From positions 2,315,842 to 2,379,841 of the forward strand of contig JAJEKV010000030.1 in assembly GCA_021234155.1 (NCBI GenBank): a stretch of DNA of 64,000 bases, in the 5' to 3' direction. Source of the stretch: Isoetes taiwanensis (taxonomy: Eukaryota; Streptophyta; Lycopodiopsida; Isoetales; Isoetaceae). The notes under the pieces are model-generated. The model was not told the DNA's origin and did not search any database. It saw only the letters and a program-made list of their open reading frames with translations. The position numbers were made by a program, and so were the translations under genes. Positions 1 to 64,000 of this stretch are shown here, piece by piece; position 1 is the stretch's first letter, and each line of letters opens with the position of its first letter.

Positions 1-113
1 GGCACAAATTGATCTTTAATAGGTAGAAATAAACAACTAGAAAGTCTAACTGAATTCAAAAGATGTATGGTCCCAATACATAGGCACAACTTTCTCAATA
101 TAAAATTGCAAAC

Positions 114-1449
114 CTTAGATACAACACCAGAAAAGCTGCCCCTAACTCCATCATCCAATCCAGAAGACTTGTCTGCAGTAAATGCCCGAACGTTCATCTC
201 GTAGATCACCAGATCTTTCTGTAGAGAACTGGCATAATAAGATACTATATTGAACACGTACCAAGCTAATGAAATCTTTTAATACCTCTGGTATTGGTGT
301 GCGCTTTGCGTCATCGCCCCAGTCGAATTTGTTGCTAGTAAAACTGTAAGTTCCCCAAAATGGTGAAAGTTTCCTCTGAGCATCAGCAAAATGTCGACGG
401 CCATCCACAAGCTTAGCATAAGGATCCACCAATATCTTGGATTTATCATACCGGTGACCTTGGTCCCATCCCTTTGGACCATCAACTTTATACCCATAAA
501 GGACCCCATTCAATGGCAAGTTCTGCATATTATGATAAAATAACAATGAATAGATACCCCTCTTGTAGGTGATATGTCTAGGTAAAAATGCAACAGAATC
601 ATGGAAAAAATTAAAAGTTGAGGAGTTCTAAGCAAATCATCAACCTTTCCAGCATGCTGTTTAATGCAGCTACAGTAAAGAGAAAAACCAATAAACCAGG
701 AATATCTTGAATCATGCAAGTTGGATGCTAAACAATTATGACTAAACTTTTGATCTGGCTGGAATGGGTGCAGACACTTTCCCAAAAGGAAGACAATCCC
801 ACAATCACATAAAAAGGCAGTTAAACATGGCACTGTTATTCATTGCCAATCAGAAATAATTCATTGATCTGGCTGCAATGGGGTACAGACACTTCCCTAA
901 AACAAAAGACAATCCCGCAACTACAGAAGGAGGCAGTTTGTCTTGTAAAACATGGAAAACATTGCACTGTTGTTCATTGCCATTCAAAATTAATTCATTC
1001 ATTTTAACAGTTGGGGCACACGAATCACTCAAGTGGATACAAGAGACAAGAAGCTGAAATTCCAGGCACAATATAAAATGCCACATGTAGTTAAAGTCTG
1101 CCTCAAGCAAAGCAAAGATGTGATGCCTGCAATTGCAGTCCAATTAAAAGGTTTACCTCAACGCAAACATGCCATATGTTGCCAGACTTATTTTCTTGAG
1201 GATCCAATGTGAATTCCCATGTGGTGCGCTGATCTACACATCTGTTAACCTAGCACACTTTAGCTGTAAGGTTTTACAAGAAGCAAAGATTGTTCAGTAG
1301 GCCTATACTTACAAGCAAAGAGTAACCGATGTTCCATGCTCCGAAAAGAGGGAAAAATTTACACCATTCTCAAGCTTTGAGACACCAAGTGGAGATGGCT
1401 GTCCACGTGAAACTTCGAAACCATGCTGTTGCTTATTAGGTGAAGGAAC
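114..1449 (-). CDS. ISA3: Isoamylase-type starch debranching enzyme, ISA3-like, partial (four exons)
   Basis: Hydrolyses alpha-1,6 branch points of plastid starch or limit dextrins. Four exons join in frame on the minus strand: 1449-1313, 1241-1157, 522-286 and 218-114 (188 codons), all with GT-AG introns and matching phases. They encode the N-terminal CBM48 module ([31 protein letters not shown]) and the start of the GH13 barrel ([45 protein letters not shown]). The DPYAKLV block followed by a GTYSF..FDWGDD stretch fits ISA3 better than ISA1 as I know these families. The catalytic carboxylates lie in later exons beyond the left edge; nothing exon-like is seen below 114. No frameshift or stop is seen, so this looks like an intact, expressed gene cut by the window. 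The assignment to ISA3 rather than another isoamylase is from family knowledge, not a search. Confidence 0.88.
752..999. repeat. Intronic tandem duplication in the ISA3-like gene
   Basis: Bases 752-865 and 866-999 are adjacent diverged copies. Both start with GATCTGGCTG.AATGGG, share a CAGACACTTCCC-like block and a GACAATCCC.CAA block, and end in TTCATTGCCA...AATTCATT. They lie in the intron between the exons at 1157 and 522. Each gives a short minus-strand open frame that I regard as chance. Confidence 0.7.
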
Positions 1450-1776
1450 CTGAAAGGGAAGACACAAAAACTAACATTGGTGAAAGTACTATATGTGTCA
1501 ATGAGTAAACATTGATATAAATGTAATATGTTAATAAAAAGGATAATAAATCCTTGAGGATTTTGATCTCTAAGGACGTCTTCCATGAAATGCTAGGAGC
1601 TACTAGCTCTCTAAAATGAGCAGGTAGTTCCCCATGGGATCATGTACGGGACGGATCCAGATGGACAAATGAGGTGGTTACCTCATTCTTAGTTGGCACC
1701 GCTTCTGCAAAAATCTGCATTATATAGAAGTTAATATATACTCAAACCAAAATATTTTAACTAAAAATAATCCTAC

Positions 1777-2359
1777 CTTTGTCCTGGCCATTGGTGAAAT
1801 AGACTTCCATAACACAGCTTCCCTAACAACGCACAAAGGAGAAGATCTCAGTGATATTGCATCAATATTTTGAAAAAGGTATAGGAACTAGTTCCATATT
1901 ATACGTCTGTTTCTTCATGCCTAACTAGACCAAAGATTAGAATCAGTCAAAACAGCAGGAAACGATACTGACTAATACCGTTCATGTAACACATACTGAA
2001 ATTGTAATTTAAATTTAAACTTGAGTACTCATATTAGTTAAACACAAAACCAATGCATATTCGAATTATATAGTATACTAACTTCATATTATACAAAATG
2101 TGATACCGTGGAATTCCTACCTGTCAAAGCTTGTAAGAAAACCAGGTTGCTGCTTTTCTTTATTCCAATGCCAAGTAAAAGAACCCAGATCAAGAGAATG
2201 TTTTGCTTCTGTTTGGCCTTTTCTGAGTTTTCTTATTCCACAAGGCACATTATACTTATGAGCTCCATTCTCGTGAAAAGGGAGTGCCCAGTAAGGCGGT
2301 GCGGCTAGTGTGGGCATGATTGATGTTGCTAACGGAGCTCCGGAAGATGGGGTGAACAC
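1777..2359 (-). CDS. Probable 5' exons of the ISA3-like gene (transit peptide region)
   Basis: An ATG at 2359 opens 79 codons plus two bases, ending in a good donor (GACAG|GTAGGA at 2121). The N-terminus is rich in Ala, Ser, Thr and Pro, then turns basic, like a plastid transit peptide. A following segment 1822-1777 (acceptor TTGTTAG, donor AAAG|GTAGGA) takes the phase left by the first exon and ends in phase 0, which is what the CBM48 exon at 1449 needs. An alternative 23-nt exon at 1704-1682 fits another chain that would need a different upstream start. The splice chain is inferred from phases only; transit peptides are too variable to confirm by similarity. Confidence 0.45.
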
Positions 2360-2487
2360 GAGAATTAAGTGGACAAAGAAATCCTACTGGTACGCTGGTT
2401 TTCTTGGGTTTGTCCCTTGTACGTGGCAGCTTATCAAGTTATCCACGTCACAACTTCCTAGTAAAGCTAAATGCAACAACCTTTATG

Positions 2488-2699
2488 CAGGGTTCAAAAA
2501 ACTTTCTAAGCCTTAATCAACAATTTGCCACCTATAGATAATATACCGGATTTAATAGAACAAAACTTAGATATATTGGATTTTACACTAAACTATGTTA
2601 TTTTGTACTGGAATTTTGCGGGCATCCAAAAATTTAAACCGGAAATTTTGAATTCCAACCGGAATTTTAAGGGCCTAACCCCCACTTTTTCGAACCCTG
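2488..2699. mobile_element. hAT-like MITE, 212 bp, upstream of ISA3
   Basis: The element starts CAGGGTTC and ends GAACCCTG; the terminal inverted repeat continues imperfectly (CAGGGTTCAAAAAA versus CAGGGTTCGAAAAA). It is flanked by an 8-bp duplication with one mismatch: CCTTTATG at 2480-2487 and CCTGTATG at 2700-2707. An 8-bp target duplication and CA...TG ends are the hAT signature. It is non-coding and lies about 130 bp upstream of the proposed ISA3 start codon, so it could affect the promoter. Confidence 0.7.
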
Positions 2700-3000
2700 C
2701 CTGTATGTATAGTCATCGAAATTTAGGGGCTACCGATTTGCCATGTGGAATGTTGGACCTGTCCACAGTATCATAGCATGTTGTCCATTCTAAGGGGTTC
2801 ACTCATTCCACTAGGCGGTGTTGGCAATTACCAAAACGTTCACTTTGAAACCAAAACACTCTTGAATGCCGTCACTTAACGTCAAGGTAAGTGGATGAGC
2901 ATTCCGTCCTTTTCTTGATTCATTCTTAAGCAGAATGACAAATTGCTTCAACAAACCTGTAGAATCAGGTAAGCACCTTACCTTGATGATAATAAGACGA

Positions 3001-3093
3001 GAATGGGCTCGACCATTCTTGCTTCTCGACTGCGAGGACACGGCCGCTACCCCTACGGCAGTCCGGGGGAAGCAAGAATGGCTTCCCCCATTC
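3001..3093. repeat. Short inverted repeat (hairpin-forming), 93 bp
   Basis: The arms 3001-3025 and 3069-3093 are inverted copies: GAATGGG, a 5-bp non-matching bulge, then CCATTCTTGCTTC in both. The loop is about 43 bp and GC-rich. It could be a tiny MITE or a foldback transcript. I found no convincing target duplication and recognise no mature miRNA sequence. Confidence 0.6.
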
Positions 3094-3415
3094 CGTTCTA
3101 CATCACTTCCAAGCTCTTGATTTAAATGACAGGGGATATCCCACGACCTTTTCAAAATGGTTAACTAGCTACTACGGAATTTCCACCACATCCTCATCAT
3201 CGCCATAGATCTACGACACATACACGACTTGATAACTGTAGTGCCACTTAATGGAATCACTGGAGTTATGCATTCAAAATTGAGAGAGGAAAGTGAGTTT
3301 TTACAACAAAATTCCACTGCTGCATGTGGAATCTGACCCTAAGGAAACCTGTGGAAAAATTGCAAGATGATAGAGTAGAATGGACATTAAAAGGATTGCC
3401 ATTTATCCTTTAAAA

Positions 3416-3416
<1 letters not shown>

Positions 3417-3504
<88 letters not shown>
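3417..3504. repeat. (ATCT)22 microsatellite
   Basis: Twenty-two perfect ATCT units lie in non-coding sequence upstream of the ISA3-like gene, flanked by unique AT-rich DNA. The purity suggests recent length change. Confidence 0.97.
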
Positions 3505-3505
<1 letters not shown>

Positions 3506-4305
3506 CAAAATGGATGTCATGTGGCAGCATGCGACTGGATTGTGCATCGGTCATTGTGAGAATCTCGCCAACTGGTAATTCTGCATGAAATTCTAAGAAC
3601 ATTATAAAAATCTCCAGTGAACAAAAAAATCTTGTCAAGGGCATAATTTCAACAACCCTTAGGGCAAGGAGAACCGTATAAAAACTATGGCAAGAACAAC
3701 TCATTCATACACTTGCCAACATGGTTGAAATCGTTCATCAAAATTTTGTTTCTGTTCTTGGATTAGAATTATACACCACATGGCAAGATGACATTGGCTA
3801 CAAAGGCTGTAATTAGTCTATGTGTCATTCACGTTATTTGAGATTACTACCAGTACAATAAATGTTATTTTGGCACAAAGCCATAAACGCTAGTTCATGA
3901 CTCCAAATCCAAGCGAACGATCTCAATTTGGAGTAGTATCTAATTAGCAAGAATATTCGTAGATTAGTTCTCTAATTTATTTAGTCTTCTTGAAAAGAAC
4001 AGAGTAGTTTGATCCATTCTACAGATCTGTTTAAAGAAATGGACTCAATTGTGATTGCCGAGCTAGGAATATGTTGTGGTACAGGATGACGCCTTTATAT
4101 CATAAGCCAGATTTTTGAGGGGAAATCTGGTGGCTGGGCTTATGTGTCTAGCTAGCTTCAGGTTGATTGTTTCACTTCCCGACAATGCAGCATCTCATTT
4201 GGGTTCATTTTTTGGCTAACTAATTTGCAGTTCTGATCAAAATATAGGGGCATTGGCAGCTTCTTTTGTTTCTTTTCTCATCTTCTCTACTCTTGCAAAA
4301 AGATT

Positions 4306-4580
4306 TTGAACATTCAAGATATATCTGCAGCTTTTGGAAAATATATTCTTGACTCCTGTAGTATTCTCTCTAGTTTGGAAGATGTTGATTTGGATCCTGT
4401 AGTACAAACTAGGCAGAAGAAGAGGTTGAGAGAGACCTATAAGTACGGAAGCTTCAGTTATGGCATCTGATCCATGTGGGATCATTGTACTTAATTTTTA
4501 TCTGATCCAAAAGGGATCATTACATGTGATAATATTTTCAATCTTATGAATAAAAAATTTTCTTTCTTTCAAAAAAAAAA
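4306..4580 (+). pseudogene. Coding-like C-terminal segment with poly(A)-like tail (possible retrocopy 3' end)
   Basis: Bases 4306-4470 read through as 55 codons ending in TGA, with protein-like composition (for example LEDVDLDPVVQTRQKKRLRE). I do not recognise the family. About 100 bp of 3'-UTR-like sequence follows, containing AATAAA-type text and a direct repeat of TCTGATCC...GGGATCAT, then a run of ten A at 4571-4580. That arrangement suggests the 3' end of a retroposed transcript or a truncated LINE. The frame upstream of 4306 is interrupted. No target duplication was found. Confidence 0.35.
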
Positions 4581-5285
4581 TTTAATAAATAAATTATTTA
4601 GTCATATATATGCATGTGACATATTCATGCAGTCATTTATTTAGTAAAGCCACCATAATAGTATGCTCCCTCTTTTAGAATAAATGAAAAACTCTAAAAT
4701 GCCCATAGATTTTGACAAAATTATCCAATTTATAAATATTACGCGCTTCTGCAGTTAGAACCCCAAAGAAGATGGCACAAGACAAGTTCATGCTTCCATG
4801 TCACTCCTTAGGCGCCAACAGGGAGATGACATATTACGCGCAGCCTCATGCCGATCACAGAGATCGACATGAGGAGGTCTCTAGCATTCATACCATCGAG
4901 GGTTGGGGGAGGGGGTGTGGGAGGGCGTCAAAGTATCATGCTTGGCGATTGAGAGTGTACAGGGTAGTGTCTTCCTTGTGGCAGTGGAAGGAGGTGAAGG
5001 TCAAGAGGGAACAAGAAATGAGGGGGTTTATATATACTTTCATACGCTGACATCACCTTAATGGACAGCTGACATCAGCAGCATAGTTACGAAACACGGC
5101 CACGGGAAACGCAACGGCTCCCCAAATTTTAGAAAACGGAAACGGCAACGGAACACGGAAACGAATAACACGGGAATATTCTTCAAAATACTTAAACTTT
5201 TTAAAATATATAAAAAAAATACAAATTTTAGCAAAATTCAAAAAGATATAGATGCATGTATATTTATGGATGGAGGAAATAATAA

Positions 5286-5475
5286 ATTAACAACGTTTAA
5301 AAAGCAACGGTTAGTTGCAATAAATTGAAGCCATAACAAGTTAACAACGTTTAAAAAGCAATGGTTATGGAAAGAAGCATTGTAGTTTATGGTTAAAGAA
5401 GCAATGGTTATGGTTATGCATTGTAGTTTATTGTACGTTTAAAGAAGCAATGGTTATGGTTATGCATTGTAGTTT
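5286..5475. repeat. AT-rich tandem repeats inside the hAT-like element
   Basis: A degenerate repeat of about 55 bp with the core ACGTTTAAA(A)AAGCAA(C/T)GGTTA. Four partial copies are readable, the later ones sharing GCAATGGTTATGGTTATGC and ATTGTAGTTT. Confidence 0.75.
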
Positions 5476-5555
5476 CTAACTGTAGAAGAACAGAGCACCA
5501 AAGCAGACACAGAGACAGGCTGATCACAGATGCGGGCTGATGGCAGATCCGGGAA

Positions 5556-5670
5556 GACATCTCAGGGCCAGGCATCTCAGGGCAACATCTCAGGACCGGT
5601 CTTTAGGGCAGACATCTCAGGGCATCTCAGGGCATCCGGGCAGACATCTCAGGGCAGGTCTCCAGGGCGA
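5556..5670. repeat. CATCTCAGGGCAGA minisatellite inside the hAT-like element
   Basis: CATCTCAGG(G/A) recurs six or seven times in about 115 bp at spacings near 10 to 25 bp, often preceded by CAGA. It gives a plus-strand open frame of 72 codons that is repeat-encoded, not gene-like. Confidence 0.75.
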
Positions 5671-6095
5671 AGCAGGACTTCCGGTCTTCAGGTGAAAGCA
5701 AAAGACAGGCCCCCCGGAATCCAGGAATCCAGAAGAACAAGAAAATAGGGGAATCCAGAAGAACAGGAAAACAGGCGAAAGCAAAAGGCATCAAAATCCG
5801 AGAACTGTAGGCCGTTGCATGTCCAGAACATGCCGTTTCAAGCTACAACACGCAGTTTTTCGTGGTTTTCGTGCCTCCGAAAACAAAAAGTGGGCGATAC
5901 CATACCCGGTTGCGGCAATTTTTGAAAACCCGACCGTTGTTCTCGCGACTGCGGACATTCCCGTCCCAAAACCCCCGTGGTTCGTTAGTACAAAAGCCAC
6001 CTGGGATTGTTTTGTGTTTTACCGGACTGCTTCCAAAAACGTTGTTACCATGGGCCACGGCCGAAACGGCCGTGTTTCGTAACTATGATCAGCAG

Positions 6096-8160
6096 TCCTA
6101 ATTACATTATTATGTGTGTGAGAAGGCAATTAATACACAGAATTTACAAAATTCTTTATGTTGACAAGAAAGGAGTTTATGTAGAAGGTTCTATCTCCTC
6201 TAATTCGACGAGTCAATGAGTGGTGACTTTGGTGGCGTGGATAACCACTAAGTTGATATCCTCAAATAAGGAGGTTAGATGTGCTTTTGATGACTTCTAA
6301 AGTGCTAATAGGCCTAAATTTTGAAAACGAAGTCTTTTCATTACAACTTGGGCACTAGTCTTTAAAAATTTAGTTTGGGGATTACGAACTCTGGCCCGTC
6401 TGGTACTCGCGAATCTCCTACAGAGTTACAATACCCAACTTAAACTTGTATGATCATCTCTCTTCTGCTAGTAACGGCTGCCTTTCTTTCCGTTCCTTTA
6501 TTTTTTGTTCTTCTGTCTGTTGAGACCATTCTTCTTTGGTTTTTCGGGCTAGCTTGTGGAGGCATATTGTGGCTCTCTGCTTGCCCTTCGTGTTGGTTTG
6601 TTAGTCCCCTGTCCAAAGACACAGGACTATTCCTTCTATATAAGAAGAGGCCCTGTAGAAGCATCCCGAACCAATCTTAGTTCCCAAGACCGCGCACAAT
6701 GGAAGAGACAAACGGATCCCACGATGTGAGAACACCATGGTCTTGAAGCGTGAGTACTCCATGGCAAGAATTTTGGCCTTCAAGATGTGACAGATCCACT
6801 CAGCCACCATCAATTGAGGAGATTCCTCACCGCATCAGTAGAGATCTCGGGAATGGGTAGCGGCTATCTCCTAATGGCAATTTTGCCATTATGGGCCTAA
6901 GGTCATTGCATAATATATATCAAAAGCTTAGACTTAGAACCTAGACAAGATTTAGTATTTTCTTATTTCCAGTCTCTGCGTTCAGGCGAGGCTCTTGTAT
7001 CTCATTTTATCATATCAAGCAATTTTCATGTTGTCATTGATCTTTTTCTTGTTCTCTTTTTTGTTCGTTCTGTTCATTGTTTCTTAGCCCTTCTGTCAAA
7101 ATCCCGTGTGACAGTCTATACTTAGGATTTATTTGTTTGATTCAAGGGTTCTCACTGAGGGTTGGGTGATCTCGAACTCGACCTAGATCCTAAACACTGG
7201 CTCCGATGCCGGATCTTATGTCTTTCTCATTTTCTCCAAGATATATATTTGTGATTTCACTCAGGATGAACTTCTTCAACAAACGGATGTTCGTCTTGAA
7301 CACTAGCAACATAGAGAAGTTAATTTTGACCTTTTCTCGAGCGCCCAATCCACCCCTCCTACACCTAGAGTTTTTTCGCGCCACTCATCTCCACCACATT
7401 GTCGCAATTGTTCACAACCACCTTTGCCTCATCAAACTCCCATTCACACATGGACAAACTCCACAATGCTTTCAAACTCCTAAGAGCACCTATATACATA
7501 TTCCCCCTATGCAATCTCCACACACTTCGCAACCCTCTTCACCAACCAAAAATTATCAATTACATATTAACAGAAACTCCTAGGTACCACCTCTTTGTTA
7601 TATGCATATGTTTGAGGTGAATACTGCCTCCCCACTTGGATGTACACTCGCAATGGTAACCTCATTCTCGTGTTATGACTCGCAAGATACAACAAGATAG
7701 ATAGGCTTTTCATTTATCTCAACAGTTTTCTACAATGGTTTCGATTGAATAGCTGCACATTTGCAAGCTACCCATAAAATTGAAAAATACAGAATAAATC
7801 TTATCGTCGGGATTAACCTTGCCCTTTCAGGTTTTTGTAGAAAAACCTTAGCGCTAAGCCCTTCTAAGGGGCTTCGCAAATGCAAGGCTACTAAAAGTGC
7901 TCCTATTTCCACGCTGCAAGGAGAAACCGGAGTCGCATATCCCCATTGTACCTGCATATCACCAACACTAAAACACAATCATAAGAAAACAAAAACCTCA
8001 AAAGCAAGGGGTTGTTTAGGCGTGCCACGCCACAAAACCTCAAAAAGCAAAAGACTGATTACGCGTGCCATGCGACAGTTTTAACAAACAACATTTACAC
8101 GAATAACAAAATTAAGGGAGGGAGAATGGAAAACAAGGAAACTGCTGAGAGATGAGCAAG
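6096..8160. other. Non-coding stretch; possible old LTR or insertion debris
   Basis: No supportable gene. A TATA-like CTATATAAG at about 6637 and T-rich tracts around 7040-7090 would suit an old LTR, but I could not find paired ends. Segments near 7620-7690 and 8120-8165 share short stretches with 9178-9200 and 9345-9375 (for example CTCGCAAGATACAA), so the region belongs to the same repeat neighbourhood as 8.2-9.5 kb. The short frames here lack family motifs. Confidence 0.4.
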
Positions 8161-8164
8161 CACT

Positions 8165-8830
8165 GTAACGAACCATGGGAAACCGCTCGAGTGGATCTTG
8201 GTGTCGTGTTACCGAGGCACCGACATAGATAGGTAGAAGCGACTATTCATAAATATCTAGACGGTTTTGCCCAATTGGCTAAGGGCATGTCGATTAGGAA
8301 CGTTACATTTGGTATCAAAGCAGGGCTCGAGTTCGAGTCTTCATGGGGGCAAGTATGACCCGAAATACCGTTGGATGGTGGGTCTTGACTTGGTCTTGGG
8401 CGCCATGGGATGTTGTGGTCTATGGTTTGTGATGTTCGAGGATGAGCATAGTTCTTGTAGAAGAGATTGTAACGGATCCATGGGAGACCGCTCGAGTGGA
8501 TCTTGGTGTTGTGTTCTCGAGACACGGGCATGGAGACCGCTCGAGTGGATCTTGGTGTTGTGTTCTCGAGACACCGGCATAGATGGGTAGAAGCGACTAC
8601 TCATAAACGTCTAGACGGTTTTGCCTAGTTAGCTAAGGGAATGTTACATTACTTTTGAGAACACATGGATCTCGATCTCGAGTTTGAGTCGCCATGTGTG
8701 CCTATACGTATGGGTTCCATCTTGTAAAGTTCCTTGATGGTATTGTGATGCTCGTCGAGCATAGGTCTAATGGGAGAGGTTGTGACGGGTCCATGATAGA
8801 CCACTCGAGAGGTCTTACTAATGTGCCTAT
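8165..8830 (+). repeat. Tandem LTR/primer-binding-site fragments, about 305-318 bp units
   Basis: Units begin near 8168, 8471 and 8787 with (C)GG(A/G)TCCATGGGAGACC-like text and CTCGAG(T/A)GG. The first two continue through ACCGGCATAGATGGGTAGAAG-like sequence and a GTCTAGACGGTTTTGCC-like block; the third diverges early. The first unit ends in TTACA then TTTGGTATCAAAGC (8310-8321), close to the primer-binding site complementary to initiator tRNA-Met used by plant LTR retrotransposons. So these are LTR 3' ends plus leader sequence in tandem, not a whole element. Confidence 0.65.
8483..8580 (+). repeat. 49-bp direct duplication within the second LTR fragment
   Basis: Bases 8483-8531 and 8532-8580 are near-identical copies of GGAGACCGCTCGAGTGGATC and the following 29 bases. 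The other LTR fragments have a single copy here, so this is a local duplication. Confidence 0.85.
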
Positions 8831-8849
8831 ACCGTCCAAGTACATGCCC

Positions 8850-9020
8850 CCATAGAGACTCGAACTCGAGCTCTGCTCTGATACCGAATGTAACGTTCCT
8901 AACCGACATCCCCTTATTCAATTGAGCGAAACCGTCTAGACGTTTATGAATAGTCGCTTCTACCCATTTATATCGGTGTCTAGGGAAGACGACACCAAGA
9001 TCCACTTGAGCGGTCACCAT
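8850..9020 (-). repeat. Inverted copy of the LTR/PBS fragment
   Basis: On the minus strand this matches the 8165-8345 unit: CTTGGTGTCGTCTTCCC, GGGTAGAAGCGACTATTC, GTCTAGACGGTTT and a primer-site-like CGGTATCAGAGC at 8886-8875. With the plus-strand units it forms an inverted pair around 8.7 kb. Confidence 0.65.
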
Positions 9021-9079
9021 GGTCCATTACAAGCACCAATATGAAGCAGATGAAGAACTCTGTATAGTAATCTCTCAAT

Positions 9080-9500
9080 CGAATGAGCAGCTCAAAAAGG
9101 CATGCGATGCATGCAGATGCCCATCTTGCATCAGAATCTCGATCCAATACTCGGATCGATAGCATTCTCATGCTGCGACTCGCAAGATACAATAGCATCC
9201 CGACGACTAGGGAACTTCAAGGCAAGGGTTGAAGGATTGTCCCATGAAGGACAAATAAATAGAGATAAAAGAGATTAGAAAATAAGATAAAGAATGCTAA
9301 GAAAGGTCATGAGGGAAGAAGCCCCTCCCTTGCATGAGATCACAAGAGAGAAACAAGGGAACTACTGAGGGATGAGAAAGCGCCGATGAATTACTCTGCA
9401 ATAAATAAACTGGATGAGCAGTCCAAAAAAGCATGTGATACATGCAATGCATTGCACGAGAATCCTGATACAATACTCGGATTGATAGCATTTTATCATT
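9080..9500. repeat. Diverged direct repeat pair (9080-9172 and 9408-9500)
   Basis: Both copies share GATGAGCAG.(T/C)C(A)AAAAAGCATG, a GCATGCA-like run, then ATACTCGGAT(C/T)GATAGCATT. Spacing is about 328 bp, close to the period of the neighbouring LTR fragments. Function unknown. Confidence 0.6.
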
Positions 9501-9719
9501 TGTTCATACAAATCTTAAAAGATGTCGTCACTCCTTCTCTTCAATCAACCATCTTCTTAGTGCTTACATCGTTCCGAACTTACATTGTTCTCACTTAACA
9601 CAATAAATTGATCACAATGTTTGGTATGGAGAAATAAACCATCATTCATTTACAGGCTATACGAGGCATGCTCAAAGCCGCCTCACACCGTGGGGGGCCT
9701 CGCTTCGAGTAGTATTGAA

Positions 9720-10470
9720 GTATGCTGTATGCCCTCTCCCCGACACTCTTTGGCCTATACATTGGTCACCTAGAAGATTGGTTTGCCGAGCAAGCAGGCA
9801 GGGGGGAGGGGGAAGGGAGGGGGTAGGCGCTGAGCTTATGTACCACATAATTCGTCAACTCATGTATGCTGACGACGTTGACCTTCTAGCCTATACCCCA
9901 GAAGACATGCAACGACACCTGGATACACTAAACACTTTCTACTGGTTCACTGGCATGAGGGTTAACTTGGCTAAAACTAGAGTGCTGCTAGTTCCATCAT
10001 CCTGTCAGCTAAGGCTTTCTTCATTCACTTACTAGGGATAAGATGTGGAGGTAGCTCCATCCTATAAGTATTTGAGGATCGAGTTTTCTACTACCACACG
10101 CTGGGATGCTTCCATCAGGTTGCGTGTCATCGCAGGCTGGCCACAAGGCAGAGTTATATGTCTGGGGTCATCAGTCGCGCATATTCAGGGCGGTGGTTAA
10201 GCCGGTCCTACTGTACGAAGCAAAGGTGTGGGGTCCGGTGATATCCCTTGCCACATGGAATGACCTGGAGCAGGTACAGAAGGCCTTCTTGGCATGAGCA
10301 TTAGGAGTAAAGTCCACAGTTCCATATCAGATCTTGCTCCAGGAGACGGGTTTCTTGCCCCTTCAGAGGGCTGCATTGGAATGCCATAACATTTACTTCC
10401 AGAAGGTAGTTAGTATGGGTGATGCCCATTTGCCCAGTGTTGCTTTGGCAGTAGCAATGGGTCCATAATG
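9720..10470 (+). pseudogene. LINE (non-LTR retrotransposon) reverse transcriptase fragment
   Basis: Readable in shifting frames. LSPTLFGLYIGHLEDWF (about 9730-9790) matches the RT block with a GCPLSPTLF-type motif. A frame change at a G-rich tract near 9800-9825 leads to LMYADDVDLLAYTPEDMQ with the catalytic YADD (about 9860) and GMRVNLAKTRVLL. A stop-interrupted stretch with YKYLRIEF follows, and a further shift leads to KPVLLYEAKVWG and LGVKSTVPYQILLQETG (10200-10350), the thumb and C-terminal region seen in jockey-like LINEs. ORF1, endonuclease and the 3' tail are absent here. The element is dead and was cut by later insertions, including the gypsy element at 10.57 kb. Confidence 0.85.
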
Positions 10471-10571
10471 TCTCAAAGCCTGCGGGAAGGACAAGTAACC
10501 TCAGTGGTTCTGCCATTGGAATGTACAGGCACACAGATGCGTGGAGCACGGACAAAAAAGGAACACAATGC

Positions 10572-11060
10572 TGTTATGAACATGTTAAGGTATATGGGGC
10601 AAAAGGTAAACTAAATTAAAAATCCTTAGCTATGCAAACAAATCCCTCATTAAAGAGATGAGGTGGCATGGCCCGATTGGGTGGGCAAGCCAACAGCCAT
10701 GGGGCTGGGCTGTGGCATGGGCAGCCTCACGAATCCCCTCTTTCAGAGGTCAATTTGATCCCAAGAGGGATCTAGAAGCTAGGAGATGGATCGATTTGGC
10801 CAAATAGGCCCTTGGACTTCAGGGGAGCCCTTCATATCCCTGTTTGGGGCTCTGTATATAAGACCCATCTTCTCTTGAAGTGGGCAGCCTGCTGTAAACC
10901 TGATGTAAGCAAGTTCTTGGGCAAAAATCTGATTGCAAACATCAATCTGAGTCTTCAAGGAAGACTGCAACACCGTGGGGGGATCAGGGATCCCAAGGGC
11001 TGAGGAGGAAGGTGTAGATTGATGCGCTTCGTGGCATCTTGTAAGCCAAGATCCATTACA
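10572..11060 (+). repeat. 5' LTR of the gypsy element
   Basis: It ends ...CCATTACA directly before the primer-binding site. The start at TGTTATGAAC (10572) is the best TG candidate after the LINE fragment but cannot be confirmed without a 3' LTR. A TATA box, TGTATATAAGACCC, lies at about 10852, which is where LTR transcription would start in the sense direction. Confidence 0.65.
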
Positions 11061-11061
11061 T

Positions 11062-11073
11062 TGGTATCAGAGC
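11062..11073 (+). promoter_or_regulatory. Primer-binding site, initiator tRNA-Met type
   Basis: TGGTATCAGAGC is the standard plant LTR-retrotransposon primer site, complementary to the 3' end of initiator tRNA-Met. It lies one base after the LTR end, which fixes the LTR boundary at 11060. Confidence 0.9.
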
Positions 11074-11090
11074 CTGAGTTTGGGGCTGAT

Positions 11091-12776
11091 ATGGAGAAGG
11101 AAATCATGGCAGAAGATCCCCTTATGGGCTTGGCTTCCCTTATCCCAAAAGAAGGAGAAGACCTTCTTGATGAGCTTGCTCCTACGGAAGAAGGGGTGAG
11201 GGAATTAGATGAGCTCACCTCTAAATTCCGTCAGGAAGGATTGGATAATCAACAAGTGCACGATCAGGAAGAAGAACTGGCAGCCCATGATTCCCCATTC
11301 ACACCGGAAGGATTGGAAGATCCTGATCCCTTTAACTTTCAAGGGGAATTGGATTATGCCAAAGCAAGAATCCGTGAATTAATGGGGCAAGTCATAAAAC
11401 AAAAATTGAGCAAGCACATACTAACCAATTGCTCAAGAGTTTGCAACTTCAGTTAACCAAGCAAGCTAATGATGCAGCAGAAAGAGAGAAGAAATTGTTT
11501 GACACCATAGCCCGATTATTGGCAAGGGGCCCAGGGGGCACCAATGCCAATGGGGACCTAACTGTGCCTCGTGGAGACCGAAAGTTAACCAGGCTCAGGG
11601 AGCCCGGGGAAGGGTCTTAACCCAAGCAAACCCCTCTCATGTAAACCCAACTATGGTTGCAAACCAAACTAGCCAAGCTCAAGGAGCTGGAACTAGGACA
11701 ATAGATGATCCCACTGAGGGAGTAGAAGTTATAGCAGCCTTGTCTCTTGAGGAGGTTAAGGGGCTAGAAAAAAGAGATCATCTGAATTACGTGGGCAATG
11801 AAGTCAGGCAGAACAAACCATTCAATGGCTTAACTGGTTGGAAACTTAGTTTCGAGCCACTAAGAAGGGAGATGCAGCCAGGGTGCTGCATGCTGCTCTC
11901 CAGTTGCGAGGGGCTGCTGCTTCTTGGTGGGGGATCCTCATGGGGAGAGGAGTAGAGATAAATAGTTGGGCAGACTTTTGCAAATTCTTTAAGCAAGAAT
12001 ACACCCCTCACCATGATGAACATCATGCGCTGATCCAGCTTAAAAGCATCCGACAAACATGCATCTTACAGCAATACATCAACACTTTGAGAGGTGTATT
12101 TGCAAGGATCAAGGATATGCCAGCACGGATGCAAGTTAGTTATTTTGAAGATGGGCTTAAAGATCATAGACTTAGGGCACACATTAGGCAGGTAAATCCA
12201 GGGGATTTTGAGTCTGCCGTGTCCCTAGTACGCACATTAGCAAGCTCCCCAAGGGAGGAGGGGGAGGAAGAGAGCAAGGAAGCTCGTCGCTTCCAAGGGA
12301 AGCAAAGAAAACTTGAAATTAAGCAAGGAGGGTCGAATAAAAGGGCTAGAGTAGCCCAAGTTAACCCTCCAAGCAATGATAAAGGCAAAGGGGATGCATC
12401 TTCAGGAAAGAAATCCACTAAGCCATTTGCTTGCTACAATTGTGGTGCAAAAGGGCATATGGCCAGGGATTGCCCAAAACCCCATAAGGACAAGAAGGCG
12501 ATGGCCGCTACAACCAAGCAGGTTGAAGGAGAAACCAAGCAACTCTCCGCCATAGCTCGGGGGGAGCCCAGTTTGGTAAGTAAGGAAGATAACTTTGCCG
12601 GGCAAGTTATCCGTTTACTTGGAAAAATAAATAATAGAAATGTTATTGTTCTTGTTGACTCTGGGAGTACTGACAATTTCATTTCTGCAGACTTAGCACA
12701 AGAACTAAACACGGAATTGGTTCAAGTGGCACCATACAAAATTGAGACTGAAGCTGGGAAACAGGTTCAACATTGA
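11091..12776 (+). pseudogene. gag-protease of the gypsy element, frameshifted
   Basis: The likely start is ATG 11091. The frame changes near 11400, between about 11590 and 11650, and again near 11850-11880. From 11883 a 297-codon stretch stays open: capsid-like region (RGAAASWWGIL, FCKFFKQEYTP, SYFEDGL), a basic linker, a CX2CX4HX4C zinc knuckle (CYNCGAKGHMARDC, about residues 184-197 of that stretch), then the aspartic protease start VLVDSGSTDNFIS, with DSG instead of the usual DTG. An in-frame TGA at 12774-12776 ends it. Sequence after that stop continues the same frame, so the gag-pol split is a point mutation rather than a designed gap. Confidence 0.9.
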
Positions 12777-15005
12777 AGCCACGGGGTGGCTGGTGTGCAC
12801 TTGACCATTGGGGATTATGAGGAAACAATGAGTTTTGACTTAGCAAAACTAACCAGATTTGATGTGGTACTGGGTATCAAATGGCTTCAAATGGTTAATC
12901 CTCCTATTGATTGGAAAAAACACTTGTTAGTTATTTCTAAAGGAGGGAAGGAAATTACCCTTCAGGGTACTCCTTATGTAGTTTCCCCCAAGTTAATAAC
13001 GGCTATGCAAGCCAAACGTTGTTTCCGTTCCAACATTAATGAAAAATATCTTGTCTATGTTCTTGACTCCCTTATAGATTCAAAGCAAATAAATGCTATG
13101 GACAAGGATGACAAGCTTGAGAGTTTGCTTAATGAATATAGGGATGTGTTCCCGGAAGAACTCCCGGAAGGAGTACCATTAAGAGAAATCTCCCATGAGA
13201 TAGATTTGGAACCAGGAACTAAGCCAGTGGCCAGGGCGCTATATAGACTTAGCCCCCTGGAGCAAGAAGAAGTCGAAAGACAAATTCAAGAATTGCTCCA
13301 AAAAGGTTTCATAAGGCCTAGCAAGTCACCATTTGGGGCGCCTGTCATCCTTGTAAAGAAAAAGGATGGGAACATGCGCATGTGTATCGATTATAGGGCT
13401 TTGAATAAAGCCACTATTAAAGATCGCTACCCCATGCCTAGAATTGATGATATCATGGATCGATTAGTGGGAGCAAAATATTTCTCCAAGATTGACCTAA
13501 GAAGTGGATATCATCAAATTAGCATTAGGGAAGGGGATGAACCCAAAATGGCCTTTCGAACCAACCAAGGGCATTCTGAATTTGTGGTCATGCCCTTTGG
13601 ATTAACAAATGCCCCAGCCACGTTTATGCGGCTGATGAATACTGTCTTTCAAGGGTATTTAGATAAATTTATCCAAATATTCCTGGATGATATCCTGATT
13701 TACTCAAGGAGTAAGGAGGAGCATTTGGAACACTTGGAAAAGGTATTGATTATGCTCCGGGAGCACAAACTTTATGCCAAAATCTCCAAATGTGAATTCC
13801 TAAAACAGGAAGTAGCATACCTCGGACATATAGTCTCGGAGAAGGGCTTGGCCCCAGATCCAGACAAAGTACGAGCCATAAGAGAATGGCCAGAACTTAT
13901 AGATGTTCCGGATGTAAGGAGTTTTCTAGGTTTAGCCACTTATTATAGGAAATTCATTCCAAAGTTTTCAAAGGTGGCTACCCCCCTAACAGACCTACTT
14001 AAGAAAGGGCAACCCTTTGTATGGGGAAAGGAACAAAAGATAGCCTTTGAACGAATCAAGGGTTTACTTTCAAGTGAACCAATTCTACAAATTCCGGATT
14101 CAAATTTGCCCTTTGAAGTTTACACGGATGCATGTGGACAAGCTCTGGGAGCAGTTGTAATGCAACAAGGGCATGTTGTGGCTTATGAGAGTCGCAAAAA
14201 CCCGGCAGAAAAGAATTATGCCACATATGAACAAGAGTTATTGGCTATAGTTCATGCGTTAAAAACTTGGCGGCATTACTTAAGGTCAGGGACCAATAAG
14301 GAGCCACACAACTTTATTGTGTTCACTGATCATAAACCATTGAAATTTCTGCAAAGTCAAGCAGAAATAAGTCCCAGTTTTAAGCCTTACTGGTTAGATT
14401 TCTTACATGAGTTTCACTTTGAAATTCGACACACCCCTAGGAAAGATAACCCAGTTGCAGATGCACTTTCCAGAATAAAATACATTAATGGAATGGCATC
14501 TCTAGAATGGGATCGCTTCCAACAAATCAGGGATTTGTATGAGAAGGATCAAGATCTAACCAAAAAAGAAGCTTCTCTCTGGACGCAAAATGATGGTTTA
14601 TGGTTCTATAAGGGACGCATTTATGTTCCCTTAGTAGAGAATCTTAGGAAGGAGATTCTGTATGAATTCCATAATACCCATAAAGGGGGCATGGGGGAGG
14701 GAAGACACTCTGAATTGATTAAAAGACAATTCTTTTGGCCTGGTATGAAACAAGATGTAAAATCTTATGTATCACAGTGCCCGGTATGTCAGGTGGTAAA
14801 AACGGATCATGGCAAAATGCCAGGATTATTACAACCGTTGCCCATACCTTTGGAAAGGTGGGAATGCATAAGTATGGATTTCATAGTTGCACTCCCACGT
14901 TCCAATCGACAACACACCCAAGTGCTAGTGATGGTCGATTGTCTAACAAAGTATGCAAAGTTCTTAGCATTACGGAGTGATGCTACTGGACAGATGTGGC
15001 GTAGC
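12777..15005 (+). pseudogene. pol of the gypsy element: RT, RNase H, partial integrase
   Basis: Open from 12786 in the frame of the preceding gag-pro stop. It opens with the end of the protease ([10 protein letters not shown]). RT follows with [16 protein letters not shown] (about residue 180), [12 protein letters not shown] and the catalytic FLDDILIYS (about 298-306). RNase [16 protein letters not shown] (about 443), [22 protein letters not shown]. The integrase N-terminal zinc finger has His in HNTHKGG..EGRH and Cys in CPVC (about 628-667), then core motifs MDFIVALP and [11 protein letters not shown] (about 697-725). The core stops after its first Asp region, so the other DDE residues are missing. 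The last 32 or so residues of the frame are LINE-derived, not integrase. Confidence 0.93.
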
Positions 15006-15196
15006 GCACTGAAGATTAGGACCATCAGCCACAACAATCTCAGAAGCATGAAAAGCAGAAGCAACAACGTGGAGAGTAGTAGGAACTATAGCTGCAGCTG
15101 ATGGTGCTAAGGACGACACCGTCGAAACTATATGTAGAGCATCTTCCATAGCCGAGGAATGCAAAGCAACCGGAAAAGGTTGATGATGAATAGATG
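15005..15196 (-). pseudogene. LINE ORF1 (DUF4283-type) fragment, older copy
   Basis: The minus-strand reading contains [20 protein letters not shown] and VADGPNLQC. These align to SSSMEDALIPV, VSSLAPSSV and MADGPNLLC of the longer ORF1 copy at 15577-15770. It therefore comes from the same region of ORF1 in another copy of the family. It starts where the gypsy integrase is interrupted, so an insertion or recombination involving this LINE truncated the gypsy element. Confidence 0.75.
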
Positions 15197-15242
15197 AATG
15201 TCCCTAAACGTTGATCTCTCGCAACAACTTATGCTTGAAATC

Positions 15243-16658
15243 TTTTTTTTTTCTTTGAAGGACGACAATCTATTATCAAGAAAAATCAAGATACATACAA
15301 GGGACCTGTGACATGGGACTCAAAACCTAGAGGACGAAATAGTCCACTAAGCAAAACCACCCATACACAGTATATACTCACACTCCTTGTGCCACCTTGA
15401 GGCGTTTAATGGCCTCATCACAATCAACATGGTCTACCACATCGAGATGATCATCAACAGACATCAAATTATCATGCCACTGGATAGAACGAGGTCGGAT
15501 AGCCTCGTGAGATGACATAACAGACTTCTTCCTTGCCGCCTTCTTCCAGTTGACCTGCTGCCATGACTCTTTTGTGCACAGAAGATTAGGACCATCAGCC
15601 ATAACAACCTCAGAAACATGAGAGGAAGAAGCATCAACATGGAGAGAATAATGAACTACAGGTACAGATGATGGTGCTAAAGACGACACTGGCGGAACTG
15701 GAATTAGAGCATCTTCCATGGATGAGGAGTGCAACACAACTGGTAAAGGTTGATCATGAATAGATGAAGAAGTAACAACGGGAGCTTGAGCCTGAGAAGA
15801 AGGTTGAACAGATGCCTGAGATGCACGAGTGCCTCGACGAAAGCTAGCAAAAGCCTCCTTGTCAGGAAACAAATGGGCTAATTTTGGACCATTCAGAAGC
15901 TTAAGATCCAACTTCTTAAACCAAGGCCCACTTTTCACCACTATACAATCTGCCAAAGCCGAGTCCACTGGCATTGAGACACAAATCCTCGGACCGTTCA
16001 TGATGGAATGTGAGATATGAACCCAAAGACCAGTTGCAATTGCAACTAGAAATTGATGGGCCATTAGATCAGGAGGAAGATTAGGTATCGAGAACCAACG
16101 AGGCATCTTTAATGCGCGAACCATATCTGGTGTAAAACTAGGAGAGTAATACTGATACATCATATACTCCCCACCAAGTGGATCAATCCCTTTTGATACC
16201 AAAGAGTCCACTGCATCACTACTTTCAAACATAATAAGAACAAAGTTTTTCGCCAACGCCTTGATGGACTGAAAAGGAGGAAGCTGAAGGCGTCTCAAAA
16301 GCCGAGATAACCAAATACGGAACCGTGAAAAATCCAAATAGCCACCAGTAAAATAACCAAGGACTGCACATGAGGATAGGTTCTCAGCACACTTAATATG
16401 AGCTTGATGGTCCACCTCAACCACAGGAATACCAGAAGCTTCAACTACATTCTGACAGTCAGACTGGTAAAATATATCATCTGGAGGCAATTGTTGTTGA
16501 AGCTGAGTCTGTCGAGCTTTCAATGTGTCCAAGATTGCAGACAACTCATCCTTACTCCCTTCGGACAATACCTGTAAAGCAGCTGCTACCCTTGCCTTTC
16601 TAGATGCACTAGATATATCTTTACAAAGCCAATCACTAAATCTTGAAATCTTACACAT
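15243..16658 (-). mobile_element. LINE ORF1 insertion with poly(A) tail, lacking ORF2
   Basis: One open frame (426 codons, 16658-15378) is followed on the minus strand by about 125 bp of 3' sequence and a run of ten A (T on plus, 15243-15252). There is no reverse transcriptase. The 9-bp sequence CTTGAAATC borders the tail at 15234-15242 and recurs at 16642-16650, a candidate target duplication. If correct, the insertion runs 15243-16641 and the first residues of the open frame are flanking DNA. This looks like retroposition of an ORF1-containing, ORF2-lacking transcript, or a 3'-shortened LINE. Confidence 0.6.
15378..16658 (-). CDS. LINE ORF1-like protein, DUF4283 domain
   Basis: This is the nucleic-acid-binding ORF1-type protein of plant LINEs. 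The DUF4283 fold spans about residues 95-240: VLGYFTGGYLDFSRFRIWLS, KNFVLIMFESSDAVDSLVSK, then MPRWFSIPNLPPDLM, the W-hydrophobic-LP motif typical of this domain. A Ser/Ala/Pro-rich, low-complexity C-terminal half follows, with short repeats (SSSMEDAL, SSLAPSS). I see no CCHC zinc knuckle, which many homologues carry. The frame is uninterrupted, which is unusual in this window, but its start may be chimeric (see the insertion entry). Function in the cell is unlikely without ORF2. Confidence 0.7.
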   Translation of the reverse strand: MCKISRFSDWLCKDISSASRKARVAAALQVLSEGSKDELSAILDTLKARQTQLQQQLPPDDIFYQSDCQNVVEASGIPVVEVDHQAHIKCAENLSSCAVLGYFTGGYLDFSRFRIWLSRLLRRLQLPPFQSIKALAKNFVLIMFESSDAVDSLVSKGIDPLGGEYMMYQYYSPSFTPDMVRALKMPRWFSIPNLPPDLMAHQFLVAIATGLWVHISHSIMNGPRICVSMPVDSALADCIVVKSGPWFKKLDLKLLNGPKLAHLFPDKEAFASFRRGTRASQASVQPSSQAQAPVVTSSSIHDQPLPVVLHSSSMEDALIPVPPVSSLAPSSVPVVHYSLHVDASSSHVSEVVMADGPNLLCTKESWQQVNWKKAARKKSVMSSHEAIRPRSIQWHDNLMSVDDHLDVVDHVDCDEAIKRLKVAQGV

Positions 16659-16659
16659 T

Positions 16660-17468
16660 TTAGATTTTATATTATTGAAATGCTACACTGCATGAAACTC
16701 TATACACATTGCTTCTAATTTCTTATAATCAATGACTCATGACAATATTCGTTTTTCACTCCAGGGCTATGTCGATGTAGTTATCCATTGAATATTTTGC
16801 TCTAGCATGTCTCTATTACCTCTATTGCCATAACTATGAGCTAAGATAATTTACCCATGAGTATGATGTTAGAGATATAAACATCTCTTTGAAAATCTTA
16901 GATGGAAGAAATTACACCACTAAAACTGAAGTGTTATATTGGGGTTTGTAATTCTCTTGCCATTGGCAAGGACATCCCTGTTCTATAGCAAACAGAACAA
17001 ACATTGTCTTGTTAACATGATCTCTAGACATAGAACCACGAAAACTTTACCACTGTTACTCTTTTCTAAATGTACTGCGAAGGAGGCCGCCGCAAACATT
17101 TGTCTTTTCTAAATGCAATGCGAGGGAATTTGTGTCACCTTGGACCCGGGGTGAAAAACATTTCCAACTGGATCTCAAACGACAATGCTCATAGTGTATC
17201 TCAAAACGGGATTCAAAATGTGGAATTCACCTTGGAAGTTTCCTATGTATTTTAGAAGACCTTAAAAGGACATGGTTGCATAATAATTGACATTCAAACA
17301 AATCTAAGAAAAAATGCCATTTCAATAGTAGAGTTCTCATTGAGAGCTTTCTTTGGTCACAATCTTCATTACATATTGACTAGCATGTTCTCTTTTATTA
17401 TATCATAATAATATCAAGATTTCAAAGTCCAGAATGCTAGCATGTTCTCCTTGATATCATACTAACTT
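16660..17468. other. No recognisable gene
   Basis: AT-rich sequence without domain motifs. A 61-codon plus-strand frame at 17070-17255 has two near-repeats of TTTTCTAAATG.A(C/A)TGCGA but no recognisable protein signature. Confidence 0.4.
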
Positions 17469-17912
17469 GGGCAAATTATAAAAATACCTTTATATTTATG
17501 CAAAATTGTGAAAATGCCCCTGTTTTGGGGATAGTTTTGATGAAAATGACCGTAACTTTTTTGTGATGGCTCGAATGAAAATGTGTCCTTCCGATATATT
17601 GTAGGTAAAAATGATATCTTCCTAACAAAGCTAGAATCACCTAAATCAGAGTTCGAAATCACAAGTTATGTTACTTTTAATACACAAAATGTTATAAAGA
17701 TTTAGGAGACTATAACTTAAGATTTCGAACTCCGATTCAAGTGATTCTAGCTTTGGTGGAAAGAAATCATTGTCATCTACAATGCATCTGGAGTATATAT
17801 TCTCATTCAGATCATCACAAAAAGGATACGATCACTTCCATTAAAACTATCCAAAAAATAGGGGCATTTTCACAATTTTGCATAAATATAGGGGTATTTT
17901 TACAATTTTCCC
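17469..17912. mobile_element. Foldback (MULE-like) element with long inverted arms
   Basis: The two ends are inverted: GGGCAAATTATAAAAATACC on the left and GGGAAAATTGTAAAAATACC read inward from the right. Complementarity continues through TTTATGCAAAATTGTGAAAA, TGCCCCT and GGATAGTTTT and on to TTCGAA(A/C)TC near 17655/17730, giving arms of about 190 bp around a short loop. Plant foldback elements with GGGNAAATT.TAAAAATACC ends are familiar to me as MULE-related. The flanks TACTAACTT and TACCAAATA match at 6 of 9, so the target duplication is weak. Non-coding. Confidence 0.65.
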
Positions 17913-18118
17913 TACCAAATATCTAGATTTCAAAGTGCAAGATGGCATTTGGCAATGGAAAGAAGTGTTGGGTATTAAATGTTTGAAAGCAAAAATGCAT
18001 GTCATGGATAATTTTTGGGAATATTAAAATTTTGATATTGAGTGATTCTTATAATAAGCTGGGCTGGAGGTCAAATAGGTGCCAAAGCCAAGCCAACGAA
18101 TCTGTATATAAATATATA

Positions 18119-18252
18119 CTAGTAAACGGGTGCCCGGCGTTGCCGGGCTAATGTCCTGGAATGTATTTTTGCTCGGCCTTCAGAGAAAGGGAATTCAAAA
18201 CATTTCTGAGCATATATCTATAAAACTTTGATAGTTACTACATATGATGCAA
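18119..18252 (-). mobile_element. Helitron 3' end (minus strand)
   Basis: On the minus strand the hairpin GCCCGGC-AAC-GCCGGGC (18148-18132) is followed by ACCCGTTTA and a CTAG terminus (18122-18119) with T next. A hairpin about 10 nt from a CTRR end inserted before T is the diagnostic Helitron 3' structure. It is the same family as the array at 25.5-59.6 kb. Continuity is lost at the LINE at 18253. Confidence 0.8.
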
Positions 18253-18776
18253 TAGGAAGGAAGGAAGGAAGGAAGGAAGTTTATTTTAACGTCCACGGAG
18301 GCCAGAGGCCTATGAGACGCAATGTAACGGAGCGGGCAAAAAGCCAAAACCCCAACACCAAAACAAACAATGTAATCAGACAAGTAGAACCCTACTACCG
18401 GGATGAAAAAACCCCACTTGGGAGGAAAAACCCTAACAAGAGGGCTCTCAAATACCATGCCCGGAAGAGCAAGTCCGACGGTCGAAATCTGCGGGATGTA
18501 AGCTCCCGGTCGCGCTACCATAGGTGATGCGAAGTAATCGATGTAGCGGTGTGTCGTCGAGCATCTAAGATCGCTGTGCACCGCCGGACATGGGCATATC
18601 TTTGGGCACCGCTGGAGGGCATGGTGCTCATCCTCTATCACGTGCATCTCACAACACTGACATATCCTCTCCTCCCTGGGGATCCCGTGCCCGCCATTCA
18701 CCCCCCAGCGACCTAGATAGATACTTATTAACAACATAGATTGTAAATCAAAGTTCGTCATCATGGAAGATGGCAT
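18253..18776 (-). pseudogene. 5'-truncated LINE 3' end with (TTCC)n tail
   Basis: The minus-strand reading from 18776 has GIPREERICQCCEMHVIEDE followed by HHALQRCPKI, the C-terminal Cys/His cluster found after the reverse transcriptase in jockey/I-like LINEs. A 3' untranslated stretch ends in AAAATAAAC then (TTCC)5 at 18275-18253, a microsatellite tail rather than poly(A). The break at 18776 is the usual 5' truncation. It may belong to the same family as the RT fragment at 9.7-10.5 kb, but the two do not overlap, so this cannot be tested here. Confidence 0.75.
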
Positions 18777-18795
18777 TTAGACCATGGTACAGAAC

Positions 18796-18826
18796 AAACT
18801 TAATAACGCCGGACCCGTTTACTAAC
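18796..18826 (+). mobile_element. Degenerate Helitron 3' end (plus strand)
   Basis: AACGCCGG-ACCCGTTTACTAA on the plus strand matches the right half of the family hairpin plus terminus seen inverted at 18119. The left half of the hairpin is lost. It faces the 18119 terminus with the LINE in between. Confidence 0.5.
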
Positions 18827-18828
18827 GT

Positions 18829-19060
18829 TTACATATATACATGTGTTTTTACTCGGCCTTTAACATTCATATATGCAACTTCCGATAGAACCTCCATCCT
18901 TCGATAAATGAGTACCTTTATGCCTTGGATTTCTTGAGCTTTCGAGAGTGCCACATAGAATACTGGATTTGGCAAAAACAAACCAACCATTTGCATTGTT
19001 TGACCCTGGGACTTGTTGATTATCATACCAAAAGCTGCAACGGAGATTGCATGCGCTCAA
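18829..19060 (-). pseudogene. Helitron helicase (RepHel/PIF1-type) C-terminal remnant
   Basis: The minus-strand reading has MIINKSQGQTMQMVGLFLP, then NPVFYVALSKAQEIQGIKVL. MTINKSQGQTL..VG..LP.PVF(SHGQL)YVALSR is the C-terminal SF1 helicase signature of plant Helitron and PIF1 proteins. The SHGQL-type residues between PVF and YVALS are deleted in frame, and a frameshift lies just upstream, where MQSPLQLLV corresponds to RR.FP..LAFA. The adjacent 3' sequence (TTTTTACTCGGCCTTTAAC, 18846-18864) resembles the subterminal sequence of the array Helitrons, so this may be a relic of an autonomous relative. Confidence 0.8.
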
Positions 19061-19232
19061 ACTGGAACAACATTGGCCCTAAATATTCCACGTTCCAAAA
19101 GAGGGTTTTTCACCTCTTTTTTTTTTAAGATGATAAACGATAATGTCAGTAAAAGTTGAGATGTGAATTATTTGCTTTTCACGTACACGAAGGATGTGTC
19201 TATGGGATGTTAATATATTTAGTTTGGAATGC

Positions 19233-19275
19233 TCTAACAATCTAGTAAGCGTGTGCCTGTCGTTGCCAAGCATTA
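19233..19275 (-). mobile_element. Degenerate Helitron 3' end (minus strand)
   Basis: CTAGTAAGCGTGTGCCTGTC then GTTGCCAAGCATTAGTATG on plus is an eroded version of the family terminus. The hairpin arms no longer pair perfectly. Confidence 0.5.
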
Positions 19276-19655
19276 GTATGAGTGTATATTTATATGAACT
19301 TTTGCTGTAAGACTGCTCAATCAAAACTGCTAGAGTCGCACTAAATTTTGGTAGTATATATCCACGACTTCAGAATTATTATGTCATGGCCACCTAAAAG
19401 CATACCACCTGCAAACCAAGAAAAATGTAGTATTGCATGGTAGATCAAATTGTCTTATCACAGGGGGAGAATATATGGTCTTTAGTGAAAAAAAGGAAAT
19501 AAGAGATCTCGAGGTGCATAACTCTAGTGGTTGTATCAATGCACTGTCTTCTACTCTAGAGTCACGTTTTTCATTTGTGTCAAACAAAGTGCTTAAGCAA
19601 GAATTCTCTAACATTTACATTTTTCTTAGCCTTTAATTGATGTGCAACCTTACTA

Positions 19656-22600
19656 TCTACTTACTTAAAAAGTTTTTGGGGGGTTTTTGCTGATGCCGGT
19701 GTCCCCTTTCCGGCCGCCAAAACTCACGCTTTTTTCCGGCAAAAACGCGTTTTCCGGCCAAACCTTTCTTTTCCGGCGTTCTTATCACTTTTTCCCCTTT
19801 TCAAAGCCGTTTTCCTCTAGCCCTCGAAATAATCATACACGAATTTTTTGAAACGGTTGAGAAGCGGACTTTCGGGCGGTGGATATCGCTTTGAAGATGG
19901 GGTCGGATCTTAAAGACGTTGCAGGCCACAAAGGTGTTTGCTTTGAGCTTTAGAGCGGTGCGGGATGCGACCGTGAATCGGTTGTTTCATCGGATAATTT
20001 TTTTCTCCATTCATCGCTGATTTTGGAGCAGGTAACGTTGTAACATCCTAAATCCTCCGGGACAAGCTTGAAGAAGTTCTTATCTCTTGCATTGGGCTCT
20101 TTCTTACTTACGTTTTTGGGCTTATTCTTTCTTGGGGATCTCAAGCTAATCGCCATAGCTAGCGGCTCGTGAGAAATCAAGATTAGAACAAATGTGGTTG
20201 CCGCTTGTTCAATCAAGGATCGCCATTTTTTGTGAATAGGTACTGGATTCGTGAGATAATTTTGAGGCTATGGCACATGACGGTGGCATCTTCTTTTCTT
20301 TTGAATAAGCGCCAATCGCCATCTATTCCACCCTATTTCTTTTTTTTTTTTTTTCCGCCCCTACTTTTGCTTTGTGCTTATCTATCCATTTCGTTTTTCT
20401 CGGTAAGCAATAGGTGACCCATCACGCTATCCATTCTAATCCATTCCGGTGTATTACAAGTTTCTATTTGGTCCGCATGTTTTCTGTTTTTGATGCGAGG
20501 TTTGTCTTAGTACCGAGGATTCAAATATGAGGATTCACTAATCCCAAGCAAAGCTCACTTCATCCTCAAAGAGTTTTAGACATTAGCTCATGCAACTTGA
20601 AGTTTTCTTTTGAATAAACATCACGCATGCTTTGATTACTTAAAGTTTTATTTGCAAAGAAAACCCGGATAACAAATTTGGAGCTTGGGGTGACATGCGG
20701 GGTAAGTTTTGCATTTTCTTTCGAAGTTGAATCTTGCTGTAAATTATTGCCTTCGTTAACCCGCTCCGCTTTTCTTCAGGCGAAACAGAGGATCTGAAGG
20801 AACACGTTTACAAATAGAAAAAATAGGGTGCACTTTTACTTCTCCATCTTCAACTTCTTCAAATGAGGTTGCTAGGGCATCTTCGATACATGCGAATCTA
20901 AATCTATGTATACCCCAGGTTTAATGTTTTGAATTTAATGTTATTGTTTTTCACAAATGGTTATAATAAAGGCGAGCATAGCATATTATGCACAAGTCTC
21001 AGGAGGATGTGGAAAGTCAAACATAAGAGCCTTCTTACTTTTATTTTCAATTTTGCAATTATTTTCCATCACCCTAACTCCGTTGTTAAAATTTGTGTGT
21101 TGTTGTAGGAGAGATGCAGAGAGAATTTTATGTTTTAGGCCATGTTACATGCAAGTAATGAGTCCGGGGCGGTGCAATCTAGCTTCTCCTTGGGAGGTGG
21201 TACGGTAGCATCATTTCATTACCTTTAAGATTGTTTTATTTGTTTCCAATTCATTTGATATATGTAATCGTTAAACTTCGGTTAATCGTTTGTGAACGAA
21301 AAAAAGTTTAATGATTGCATATGCGACTTCTTCTTGATTACTGGAGGTTTCATTTGCTTTAAGATAAGCTAGCTTTTGGAAGGTCCATTACACAAAGCAA
21401 GAAGAGCCATTGATCGAAGATGATGCCAATTTATGCCTCTCATTCACAAGAATTCAGAATTGTTTTAGATGTCCATAACGTTACTACAAAGGCATTCTTA
21501 GGTGAGGCTTTTGGATCTTGGCTTTCCTTGGTTCAATTTCTTTCTTTGGGTTTTCTTATGGGTTTTGAATTATTTTGGTTGTAGTGAGGGGTGGTTGTAG
21601 GTCTCAAGTTGTGCAGCCAAAATCCTGCAAGCAAGGTGAGAGTTTCTATAGAAAGCTTTTACTTGGTTTTATTTCTTGAAGCATAAGATATTAAAATACC
21701 ACCAGTGCAGAAGTGTTGTTTAGATAGGAAAACTCAAAATATGGAATGCCAACTCTGTTATACTGTTTTATCCCAATTTTTGTGCTCAACATTGTTTTTC
21801 AAAGTGCGTGGCCTTGACCGCATTTAGGAGGCGGGCTTTAACTTGCTTGCATCCTTATGTTTTTTTGTTGCAGATGATAGCAGAACCATTGTTCAAGGCA
21901 TTTTGTATCTTTTGGACTTTGCGAAGTAGGTTTGCTCCAGATTCTTCGTGATTTCTTCTCAAAGCATGTGCATCTCAGCTGGCCCAAACATGTAGTATCT
22001 TTTAGTTCCATTATGTTTTTGGTTAAGTTTCTATTATCTCTAGCAGTCCCAAGGAGTTTCCAGGCATACATTCATTCATTTTCATTTAGTTAAAGCATTG
22101 TATGCTATTTCGAATGGATTCTAATTTGAAGATGGTACTTTTATTTTGTATGGAGTCAATCGGGAAGCCACACGAATGTTGACAAAAAGAAGAAAGGATG
22201 GGGTCTATTGCATCAATCACTTTCTCAACTTATCAATTACTTTTCTCATGTCTACTAGATTTACTTTGCCAGGAACACCTAACTGTATTAGCATGTCCTG
22301 CAATAACTTGCTATAGATTTCTAGAGAAAGCTTTGGGAGCTACGAGGATGCTAAAATTTGGATTCTGAGAACATTGTTCAACAAGAAGATGGGGTTTTAT
22401 AAAACCATCATGGTGCCATTATGTGCCTACTGTCACAATTCTAGGAATAGAACCAGGCAATGCAAGAGATGTTGGTTATGACACTAATTTTAAAATTGAC
22501 TACACTCAAGTTTAGACTTGCAAGTTGGAGTCGTTATTTGTAACTGCAGCAAACTCGGTCTCTTGGAAAGCGTAAAGCATAACTTGATTCTCTATATATG

Positions 22601-23605
22601 GCAATGCAAAATCTTTTTCTTATGGCACTAATCAGAAGTTGTATCGAATTCGATGTAAGTTGGAAAACCTATTGTCATTTTGTAAGTGCAATCTTTGGAA
22701 AATACTATAGCACTTTGTCTTCTCAGCACTCTTTAAGTTCTTTTTGTCATTTCACATGATAACGATGTATATTGGAGCTCTACTTGATAACTGATAATTG
22801 CAAATATATCAAGAGAGCATCAGACATGTAATATTTCAGCAATGTTTCAGCAAGTGCAATAATACCCTCTTTAAGTTTCCTAAATTTTATGTTGCAGCAT
22901 GCAAGCAAAGTGCTTTTACATTTTGGTTTTTAATGTTTTTCAAATTACAAGTTTGGATGTAAGCAGCATTATGTATCTTTTGTTTTTTAGATAGCAATTA
23001 TAGGGAAAACTTTGAGTTGTCTGTTGAAAGAGGAGCTTGGGCTACTCATCGAAATAATGAGTGGAAGCGAAGCCTTAAAGTTATGACAATGTCATCTTTA
23101 TTTTCTCAGTGAGCGAAACATGTCATTTTTAGGTTGTTTAGGTATCTGATTCTATTATACGAGCCTACATTCGGGATGAGTTGTCTGACGTGCTTGATAG
23201 TCGTGAGACATCGTGGGCAGTTCAAATCAATGACTTGCTCGTGCATTTCGCTTTTACCCCGGGTAAGATATTATCTGTTGGTAGTGATGTGCGCCATGTG
23301 GAGATGCATATTTAGAGTTCCGCCATGAACTAAAGTATACCAATGAACCAAAACGAAATTTTGTGTTTTGCATTTATGTACCTATTTTTTGTTGAATTAA
23401 CTTAACTACTCTTCTGAAATCCATAAACACAAAGTTAATACATTGATGATACTGCTCTTAAACAATTTCAAGAACAAAACCACAAAAGCAAAAAATGTTC
23501 ATTCTTGCCAATATCAACATGTGTTGTTGTCGAAGTTGCACTTACGGATGTTAAAAAGTCGAGTAAAAATACATGTCAGGACATTAGCCCGGCAACGCCG
23601 GGCAC
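19656..23605 (+). mobile_element. Helitron unit H1 (short form, plus strand)
   Basis: The 5' terminus TCTACTTACTTAAAAAG starts at 19656, preceded by A as expected for insertion between A and T. The 3' hairpin GCCCGGC-AAC-GCCGGGC is at 23587-23603, but the final CTAG is lost (GGGCAC then TTATTGCC). At about 3.95 kb it is the basic form without the gene-capture module; both module sites are empty (near 20550 and 23465). No Rep or helicase is encoded, so it is non-autonomous. Orientation is opposite to the array that follows. Confidence 0.85.
22991..23315 (+). pseudogene. Captured 3' exons of an unidentified gene (H1 copy)
   Basis: After an acceptor TTTTTTAG at 22990 the reading is NYRENFELSVERGAWATHRN, then NEWKRSLKVM. 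After TTGTTTAG at 23141 a 57-codon exon ending in TAG (23313-23315) reads VSDSIIRAYIRDELSDVLDS and ends GKILSVGSDVRHVEMHI. Both have protein-like composition and splice-like borders, in the sense direction of the Helitron; the donor joining them is uncertain. I do not recognise the family. Another frame of the last exon is also open (64 codons) but looks less protein-like. Equivalent sequence is in H3, H4, H5, H6, H8 and H9. Confidence 0.45.
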
Positions 23606-25047
23606 TTATTGCCAGCCAGCATCACATATAATCATATGTCGTCCACCTTTTGTTTACTTACATCATAAGAACATTGCACCATAATTAGATTGAAAAATTC
23701 TAAACATATACAGATGCTTGACATTGAAATGCATTGTCCACATGGTAAGACTTGAACTATAATAACTTCGAACAATTTTTAAAGTAAAAACCATGAAAGA
23801 GACAAATTTAAATTTAGCATACCAGGTAGATGAAGATGCAGCCAGCAGCAGAAGTTGCAGAAGATAAGCTGGTCAAAGAAGCAAGCTACCATTTCCATTC
23901 CTTTTCCATTTACCTAAGAATGGGCCCTATGGAAGAATGGGACTTGCCACTCTTGCAGCAAGCAAGAACTTGAGAACCGATTTCAGGTGCCGAAATCCAG
24001 AGAGACGAACCCAAAGACGGTGCTTTTCTTGGGTGAAAGCTTAGAAATGGCCTTGCACCAACAAATCTTACCTAATTCTAAAACGAAAAAGAATAGATCT
24101 CATATGCATGCCTTCAAAATGAAGGACGTATGATACTTCTGAGGCAAGTATCCAGCATTGAACATCGTTTGAAGCTGAAGAAAGAGGCGACTACATAAAG
24201 TATTTCTGTGAAACACATTGCAAGCAACACTAAGCAAAACATCGAAGGAAATCGAAACTCCAAATTTCTAAATAGTTGATTTAAAGTCCAAATTTTATTA
24301 AACCTATCTTTGGGCATAGATTAAATGCAAACATACACGGTATTTTTCATTTAATCATAAAAAGTAACCCTTCCATCAGTTTGGTGGCAGTATATCGGTA
24401 TTTCCACTTTAATCATAAAAAAGTGGCTAATATTCTGCAAATGCCTTGAAGTATCTGTTAGACAACAATCGAAAGCAATTGTGATAAACCTTGTTCATGG
24501 ACATGCATTGGCAACTCTCACACGCACATGTCCTCTCGCAAACAAAACAAATGAGAATGACAAACTATGAAATATTGGAAAGGAACCATATAGACTAACA
24601 CAAACATTTCAAGAAAAAAGAATGGGAGGAAAATATGTGTAACCTTTCCTATCAGAGGCAGAAAATCCGATGTCTTTGGCAGTGTGCCATTCAAATGGCT
24701 TAGTAGAATAGATACGAATCATTGAATGTAAAAGATTAACGTCTTGCTTGTTTGTTGCCAAAACTCCTCTAGAGCCTACAAAATATGGCTTAAACATGTT
24801 AGCAAAGCAAGAACTAAGAAAAAATAGAGGTTTAAACCCTTAAAGATTTAAGATACATTTGCTTCGGCAGATTTTTGGTCGTAGGTGTCTAGATGTAGAG
24901 CTCCACTCTTCATGGACGTTGGCACCCTCGTTGAAATGCAGATGGATTTGCATGTTTCGATAAGAAGAAAATACCAAATAAAATAGAAGGAGAATCTCCA
25001 CCCGCAGTGTGTGAAACCTAAGATGGAATGGAGCAAAAACGCCTTAC
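23606..25047. other. Spacer between H1 and the array; one exon-like segment
   Basis: Unrelated to the Helitron. On the minus strand 24775-24644 has an acceptor (TTTTGTAG) and donor (AAAG|GTTACA) around 44 codons reading SRGVLATNKQDVNLLHSM and TKPFEWHTAKDIGFSASDRK. It looks like a real internal exon of an unidentified protein, but no partner exon was found. The rest is AT-rich and featureless. Confidence 0.35.
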
Positions 25048-25517
25048 GGAGATCCCGAAGAAAGAATAAGCCCAAACAACGTAAGTAAGAAAGAGCCCAA
25101 TGCAAGAGATAAGAACTTCTTCAAGCTTGTCAGGAGGATTTAGGATGTTACAACGTTACTCCGCCCAAATATCAACGATGAATGGGAAAAAAATTATCCG
25201 ATGGAAACAATCGATTCACGTGCCGCATCCCGCGACCGTCTCTAAGCTCCAAGCAAACACCTTGTGGCCTGCGAACGCCTTTAAGCTTCGACCCCATCTT
25301 CAAAGCGATATCCACCGCCCGAGAAGTCCACTTCTCAAAAGCGTTTCAAAAATTTCGTATGATGATTATTTCGAGGGCTTAGAGGAAAACGGCTTTGAAA
25401 AGGGAAAAAGTGATAAGAAAGGAAAACGCTTTTTTGCCGGAAAAAGCGTTACATCCGGCAGCCGGAAAGGGACACCGGCGTGAGAGAGAAAGGGCAAAAA
25501 CTTTTTAAGTAAGTAGA
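25048..25517 (-). mobile_element. Helitron unit H2, 5' fragment only
   Basis: The 5' terminus TCTACTTACTT (complement of 25517-25507) is intact and abuts the CTAG of H3. Similarity to the other units stops at about 25048, roughly 470 bp in. This is the left end of the head-to-tail array. Confidence 0.8.
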
Positions 25518-28500
25518 CTAGTAAACGTGTGCCCGGCGTTGCCGGGCTAATGTCCTGACATGTATTTTTACTCGACTTTTTAACATCCGTAAGTGCAACT
25601 TCGACAACAACACATGTTGATATTGGCAAGAATGAACATTTTTTGCTTTTGTGGTTTTGTTCTTGAAATTGTTTAAGAGCAGTATCATCAATGTATTAAC
25701 TTTGTGTTTATGGATTTTTAAGAGTAGTTAAGTTAATTCAACAAAAATAGGTACATAAATGCAAAACACAAAATTTCGTTTTTGGTTCATTGGTATACTT
25801 TAGTTCATGACGGAACTCTAAATATGCATCTCCACATGGCGCACATCACTACCAACAGATAATATCTTACCCGGGGTAAAAGCGAAATGCACGAGCAAGT
25901 CATTGATTTGAACTGCCCACGATGTCTCACGACTATCAAGCACGTCAGACAACTCATCCCGAATGTAGGCTCGTATAATAGAATCAGATACCTAAACAAC
26001 CTAAAAATGACATGTTTCGCTCACTGAGAAAATAAAGATGACATTGTCATAACTTTAAGGCTTCGCTTCCACTCATTATTTCGATGAGTAGCCCAAGCTC
26101 CTCTTTCAACAGACAACTCAAAGTTTTCCCTATAATTGCTACTATTGACAATAAAGTATCTAAAAAACAAAAGATACATAATGCTGCTTACATCCAAACT
26201 TGTAATTTGAAAACATTAAAACCAAAATGTAAAAGCACTTTGCTTGCATGTTTGCAACATAAAATTTAGGAAACTTAAAGAGGGTATTATTGCACTTTTG
26301 AAACATTGCTGAAATATTACATGTCCGATGCTCTCTTGATATATTTGCAATTATCGGTTAGTAGAGCTCCAATATACATCGTTATCATGTGAAATGACAA
26401 AAAGAACTTAAAGAGTGCTGAGAAGACAAAGTGCTATAGTATTTTCCAAAGATTGCACTTACAAAAATGACAATAGGTTTTCCAACTTACATCAGAATTC
26501 AGATACAACTTCTGAATTAGTGCCATAAGAAAAAGGTTTTGCATTGCCATATATAGAGAATCCAAGTTATGCTTTACGCTTTCTGACCGAGTTTGCTGTG
26601 AAGCATACAAATAACGACTCCAACTTGCAAGTCTAAACTTGAGTGTAGTCAATTTTAAAATTAGTGTCATAACCAACATCTCTTGCATTGCCTGGTTCTA
26701 TTCCTAGAATTGTGACAGTAGGCACATAATGGCACCATGATGGTTTTATAAAACCCCATCTTCTTGTTGAACAATGTTCTCAGAATCCAAATTTTAGCAT
26801 CCTCGTAGCTCCCAAAGCTTTCTCTAGAAATCTATAGCAAGTTATTGCAGGACATGCTAATACAGTTAGGTGTTCCTGGCAAAGTAAATCTAGTAGACAT
26901 GAGAAAAGTAATTGATAAGTTGAGAAAGTGATTGATGCAATAGACCCCATCCTTTCTTCTTTTTGTCAACATTCAGGTGGCTTGATCACTCCATACAAAA
27001 TAAAAGTACCATCTTCAAATTAGAATCCATTTCAAATAGCATACAATGCTTTAACTAAATGAAAATGAATGAATGTATGCCTGGAAACTCCTTGGGACTG
27101 CTAGAGATAATAGAAACTTAACCAAAAACATAATGGAACTAAAAGATACTACATGTTTGGGCCAGCTGAGATGCACATGCTTTGAGAAGAAATCACTTAA
27201 GAATCTGAGCAAACCTACTTTCAAGAAAGTCCAAAAGATACAAAATGCCTTGAACAATGGTTACGCTATCATCCGCAACAAAAACATAAGGATGCAAGCA
27301 AGTTAAAGCCCGCCTCCTAAATGCGGTCAAGGCCACGCACTTTGAAAAACAATGTTGAGCACAAAATTGGGATAAAACAGTATAACAGAGTTGGCATTCC
27401 ATATTTTGAGTTTTCCTATCTAAACAACACTTCTGCACTGGTGGTATTTTAATATCTTATGCTTCAAGAAATAAAACCAAGTAAAAGCTTTCTATAGAAA
27501 CTCTCACCTTGCTTGCAGGATTTTGGCTGCACAACTTGAGACCTACAACCACCCCTCACTACAACCAAAATAATTCAAAACCCATAAGAAAACCAAAGAA
27601 AGCGTAAATTGAACCAAGGAAAGCCAAGATCCAAAAAGCCTCACCTAAGAATGCCTTTGTAGTAAAGTTATGGACATCTAAAACAATTCTGAATTCTTGT
27701 GAATGAGAGGCATAAATTGGCATCATCTTCTGATCAATGGCTCTTCTTGCTTTGTGTAATGGACCTTCCAAAAGCTAGCTTATCTTAAAGCAAATGAAAC
27801 CTCCCCGTAATCAAGAAGAAGTCGCATATGCAATCATTAAACTTTTTTTCGTTCACAAACGATTAACCGAAGTTTAACGATTACATATATCAAATGAATT
27901 GGAAACAAATAAAACAATCTTAAAGGTAATGAAATGATGCTACGTACCACTGCCTCCACAGAAGCTAGATTGCACCGCCCGGGACTCATTACTTGCCAGA
28001 TAACATGGCCTAAAACATAAAATTCTCTCAAGATCTCTCCTACAACAACACACAAATTTTAACAACGGAGTTAGGGTGATGGAAAATAATTGCAAAATTG
28101 AAAATAAAAGTAAGAAGGCTCTTATGTTTGTTGCTCACATCCTCCTTGTGCATAATATGCTATGCTCACCTTTATTATAACCATTTGTGAAAAACAATAA
28201 CATTAAATTCAAAACATTAAACCCGGGGTATACATAGATTTAGATTCGCATGTATCTGAAGATGCCCCCTAGCAACCTCATTTGAAGAAGTTGAAGATGG
28301 AGAAGTAAAAAGTGCACCCTATTTTTCTATTTGTAAACGTGTTCCTTCAGATCCTCTGTTTGCGGCCCAAGAAAAAGCGCATAAAGTTAACAGTAAGGCA
28401 ATAATTTACAGCAAGATTCAACTCTAAAGAAAATGCAAAACTTACCGCAGATGTCACCCCCAAGCTCCAAATTGTTATCCGGTTTTTTTGCTGCAAATAA

Positions 28501-29311
28501 AACTTTAAGAATCAAAGCATGCGTGATGTTTATTCAAAAGAAAACTTCAAGTTGCATGAGCTAATGTCTAAAACTCTTTGAGGATGAAGTCGAGCTTTTT
28601 TTGGAATATGTAGCATAATAAGGGGGGTTTTTTGTGTTTTTGCACGCTTTTCACAAAGGTTTTCCTAAGATTTCATGGCGTGATTCGAATGGATGTACTA
28701 ATGCGTACATCTAGAGTGCACCATTTCTTAGTCGTTGATTTAGCTTTTTTTTTTTCAATGGTCCAACATCCAAGGGCTCACAACAAAAGCCCTCTTTTTA
28801 TTTTAGGGGCTGAACATGCAAGCCTCGCGTGGATAAAGGTGGCATTCTTGCAAAAATTAATGTTCTTGTGATCGAGTGGAAACAGATTTGGAGTGGCGAG
28901 ATGATGATGCGGCCCGACTTGCAAAATTTGTCATCCGTCTCCTTGTAGATGCTTCCTCTTATATTTTAGGGTTTAGGGCAAGACTCAACGCCAGCGTGAG
29001 CATTCGTGGATTGAAGCAAAATCGAATAACGGATTTGTGATGCTACCATGGCTCGACTTGCAAAATTTGTCATCCGTCTCCTTGTAGATGCTTTTCTTTC
29101 ACTATTTTCCATGGCTGTTCTTGCAGATTCGTGGGAGACAGGTAAAGTGATTGGAGCATGTTACATAGATAAGCAAAGATCGGGTAGCTTGAGGAAATGC
29201 TATGGGGCTTAAATCATCGGAGGTGGCCAACATCGAGTAGCTATTGAATGCTTTTTGCCTCGCAAGGCCTTCCGGCCTAGCTTGCCCCTGTTTGATCTCG
29301 AACCACCTATG

Positions 29312-29720
29312 GCATTGGGTAAACTGAAGTTAGTGTTGGAGTATGCTTTACGTAAACATCCAAAGATTACAAAATGGTGCCGTGGGCATGTGGTGAAGAT
29401 CGTTACCGCATCAAAATTATTACTTTTACTCTCCTCTTTGCTTGCAAAAGTTGTAGTTATCATGTTTGGGGGGCAGATATGATATCTTTGATGAAAGGTA
29501 ATAAAGTCTTTCCCGAGCAAGAATTATCCGCATTAGGCAAAATTGCGTAAAAGCTTGGCAACTTGACTTTCGCTCTATTCATTGTTAGTAAACTTGAACT
29601 TTCAATTCTTCCTTCCGCGGTTATTCTGTATGATTGAGAAAGGACCGAGAGGATCAATCTTGGACGGAACAACAATATATGGAAGCAATCCTTTTGTGTT
29701 GGCGGTTGTTGAACACCGCT
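29312..29720 (+). pseudogene. Captured fragment: STAND/NB-ARC-like P-loop NTPase (H3)
   Basis: Plus-strand reading in broken frames. The cleaner H7 copy shows GKTELVLEYAYRNIQHYK and VLWVQGEDRYLHQNYLTLSS, the P-loop and following strand of the plant NTPase group typified by Arabidopsis At5g56220. A downstream part has GKIAEKLGNLTFALFIVSKL and LSILPSRLLQMI. In H3 frames are broken by indels. It is antisense to the Helitron strand. Confidence 0.7.
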
Positions 29721-30074
29721 TTAACCTTAAGTGAACAGTGGCTATAAACATGGCTTGGAGTATGTGGGCCGGGGCTCCAGTCCCATCCCCTAAAACCCGC
29801 TGGCTTGTATTCGCTGCAGAGTGTGGAAGAAAAAACCGGTTTGAAATTAATGGAATGGTGTAAAAACCGCCAAGGTTCTTTGTTATGCTCTGAACATAAA
29901 AAAGGATATCCAAGCCGGGCTTGCTCCTACCATACTTAGTGTTGCTCCATATGCGACCGTGTGCACCGCTTTAGTTGTATGGCTTCAATTCAGAATGTTA
30001 TGTGATGCCCTAGGGAGTACATATGTTCTTTGGTTCCAAATTTTTTGATTGAGCCTGCAACTTTTTTCTTACAG

Positions 30075-30209
30075 GTTCAGCTTCTACAACAGTTGAAATT
30101 TGAAGAAAATTTATTAAGTGGGCTAGAAATCAGCACAGTAGATGGGTTTCAAGGCCGAGAGAAAGAAGCAATTATTATTTCTATGGTTCGTTCAAATGCT
30201 CTACGAGAG
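30075..30209 (+). pseudogene. Captured exon: IGHMBP2/SMUBP2-like SF1 helicase (H3)
   Basis: One intact 135-bp exon with acceptor (TTTTTTCTTACAG) and donor (GAG|GTGAGC). Its 45 codons include [20 protein letters not shown], helicase motif V (DGFQGRE) and the approach to motif VI of UPF1-like SF1 helicases. The preceding VQLLQQLKF...LEIST fits IGHMBP2-type proteins. It is only one exon, so no activity is expected. Confidence 0.85.
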
Positions 30210-30249
30210 GTGAGCAGCAAATATTTTCTGTATGTGAAGTTCTTTCAAG

Positions 30250-30802
30250 TTAGCACCTGCACACGAGGAACATGTCTTAACTGTTGGAGGATATGGTGGC
30301 GTTGGAAGACATGCACGATTATCTGATACCTTACTACTTGACCAATTCAATGGGACTATCAAACATTTGGATACTATTGAGCCACCTTCTCCAAGAATGG
30401 GACAGGGGGCTTTTGTCTTAGGTGATAAGATGTGGGTGATAGGTGGGAGGGAGGATCCAAGCACCCCTCTCCAAGAAGTTATGGTCCTTGACATAGATAT
30501 GTTGTAGGCATCGCCATGCAGGTGCATCGCTTGGTTCAAGAATCTACATTCATGGGGGTTGAGGAAGATCTGTAGCTTATGGTGACCTGCGAGTGTTGGA
30601 TACCCACTTGAGACATTGGTCATTACTTGAATGTAGAGGCAACATACCATTTCCACGGTATTCACATTCATTAATTGCAATTGGTAACAAACTTTACACG
30701 TTTGGTGGATTTGATGGCGCCATTATCTTTGGTGATATTTATATGTTTGACATCTCCACATGTACATGGACGAAGGAGACCACAATTGGTGGCAAATTCT
30801 AA
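30250..30802 (+). pseudogene. Captured fragment: kelch domain of TYW2/3/4-like protein (H3)
   Basis: Several kelch blades are readable: [40 protein letters not shown] followed by GGREDP, RHRHAGASLGSRIYIHGG, YGDLRVLDTHLRHWSLLEC, HSLIAIGNKLYTFGGFDG and FGDIYMFDISTCTWTKE. Order and text fit the kelch section of plant tRNA wybutosine-synthesising protein 2/3/4. A stop after LDIDML and a shift near 30560 interrupt it; the last blade ends in TAA. The methyltransferase domains are absent. It follows the IGHMBP2-like exon after about 40 bp, so the two gene pieces are fused as Helitron passengers. Confidence 0.82.
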
Positions 30803-30968
30803 AATATTTTTTATAACTTGAGTATGTGGTGCAGCACCATAGTTTTTTTTCAATGCGTTTATCTTGTTTTCTTTGTCTGATTTTGTTAGGGCCCGAAGGG
30901 CCCAAATTTTTTTTTTTTTAACTACTAAAGATATAACTAATCAAAGAACATTATTAATATAAACTATT

Positions 30969-31221
30969 GCATCCAACACATTTAAATGAAAATCCCCCTG
31001 AAACCCCCTTTGGTTTGGGTGTATATTCACACGGGGGGTTACGTAGGGCAACGAGAGCTGTCGGATAGGCATATTTGCCCTTTATTCCAAGATCTGGACC
31101 GTACATAGCGATCCTCGTTTGTGGGGTATGCTTGTACAAGTTTATGTATACTGTATATTGAGGTTTGCAAAATACTATAAGATTTGAGGGAATGTACTTA
31201 ATGGCGTTAATTTTGTACATG
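30969..31221. mobile_element. MITE remnant in module (H3), one TIR, flipped interior
   Basis: The left inverted repeat GCATCCAACACATTTAAATG is present. The interior runs in the opposite orientation to the H6 copy, and the sequence stops at GTACATG before the second inverted repeat, joining TAGTGAATCC of the Helitron. Confidence 0.6.
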
Positions 31222-32107
31222 TAGTGAATCCTCATATTTGAATCTCGGTACTAAGACAAACCCCGCATCAAAAAAAGAAAACATATCACGGACCAAATAG
31301 AAACTTGTAATACCCGAATGGATTAGAATGGATAAAAATAGATGGGTCCCGCTATTGCTTACCATAAAACGAAATGGATAGATAAGCACAAAGCAAAAAG
31401 TAGGGGCCGACCAAAAAAAAGAAATAGGGTGGAATAGATGGCGATTGGCGCTTATTCGAAAGAAAAGAAGATGCCACCGCCATGTGCCATAGCCTCAAAA
31501 ATTATCTCCGGGAATCCAAAGACCTATTCACAAAAAATGGCGATCCTTGATTGAACAACCGGCAACCACATTTGTTCTAATCTTGATTTTTGCCGAGCCG
31601 CTTAGCTATGGCGTTTTGAGATCCCAAGAAAGAATAAGCCCAAAAACGTAAGTAAGAAAGAGCCCAATGCAAGAGATAAGAACTTCTTCAAGCTTGTCCG
31701 GAGGATTTAGGATGTTACAACGTTACCGCCTCCAACATCATCGGCGATGAATGGAGAAAAAAATTATCTCGATGAAACAATCGATTCACGGTGTCGCGAT
31801 CCCCGCGACCGCTCTAAGCTCCAAGCAAACACCTTGTGGCCTGCAACGCCTTTAAGATCCGACCCCATCTTCAAAGCGATATCCACCGCCCGAGAAGTCC
31901 GCTTCTCAACCGTTTCAAAAAATTTCAGATGATTATTTCGGGAGGGCTTAGAGGAAAACGGCTTTGAAAAGGGGAAAAGTGATAAGAACGCCCGAAAAGA
32001 AAGGTTTGGCCGAAAAACGTTTTTTGGTAGAAAAGCGTGAGTTTTGGCGGCCTACCGGAAAGGGACACCGCATCGCAAAAACCCCAAAAACTTTTTAAGT
32101 AAGTAGA

Positions 32108-35100
32108 CTGATAACGTGTGCGGCGTGCTTTTGCTAATGTCCCGACATGTATTTTTACTCGACTTTTTAACATCCTAAGTGCAACCGACAACAACACATG
32201 TTGATATTGGCAAGAATGAACATTTTTGCTTTTGTGGTTTTGTTCTTGAAATTGTTTAAGAGCAGTATCATCAATGTATTAACTTTGTGTTTATGGATTT
32301 CAGAAGAGTAGTTAAGTTAATTCAACAAAAAATAGGTACATAAATGCAAAACACAAAATTTCGTTTTGGTTCATTGGTATACTTTAGTTCATGATGGAAC
32401 TCTAAATATGCATCTCCACATGGCGCACATCACTACCAACAGATAATATCTTACCCGGGGTAAAAGCGAAATGCACGAGCAAGTCATTGATTTGAACTGC
32501 CCACGATGTCTCATGACTATCAAGCACGTCAGACAACTCATCCCGAATGTAGGCTCGTATAATAGAATCAGATACCTAAACAACCTAAAAATGACATGTT
32601 TCGCTCATTGAGAAAATAAAGATGACATTGTCATAACTTTAAGGCTTCGCTTCCATTCATTATTTCGATGAGTAGCCCAAGCTCCTCTTTCAACAGACAA
32701 CTCAAAGTTTTCCCTATAATTGCTACTATTGACAATAAAGTATCTAAAAAACAAAAGATACATAATGCTGCTTACATCCAAACTTGTAATTTGAAAAACA
32801 TTAAAAACCAAAATGTAAAAGCACTTTGCTTGCATGCTGCAACATAAAATTTAGGAAACTTAAAGAGGGTATTATTGCACTTGCTGAAACATTGCTGAAA
32901 TATTACATGTCTGATGCTCTCTTGATATATTTGCAATTATCAGTTATCAAGTAGAGCTCCAATATACATCGTTATCATGTGAAATGACAAAAAGAACTTA
33001 AGAGTGCTGAGAAGACAAAGTGCTATAGTATTTTCCAAAGATTGCACTTACAAAAATGACAATAGGTTTTCCAACTTACATCAGAATTCAGATACAACTT
33101 CTGAATTAGTGCCATAAGAAAAAGGTTTTGCATTGCCATATATAGAGAATCCAAGTTATGCTTTCTGCTCTGCACTGAGTTTGCTGCAGTTACAAATAAC
33201 GACTCCAACTTGCAAGTCTAAACTTGAGTGTAGTCAATTTTAAAATTAGTGTCATAACCAACATCTCTTGCATTGCCTGGTTCTATTCCTAGAATTGTGA
33301 CAGTAGGCACATAATGGCACCATGATGGTTTTATAAAACCCCATCTTCTTGTTGAACAATGTTCTCAGAATCCAAATTTTAGCATCCTCGTAGCTCCCAA
33401 AGCTTTCTCTAGAAATCTATAGCAAGTTATTGCAGGACATGCTAATACAGTTAGGTGTTCCTGGCAAAGTAAATCTAGTAGACATGAGAAAAGTAATTGA
33501 TAAGTTGAGAAAGTGATTGATGCAATAGACCCCATCCTTTCTTCTTTTTGTCAACATTCAGGTGGCTTCAGTCAGCTCCATACAAAATAAAAGTACCATC
33601 TTCAAATTAGAATCCATTCTGAAATAGCATACAATGCTTTAACTAAATGAAAATGAATGAATGTATGCCTGGAAACTCCTTGGGACTGCTAGAGATAATA
33701 GAAACTTAACCAAAAACATAATGGAACTAAAAGATACTACATGTTTGGGCCAGCTGAGATGCACATGCTTTGAGAAGAAATCACGAAGAATCTGGAGCAA
33801 ACCTACTTCGCAAAGTCCAAAAGATACAAAATGCCTTGAACAATGGTTCTGCTATCATCTGCAACAAAAAAACATAAGGATGCAAGCAAGTTAAAGCCCG
33901 CCTCCTAAATGCGGTCAAGGCCACGCACTTTGAAAAACAATGTTGAGCACAAAAATTGGGATAAAACAGTATAACAGAGTTGGCATTCCATATTTTGAGT
34001 TTTCCTATCTAAACAACACTTCTGCACTGGTGGTATTTTAATATCTTATGCTTCAAGAAATAAAACCAAGTAAAAGCTTTCTATAGAAACTCTCACCTTG
34101 CTTGCAGGATTTTGGCTGCACAACTTGAGACCTACAACCACCCCTCACTACAACCAAAATAATTCAAAACCCATAAGAAAACCAGCAAAGCAGAAATTGA
34201 ACCAAGGAAAGCCAAGATCCAAAAAGCCTCACTTATGGACATCTAAAACAATTCTGAATTCTTGTGAATGAGAGGCATAAATTGGCATCATCTTCTGATC
34301 AATGGCTCTTCTTGCTTTGTGTAATGGACCTTCCAAAAGCTAGCTTATCTTAAAGCAAATGAAACCTCCTGTAATCAAGAAGAAGCTGCATATGCAATCA
34401 TTAAACTTTTTTCGTTCACAAACGATTAACTGAGTTTAACGATTACATATATCAAATGAATTGGAAACAAATAAAACAATCTTAAAGGTAATGAAATGAT
34501 GCTACCGTACCCTGCCTCCACAGAGAAGCTAGATTGCACTGGCCCCGGGACTCATTACTTGCAGATAACATGGCCTAAAACATAAAATTCTCTCTGCATC
34601 TCTCCTACAACAACACACAAATTTTAACAACGGAGTTAGGGTGATGGAAAATAATTGCAAAATTGAAAATAAAAGTAAGAAGGCTCTTATGTTTGACTGC
34701 TCACATCCTCTGCACTGTGCATAATATGCTATGCTCACCTTTATTATAACCATTTGTGAAAAACAATAACATTAAATTCAAAACATTAAACCTGGGGGTA
34801 TACATAGATTTAGATTCGCATGTATCTGAAGATGCGCCCCTAGCAACCTCATTTGAAGAAGTTGAAGATGGAGAAGTAAAAGTGCACCCTATTTTTCTAT
34901 TTGTAAACGTGTTCCTTCTGTATCCTCTGTTTCGTGCCTGAAGAAAAAGCAGACAGGTTAACAGAAGGCAATAATTTACAGCAAGATTCAACTCTAAAGA
35001 AAATGCAAAACTTACCTGCATGTCACCCCTGAAGCTCCAGCCTGTTATCTGGGTTTTTTGCTGCAAATAAAACTTTCGTAATCAAAGCATGCGTGATGTT

Positions 35101-36060
35101 TATTCAAAAGAAAACTTCAAGTTGCATGAGCTAATGTCTAAAACTCTTTGAGGATGAAGCTGAGCTTTGCCGGATTAGTGAATCCTCATATTTGAATCCT
35201 GGTACTAAGACAAACCTGCATCAAAAAACAGAAAACATGCGGACCAAATAGAAACTTGTAATACCTGGAATGGATTAGAATGGATAGCAGCAGATGGGTC
35301 CTGCTATTGCTTACCAGAAAAACGAAATGGATAGATAAGCACAAAGCAAAAGTAGGGGCCAGACTGAAAAAAAAGAAATAGGGTGGAATAGATGGCGATT
35401 GGCGCTTATTCGAAAGAAAAGAAGATGCCACCGTCATGTGCCATAGCCTCAAAAATTATCTCTGGGAATCCAGTACCTATTCACAAAAAAATGGCGATCC
35501 TTGATTGAACAACTGGCAACCACATTTGTTCTAATCTTGATTTCTGCCGGAGCCGCTAGCTATGGCAGTGCTTGAGATCCTGAAGAAAGAATAAGCCCAA
35601 AAAACGTAAGTAAGAAAGAGCCCAATGCAAGAGATAAGAACTTCTTCAAGCTTGTCCGGAGGATTTAGGATGTTACAACGTTACCTGCTCCAGCGATCAG
35701 CGATGAATGGAGAAAAAAATTATCTGATGAAACAACTGATTCACAGGCTGCATCCTGCACCGTCTCTAAGCTCCAAGCAAACACCTTGTGGCCTGCAACG
35801 TCTTTAAGATCCGACCCCATCTTCAAAGCGATATCCACCGCCCGAGAAGTCCGCTTCTCAACCGTTTCAAAAAATTTCGTATGATTATTTCGAGGGCGAG
35901 AGGAAAATGGCTTTGAAAAGGGGAAAAAGTGATAAGAACGCCGGAAAAGAAAGGTCTGGCCGGAAAACGCGTTTTTGCCCGAAAAAAGCGTGAGTTTTGG
36001 CGGCCGGAAAGGGGACACCGGCATCAGCAAAAACCCCCAAAAACTTTTTAAGTAAGTAGA
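32108..36060 (-). mobile_element. Helitron unit H4, short form
   Basis: Bounded by a degenerate 3' terminus (CTGATAACGTG, hairpin lost) and a perfect 5' TCTACTTACTT at 36060 abutting H5. Length 3953 bp. Sites X (near 32254) and Y (near 35170) are empty. Its 5' part is among the cleanest copies and is nearly identical to that of H5. Confidence 0.87.
35665..36030 (-). pseudogene. Captured 5' exon of an unidentified gene (H4 copy)
   Basis: An ATG at 36030 opens a frame in the Helitron sense direction: a basic, Phe/Ser-rich leader resembling a targeting peptide, then KFFETVEKRTSRAVDIALK and MGSDLKDVAGHKVFAWSLE. A donor-like GCAG|GTAACG occurs near the end. The identical 121-codon frame is in H5 (42636-42271); diverged or shifted versions are in H1, H2, H3, H6, H7, H8 and H9. 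Family not recognised. It may be the first exon of the gene whose last exons lie near the Helitron 3' end. Confidence 0.45.
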
Positions 36061-36898
36061 CTAGTAAACGTGTGCCCGGCGTTGCCGGGCTAATGTCCTG
36101 ACATGTATTTTTACTCGACTTTTTAACATCCGTAAGTGCAACTTCGACAACAACACATGTTTGATATTGGCAAGAATGAACATTTTTTGCTTTTGTGGTT
36201 TTGTTCTTGAATATGTAGCATAATAACAGGGGGTTTTTTTTTGTGTTTTTGTACGCTTTTCACAAAGGTTTTCCTAAGATTTCATGGCGTGATTCGAATG
36301 GATGTACTAATGCGCATATCTAGAGTGCACCATTTCTTAGTCGTTGATTTAGCTTTTTTTTTTTCAATGGTCCAACATCCAAGGGCTCACAACAAAAGCC
36401 CTTTTTATTTTAGGGTCGAACATGCAAGCCTCGTGGATAGTAGGCATTCTTGCAAAAAATTAATGTTCTTGTGATCGAGTGGAAACAGATTTGGAGTGGC
36501 GAGGATGATGATGCGCCCGACTTGCAAAATTTGTCATCCTCCTAGATGCTTCCTCTTATATTTTAGGGTTTAGGGCAAGACTCAACGCCAGCGTGAGCAT
36601 TCGTGGGATTGAAGCAAATCAATAACCGGATTTGTGATGCTACCATGGCCCCGACTTGCAAAATTTGTCATCCGTCTCCTTGTAGATGCTTTTCTTTCAC
36701 TATTTTCCATGGTCGTTTTGCAGCATTCGTGGGAGATGTAAAGTGATTGGAGCATGTTACATAGATAAGCAAAAGATCGGCAGCTGTGGAAATGCTATGG
36801 GGCTTAAATCATCGGGTGGCCAACATCGTAGTAGCTATTGAATGCTTTTGCCCCCGCCTTCCGCCTAGCTTGCCCCGCTTGATCTCGAACCACCTATG

Positions 36899-37305
36899 GC
36901 ATTGGGTAAACCGAAAGTTAGTGTTGGAGTATGCTTACGTAAACATCCAAAGATTACAAAATGGTGTCAGGGTACGTGGTGAAGATCGCACCGCATCAAA
37001 ATTACCTTTTACTCTCTCCTCTTTGCTTGCAAAAGTCAGAGTTATCATGTTTGAGGGGCGATATGATATCTTTGATGAAAGGTAATAAAGTCTTTCCCGA
37101 AAGCAAGAATTATCCGCAGATTAGGCAAAATTGCGTAAAAGCTTGGCAACTTGACTTTCGCCTATTCATTGTTAGTAAACTTCGAACTTTCAATTTTTCC
37201 TTCACCTGTTACGTATGATTGAGAAAGGACCGTAGAGGATCAATCTTGGACAGCACAATATACTGGAAGTCCGCCCTTTGTGTTGGCGCTGTTGAACACG
37301 CTTTA
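36899..37305 (+). pseudogene. Captured P-loop NTPase fragment (H5)
   Basis: Same captured segment as in H3 and H7, with more indels (the P-loop codons now read ...LGKPKV...). Recognisable by LVLEYAYVNIQ and AWQLDFR-frame sequence. Confidence 0.6.
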
Positions 37306-37663
37306 ACCTTTAAGTGAACAGCGGGCTATAAACATGGCTTGAGTACAGCCGGCCGGCCTGTGTCCCATCCCCTAAACCCGTTGGCTTGTATTGTCAGCAG
37401 AGTGTGGGAAGAAAATCCTACCGGGTTTGAAATTAATGGAATGGTGTAAAACCGCCAAGGTTGTCAAGTATGCCCCGAACATAAAAAAAGGATATCCAAT
37501 GGCTTTTGCTCCTACCATATTTAGTGTTGTTCCATACATGCAGCTCCTGTACCAAACCGCTTAGTTGTATGGCTTCAATCTTAATGTTATGTGATGCCCT
37601 AGGAGTACACATATGTTCTTTGGTTCCAATTTTTGATTGAGCCCCCGAACTTTTTTCTTGGCT

Positions 37664-37798
37664 GTGCCTTCTACAACAAGCTTGAAATTTGAAGAAAATT
37701 TATTAAGTGGGCTAGAAATCAGCACAGAGATGGGTTTCAAGGCCGAGAGAAAGAAGCAATTATTATTTCTATGGTTCGCTCAAATGTTTCTACGAGAG
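37664..37798 (+). pseudogene. Captured IGHMBP2-like helicase exon (H5)
   Basis: Matches the H3 exon, but a short deletion turns the motif V region into [11 protein letters not shown] by frameshift. The acceptor tract is also altered. Confidence 0.7.
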
Positions 37799-37840
37799 GT
37801 GAGCAAAAAATATTTTCTCAGATGTGAAGTTCTTTCAAGT

Positions 37841-38384
37841 TAGCACCGCACACGAGGAACATGTCTTAATCATGGAGGATATGGTGGCGCTGGAAGACAT
37901 GCACGATTATCCGACACCTTACTACTTGACCAATTCAATGGGACTATCAAACATTTGATACTATTGAGCCACCTTTCCAAGAATGGGGGAGGGGCTTTTG
38001 TCTTAGGTGATAAGATGTGGGTGATAGGTGAGGGAGGATCCAAGCACCCCCCTCCAAGAAGTTATGGTCCTGACATAGATATGTTTTGTAGGCATCGCCA
38101 TGTGTGCATCGCTTGGTTCAAGAATCTACATTCATGGGGTTGAGGAAGATCTCAGAGCTTATGGTGACCCCGAAAGTGTTGATACCCACTTGAGACATTG
38201 GTCATTACTTGAATGTAGAGGCAACATACCATTTCCACGGGATTCACATTCATTAATTGCAATTGGTAACAAACTTTACACGTTTGGTGGATTTGATGGC
38301 ACCATTATCTTTGGTGATATTTATATGTTTGACATCTCCACATGTACATGGACGAAGGAGACCACAATTGGTGGCAAATTCTAA
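37841..38384 (+). pseudogene. Captured TYW2/3/4-like kelch fragment (H5)
   Basis: The last blades are readable in one 94-codon frame: ASLGSRIYIHGVEEDLRAYG, LIAIGNKLYTFGGFDGTIIF and FDISTCTWTKE, ending in TAA. The earlier blades are frameshifted. Confidence 0.75.
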
Positions 38385-38544
38385 AATATTTTTATAACTT
38401 GAGTATGTGGAAAAGACCATAGTTTTTTTTTCAACGCGCTATCTTGTTTTCTTTGTTCGATTTTGTTAGGGCCCGAAGGGCCCAAATTTTTTTTTTAACT
38501 ACCAAAGATATAATTAATAAAGAACATTATTAATATAAACTATT

Positions 38545-38891
38545 GCATCCAACACATTTAAATGAAAAATCAAAACCCCTTTGGTTTGGGTGTATATTCA
38601 CACGGGGTTACGAGGGGGGCCGAGCCCTTAAAAACTTATAATACATGTACAAAATTAACGCCATTAAGTACATTCCCCTCAAATCTTATAGTATTTTGCA
38701 AACCTCAATATACAAAGATACATAAACTTGTACAAGCATACCCCACAAACGAGGATCGCTATGTACGGTCCAGATCTTTGAATAAAGGGCAAAATATGCC
38801 CATCCCGACTCCGTTCTGAGTAACCCCGCGGTGAATATACACCCAAACCAAAGGGGTTTCGGGGGGATTTTCATTTAAATGTGTTGGATGC
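38545..38891. mobile_element. MITE with inverted repeats at module edge (H5)
   Basis: GCATCCAACACATTTAAATG at the left and its inverse CATTTAAATGTGTTGGATGC at the right. The arms extend about 70-80 bp through the GGTGTATATTCACAC region, with several differences from the H6 copy. Confidence 0.65.
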
Positions 38892-41800
38892 AGATTATCA
38901 ATGTATTAACTTTGTGTTTATGGATTTTAAGAGTAGTTAAGTTAATTCAACAAAAATAGGTACATAAATGCAAAACACAAAATTTCGTTTTGGTTCATTG
39001 GTATACTTTTAGTTCATGATGGAACTCTAAATATGCATCTCCACATGGCGACATCACTACCAATGATAATATCTTACCCGGTAAAGCTAAATGCACGAGC
39101 AAGTCATTGATTTGAACTGCCCACGATGTCTCATGACTATCAAGCACGCATAACTCATCCCGAATGTAGGCTCGTGATAATAGAATCGATACCTAAACAA
39201 CCTAAAAATGACATGTTTCGCTTAATCGAGAAAATAAAGATGACATTGTCATAACTTTAAGGCTTCGCCTCCACTCATTATTTCGATGAGTAGCCCAAGC
39301 TCCTCTTTCAACGGCATAACTCAAAAGTTTTCCTATAATTGCTACTATTGACAATAAAGTATCTAAAAAACAAAAGATACATAATGTGCTTACATCCAAA
39401 CTTGTAATTTGAAAACATTAAAACCAAAATGTAAAAGCACTTTGTTTGCATGTCGCAAACATAAAATTTAGGAAACTTAAAGAGGGTATTATTGCACTTG
39501 CTGAAACATTGCTGAAATATTACATGTCTGATGCTCTCTTGATATATTTGCAATTATCAGTTATCAAGTAGAGCTCCAATATACATCGTTATCATGTGAA
39601 ATGACAAAAAGAACTTAAGAGTGCTGAGAAGACAAAGTGCTATAGTATTTTCCAAAGATTGCACTTACAAAAATGACAATAGGTTTTCCAACTTACATCG
39701 TAATCTCGGATACAACTTCTGAATTAGTGCCATAAGAAAAAGGTTTTGCATTGCCATATATAGAGAATCCAAGTTATGCTTTTCCTTCTGACCGAGTTTG
39801 TCATATTACAAATAACGACTCCAACTTGCAAGTCTAAACTTGAGTGTAGTCAATTTTAAAATTAGTGTCATAACCAACATCTCTTGCATTGCCCGGTTCT
39901 ATTCCTAGAATTGTGACAAGAGGGCACATAATGGCACCATGATGGTTTTATAAAACCCCATCTTCTTGTTGAACAATGTTCTCTAATCCAAATTTTAGCA
40001 TCCTCGTAGCTCCCAAAGCTTTTCTAGAAATCTATAGCAAGTTATTGCAGACATGCTAATACAGTTAGGTGTTCCGGGCAAAGTAAATCTAGTAGACATG
40101 AGAAAAGTAATTGATAAGTTGAGAAAGTGATTGATGCAATAGACCCCATCCTTTCTTCTTTTTGTCAACATTGTGTGGCTTCATCACCCATACAAAATAA
40201 AAGTACCATCTTCAAATTAGAATCCATTCCAAATAGCATACAATGCTTTAACTAAATGAAAATGAATGAATGTATGCCCGAAACTCCTTGGGACTGCTAG
40301 AGATAATAGAAACTTAACCAAAAACATAATGGAACTAAAAGATACTACATGTTTGGGCCAGCTGAGATGCACATGCTTTGAGAAGAAATCACGAAGAATC
40401 TGGAGCAAACCTACTTCGCAAAGTCCAAAAGATACAAAATGCCTTGAACAATGGTTCTGCTATCATCTGCAACAAAAAAACATAAGGATGCAAGCAAGTT
40501 AAAGCCCGCCTCCTAAATGCGGTCAAGGCCACGCACTTTGAAAAACAATGTTGAGCACAAAAATTGGGATAAAACAGTATAACAGAGTTGGCATTCCATA
40601 TTTTGAGTTTTCCTATCTAAACAACACTTCTGCACTGGTGGTATTTTAATATCTTATGCTTCAAGAAATAAAACCAAGTAAAAGCTTTCTATAGAAACTC
40701 TCACCTTGCTTGCAGGATTTTGGCTGCACAACTTGAGACCTACAACCACCCCTCACTACAACCAAAATAATTCAAAACCCATAAGAAAACCAGCAAAGCA
40801 GAAATTGAACCAAGGAAAGCCAAGATCCAAAAAGCCTCACCTAAGAATGCCTTTGTAGTAAAGTTATGGACATCTAAAACAATTCTGAATTCTTGTGAAT
40901 GAGAGGCATAAATTGGCATCATCTTCTGATCAATGGCTCTTCTTGCTTTGTGTAATGGACCTTCCAAAAGCTAGCTTATCTTAAAGCAAATGAAACCTCC
41001 CAGAATCAAGAAGAAGTCTGCATATGCAATCATTAAACTTTTTTCGTTCACAAACGATTAACTGAGTTTAACGATTACATATATCAAATGAATTGGAAAC
41101 AAATAAAACAATCTTAAAGGTAATGAAATGATGCTACCGTACCCTGCCTCCACAGAGAAGCTAGATTGCACTGGCCCCGGGACTCATTACTTGCAGATAA
41201 CATGGCCTAAAACATAAAATTCTCTCTGCATCTCTCCTACAACAACACACAAATTTTAACAACGGAGTTAGGGTGATGGAAAATAATTGCAAAATTGAAA
41301 ATAAAAGTAAGAAGGCTCTTATGTTTGACTGCTCACATCCTCTGCACTGTGCATAATATGCTATGCTCACCTTTATTATAACCATTTGTGAAAAACAATA
41401 ACATTAAATTCAAAACATTAAACCTGGGGGTATACATAGATTTAGATTCGCATGTATCTGAAGATGCGCCCCTAGCAACCTCATTTGAAGAAGTTGAAGA
41501 TGGAGAAGTAAAAGTGCACCCTATCCTTCTATTTGTAAACGTGTTCCTTCAGATCCTCTGTTTGTGCCTGAAGAAAAAGCAGACAGGTTAACGTAGAAGG
41601 CAATAATTTACAAGCAAGATTCAACTCTAAAGAAAATGCAAAACTTACCGCATGTCACCCCCAAGCTCCAGCCTGTTATCTGGGTTTTCTGCTGCAAATA
41701 AAACTTTCGTAATCAAAGCATGCGTGATGTTTATTCAAAAGAAATAAGTTGCATGAGCTAATGTCTAAAACTCTCTGAGGATGAAGCTGAGCTTTGCCGG

Positions 41801-43511
41801 ATTAGTAAATCCTCATATTTGAATCATGGTACTAAGACAAACCTGCATCAAAAAACAGAAAACATGCGGACCAAATAGAAACTTGTAATACCTGGAATGG
41901 ATTAGAATGGATAGCAGCAGATGGGTCCTGCTATTGCTTACCAGAAAAACGAAATGGATAGATAAGCACAAAGCAAAAGTAGGGGCCGGACTGAAAAAAA
42001 AGAAATAGGGTGGAATAGATGGCGATTGAGATGCCACCGTCATGTGCCATAGCCTCAAAAATTATCTCTGGGAATCCAGTACCTATTCACAAAAAAATGG
42101 CGATCCTTGATTGAACAACTGGCAACCACATTTGTTCTAATCTTGATTTCTGCCGGAGCCGCTAGCTATGGCAGTGCTTGAGATCCTGAAGAAAGAATAA
42201 GCCCAAAAAACGTAAGTAAGAAAGAGCCCAATGCAAGAGATAAGAACTTCTTCAAGCTTGTCCGGAGGATTTAGGATGTTACAACGTTACCTGCTCCAGC
42301 GATCAGCGATGAATGGAGAAAAAAATTATCTGATGAAACAACTGATTCACAGGCTGCATCCTGCACCGTCTCTAAGCTCCAAGCAAACACCTTGTGGCCT
42401 GCAACGTCTTTAAGATCCGACCCCATCTTCAAAGCGATATCCACCGCCCGAGAAGTCCGCTTCTCAACCGTTTCAAAAAATTTCGTATGATTATTTCGAG
42501 GGCGAGAGGAAAACGGCTTTGAAAAGGGGAAAAAGTGATAAGAACGCCGGAAAAGAAAGGTTTGGCCGGAAAACGCGTTTTTGCCGGAAAAAAGCGTGAG
42601 TTTTGGCGGCCGGAAAGGGGACACCGGCATCAGCAAAAACCCCCAAAAACTTTTTAAGTAAGTAGACTAGTAGCGTGTGTGCGTTCTGTTAGCTAATGTC
42701 CCGACATGTATTTTTACTCGACTTTTTTAACATAAGTGCAACCGACAACAACACATGTTTGATATTGGCAAGAATGAACATTTTTTGCTTTTGTGGTTTT
42801 GTTCTTGAATATGTAGCATAATAACAGGGGGTTTTTTTTTGTGTTTTTGTACGCTTTTCACAAAGGTTTTCCTAAGATTTCATGGCGTATTCGAATGGAT
42901 GTACTAATGCGTACATCTAGAGTGCACCATTTCTTAGTCGTTGATTTAGCTTTTTTTTTTTTCAATGGTCCAACATCCAAGGGCTCACAACAAAAGCCCT
43001 CTTTTTATTTTAGGGCTGAACATGCAAGCCTCGTGGATAGCAGGGCATTCTTGCAAAAAATTAATGTTCTTGTGATCAGAGTGGAAACAGATTTGGAGTG
43101 GCGAGGATGATGATGTGGCCTGACTTGCAAAATTTGTCATCCGTCTCCTTGTAGATGCTTCCTCTTATATTTTAGGGTTTAGGGCAAGACTCAACGCCAA
43201 AGCGTGAGCATTCGTGGATTGAAGCAACCGAATAACCGGATTTGTGATGCTACCATGGCCTGACTTGCAAAATTTGTCATCCGTCTCCTTGTAGATGCTT
43301 TTCTTTCACTATTTTCCATGGTCGTTCTTTGCAGATTCGTGGGAGGCAGTGTAAAGTGATTGGAGCATGTTACATAGATAAGCAAAGATCGGGTAGCTGT
43401 GGAAATGCTATGGGGCTTAAATCATCGGGTGGCCAACATCGGTAGCTATTGAATGCTTTTGCCCCAAGGTCTTTAGGCCTAGCTTGCCCTGTTTGATCTC
43501 GAACCACCTAT

Positions 43512-43922
43512 GGCATTGGGTAAAACCGGAAGTTAGTGTTGGAGTATGCTTACGTAAAACATCCAAAGATTACAAAAATGGTGTGGGTACTGGGGGTGAA
43601 GATTACACCGCATCAAAATTACCTTACTCTCTCCTCTTTGCTTGCAAAAGTCAGAGTTATCATGTTTGGAGGCGGATATGATATCTTTGATGAAAGGTAA
43701 TAAAGTCTTTCCCTGAGCAAGAATTATCCGCATTAGGCAAAATTGCAGAAAAGCTTGGCAACTTGACTTTCGCTCTATTCATTGTTAGTAAACTTCTGGA
43801 ACTTTCAATTCTTCCTTCACGGTTGTTACAGATGATTGAGAAAGGACCAGAGGATCAATCTTGGATGTATTACACAATATACTAAGCCGATCCTTTTGTG
43901 TTGGCGGTTGTTGAACACCGCT
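43512..43922 (+). pseudogene. Captured P-loop NTPase fragment (H6)
   Basis: Same segment as in H7 with small indels. The later part matches the H7 reading KIAEKLGNLTFALFIVSKLL with no visible damage. Confidence 0.65.
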
Positions 43923-44277
43923 TTAACCTTAAGTGAACAGTGGCTATAAACATGGCTTGGAGTACTGCCGGCCGGCTCTGTGTCCCATCCCCTAAACTTG
44001 TTGGCTTGTATTGTTTGCAGAGTGTGGAAGAAAATCCATTTGGTTTGAAATTAATGGAATGGTGTAAAACCGCCAAGGTTCTTTATGCTCCTCGAACATA
44101 AAAAAAGGATATCCAAGCGGGCTTGCTCCTACCATACTTAGTGTTGCTCCATATATGACCTGGTACCCACCGCTTAGTTGTATGGCTTCAATTCGAATGT
44201 TATGTGATGCCCTAGGAGTACATATGTTCTTTGGTTCCAAATTTTTTTGATTGAGCACGCAACTTTTTTTCTTCTGT

Positions 44278-44412
44278 GTTCGGCTTCTACAACAGTTGAA
44301 ATTTGAAGAAAATTTATTAAGTGGGCTAGAAATCAGCACAGTAGATGGGTTTCAAGGCCGAGAGAAAGAAGCAATTATTATTTCTATGGTTCGTTCAAAT
44401 GCTCTACGAGAG
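44278..44412 (+). pseudogene. Captured IGHMBP2-like helicase exon (H6)
   Basis: Same as the H3 exon, with an intact reading through [20 protein letters not shown] and an intact GAG|GTGAGC donor; the acceptor tract is altered. Confidence 0.83.
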
Positions 44413-44451
44413 GTGAGCAGCAATTATTTTCTGTATGTGAAGTTCTTTCAA

Positions 44452-45002
44452 GTTAGCACCTGCACACGAGGAACATGTCTTAACTGTTGGAGGATATGGT
44501 GGCGTTGGAAGACATGCACGATTATCTGATACCTTACTACTTGACCAATTCAATGGGACTATCAAACATTTGGATACTATTGAGCCACCTTCTCCAAGAA
44601 TGGGACAGGGGGCTTTTGTCTTAGGTGATAAGATGTGGGTGATAGGTGGGAGGGAGGATCCAAGCACCCCTCTCCAAGAAGTTATGGTCCTTGACATAGA
44701 TATGTTGTAGGCATCGCCATGCGTGTGCATCGCTTGGTTCAAGAATCTACATTCATGGGGTTGAGGAAGATCGTAGCTTATGGTGACTGAAAGTGTTGGA
44801 TACCCACTTGAGACATTGGTCATTACTTGAATGTAGAGGCAACATACCATTTCCACAGTATTCACATTCATTAATTGCAATTGGTAACAAACTTTACACG
44901 TTTGGTGGATTTGATGGCGCCATTATCTTTGGTGATATTTATATGTTTGGCATCTCCACATGTACATGGACGAAGGAGACCACAATTGGTGGCAAATTCT
45001 AA
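44452..45002 (+). pseudogene. Captured TYW2/3/4-like kelch fragment (H6)
   Basis: Same blades as H3, with the same internal stop after LDIDML, shared with H3, and a shift near 44765. The final blades read LIAIGNKLYTFGGFDGAIIF and end in TAA. Confidence 0.8.
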
Positions 45003-45164
45003 AATATTTTTTATAACTTGAGTATGTGGTGCAGCACCATAGTTTTTTTTCAATGCGTTTATCTTGTTTTCTTTGTCTGATTTTGTTAGGGCCCGAAGGG
45101 CCCAAATTTTTTTTTTTTAACTACCAGCATATAACTAACAGTAACATTATTAATATAAACTATT

Positions 45165-45525
45165 GCATCCAACACATTTAAATGAAAATCCCCCTGAAAC
45201 CCCCTTTGGTTTGGGTGTATATTCACACGGGGGGTTACGTAGGGCAGCGAGAGCCCTTAAAAACTTATAATACATGTACAAAATTAACGCCATTAAGTAC
45301 ATTCCCTCAAATCTTATAGTATTTTGCAAACCTCAATATACAGTATACATAAACTTGTACAAGCATACCCCACAAACGAGGATCGCTATGTACGGTCCAG
45401 ATCTTGGAATAAAGGGCAAATATGCCCATCCGACAGCTCTCGTTGCCCGGAGTAACCCCCCGTGTGAATATACACCCAAACCAAAGGGGGTTTCAGGGGG
45501 ATTTTCATTTAAATGTGTTGGATGC
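45165..45525. mobile_element. 361-bp MITE with about 75-bp inverted repeats (H6, full copy)
   Basis: Arms run from GCATCCAACACATTTAAATG through AATCCCCCTGAAACCCC and GGTGTATATTCACACGG to GGTTAC, and are mirrored at the right end. The right end is also the right edge of the captured module at site X. Non-coding. No clear target duplication, and superfamily not assigned. Confidence 0.7.
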
Positions 45526-48500
45526 AGTATCATCAATGTATTAACTTTGTGTTTATGGATTTCAGAAGAGTAGTTAAGTTAATTCAACAAAAAATAGGTA
45601 CATAAATGCAAAACACAAAATTTCGTTTTGGTTCATTGGTATACTTTAGTTCATGATGGAACTCTAAATATGCATCTCCACATGGCGCACATCACTACCA
45701 ACAGATAATATCTTACCCGGGGTAAAAGCGAAATGCACGAAAGCAAGTCATTGATTTGAAGCGCCTAACGATGTCTCCACGACTATCAAGCACGTCCGGA
45801 CAACTCATCCCGAATGTAGGCTCGTATAATAGAATCGGATACCTAAACAACCTAAAAATGACATGTTTCGCTCCAATCGAGAAAATAAAGATGACATTGT
45901 CATAACTTTTAAGGCTTCGCTTCCACTCATTATTTTTCGATGAGTAGCCCAAGCTCCTCTTTCAACAGACAACTCAAAGTTTTCCCTATAATTGCTACTA
46001 TTGACAATAAAGTATCTAAAAACAAAAGATACATAATCTTCGCTTACATCCAAACTTGTAATTTGAAAAACATTAAAACCAAAATGTAAAAGCACTTTGC
46101 TTGCATGCCGCAACATAAAATTTAGGAAACTTAAAGAGGGTATTATTGCACTTCTTTGAAACATTGCTGAAATATTACATGTCGATGCTCTCTTGATATA
46201 TTTGCAATTATAGGTTATCAAGTAGAGCTCCAATATACATCGTTATCATGTGAAATGACAAAAAGAACTTAAGAGTCTTTGAGAAGACAAAGTGCTATAG
46301 TATTTTCCAAAGATTGCACTTACAAAAATGACAATAGGTTTTCCAACTTACATCAATTCGGATACAACTTCTGAATTAGTGCCATAAGAAAAAGGTTTTG
46401 CATTGCCATATATAGAGAATCCAAGTTATGCTTTCGCTTTCTGACCGAGTTCTTTGCAGGTTACAAATAACGACTCCAACTTGCAAGTCTAAACTTGAGT
46501 GTAGTCAATTTTAAAATTAGTGTCATAACCAACATCTCTTGCATTGCACGGTTCTATTCCTAGAATTGTGACGTAGGGCACATAATGGCACCATGATGGT
46601 TTTATAAAACCCCATCTTCTTGTTGAACAATGTTCTCAGAATCCAAATTTTAGCATCCTCGTAGCTCCCAAAGCTTTCTCTAGAAATCTATAGCAAGTTA
46701 TTGCGGGACATGCTAATACTGGTTAGGTGTTCTGGCAAAGTAAATCTAGTAGACATGAGAAAAGTAATTGATAAGTTGAGAAAGTGATTGATGCAATAGA
46801 CCCCATCCTTTCTTCTTTTTGTCAACATTCAGGGTGGCAAATTCAGCTCCATACAAAATAAAAGTACCATCTTCAAATTAGAATCCATTACGAAATAGTA
46901 TACAATGCTTTAACTAAATGAAAATGAATGAATGTATGCTGGAAACTCCTTGGGACTGCTAGAGATAATAGAAACTTAACCAAAAACATAATGGAACTAA
47001 AAGATACTACATGTTTGGGCCGGTGAGATGCACATGCTTTGAGAAGAAATCACGAGAAGAATGCGGAGCAAACCTACTCATAAAAGTCCAAAAGATACAA
47101 AATGCCTTGAACAATGGTTACGCTTATCATCCGCAACAAAAAACATAAGGATGCAAGGAAGTTAAAGCCCGCCTCCTAAATGCGGTCAAGGCCACGCACT
47201 TTGAAAAACAATGTTGAGCACAAAAATTGGGATAAAACAGTATAACAGAGTTGGCATTCCATATTTTGAGTTTTCCTATCTAAACAACACTTCTGCACTG
47301 GTGGTATTTTAATATCTTATGCTTCAAGAAATAAAACCAAGTAAAAGCTTTCTATAGAAACTCTCACCTTGCTTGCAGGATTTTGGCTGCACAACTTGAG
47401 ACCTACAACCACCCCTCACTACAACCAAATAATTCAAAACCCATAAGAAAAACCAGCAAAGCGAGTAAATTGAACCAAGGAAAGCCAAGATCCAAAAGCC
47501 TCACCTAAGAATGCCTTTGTAGTAAAGTTATGGACATCTAAAACAATTCTGAATTCTTGTGAATGAGAGGCATAAATTGGCATCATCTTCTGATCAATGG
47601 CTCTTCTTGCTTTGTGTAATGGACCTTCCAAAAGCTAGCTTATCTTAAAGCAAATGAAACCTCCTGTAATCAAGAAGAAGCTGCATATGCAATCATTAAA
47701 CTTTTTTCGTTCACAAACGATTAACTGAGTTTAACGATTACATATATCAAATGAATTGGAAACAAATAAAACAATCTTAAAGGTAATGAAATGATGCTAC
47801 TGTACCACTGCCTCCCACAGAGAAGCTAGATTGCATCGGCCCAGGGACTCATTACTTGCGGATAACATGGCCTAAAACATAAAATTCTCTGCATCTCTCC
47901 TACAACAACACACAAATTTTAACAACGGAGTTAGGGTGATGGAAAATAATTGCAAAATTGAAAATAAAAGTAAGAAGGCTCTTATGTTTGACTGCTCACA
48001 TCCTCTGCACTGTGCATAATATGCTATGCTCACCTTTATTATAACCATTTGTGAAAAACAATAACATTAAATTCAAAACATTAAACACGGGGGTATACAT
48101 AGATTTAGATTCGCATGTATCTGAAGATCGCCCTAGCAACCTCATTTGAAGAAGTTGAAGATGGAGAAGTAAAAGTGCACCCTATTTTTTCTATTTGTAA
48201 GCGTGTTCCTTCCTCAGATCCTCTGTTTTGCGATGCGAAGAAGAAAAAGCGAGCGGGTTAACGAGAAGGCAATAATTTCTGACAAGATTCAACTCTAAAG
48301 AAAATGCAAAACTTACCCGCATGTCACCCACGAAGCTCCGGCTGTTATCACGGTTTTTGCTGCAAATAAAACTTTTAAGTAATCAAAGCATGCGTGATGT
48401 TTATTCAAAAGAAAACTTCAAGTTGCATGAGCTAATGTCTAAAACTCTTTGAGGATGAAGGTGAGCTTTGCGGATTAGTGAATCCTCATATTTGAATCAC

Positions 48501-50209
48501 GGTACTAAGACAAACCCGCATCAAAAAACAGAAAACATGCGGACCAAATAGAAACTTGTAATACACTGGAATGGATTAGAATGGATAAGCGTTAGATGGG
48601 TCCTGCTATTGCTTACCGGAAAAACGAAATGGATAGATAAGCACAAAGCAAAAGTAGGGGCGGGAAAAAAAAAAAGAAATAGGGTGGAATAGATGGCGAT
48701 GGCGCTTATTGAAAGAAAAGAAGATGCCCTTGTCATGTGCCATAGCCTCAAAAATTATCTCACGGGAATCGGTACCTATTCACAAAAATGGCGATCCTTG
48801 ATTGAACAAGCGGCAACCACATTTGTTCTAATCTTGATTTCTGCCGGAGCCGCTAGCTATGGCGGTGCTTGAGATCCTGAAGAAAGAATAAGCCCAAAAA
48901 CGTAAGTAAGAATGAGCTCAATGCAAGAGATAAGAACTTCTTCAAGCTTGTCATGGGAGGATTTAGGATGTTACAACGTTACACGCGCTCCGGCCGATCG
49001 GCGATGAATGGAGAAAAAAATTATCGATGAAACAAGCGATTCACGGTACTGCATCCGCACCGTCTCTAAGCTCCAAGCAAACACCTTGTGGCCCTGCGTC
49101 TTTAAGATCCGACCCCATCTTCAAAGCGATATCCACCGCCCGAGAAGTCCGCTTCTCAACCGTTTCAAAAAATTTCGTATGATTATTTCGAGGGCGAGGA
49201 AAATGGCTTTGAAAAGGGGAAAAAAGTGATAAGAACGCCGGAAAAGAAAGGTCTGGCCGGAAAACGCGTTTTTGCCGGAAAAAAGCGTGAGTTTTGGCGG
49301 CCGGAAAGGGGACACCGGCATCAGCAAAAACCCCCAAAAACTTTTTAAGTAAGTAGACTAGTAAACGTGTGCCGGCGTTTCCTAAAACGTATCTGACATG
49401 TATTTTTACTCGACTTTTTAACATCCGTAAGTGCAACTTCGACAACAACACATGTTTGATATTGGCAAGAATGAACATTTTTTGCTTTTGTGGTTTTGTT
49501 CTTGAATATGTAGCATAATAACGAGGGGTTTTTTTGTGTTTTTTGCACGCTTTTCACAAAGGTTTTCCTAAGATTTCATGGCGTATTCGAATGGATGTAC
49601 TAATGCATTACATCTAGAGTGCACCATTTCTTAAGTCGTTGATTTAGCTTTTTTTTTTTTTTCAATGGTCCAACATCCAAGGGCTCACAACAAAAGCCCT
49701 CTTTTTATTTTAGGGCTGAACATGCAAGCCTCGTGGATAGCAGGGCATTCTTGCAAAAAATTAATGTTCTTGTGATCAGAGTGGAAACAGATTTGGAGTG
49801 GCGAGGATGATGATGCGGCCTGACTTGCAAAATTTGTCATCCGTCTCCTTGTAGATGCTTCCTCTTATATTTTAGGGTTTAGGGCAAGACTCAACGCCAG
49901 GCGTGAGCATTCGTGGATTGAAGCAGTCCGAATAACCGGATTTGTGATGCTACCATGGCCTGACTTGCAAAATTTGTCATCCGTCTCCTTGTAGATGCTT
50001 TTCTTTCACTATTTTCCATGGCTGTTCTTGCAGATTCGTGGGAGACAGGTAAAGTGATTGGAGCATGTTACATAGATAAGCAGCATCGGGTAGCCAGGGA
50101 AATGCTATGGGGCTTAAATCATCGGGTGGCCAACATCGGGTAGCTATTGAATGCTTTTGCCCTGCGTCTTCCGGCCTAGCTTGCCCTGTTTGATCTCGAA
50201 CCACCTATG

Positions 50210-50612
50210 GCATTGGGTAAAACTGAGTTAGTGTTGGAGTATGCTTACAGAAACATCCAGCATTACAAAATGGTGCTGTGGGTACAGGGTGAAGATCGTT
50301 ACCTGCATCAAAATTACCTTACTCTCTCCTCTTTGCTTGCAAAAGCTGTAGTTATCATGTTTGGAGGGGGCAGATATGATATCTTTGATGAAAGGTAATA
50401 AAGTCTTTCCTGAGCAAGAATTATCCGCATTAGGCAAAATTGCAGAAAAGCTTGGCAACTTGACTTTCGCTCTATTCATTGTTAGTAAACTTCTGGAACT
50501 TTCAATTCTTCCTTCACGGTTGTTACAGATGATTGAGAAAGGACCAGAGGATCAATCTTGGACAGACACAATATACGGAAGCCGTCCTTTTGTGTTGGCA
50601 GTTGTTGAACAC
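50210..50612 (+). pseudogene. Captured P-loop NTPase fragment (H7, cleanest copy)
   Basis: Reads MALGKTELVLEYAYRNIQHY and VLWVQGEDRYLHQNYLTLSS (P-loop GKT region), then in another frame LSALGKIAEKLGNLTFALFI and LSILPSRLLQMIEKGPEDQS. These fit two adjacent exons of the At5g56220-type NTPase, the first resembling its P-loop and the second its helical region. The DNA between (about 50345-50400) looks like residual intron or deleted sequence. This copy keeps the most codons, useful for identifying the donor gene. Confidence 0.75.
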
Positions 50613-50651
50613 TGCATATAACTAACAGTAACATTATTAATATAAACTATT

Positions 50652-50904
50652 GCATCCAACACATTTAAATGAAAATCCCCCTGAAACCCCCTTTGGTTTG
50701 GGTGTATATTCACACGGGGGGTTACGTAGGGCAACGAGAGCTGTCGGATGGGCATATTTGCCCTTTATTCCAAGATCTGGACCGTACATAGCGATCCTCG
50801 TTTGTGGGGTATGCTTGTACAAGTTTATGTATACTGTATATTGAGGTTTGCAAAATACTATAAGATTTGAGGGAATGTACTTAATGGCGTTAATTTTGTA
50901 CATG
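50652..50904. mobile_element. MITE remnant in module (H7)
   Basis: Same flipped, right-truncated form as in H3 (ends GTACATG then TAGTGAATCC), and unlike the full copies in H5 and H6. Confidence 0.6.
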
Positions 50905-51790
50905 TAGTGAATCCTCATATTTGAATCCTGGTACTAAGACAAACCTGCATCAAAAAACAGAAAACATGCGGACCAAATAGAAACTTGTAATACCTGGAAT
51001 GGATTAGAATGGATAGCAGCAGATGGGTCCTGCTATTGCTTACCAGAAAAACGAAATGGATAGATAAGCACAAAGCAAAAGTAGGGGCCAGACTGAAAAA
51101 AAAGAAATAGGGTGGAATAGATGGCGATTGGCGCTTATTCGAAAGAAAAGAAGATGCCACCGTCATGTGCCATAACCTCAAAAATTATCTCACGGGAATC
51201 CAGTACCTATTCACAAAAAATGGCGATCCTTGATTGAACAATCGGCAACCACATTTGTTCTAATCTTGATTTGGCCGGAGCCGCTAGCTATGGCGGTGCT
51301 TGAGATCCCTGAAGAAAGAATAAGCCCAAAAAACGTAAGCAAGAAAGAGCCCAATGCAAGAGATAAGAACTTCTTCAAGCTTGTCCGGAGGATTTAGGAT
51401 GTTACAACGTTACACCCGCTCCGATCATTGATGAATGGAGAAAAAAATTATCCGATGAAACAAGCGATTCACGGTGCATCCCCGCACCGAATCTCTAAGC
51501 TCCAAGCAAACACCTTGTGGCTCGCAACGTCTTTTAAGATCCGACCCCATCTTCAAAAGCGATATCCACCGCCCGAGAAGTCCGCTTCTCAACCGTTTCA
51601 AAAATTTCGTATGATTATTTCGAGGGCGAGAGGAAAACGGCTTTGAAAAGGGAAAAAAAAGTGATAAGAACGTAGGAAAAAGAAAGGTTTAAGTAAAAAA
51701 ACGCGTTTTGCGGGAAAAAGCGTGAGTTTTGGCGGCCGGAAGGGGACACCGGCATCGACAAAAACCCCAAAAACTTTTTAAGTAAGTAGA

Positions 51791-54700
51791 CTAGTAAGCG
51801 TGTGCGGCGTTCTTGCTAATGTCTGACATGTATTTTTACTCGACTTTTTAACATCCGTAAGTGCAACTTCGACAACAACACATGTTGATATTGGCAAGAA
51901 TGAACATTTTTTGCTTTTGTGGTTTTGTTCTTGAAATTGTTTAAGAGCAGTATAATCAATGTATTAACTTTGTGTTTATGGATTTCAGAAGAGTAGTTAA
52001 GTTAATTCAACAAAAAATAGGTACATAAATGCAAAACACAAAATTTCATTTTGGTTCATTGGTATACTTTAGTTCATGATGGAACTCTAAATATGCATCT
52101 CCACATGGCGCACATCACTACCAACAGATAATATCTTACCCGGGGTAAAAGCGAAATGCACGAGCAAGTCATTGATTTGAACTGCCCACGATGTCTCACG
52201 ACTATCAAGCACGTCAGACAACTCATCCCGAATGTAGGCTCGTATAATAGAATCAGATACCTAAACAACCTAAAAATGACATGTTTCGCTCATTGAGAAA
52301 ATAAAGATGACATTGTCATAACTTTAAGGCTTCGCTTCCACTCATTATTTCGATGAGTAGCCCAAGCTCCTCTTTCAACAAACAACTCAAAGTTTTCCCT
52401 ATAATTGCTACTATTGACAATAAAGTATCTAAAAAACAAAAGATACATAATGCTGCTTACATCCAAACTTGTAATTTGAAAAACATTAAAAACCAAAATG
52501 TAAAAGCACTTTGCTTGCATCTTTGCAACATAAAATTTAGGAAACTTAAAGAGGGTATTATTGCACTTGCTGAAACATTGCTGAAATATTACATGTCTGA
52601 TGCTCTCTTGATATATTTGCAATTATCAGTTATCAAGTAGAGCTCCAATATACATCGTTATCATGTGAAATGACAAAAAGAACTTAAGAGTGCTGAGAAG
52701 ACAAAGTGCTATAGTATTTTCCAAAGATTGCACTTACAAAAATGACAATAGGTTTTCCAACTTACATCAGAATTCAGATACAACCGAATTAGTGCCATAA
52801 GAAAAAGGTTTTGCATTGCCATATATAGAGAATCCAAGTTATGCTTTCGCTTTCTGACCGAGTTTGCTGCAGTTACAAATAACGACTCCAACTTGCAAGT
52901 CTAAACTTGAGTGTAGTCAATTTTAAAATTAGTGTCATAACCAACATCTCTTGCATTGCCTGGTTCTATTCCTAGAATTGTGACAGTAGGCACATAATGG
53001 CACCATGATGGTTTTATAAAACCCCATCTTCTTGTTGAACAATGTTCTCAGAATCCAAATTTTAGCATCCTCGTAGCTCCCAAAGCTTTCTCTAGAAATC
53101 TATAGCAAGTTATTGCGGGACATGCTAATCTGAGTTAGGTGTTCTGGCAAAGTAAATCTAGTAGACATGAGAAAAGTAATTGATAAGTTGAGAAAGTGAT
53201 TGATGCAATAGACCCCATCCTTTCTTCTTTTTGTCAACATTCGGGTGGCTTGATCGACTCCATACAAAATAAAAGTACCATCTTCAAATTAGAATCCATT
53301 TACGAAATAGCATACAATGCTTTAACTAAATGAAAATGAATGAATGTATGCCCGGAAACTCCTTGGGACTGCTAGAGATAATAGAAACTTAACCAAAAAC
53401 ATAATGGAACTAAAAGATACTACATGTTTGGGCCAGCTGAGATGCACATGCTTTGAGAAGAAATCACGAAGAATCTGGAGCAAACCTACTTCGCAAAGTC
53501 CAAAAGATACAAAATGCCTTGAACAATGGTTCTGCTATCATCTGCAACAAAAAAACATAAGAATGCAAGCAAGTTAAAGCCCGCCTCCTAAATGCGGTCA
53601 AGGCCACGCACTTTGAAAAACAATGTTGAGCACAAAAATTGGGATAAAAGCGATTATATGAGTTGGCATTCCATATTTTGAGTTTTCCTATCTAAACAAA
53701 CATAGACCGGTGGTATTTTAATATCTTATGCTTCAAGAAATAAAACCAAGTAAAAGCTTTCTATAGAAACTCTCACCTTGCTTGCAGGATTTTGGCTGCA
53801 CAACTTGAGACCTACAACCACCCCTCACTACAACCAAAATAATTCAAAACCCATAAGAAAACCAGCAAAGCAGAAATTGAACCAAGGAAAGCCAAGATCC
53901 AAAAAGCCTCACCTAAGAATGCCTTTGTAGTAAAGTTATGGACATCTAAAACAATTCTGAATTCTTGTGAATGAGAGGCATAAATTGGCATCATCTTCTG
54001 ATCAATGGCTCTTCTTGCTTTGTGTAATGGACCTTCCAAAAGCTAGCTTATCTTAAAGCAAATGAAACCTCCTGTAATCAAGAAGAAGCTGCATATGCAA
54101 TCATTAAACTTTTTTCGTTCACAAACGATTAACTGAGTTTAACGATTACATATATCAAATGAATTGGAAACAAATAAAACAATCTTAAAGGTAATGAAAT
54201 GATGCTACCGTACCCTGCCTCCACAGAGAAGCTAGATTGCACTGGCCCCGGGACTCATTACTTGCAGATAACATGGCCTAAAACATAAAATTCTCTCTGC
54301 ATCTCTCCTACAACAACACACAAATTTTAACAACGGAGTTAGGGTGATGGAAAATAATTGCAAAATTGAAAATAAAAGTAAGAAGGCTCTTATGTTTGAC
54401 TGCTCACATCCTCTGCACTGTGCATAATATGCTATGCTCACCTTTATTATAACCATTTGTGAAAAACAATAACATTAAATTCAAAACATTAAACCTGGGG
54501 GTATACATAGATTTAGATTCGCATGTATCTGAAGATGCGCCCCTAGCAACCTCATTTGAAGAAGTTGAAGATGGAGAAGTAAAAGTGCACCCTATTTTTC
54601 TATTTGTAAAGCGTGTTCCTTCAGTATCCTCTGTTTTTGCACTGAAGAAAAAAGCGACAGGTTAACGAAGGCAATAATTTACAGCAAGATTCAACTCTAA

Positions 54701-55757
54701 AGAAAATGCAAAACTTACCGCATGTCACCTGAAGCTCCAGCACATTATCCGGGTTTTTGCTGCAAATAAAACTTTCGTAATCAAAGCATGCGTGATGTTT
54801 ATTCAAAAGAAAACTTCAAGTTGCATGAGCTAATGTCTAAAACTCTTTGAGGATGAAGCTGAGCTTTCTTGGGATTAGTGAATCCTCATATTTGAATCGG
54901 TACTAAGACAAACCCGCATCAAAAAAAGAAAACATCACGGACCAAATAGAAACTTGTAATACGGAATGGATTAGAATGGATAGCAGCGAGATGGGTCACG
55001 CTATTGCTTACGAGGAAAAAACGAAATGGATAGATAAGCACAAAGCAAAAGTAGGGGCGGACTGAAAAAAAAGAAATAGGGTGGAATAGATGGCGATTGG
55101 CGCTTATTCGAAAAGAAAAGAAGATGCCACCGTCATGTGCCATAGCCTCAAAAATTATCTCACGGGAATCCAGTACCTATTCACAAAAAATGGCGATCCT
55201 TGATTGAACAACGGCAACCACATTTGTTCTAATCTTGATTTCTCGCCGAGCCGCTAGCTATGGCGGTGCTTGAGATCTGAAGAAAGAATAAGCCCAAAAA
55301 CGTAAGTAAGAAAGAGCCCAATGCAAGAGATAAGAACTTCTTCAAGCTTGTCCGGGGAGGATTTAGGATGTTACAACGTTACCGCCTCCGGTGATCGGCG
55401 ATGAATGGAGAAAAAAATTATCGATGAAACAATCGATTCACGGCCGCATCCACGCACCGTCTCTAAGCTCCAAGCAAACACCTTGTGGCCTGCAACGTCT
55501 TTAAGATCCGACCCCATCTTCAAAGCGATATCCACCGCCCGAGAAGTCCGCTTCTCAACCGTTTCAAAAAATTTCGTATGATTATTTCGAGGGCGAGAGG
55601 AAAACGGCTTTGAAAAGGGGAAAAAGTGATAAGAACGCCGGAAAAGAAAGGTTTGGCCGGAAAACGCGTTTTTGCCGGAAAAAAGCGTGAGTTTTGGCGG
55701 CCGGAAAGGGGACACCGGCATCAGCAAAAACCCCCAAAAACTTTTTAAGTAAGTAGA
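51791..55757 (-). mobile_element. Helitron unit H8, short form
   Basis: 3' CTAG at 51791 (hairpin degraded to GCGGCGTTCTTGC); perfect 5' TC at 55757. Length 3967 bp. Both module sites are empty (near 51935 and 54880). Carries the same captured-gene exons as H4. Confidence 0.87.
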
Positions 55758-58700
55758 CTAGTAAACGTGTGCCCGGCGTTGCCGGGCTAATGTCCTGACA
55801 TGTATTTTTACTCGACTTTTTAACATCCGTAAGTGCAACTTCGACAACAACACATGTTGATATTGGCAAGAATGAACATTTTTTGCTTTTGTGGTTTTGT
55901 TCTTGAAATTGTTTAAGAGCAGTATCATCAATGTATTAACTTTGTGTTTATGGATTTCAGAAGAGTAGTTAAGTTAATTCAACAAAAAATAGGTACATAA
56001 ATGCAAAACACAAAATTTCGTTTTGGTTCATTGGTATACTTTAGTTCATGATGGAACTCTAAATATGCATCTCCACATGGCGCACATCACTACCAACAGA
56101 TAATATCTTACCCGGGGTAAAAGCGAAATGCACGAGCAAGTCATTGATTTGAACTGCCCACGATGTCTCATGACTATCAAGCACGTCAGACAACTCATCC
56201 CGAATGTAGGCTCGTATAATAGAATCAGATACCTAAACAACCTAAAAATGACATGTTTAAGCTCAGCGAGAAAATAAAGATGACATTGTCATAACTTTTA
56301 AGGCTTCGCTTCCATTCATTATTTCGATGAGTAGCCCAAGCTCCTCTTTCAACAGACAACTCAAAGTTTTCCCTATAATTGCTACTATTGACAATAAAGT
56401 ATCTAAAAAACAAAAGATACATAATGCTGCTTACATCCAAACTTGTAATTTGAAAAACATTAAAAACCAAAATGTAAAAGCACTTTGCTTGCATCTTTTG
56501 CAACATAAAATTTAGGAAACTTAAAGAGGGTATTATTGCACTTGCTGAAACATTCTTTGAAATATTACATGTCGATGCTCTCTTGATATATTTGCAATTA
56601 TCGGTTATCAAGTAGAGCTCAATATACATCGTTATCATGTGAAATGACAAAAAAAGAACTTAAGAGTCTTTGAGAAGACAAAGTGCTATAGTATTTTCCA
56701 AAGATTGCACTTACAAAAATGACAATAGGTTTTCCAACTTACATGAATTCGGATACAACTTCTGAATTAGTGCCATAAGAAAAAGGTTTTGCATTGCCAT
56801 ATATAGAGAATCAAGTTATGCTTTTCTACGCTCTGACCGAAGTTTCTTTGCAGAAGTTACAAATAACGACTCCAACTTGCAAGTCTAAACTTGAGTGTAG
56901 TCAATTTTAAAATTAGTGTCATAACCAACATCTCTTGCATTGCCTGGTTCTATTCCTAGAATTGTGACAGTAGGCACATAATGGCACCATGATGGTTTTA
57001 TAAAACCCCATCTTCTTGTTGAACAATGTTCTCAGAATCCAAATTTTAGCATCCTCGTAGCTCCCAAAGCTTTCTCTAGAAATCTATAGCAAGTTATTGC
57101 AGGACATGCTAATACAGTTAGGTGTTCCTGGCAAAGTAAATCTAGTAGACATGAGAAAAGTAATTGATAAGTTGAGAAAGTGATTGATGCAATAGACCCC
57201 ATCCTTTCTTCTTCTTGTCAACATTCAGGTGGCTTCAGCTCCATACAAAATAAAAGTACCATCTTCAAATTAGAATCCATTCTGAAATAGCATACAATGC
57301 TTTAACTAAATGAAAATGAATGAATGTATGCCTGGAAACTCCTTGGGACTGCTAGAGATAATAGAAACTTAACCAAAAACATAATGGAACTAAAAGATAC
57401 TACATGTTTGGGCCAGCTGAGATGCACATGCTTTGAGAAGAAATCACGAAGAATCACGGAGCAAACCACGCCCGCCAAAGTCCAAAAGATACAAAATGCC
57501 TTGAACAATGGTTCTGCTATCATCTGCAACAAAAAAACATAAGGATGCAAGCAAGTTAAAGCCCGCCTCCTAAATGCGGTCAAGGCCACGCACTTTGAAA
57601 AACAATGTTGAGCACAAAAATTGGGATAAAACAGTATAACAGAGTTGGCATTCCATATTTTGAGTTTTCCTATCTAAACAACACTTCTGCACTGGTGGTA
57701 TTTTAATATCTTATGCTTCAAGAAATAAAACCAAGTAAAAGCTTTCTATAGAAACTCTCACCTTGCTTGCAGGATTTTGGCTGCACAACTTGAGACCTAC
57801 AACCACCCCTCACTACAACCAAAATAATTCAAAACCCATAAGAAAACCAGCAAAGCAGAAATTGAACCAAGGAAAGCCAAGATCCAAAAAGCCTCACCTA
57901 AGAATGCCTTTGTAGTAAAGTTATTGACATTTAAAACAATTCTAAATTCTTGTGAATGAGAGGCATAAATTGGCATCATCTTCTGATCAATGGCTCTTCT
58001 TGCTTTGTGTAATGGACCTTCCAAAAGCTAGCTTATCTTAAAGCAAATGAAACCTCCTGTAATCAAGAAGAAGCTGCATATGCAATCATTAAACTTTTTC
58101 GTTCACAAGCGATTAAGCGAAGTTTAACGATTACATATATCAAATGAATTGGAAACAAATAAAACAATCTTAAAGGTAATGAAATGATGCTACCGTACCC
58201 TGCCTCCACAGAGAAGCTAGATTGCACTGGCCCCGGGACTCATTACTTGCAGATAACATGGCCTAAAACATAAAATTCTCTCTGCATCTCTCCTACAACA
58301 ACACACAAATTTTAACAACGGAGTTAGGGTGATGGAAAATAATTGCAAAATTGAAAATAAAAGTAAAGAAGGCTCTTATGTTATTTGCTCACATCCTCAC
58401 ACTTGCTACATGCATAATATGTTATGCTCACCTTTATTATAACCATTTGTGAAAAACAATAACATTAAATTCAAAACATTAAACCTGGGGGTATACATAG
58501 ATTTAGATCGCATGTATGTATAGAAGATAAGCCCCTAGCAACCTCATTTGAAGAAGTTGAAGATGGAGAAGTAAAAGTGCACCCTATTTTTCTATTTGTA
58601 AGCGTGTTCATACGTATCCTCTGTTTTAGTGCACGAAGAAAAAGCGCACGAGGTTAACGAAGGCAATAATTTCTGACAAGATTCAACTCTAAAGAAAATG

Positions 58701-59620
58701 CAAAACTTACACGCATGTCACCCCTGAAGCTCGGCAAGCATTATCACGGGTTTTTGCTGCAAATAAAACTTTCAGTAATCAAAGCATGCGTGATGTTTAT
58801 TCAAAAGAAAACTTCAAGTTGCATGAGCTAATGTCTAAAACTCTTTGAGGATGAAGCCGAGCTTTTTGGGATTAGTGAATCCTCATATTTGAATCATGGT
58901 ACTAAGACAAACTGCATCAAAAACGAGAAAACATCATGGACCAAATAGAAACTTGTAATACGGAATGGATTAGAATGGATATAGCGGCCGAGATGGGTCC
59001 TGCTATTGCTTACGAGAAAAACGAAATGGATAGATAAGCACAAAGCAAAAGTAGGGGCGGGCTGAAAAAAAAAGAAATAGGGTGGAATAGATGGCGATTG
59101 GCTTATTGAAAGAAAAGAAGATGCCACCGTCATGTGCCATAGCCTCAAAAATTATCTCACGGGAATCCGGTACCTATTCACAAAAAATGGCGATCCTTGA
59201 TTGAACAACTGGCAACCACATTTGTTCTAATCTTGATTTATTACGGGCCGCTAGCTATGGCGATGCTTGAGATCCCTGAAGAAAGAATAAGCCCAAAAAG
59301 CGTAAGTAAGAAAGAGCCCAATGCAAGAGATAAGAACTTCTTCAAGCTTGTCCAGGAGGATTTAGGATGTTACAGCGTTACCTGCTCAGCGATCGGCGAT
59401 GAATGGAGAAAAAAATTATCGATGAAACAATCGATTCACAAACGCATCCCCGCGAATCTCTAAGCTCAAGCAAACACCTTGTGGCACGCAACGTCTTTAA
59501 GATCGACCCCATCTTCAAAGCGATATCCACCGCCCGAAGTCCGGCTTCTCAACCGTTTCAAAAAATTTAGGTATGATTATTTCGAGGGTAGAGAGGAAAG
59601 CGGCTTTGAAAAAAGGGGAA
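55758..59620 (-). mobile_element. Helitron unit H9, short form, 5'-truncated
   Basis: Perfect 3' CTAG and hairpin (55771-55787). Similarity ends near 59620 in GGCTTTGAAAA..GGGGAA, about 120-150 bp before the expected 5' terminus, where the unrelated AG-rich region begins. Sites X and Y are empty. This is the right end of the array. Confidence 0.85.
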
Positions 59621-60229
59621 AGGAAGGGACTGTGAGAGACACAAAACCGGCCGAGGCTTGTCATTCATCACAGCAGAAATTATACAATGTGTGGAAAACT
59701 AGGGAGAGAGAGGGGATAGCCGACCATAGGAACAATATCGGACTATCCTAAAAGAAATGCCAAGGCAAAATAAAAGGGTAATGGCGACAACTTCTCATCG
59801 GGATAAAAACCCGCCCTTTTCGGGTTTTCGAGGAAAACCCTAATGAGAAATGGGCCAACAACCTTGAATGTGTTGCACTGGACAGCGGAGGATTGATGGC
59901 GAGTTGATGCTTGAGCATAAAATAGAAGCCGCGACGAAAAAGCGAGTGGATGGCGAGCATAAAATAGAACCACCCCACCCAAGCGGCAAAAAGCCTCCCG
60001 CGTATCCATGGAGAACCAAAGGAGAGGGTGATGGCGGAGAAACGAGAAATAAACAAGACCCAATGAGGCCAAAAAGCGGCGGAATCCGCAAGCAATACCA
60101 ACAAAACTCCAAAAAGAACCGCTGGTGAAATGGACCGAGGAGAAAATAAATAGCACAAAATTTGCACCAAGAAGGTCGAAAATGAAAAACGAGGGAAAAA
60201 GAACATAGCGAGAAAAAGATAGCATCACC

Positions 60230-60360
60230 CGGTGAATTGGAGAACCATTATGTAAAAGCCATCACCCTCGGTGGAAATAAACAAACATAAAGCATCCCGG
60301 TTGGAGAACCGATATGTAAAATATGCCACACCCTCGAGGTGGAAATAAACATGATATCCC
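60230..60360. repeat. Two-copy tandem repeat, about 65 bp
   Basis: Units 60230-60298 and 60299-60360 share TTGGAGAACC.(T/A)TATGTAAAA, a CACCCTCG stretch, GGTGGAAATAAACA and ATCCC. A related GCATCACCCAG(G/C)GG.TGGAA doublet sits at 62063-62106. Confidence 0.75.
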
Positions 60361-61636
60361 AGCGTGGTGGAGGGGCGATGGACGGAAGTATAAGAATAGC
60401 AACACTCGAATTGGAGAACAACAAAAGAGGCATGAACAACAAAAAAATACAAATGAAAAGAAGCGCGTCGCCCGCACATTGAAACGGAACGGGCGGAAGG
60501 GAGGGAAGCTTCTGAGAGGATAAGAAGAATTTTGCTGTGAGAAGAAGCCCGTCGCAGAACCGCAAAACAGAAATGGCCTAATGCCAGGCAAATCCCTTTC
60601 CGGAATGGCGACCGATAACGGATCGATGGGATCTGAGGAAGGGATTCAGCGAGAGACACAAAGCAGGCCCACTACAAAAGGACTTCCTCAACTATAAACC
60701 CTGGTCGCCCATTAAACCTCAAAATTTTAAACCGATAGCAAGAAGACACTCCGCCACCACCCGAAAGCGGTCTGGACAGCCTTGAGGAAAAAAGAGAGGA
60801 ACGAAAAAAGAGGGCCACGGTGGCGGATGCTTGAGGGAGATGAAAGGAACCTGAAATTACGTTGAAGGATAGTGGCGTGGCATGCGAGAATGAAGCGCAA
60901 GCCAGGCGGGAAAAAGAAGCGGGATCGAAGAGTTTGGTTCAAGCGAAGAAAAAACTACACATTGACGGCATTTTAAAACCATTGCTTGAAATGGCCGTGG
61001 GGCAGAAAACGGCGAAGCGGAAGAAGAGTAGGGACCGCCACGGACTATATCGGTGAATGACACGAAAAAGGAAAGGATATTAGGAAAAACAATGAAAAGA
61101 AAATACGCCGCCCGATGGCCGAATCTAAGGAAGTGCCCGGGCTAGACGCAGCGGCCCGGTATAATGACTGAAAAAAGGGAAGCACATTAGAAGAACAAAC
61201 AAGCGAAAAGGAAGGGATCGCTCACGATGTGAATCGAAGGAAAGCGCCTGGCATGCACCAACAAAACGGCAACAAAGGCGAGGACAAAAACAAAACCCGT
61301 TAATACGTACAATGCATATATGATATGGATGCAAATCCGCGGTTGATGTCCGTAGATAGTTATCTTATTTGAATCTGGTCTGGACCAAAGCTTGCGTGAA
61401 TGTGGCTCTGGTTGAAGTCCGTGAATGTGGCGATAGTCCTTCGAACACAGTGGCCAAGAACTAATAACAAATGCTTGAGATAAAAAGGCAAGGAGGAAAA
61501 ATCTTCACATTATAGGAATGTAAAATGCATAGACATAAAGAAGACAAAGTGCAACTTGGAGCATATGTTGTCAACAAAAGTCTAAAAGCGAAGAAGGTTC
61601 ATAAGGATGTAAAAGGGGAACAAGATGAGGAGAATG

Positions 61637-62804
61637 AAAATGCTAAGGTGCAGTATAAAGGTAGCATAGGAGAAATGTGTGGTCTTTGTCGAGGAAGACA
61701 AATACCCTATGCATAAATCCATGAAAAAAGGCCCCAATAGGAAAACATCTTCTGCGGCAAGCGAGGGGCCGAGATTGATAAAGAGAATGTAGACATACTA
61801 GCGTAGCGCATAAACTAGAAGCCCGGCTGCGCGATCGCCAGTGTCGGTCGGCACCTGGCACGACGTAGCGAGGGTGAAGACGAAGAGGAGCACCAACGGC
61901 CGTAGAGCGGAAGAGCGGGAACAAAGGCCCCATGAGCGGTTAAAAAGAACAAAAAGCGTGCATAATGGTGAAGCGGCAAAATTTTGCAAGGCGACAAGCA
62001 CTCAAAATGGCGTGGCGATTAGAAATGATAAAAATCAACAATTCATGAAAAAGAGAGGATAGCATCACCCAGGGGTTGGAAAAAAGCATCACCCAGCGGG
62101 TGGAAGAAAAACCATGATAAACAAAAATGGGCGTGCAAAAATAGCTAAATAGCAAATATGATGTATAATGGTAGCACAATGTATAATGTATATTTTAAGC
62201 CCAAGCATAAATCTGAGAAAAAGAGGAATGCAAGCCAATGAACCAATCCACGAGAAAACAAACACGAGACAAGAGCCCAACGGCCAGAGAAAGTGTAAAA
62301 CACGATCGCCTTAATAACAACCAGAACAATGCTAGAAGCCCCCAAAACCACCTCAGATTATATGCCGACAGAAAACAGAATACAAAAAAAAATGATCGAT
62401 GAAAGGCGAGCAAAACAATGGAATGAGAAGCTCCCCATAACGGATATACAATAGGAAAATCTACGGGGAAGACTAAAAGCGAATGAGGTGAATAGGGTTC
62501 AAAGGGAGAAATATAGTGCAAAAGAGCTCGCATAAATGCAAAAACATGACAAAGTGCAAAAACCATGGCAAAAGAAGAATCGGAATGAGTATAAGGAAGT
62601 GCCAAATGCAATATGCGACATAAAACCTGAGATACAAATGGCGTGTAATACTAAGGTGCAGTTCGAGGGTAGCATAGGAGAAATGTGTGGTGAAGCGAGA
62701 AGACAAATAATCGTATGCATAAAGCCATGAATAAAGGCCTCAGGGAAAAACAAACTTGGGCAAGCTGGGGGCGAGATTGAGGGGAAGAATGTAGACAGAC
62801 ATAC
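61637..62804. repeat. Direct repeats 61637-61800 and 62646-62804
   Basis: Both read AAT(G/A)CTAAGGTGCAGT, GGTAGCATAGGAGAAATGTG, then AAGACAAATA, TATGCATAAA.CCATGAA, AAAGGCC and GAATGTAGACA. The offset is about 1009 bp. Divergence is moderate, mostly indels. Confidence 0.8.
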
Positions 62805-63003
62805 CTGCCGCAAAAAGAATGGTCGAGAAGGAAGCGAAACCAAAAGTTAATTGGAACAAAAAGGAAGCGAAAAAGGAGGCGTAAGCAAAAAAGCGATAAG
62901 CCCAAGGAAACAGCGCAGGCCCCGCGAAATAAAGTAAAAATGCGACCAGAACATAAACAAGTAGATCAACCTGAATAACCCAGACAACTGTTAAAGAGTG
63001 CGG

Positions 63004-64000
63004 GGCATCAAAAAACAAGATAAACCACAAATGCAAAAAATAAAATCCAACAACTATGGGAAACCAAGAATGTAGAAGATAATACCACCCGAAGAACGTA
63101 TACCACCTGATAATAAGCATAATATGGAAACTAGGTTGAGACACGGTATATAGGAAAAAAGCAAATTCAAATGATCTTAGAACATAAAAAGTCAAACAAT
63201 CATGTAAACACATATAATGCAAAAACTGCCAACATAAAAGCGAAACCATATTGTCAACCATAGCAAAAAGATAACAACCATGAAACATCACGGAAACATG
63301 ATAGAGGCAAGAGCGTGAAAAGCCAATGCAACCATTGTAATGCTCCGTCTGCCCAAAAGAGGAGAACAACGTTCACGAATATGAAAAAGAAAATCAACCC
63401 TCATAGTGCATAATAAGCATAACAAAGAAACCCAGTGGAGACATCGTATATAGGAAAAAGGCAAATTCAAATGATCTTAGGAACATAAAAAGGTCAAAAT
63501 AGATCCGCGTGAATGCAACATAGGGATAATATCAAGGTAAACAACAAGAATGGCGAAAACATAAGGTGCCGAGGAGATGAAAAGGACAATACATGTAGAA
63601 TAATATGCCACCACGGACCGGACTCGCCCCGATGCTAAAAGCAATATACACATGCAAAAAACACCGCATGGAAAAAACACTTTAATAATCAAGCTAAACC
63701 CGGACAAATGCACCCATAAGTTCAAAAGGCCAATGCTCTCCCATCATCCTAAAGAAATTTCAAACCACGAGGGCATCAAAAACAAGATAAACCACAAGTG
63801 CAAAAATAGAACCCAACAACAATGGGAAACCTAGAATGTGGAAGATAACACCACCGAATAGCGTATACCACCCGATAATAAGCATAACATGGAAACTGGG
63901 TTGAGCAAATTCAAATATTGTAGAACATAAAAAGTCAAACAACCATGTAAGCATATAACGCATAAAAAACATGCCAACATAAAAGCGAAACCATATTGTC
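63004..64000. repeat. Direct repeats 63004-63265 and 63773-64000, partial third at 63404-63500
   Basis: Shared text includes AAAACAAGATAAACCACAA, GATAATAAGCATAA(T/C)ATGG, AACATAAAAAGTCAAACAA and CATAAAAGCGAAACCATATT, with an offset of 769 bp. The last copy runs off the window edge. The middle partial copy keeps CATAATAAGCATAAC, CGTATATAGGAAAAA and CAAATTCAAATGATCTTAG. This may be the start of a larger tandem array. Confidence 0.85.

Follow-up and report, generated by a model that had tools for sequence, protein, structure and literature searches.

Helitrons stacked at exact junctions in the Isoetes taiwanensis genome: insertion at a resident 5' end and local multiplication as a possible origin

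How do Helitrons come to lie nose to tail, without a single base between one element and the next? The question is raised by a locus 2.3 Mb along a 17.6 Mb contig (C1035) of Isoetes taiwanensis, of which we analysed a stretch of 64,000 nt (C1035:2315842-2379841, hereafter the window; coordinates are window positions unless a contig is named). Genome-wide counts refer to the assembly of 1,658,258,908 bases in 1110 contigs. This assembly was produced from nanopore R9.4.1 reads with miniasm, racon, pilon and Bionano maps, and the word 'Helitron' has no occurrence in the main text of the genome paper (PMC8566536). Within the window, no Rfam family was found at gathering scores. Left of the array, Ty3/gypsy-type gag-pol frames with Retrotrans_gag, RVT_1, RNase H and integrase zinc-binding domains occupy positions 11850-15098 (plus strand).

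On sequence features, the elements are Helitrons. Helitron ends are characterised by a 5' TC and a 3' CTRR, and TC is present at all seven junctions in the window and exact CTAG at six, the exception being CTGA at 32108. The hairpin expected about 10 bases before the 3' end has a 7-bp stem and a 3-base loop, with a folding energy of -13.8 kcal/mol (RNA parameters) in E2, E4 and E8; as read, there is no hairpin in E3, E5, E6 and E7, and our recount agrees with the earlier observation of an intact, exact 17-nt hairpin at three of the seven junctions. Insertion between A and T could be read from the flanking letters: an A precedes 10 of 10 5' ends lying outside junctions (in five stretches, not all independent), and a T directly follows CTAG at the four delimited array ends (4/4) and in two further elements, L050 and L051. 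A transposase (RepHel) is represented between the same kind of ends. The Helitron_like_N domain has at least 150 matches in the genome (150 scored among 1813 candidates), and one of them, at C1018:33465824, is flanked by exact junctions 13.4 kb apart (TC at 33456295 and 33469736). A 5 kb piece of this unit, covering the Helitron_like_N part, holds an open frame of 1431 aa or more in which the domain scores 1.4e-57. This unit is likely to be the autonomous partner, judging by its domain and its ends.

An earlier description of this DNA, made from its letters (the sequence-only reading), held up in part. Its seven base-exact head-to-tail junctions are all there: the minus-strand terminus TCTACTTACTT (at 25517, 32107, 36060, 42666, 49357, 51790 and 55757) abuts the 3' end of its neighbour in 7/7 cases, with zero bases between. 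The limits it gave to the array and the alternation of forms that it saw did not survive. The left edge had been placed at 25048, as if a fragment began there, but positions 25048-25517 form the 5' part of E1 (18119-25517, minus strand; 3449 bp without the nested E0), a complete Helitron from a different family and the 3'-most element of the stack. E1 ends in GCCCGGCAACGCCGGGC...CTAG (18148-18119), followed by a host T, and this hairpin with CTAG at 18119 rules out a 3'-truncated fragment. E1 resembles the other units over some 470 bp of its 5' end (82-86% as read) and over the 57 bp of its 3' end (93%). The E2-E1 coverage being just 0.08, these two are classed as different families. Directly left of E1 lies a 444 bp imperfect palindrome (17469-17912, 78% to its own reverse complement). 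Nested within E1, in the opposite orientation, is a copy of the S family with an A before its 5' end, E0 (19656 to about 23605, plus strand), whose last bases past the hairpin (ACACGTTTACTAG) are unmatched to the other units. At this 3' end (23587-23620) the match breaks off right past the hairpin, with a T next to it, which looks like copying that ended about 11 bases early; miscalling is a possible alternative.

From 25518 rightwards, the forms do not alternate but follow the order long, short, long, long, deleted, short, short, all on the minus strand. E2 (25518-32107, 6590 bp) is a long form, A, in which an insert separates the 5' piece from the body; E3 (32108-36060, 3953 bp) is a short form, S, whose terminus in the assembly is CTGA instead of CTAG; E4 (36061-42666, 6606 bp) and E5 (42667-49357, 6691 bp) are long forms of a second type, B; E6 (49358-51790, 2433 bp) has an A-like left side and a B-like right side, the body being gone; and E7 (51791-55757, 3967 bp) and E8 (55758-59621) are short forms, E8 without its first 134 bp, which were not found in the 7.4 kb searched to its right. 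Small deletions affect E3 (23 bp) and E4 (about 22 bp). The junction between E2 and E1 (CTAG|TC, 25517..25518) joins two families, and the remaining six, such as that between E8 and E7 (55757..55758), are intra-family; by coverage at 80% identity or more, four window joins scored as same, one as partial (E7-E6) and one as different (E2-E1).

Likewise, the array does not end at 59620. Further exact junctions are found right of the window, at window-coordinates 71153 and 75101, and the 5'-most unit begins ACATA|TCTACTTAAAAAG at 79045, with a host A in front. Altogether, about a dozen Helitron copies lie nose to tail at one site, and the outer host A and host T bracket the whole stack if it goes back to one insertion; some 10 kb of different sequence, read only in part, intervene between E8 and the S unit that follows on the right, so that the outer A may come from an insertion of its own. 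The sequence immediately right of E8 (59622-60700) is similar to the region upstream of an array on contig C953 (85% over 271 bp).

The age of the copies depends on how their differences are read. Seven copies (E0, E2, E3, E4, E5, E7 and E8) were aligned with inserts omitted. Substitutions number 697 in 15,954 unit-sites at 8 bp or less from a CG or CHG present in any copy, versus 14 in 10,510 unit-sites away from these motifs, where 0.13% of bases differ from the majority; eight other motif classes masked in the same way (8 bp) leave 0.45-2.12%. A homogeneous run on contig C317 presents the same pattern (855 in 17,685 near CG/CHG, 41 in 11,515 elsewhere). Pure C>T/G>A change accounts for 184 of the 459 CG/CHG sites that are altered; the other 275 do not fit such decay. 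The apparent divergence of 5-7% is thus ruled out as a measure of age, and the apparent decay, including the lost hairpins, is probably for the most part nanopore miscalling at CG/CHG, which would bring true divergence to near 0.1-0.3%. Nanopore miscalling of methylated cytosine is known at bacterial Dcm motifs (PMC6591954), and by analogy it may extend to CG/CHG in plants; a search of open papers for nanopore errors at CHG gave no match to the full query, the support coming from the bacterial Dcm motifs. It also fits that the miscalls sit in repeats poorly polished by short reads. The hairpin 'losses' of E3, E5, E6 and E7 fall inside the miscall hotspot and, with differences concentrated at CG/CHG, are not safe evidence. 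More generally, hairpin loss and divergence in nanopore-based plant assemblies can be base-calling artefacts.

The S unit multiplied at this locus. A 38-mer of its body, picked from an invariant run, has 9 exact matches in the genome, all on C1035 within 57 kb (7 in the window and 2 to its right), and 2 more on C914 and C919 with 2 mismatches each; exact matches at one locus only indicate that the run grew locally. A marker for the S 3' end matched 9 times: 5 of these matches are in the window, one of them with 1 mismatch, and each of the 4 outside it has 1 mismatch. The 2 S units right of the window that carry the body 38-mer escape this marker, and the one whose 3' end was read has an extra A. 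Miscalls and indels break exact markers, and copies are consequently undercounted. Two of the four outside matches, L050 (C941) and L051 (C1075), are other Helitrons sharing the S 3' sequence only. Over this shared stretch, E7 differs from L050, a solo relative, at 6 of 839 clean sites, versus 1 of 903 from E3 and 2 of 915 from E8 in the array. With their unrelated 5' parts and S-like 3' sequence, L050 and L051 have the appearance of modular exchange between families.

The long forms record a later layer of change. A 2.6 kb insert lies at the boundary between 5' piece and body in form A (E2, 28596-31223), and at the boundary between body and 3' end in form B (E4, 36201-38892; E5, 42799-45529), where one end of it is inverted. 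It carries fragments of AAA_12 helicase and Kelch genes (plus strand) and recurs on other contigs, in several cases with an end inverted as in form B; being a dispersed repeat, it is ruled out as a private gene capture. E6 combines the A junction on its left with the B junction on its right. Allowing at most 1 mismatch, the marker for the left junction of A has 2 matches in the genome (E2 and E6) and that for the right junction of B has 3 (E4, E5 and E6), all in the array; the B-left marker has 1 (E5), E4 being missed through different letters there. Being both confined to the array and repeated in it, the A and B markers point to forms that most likely arose here and were then duplicated here, and, once the inserts were there, blocks were most likely copied and lost on the spot. 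To cite the mix of forms against segmental amplification, as the earlier description did, is therefore a weak argument, both long-form markers being array-only with A-left present twice and B-right three times. Duplication of higher-order blocks ([S A] pairs) was considered, and reliable sites are too few to judge it. Off CG/CHG, unit pairs have a small number of variants in common, most of them differences in homopolymer length or at the edges of hotspots, with conflicting groupings and no tree.

Exact junctions are not peculiar to this array. A genome-wide search for CTAG|TCTACTTACTT, proposed by the sequence-only reading, returned 276 exact junctions against 2 for a reversed-pattern control, and ATCTACTTACTTAAA occurs 681 times (control 11). 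Junctions thus make up about 29% of exact 5' ends (276/957), a total that comprises these two flanks and sums two patterns differing in letters; random A|T insertion at the AT frequency of the window predicts about 0.003, and the 276 junctions are far beyond chance. A stricter 5' end has 275 copies, 176 with an A directly before. Five stretches, fetched for their clustering of junctions and 5' ends and hence not random, hold 23 junctions, one reading TTAG, of which 4 were not delimited. The 19 classified junctions outside the window comprise 7 of the same family, 1 partial and 11 different (by the same coverage criterion as in the window, after removal of two duplicate rows that arose from internal starts). 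C907 has three different-family joins in a row, and on C317 six homogeneous 4.2 kb units stand behind an unlike first unit. Of the 9 matches to a 38-mer of the C317 unit, the run accounts for 6 and an opposite copy alongside for 1; the others lie on C1100 (exact) and on C907 (2 mismatches). Homogeneous runs are therefore present at two loci, each with an opposite-oriented copy nearby. Joins between different families (11/19) cannot be explained by the read-through of one element, but can be by insertion at a resident 5' end; recombination between shared ends may shuffle families, so that independent joining events may number fewer than junctions.

Other arrangements were seen in these stretches. 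At C317:39330-79865 (L029-L033), two Helitron stacks converge with their 3' ends facing, about 1.9 kb apart, and the 5' terminus at 42202 of the same contig has a 15-base duplication. At C953:1110329-1118000 (L047), direct repeats of 2.6 kb that start A|TCTACTTACTT are more than 99% identical and unlike CTAG|TC junctions.

We favour, with a probability of roughly 0.55, a stack at one A|T site in which S multiplied locally, most likely by rolling-circle replication, and was later remodelled. Its members would be Helitrons that lack a transposase gene and share one A|T target site. E1 would have inserted first, its host T persisting; S, which resembles E1 only near the ends, would then have inserted at the A|T formed by the host A and the 5' TC of E1, creating the exact CTAG|TC. 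Multiplication of S in place would have given the head-to-tail run of about ten units (7 in the window and 3 to its right, some incomplete), most likely through multi-turn rolling-circle replication integrated as a multimer. Later, the dispersed repeat with its gene fragments would have inserted twice, the resulting forms would have duplicated within the array, and a deletion would have fused an A unit to a B unit (E6). The order of insertion, the sharing of one site by the units past the 10 kb break, and rolling circle over unequal exchange as the first multiplier are what we infer here.

The earlier interpretation, in which rolling-circle transposition ran past its terminator, is supported in part: the identity of the elements and their exact junctions hold. 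For the homogeneous run, with its unit at this locus only and its copies near identical away from CG/CHG, read-through remains a good if unproven account; for the junction between two families at 25517/25518 it fails. The first S-S junctions are most simply made by rolling-circle multimers, and at a later stage blocks must also have been duplicated and deleted. Several observations weigh against the favoured reading: a single rolling-circle run should yield one form only, some units were duplicated after they had formed (A is there twice and B in three units), so that recombination or block copying is active here, and the 38-mer of the C317 unit has one exact match on another contig.

The most serious competitor, which we hold to be distinctly less probable, is that a chance S-S or S-E1 adjacency was expanded by unequal crossing over alone, without rolling-circle multiplication. 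Once two units exist, unequal exchange predicts the same junctions and the same single locus; the repeated, array-only A and B markers imply that block duplication happened, and E6 is a product of recombination or deletion. The first exact S-S junction would still be needed, however, and, B-form markers apart, the few and conflicting variants shared off CG/CHG reveal no clear block duplication of S; homogeneous runs, each with its opposite-oriented neighbour, are moreover present at two loci.

Separate insertion of each unit from dispersed sources, at the 5' A|T of the previous unit, is improbable for the S run. It fits the E2/E1 junction and the 11/19 different-family junctions, and the A|T at every 5' end is a permissible target, an argument already made for maize r1 (PMC2267711), but no source of the S body was found elsewhere in the assembly, all 9 exact 38-mer matches being local and the 2 others having 2 mismatches.

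Miniasm preserves raw read structure. That fewer units were expanded by the assembly is hardly credible, in spite of the poor base quality in repeats, the clustering of differences at CG/CHG, and the identity of E3 and E4 over alignment columns 200-600 with unit-typical changes in common there, because the units are structurally unlike (forms A and B, the fusion, the deletions of 23 bp in E3 and about 22 bp in E4) and the assembly has a miniasm layout with Bionano-map scaffolding (PMC8566536).

A further reading, held tentatively and with odds somewhat below even, is that Helitrons land preferentially at the 5' end of other Helitrons already in place. A resident A|TC would be at once a legal A|T target and the nick site of its own transposase, and a nicked donor end could accept the ends of foreign elements. 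If so, ordered stacks of unrelated Helitrons should form, with the oldest at the 3' end, and these would be movable as composites.

Tandem Helitrons are already known, and it is the scale and the family mixture that look unusual here. Among the titles and abstract openings of open papers, a set without Xiong et al. 2016 and Pritham and Feschotte 2007, we found no mixed-family Helitron stacks at this scale. The available text on maize r1 describes an exact CTAG|TC join of different Helitrons (at G/T, not A/T) and weighs two orders of events, one being insertion at the A|T of a resident 5' end (PMC2267711); that is one pair, whereas we count 276 exact junctions genome-wide, with long stacks. Tandem truncated Helitrons in plant centromeres were reported by Xiong, Dooner and Du in 2016 (as cited in PMC12628747, PMC10095026 and PMC5148889) and are ascribed, in these citing texts, to rolling-circle amplification. 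Those arrays are described there as decayed and truncated, many with several 5' ends per 3' end, whereas in the present array every unit from E1 to E7 retains its two ends, different families are combined and the changes of form are resolved. In the fungus Metarhizium acridum, a single case of three tandem Helitrons led to the same two explanations, repeated 5'-end insertion or rolling-circle replication, in the part of the paper available, which is titled on non-canonical elements (PMC5148889). Helraiser, a reconstructed bat Helitron, shares the hairpin terminator, and its precise head-to-tail circles and bypass of the 3' end have been demonstrated (PMC4778049, PMC5876387); it is an experimental system, and no natural mixed-family stack is described in the portions of these papers at hand. 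Helitron copy termination and target choice have so far been argued from adjacent pairs and tandem arrays, and the 276 exact junctions within and between families in I. taiwanensis constitute a natural data set for weighing read-through against insertion into a resident 5' end.
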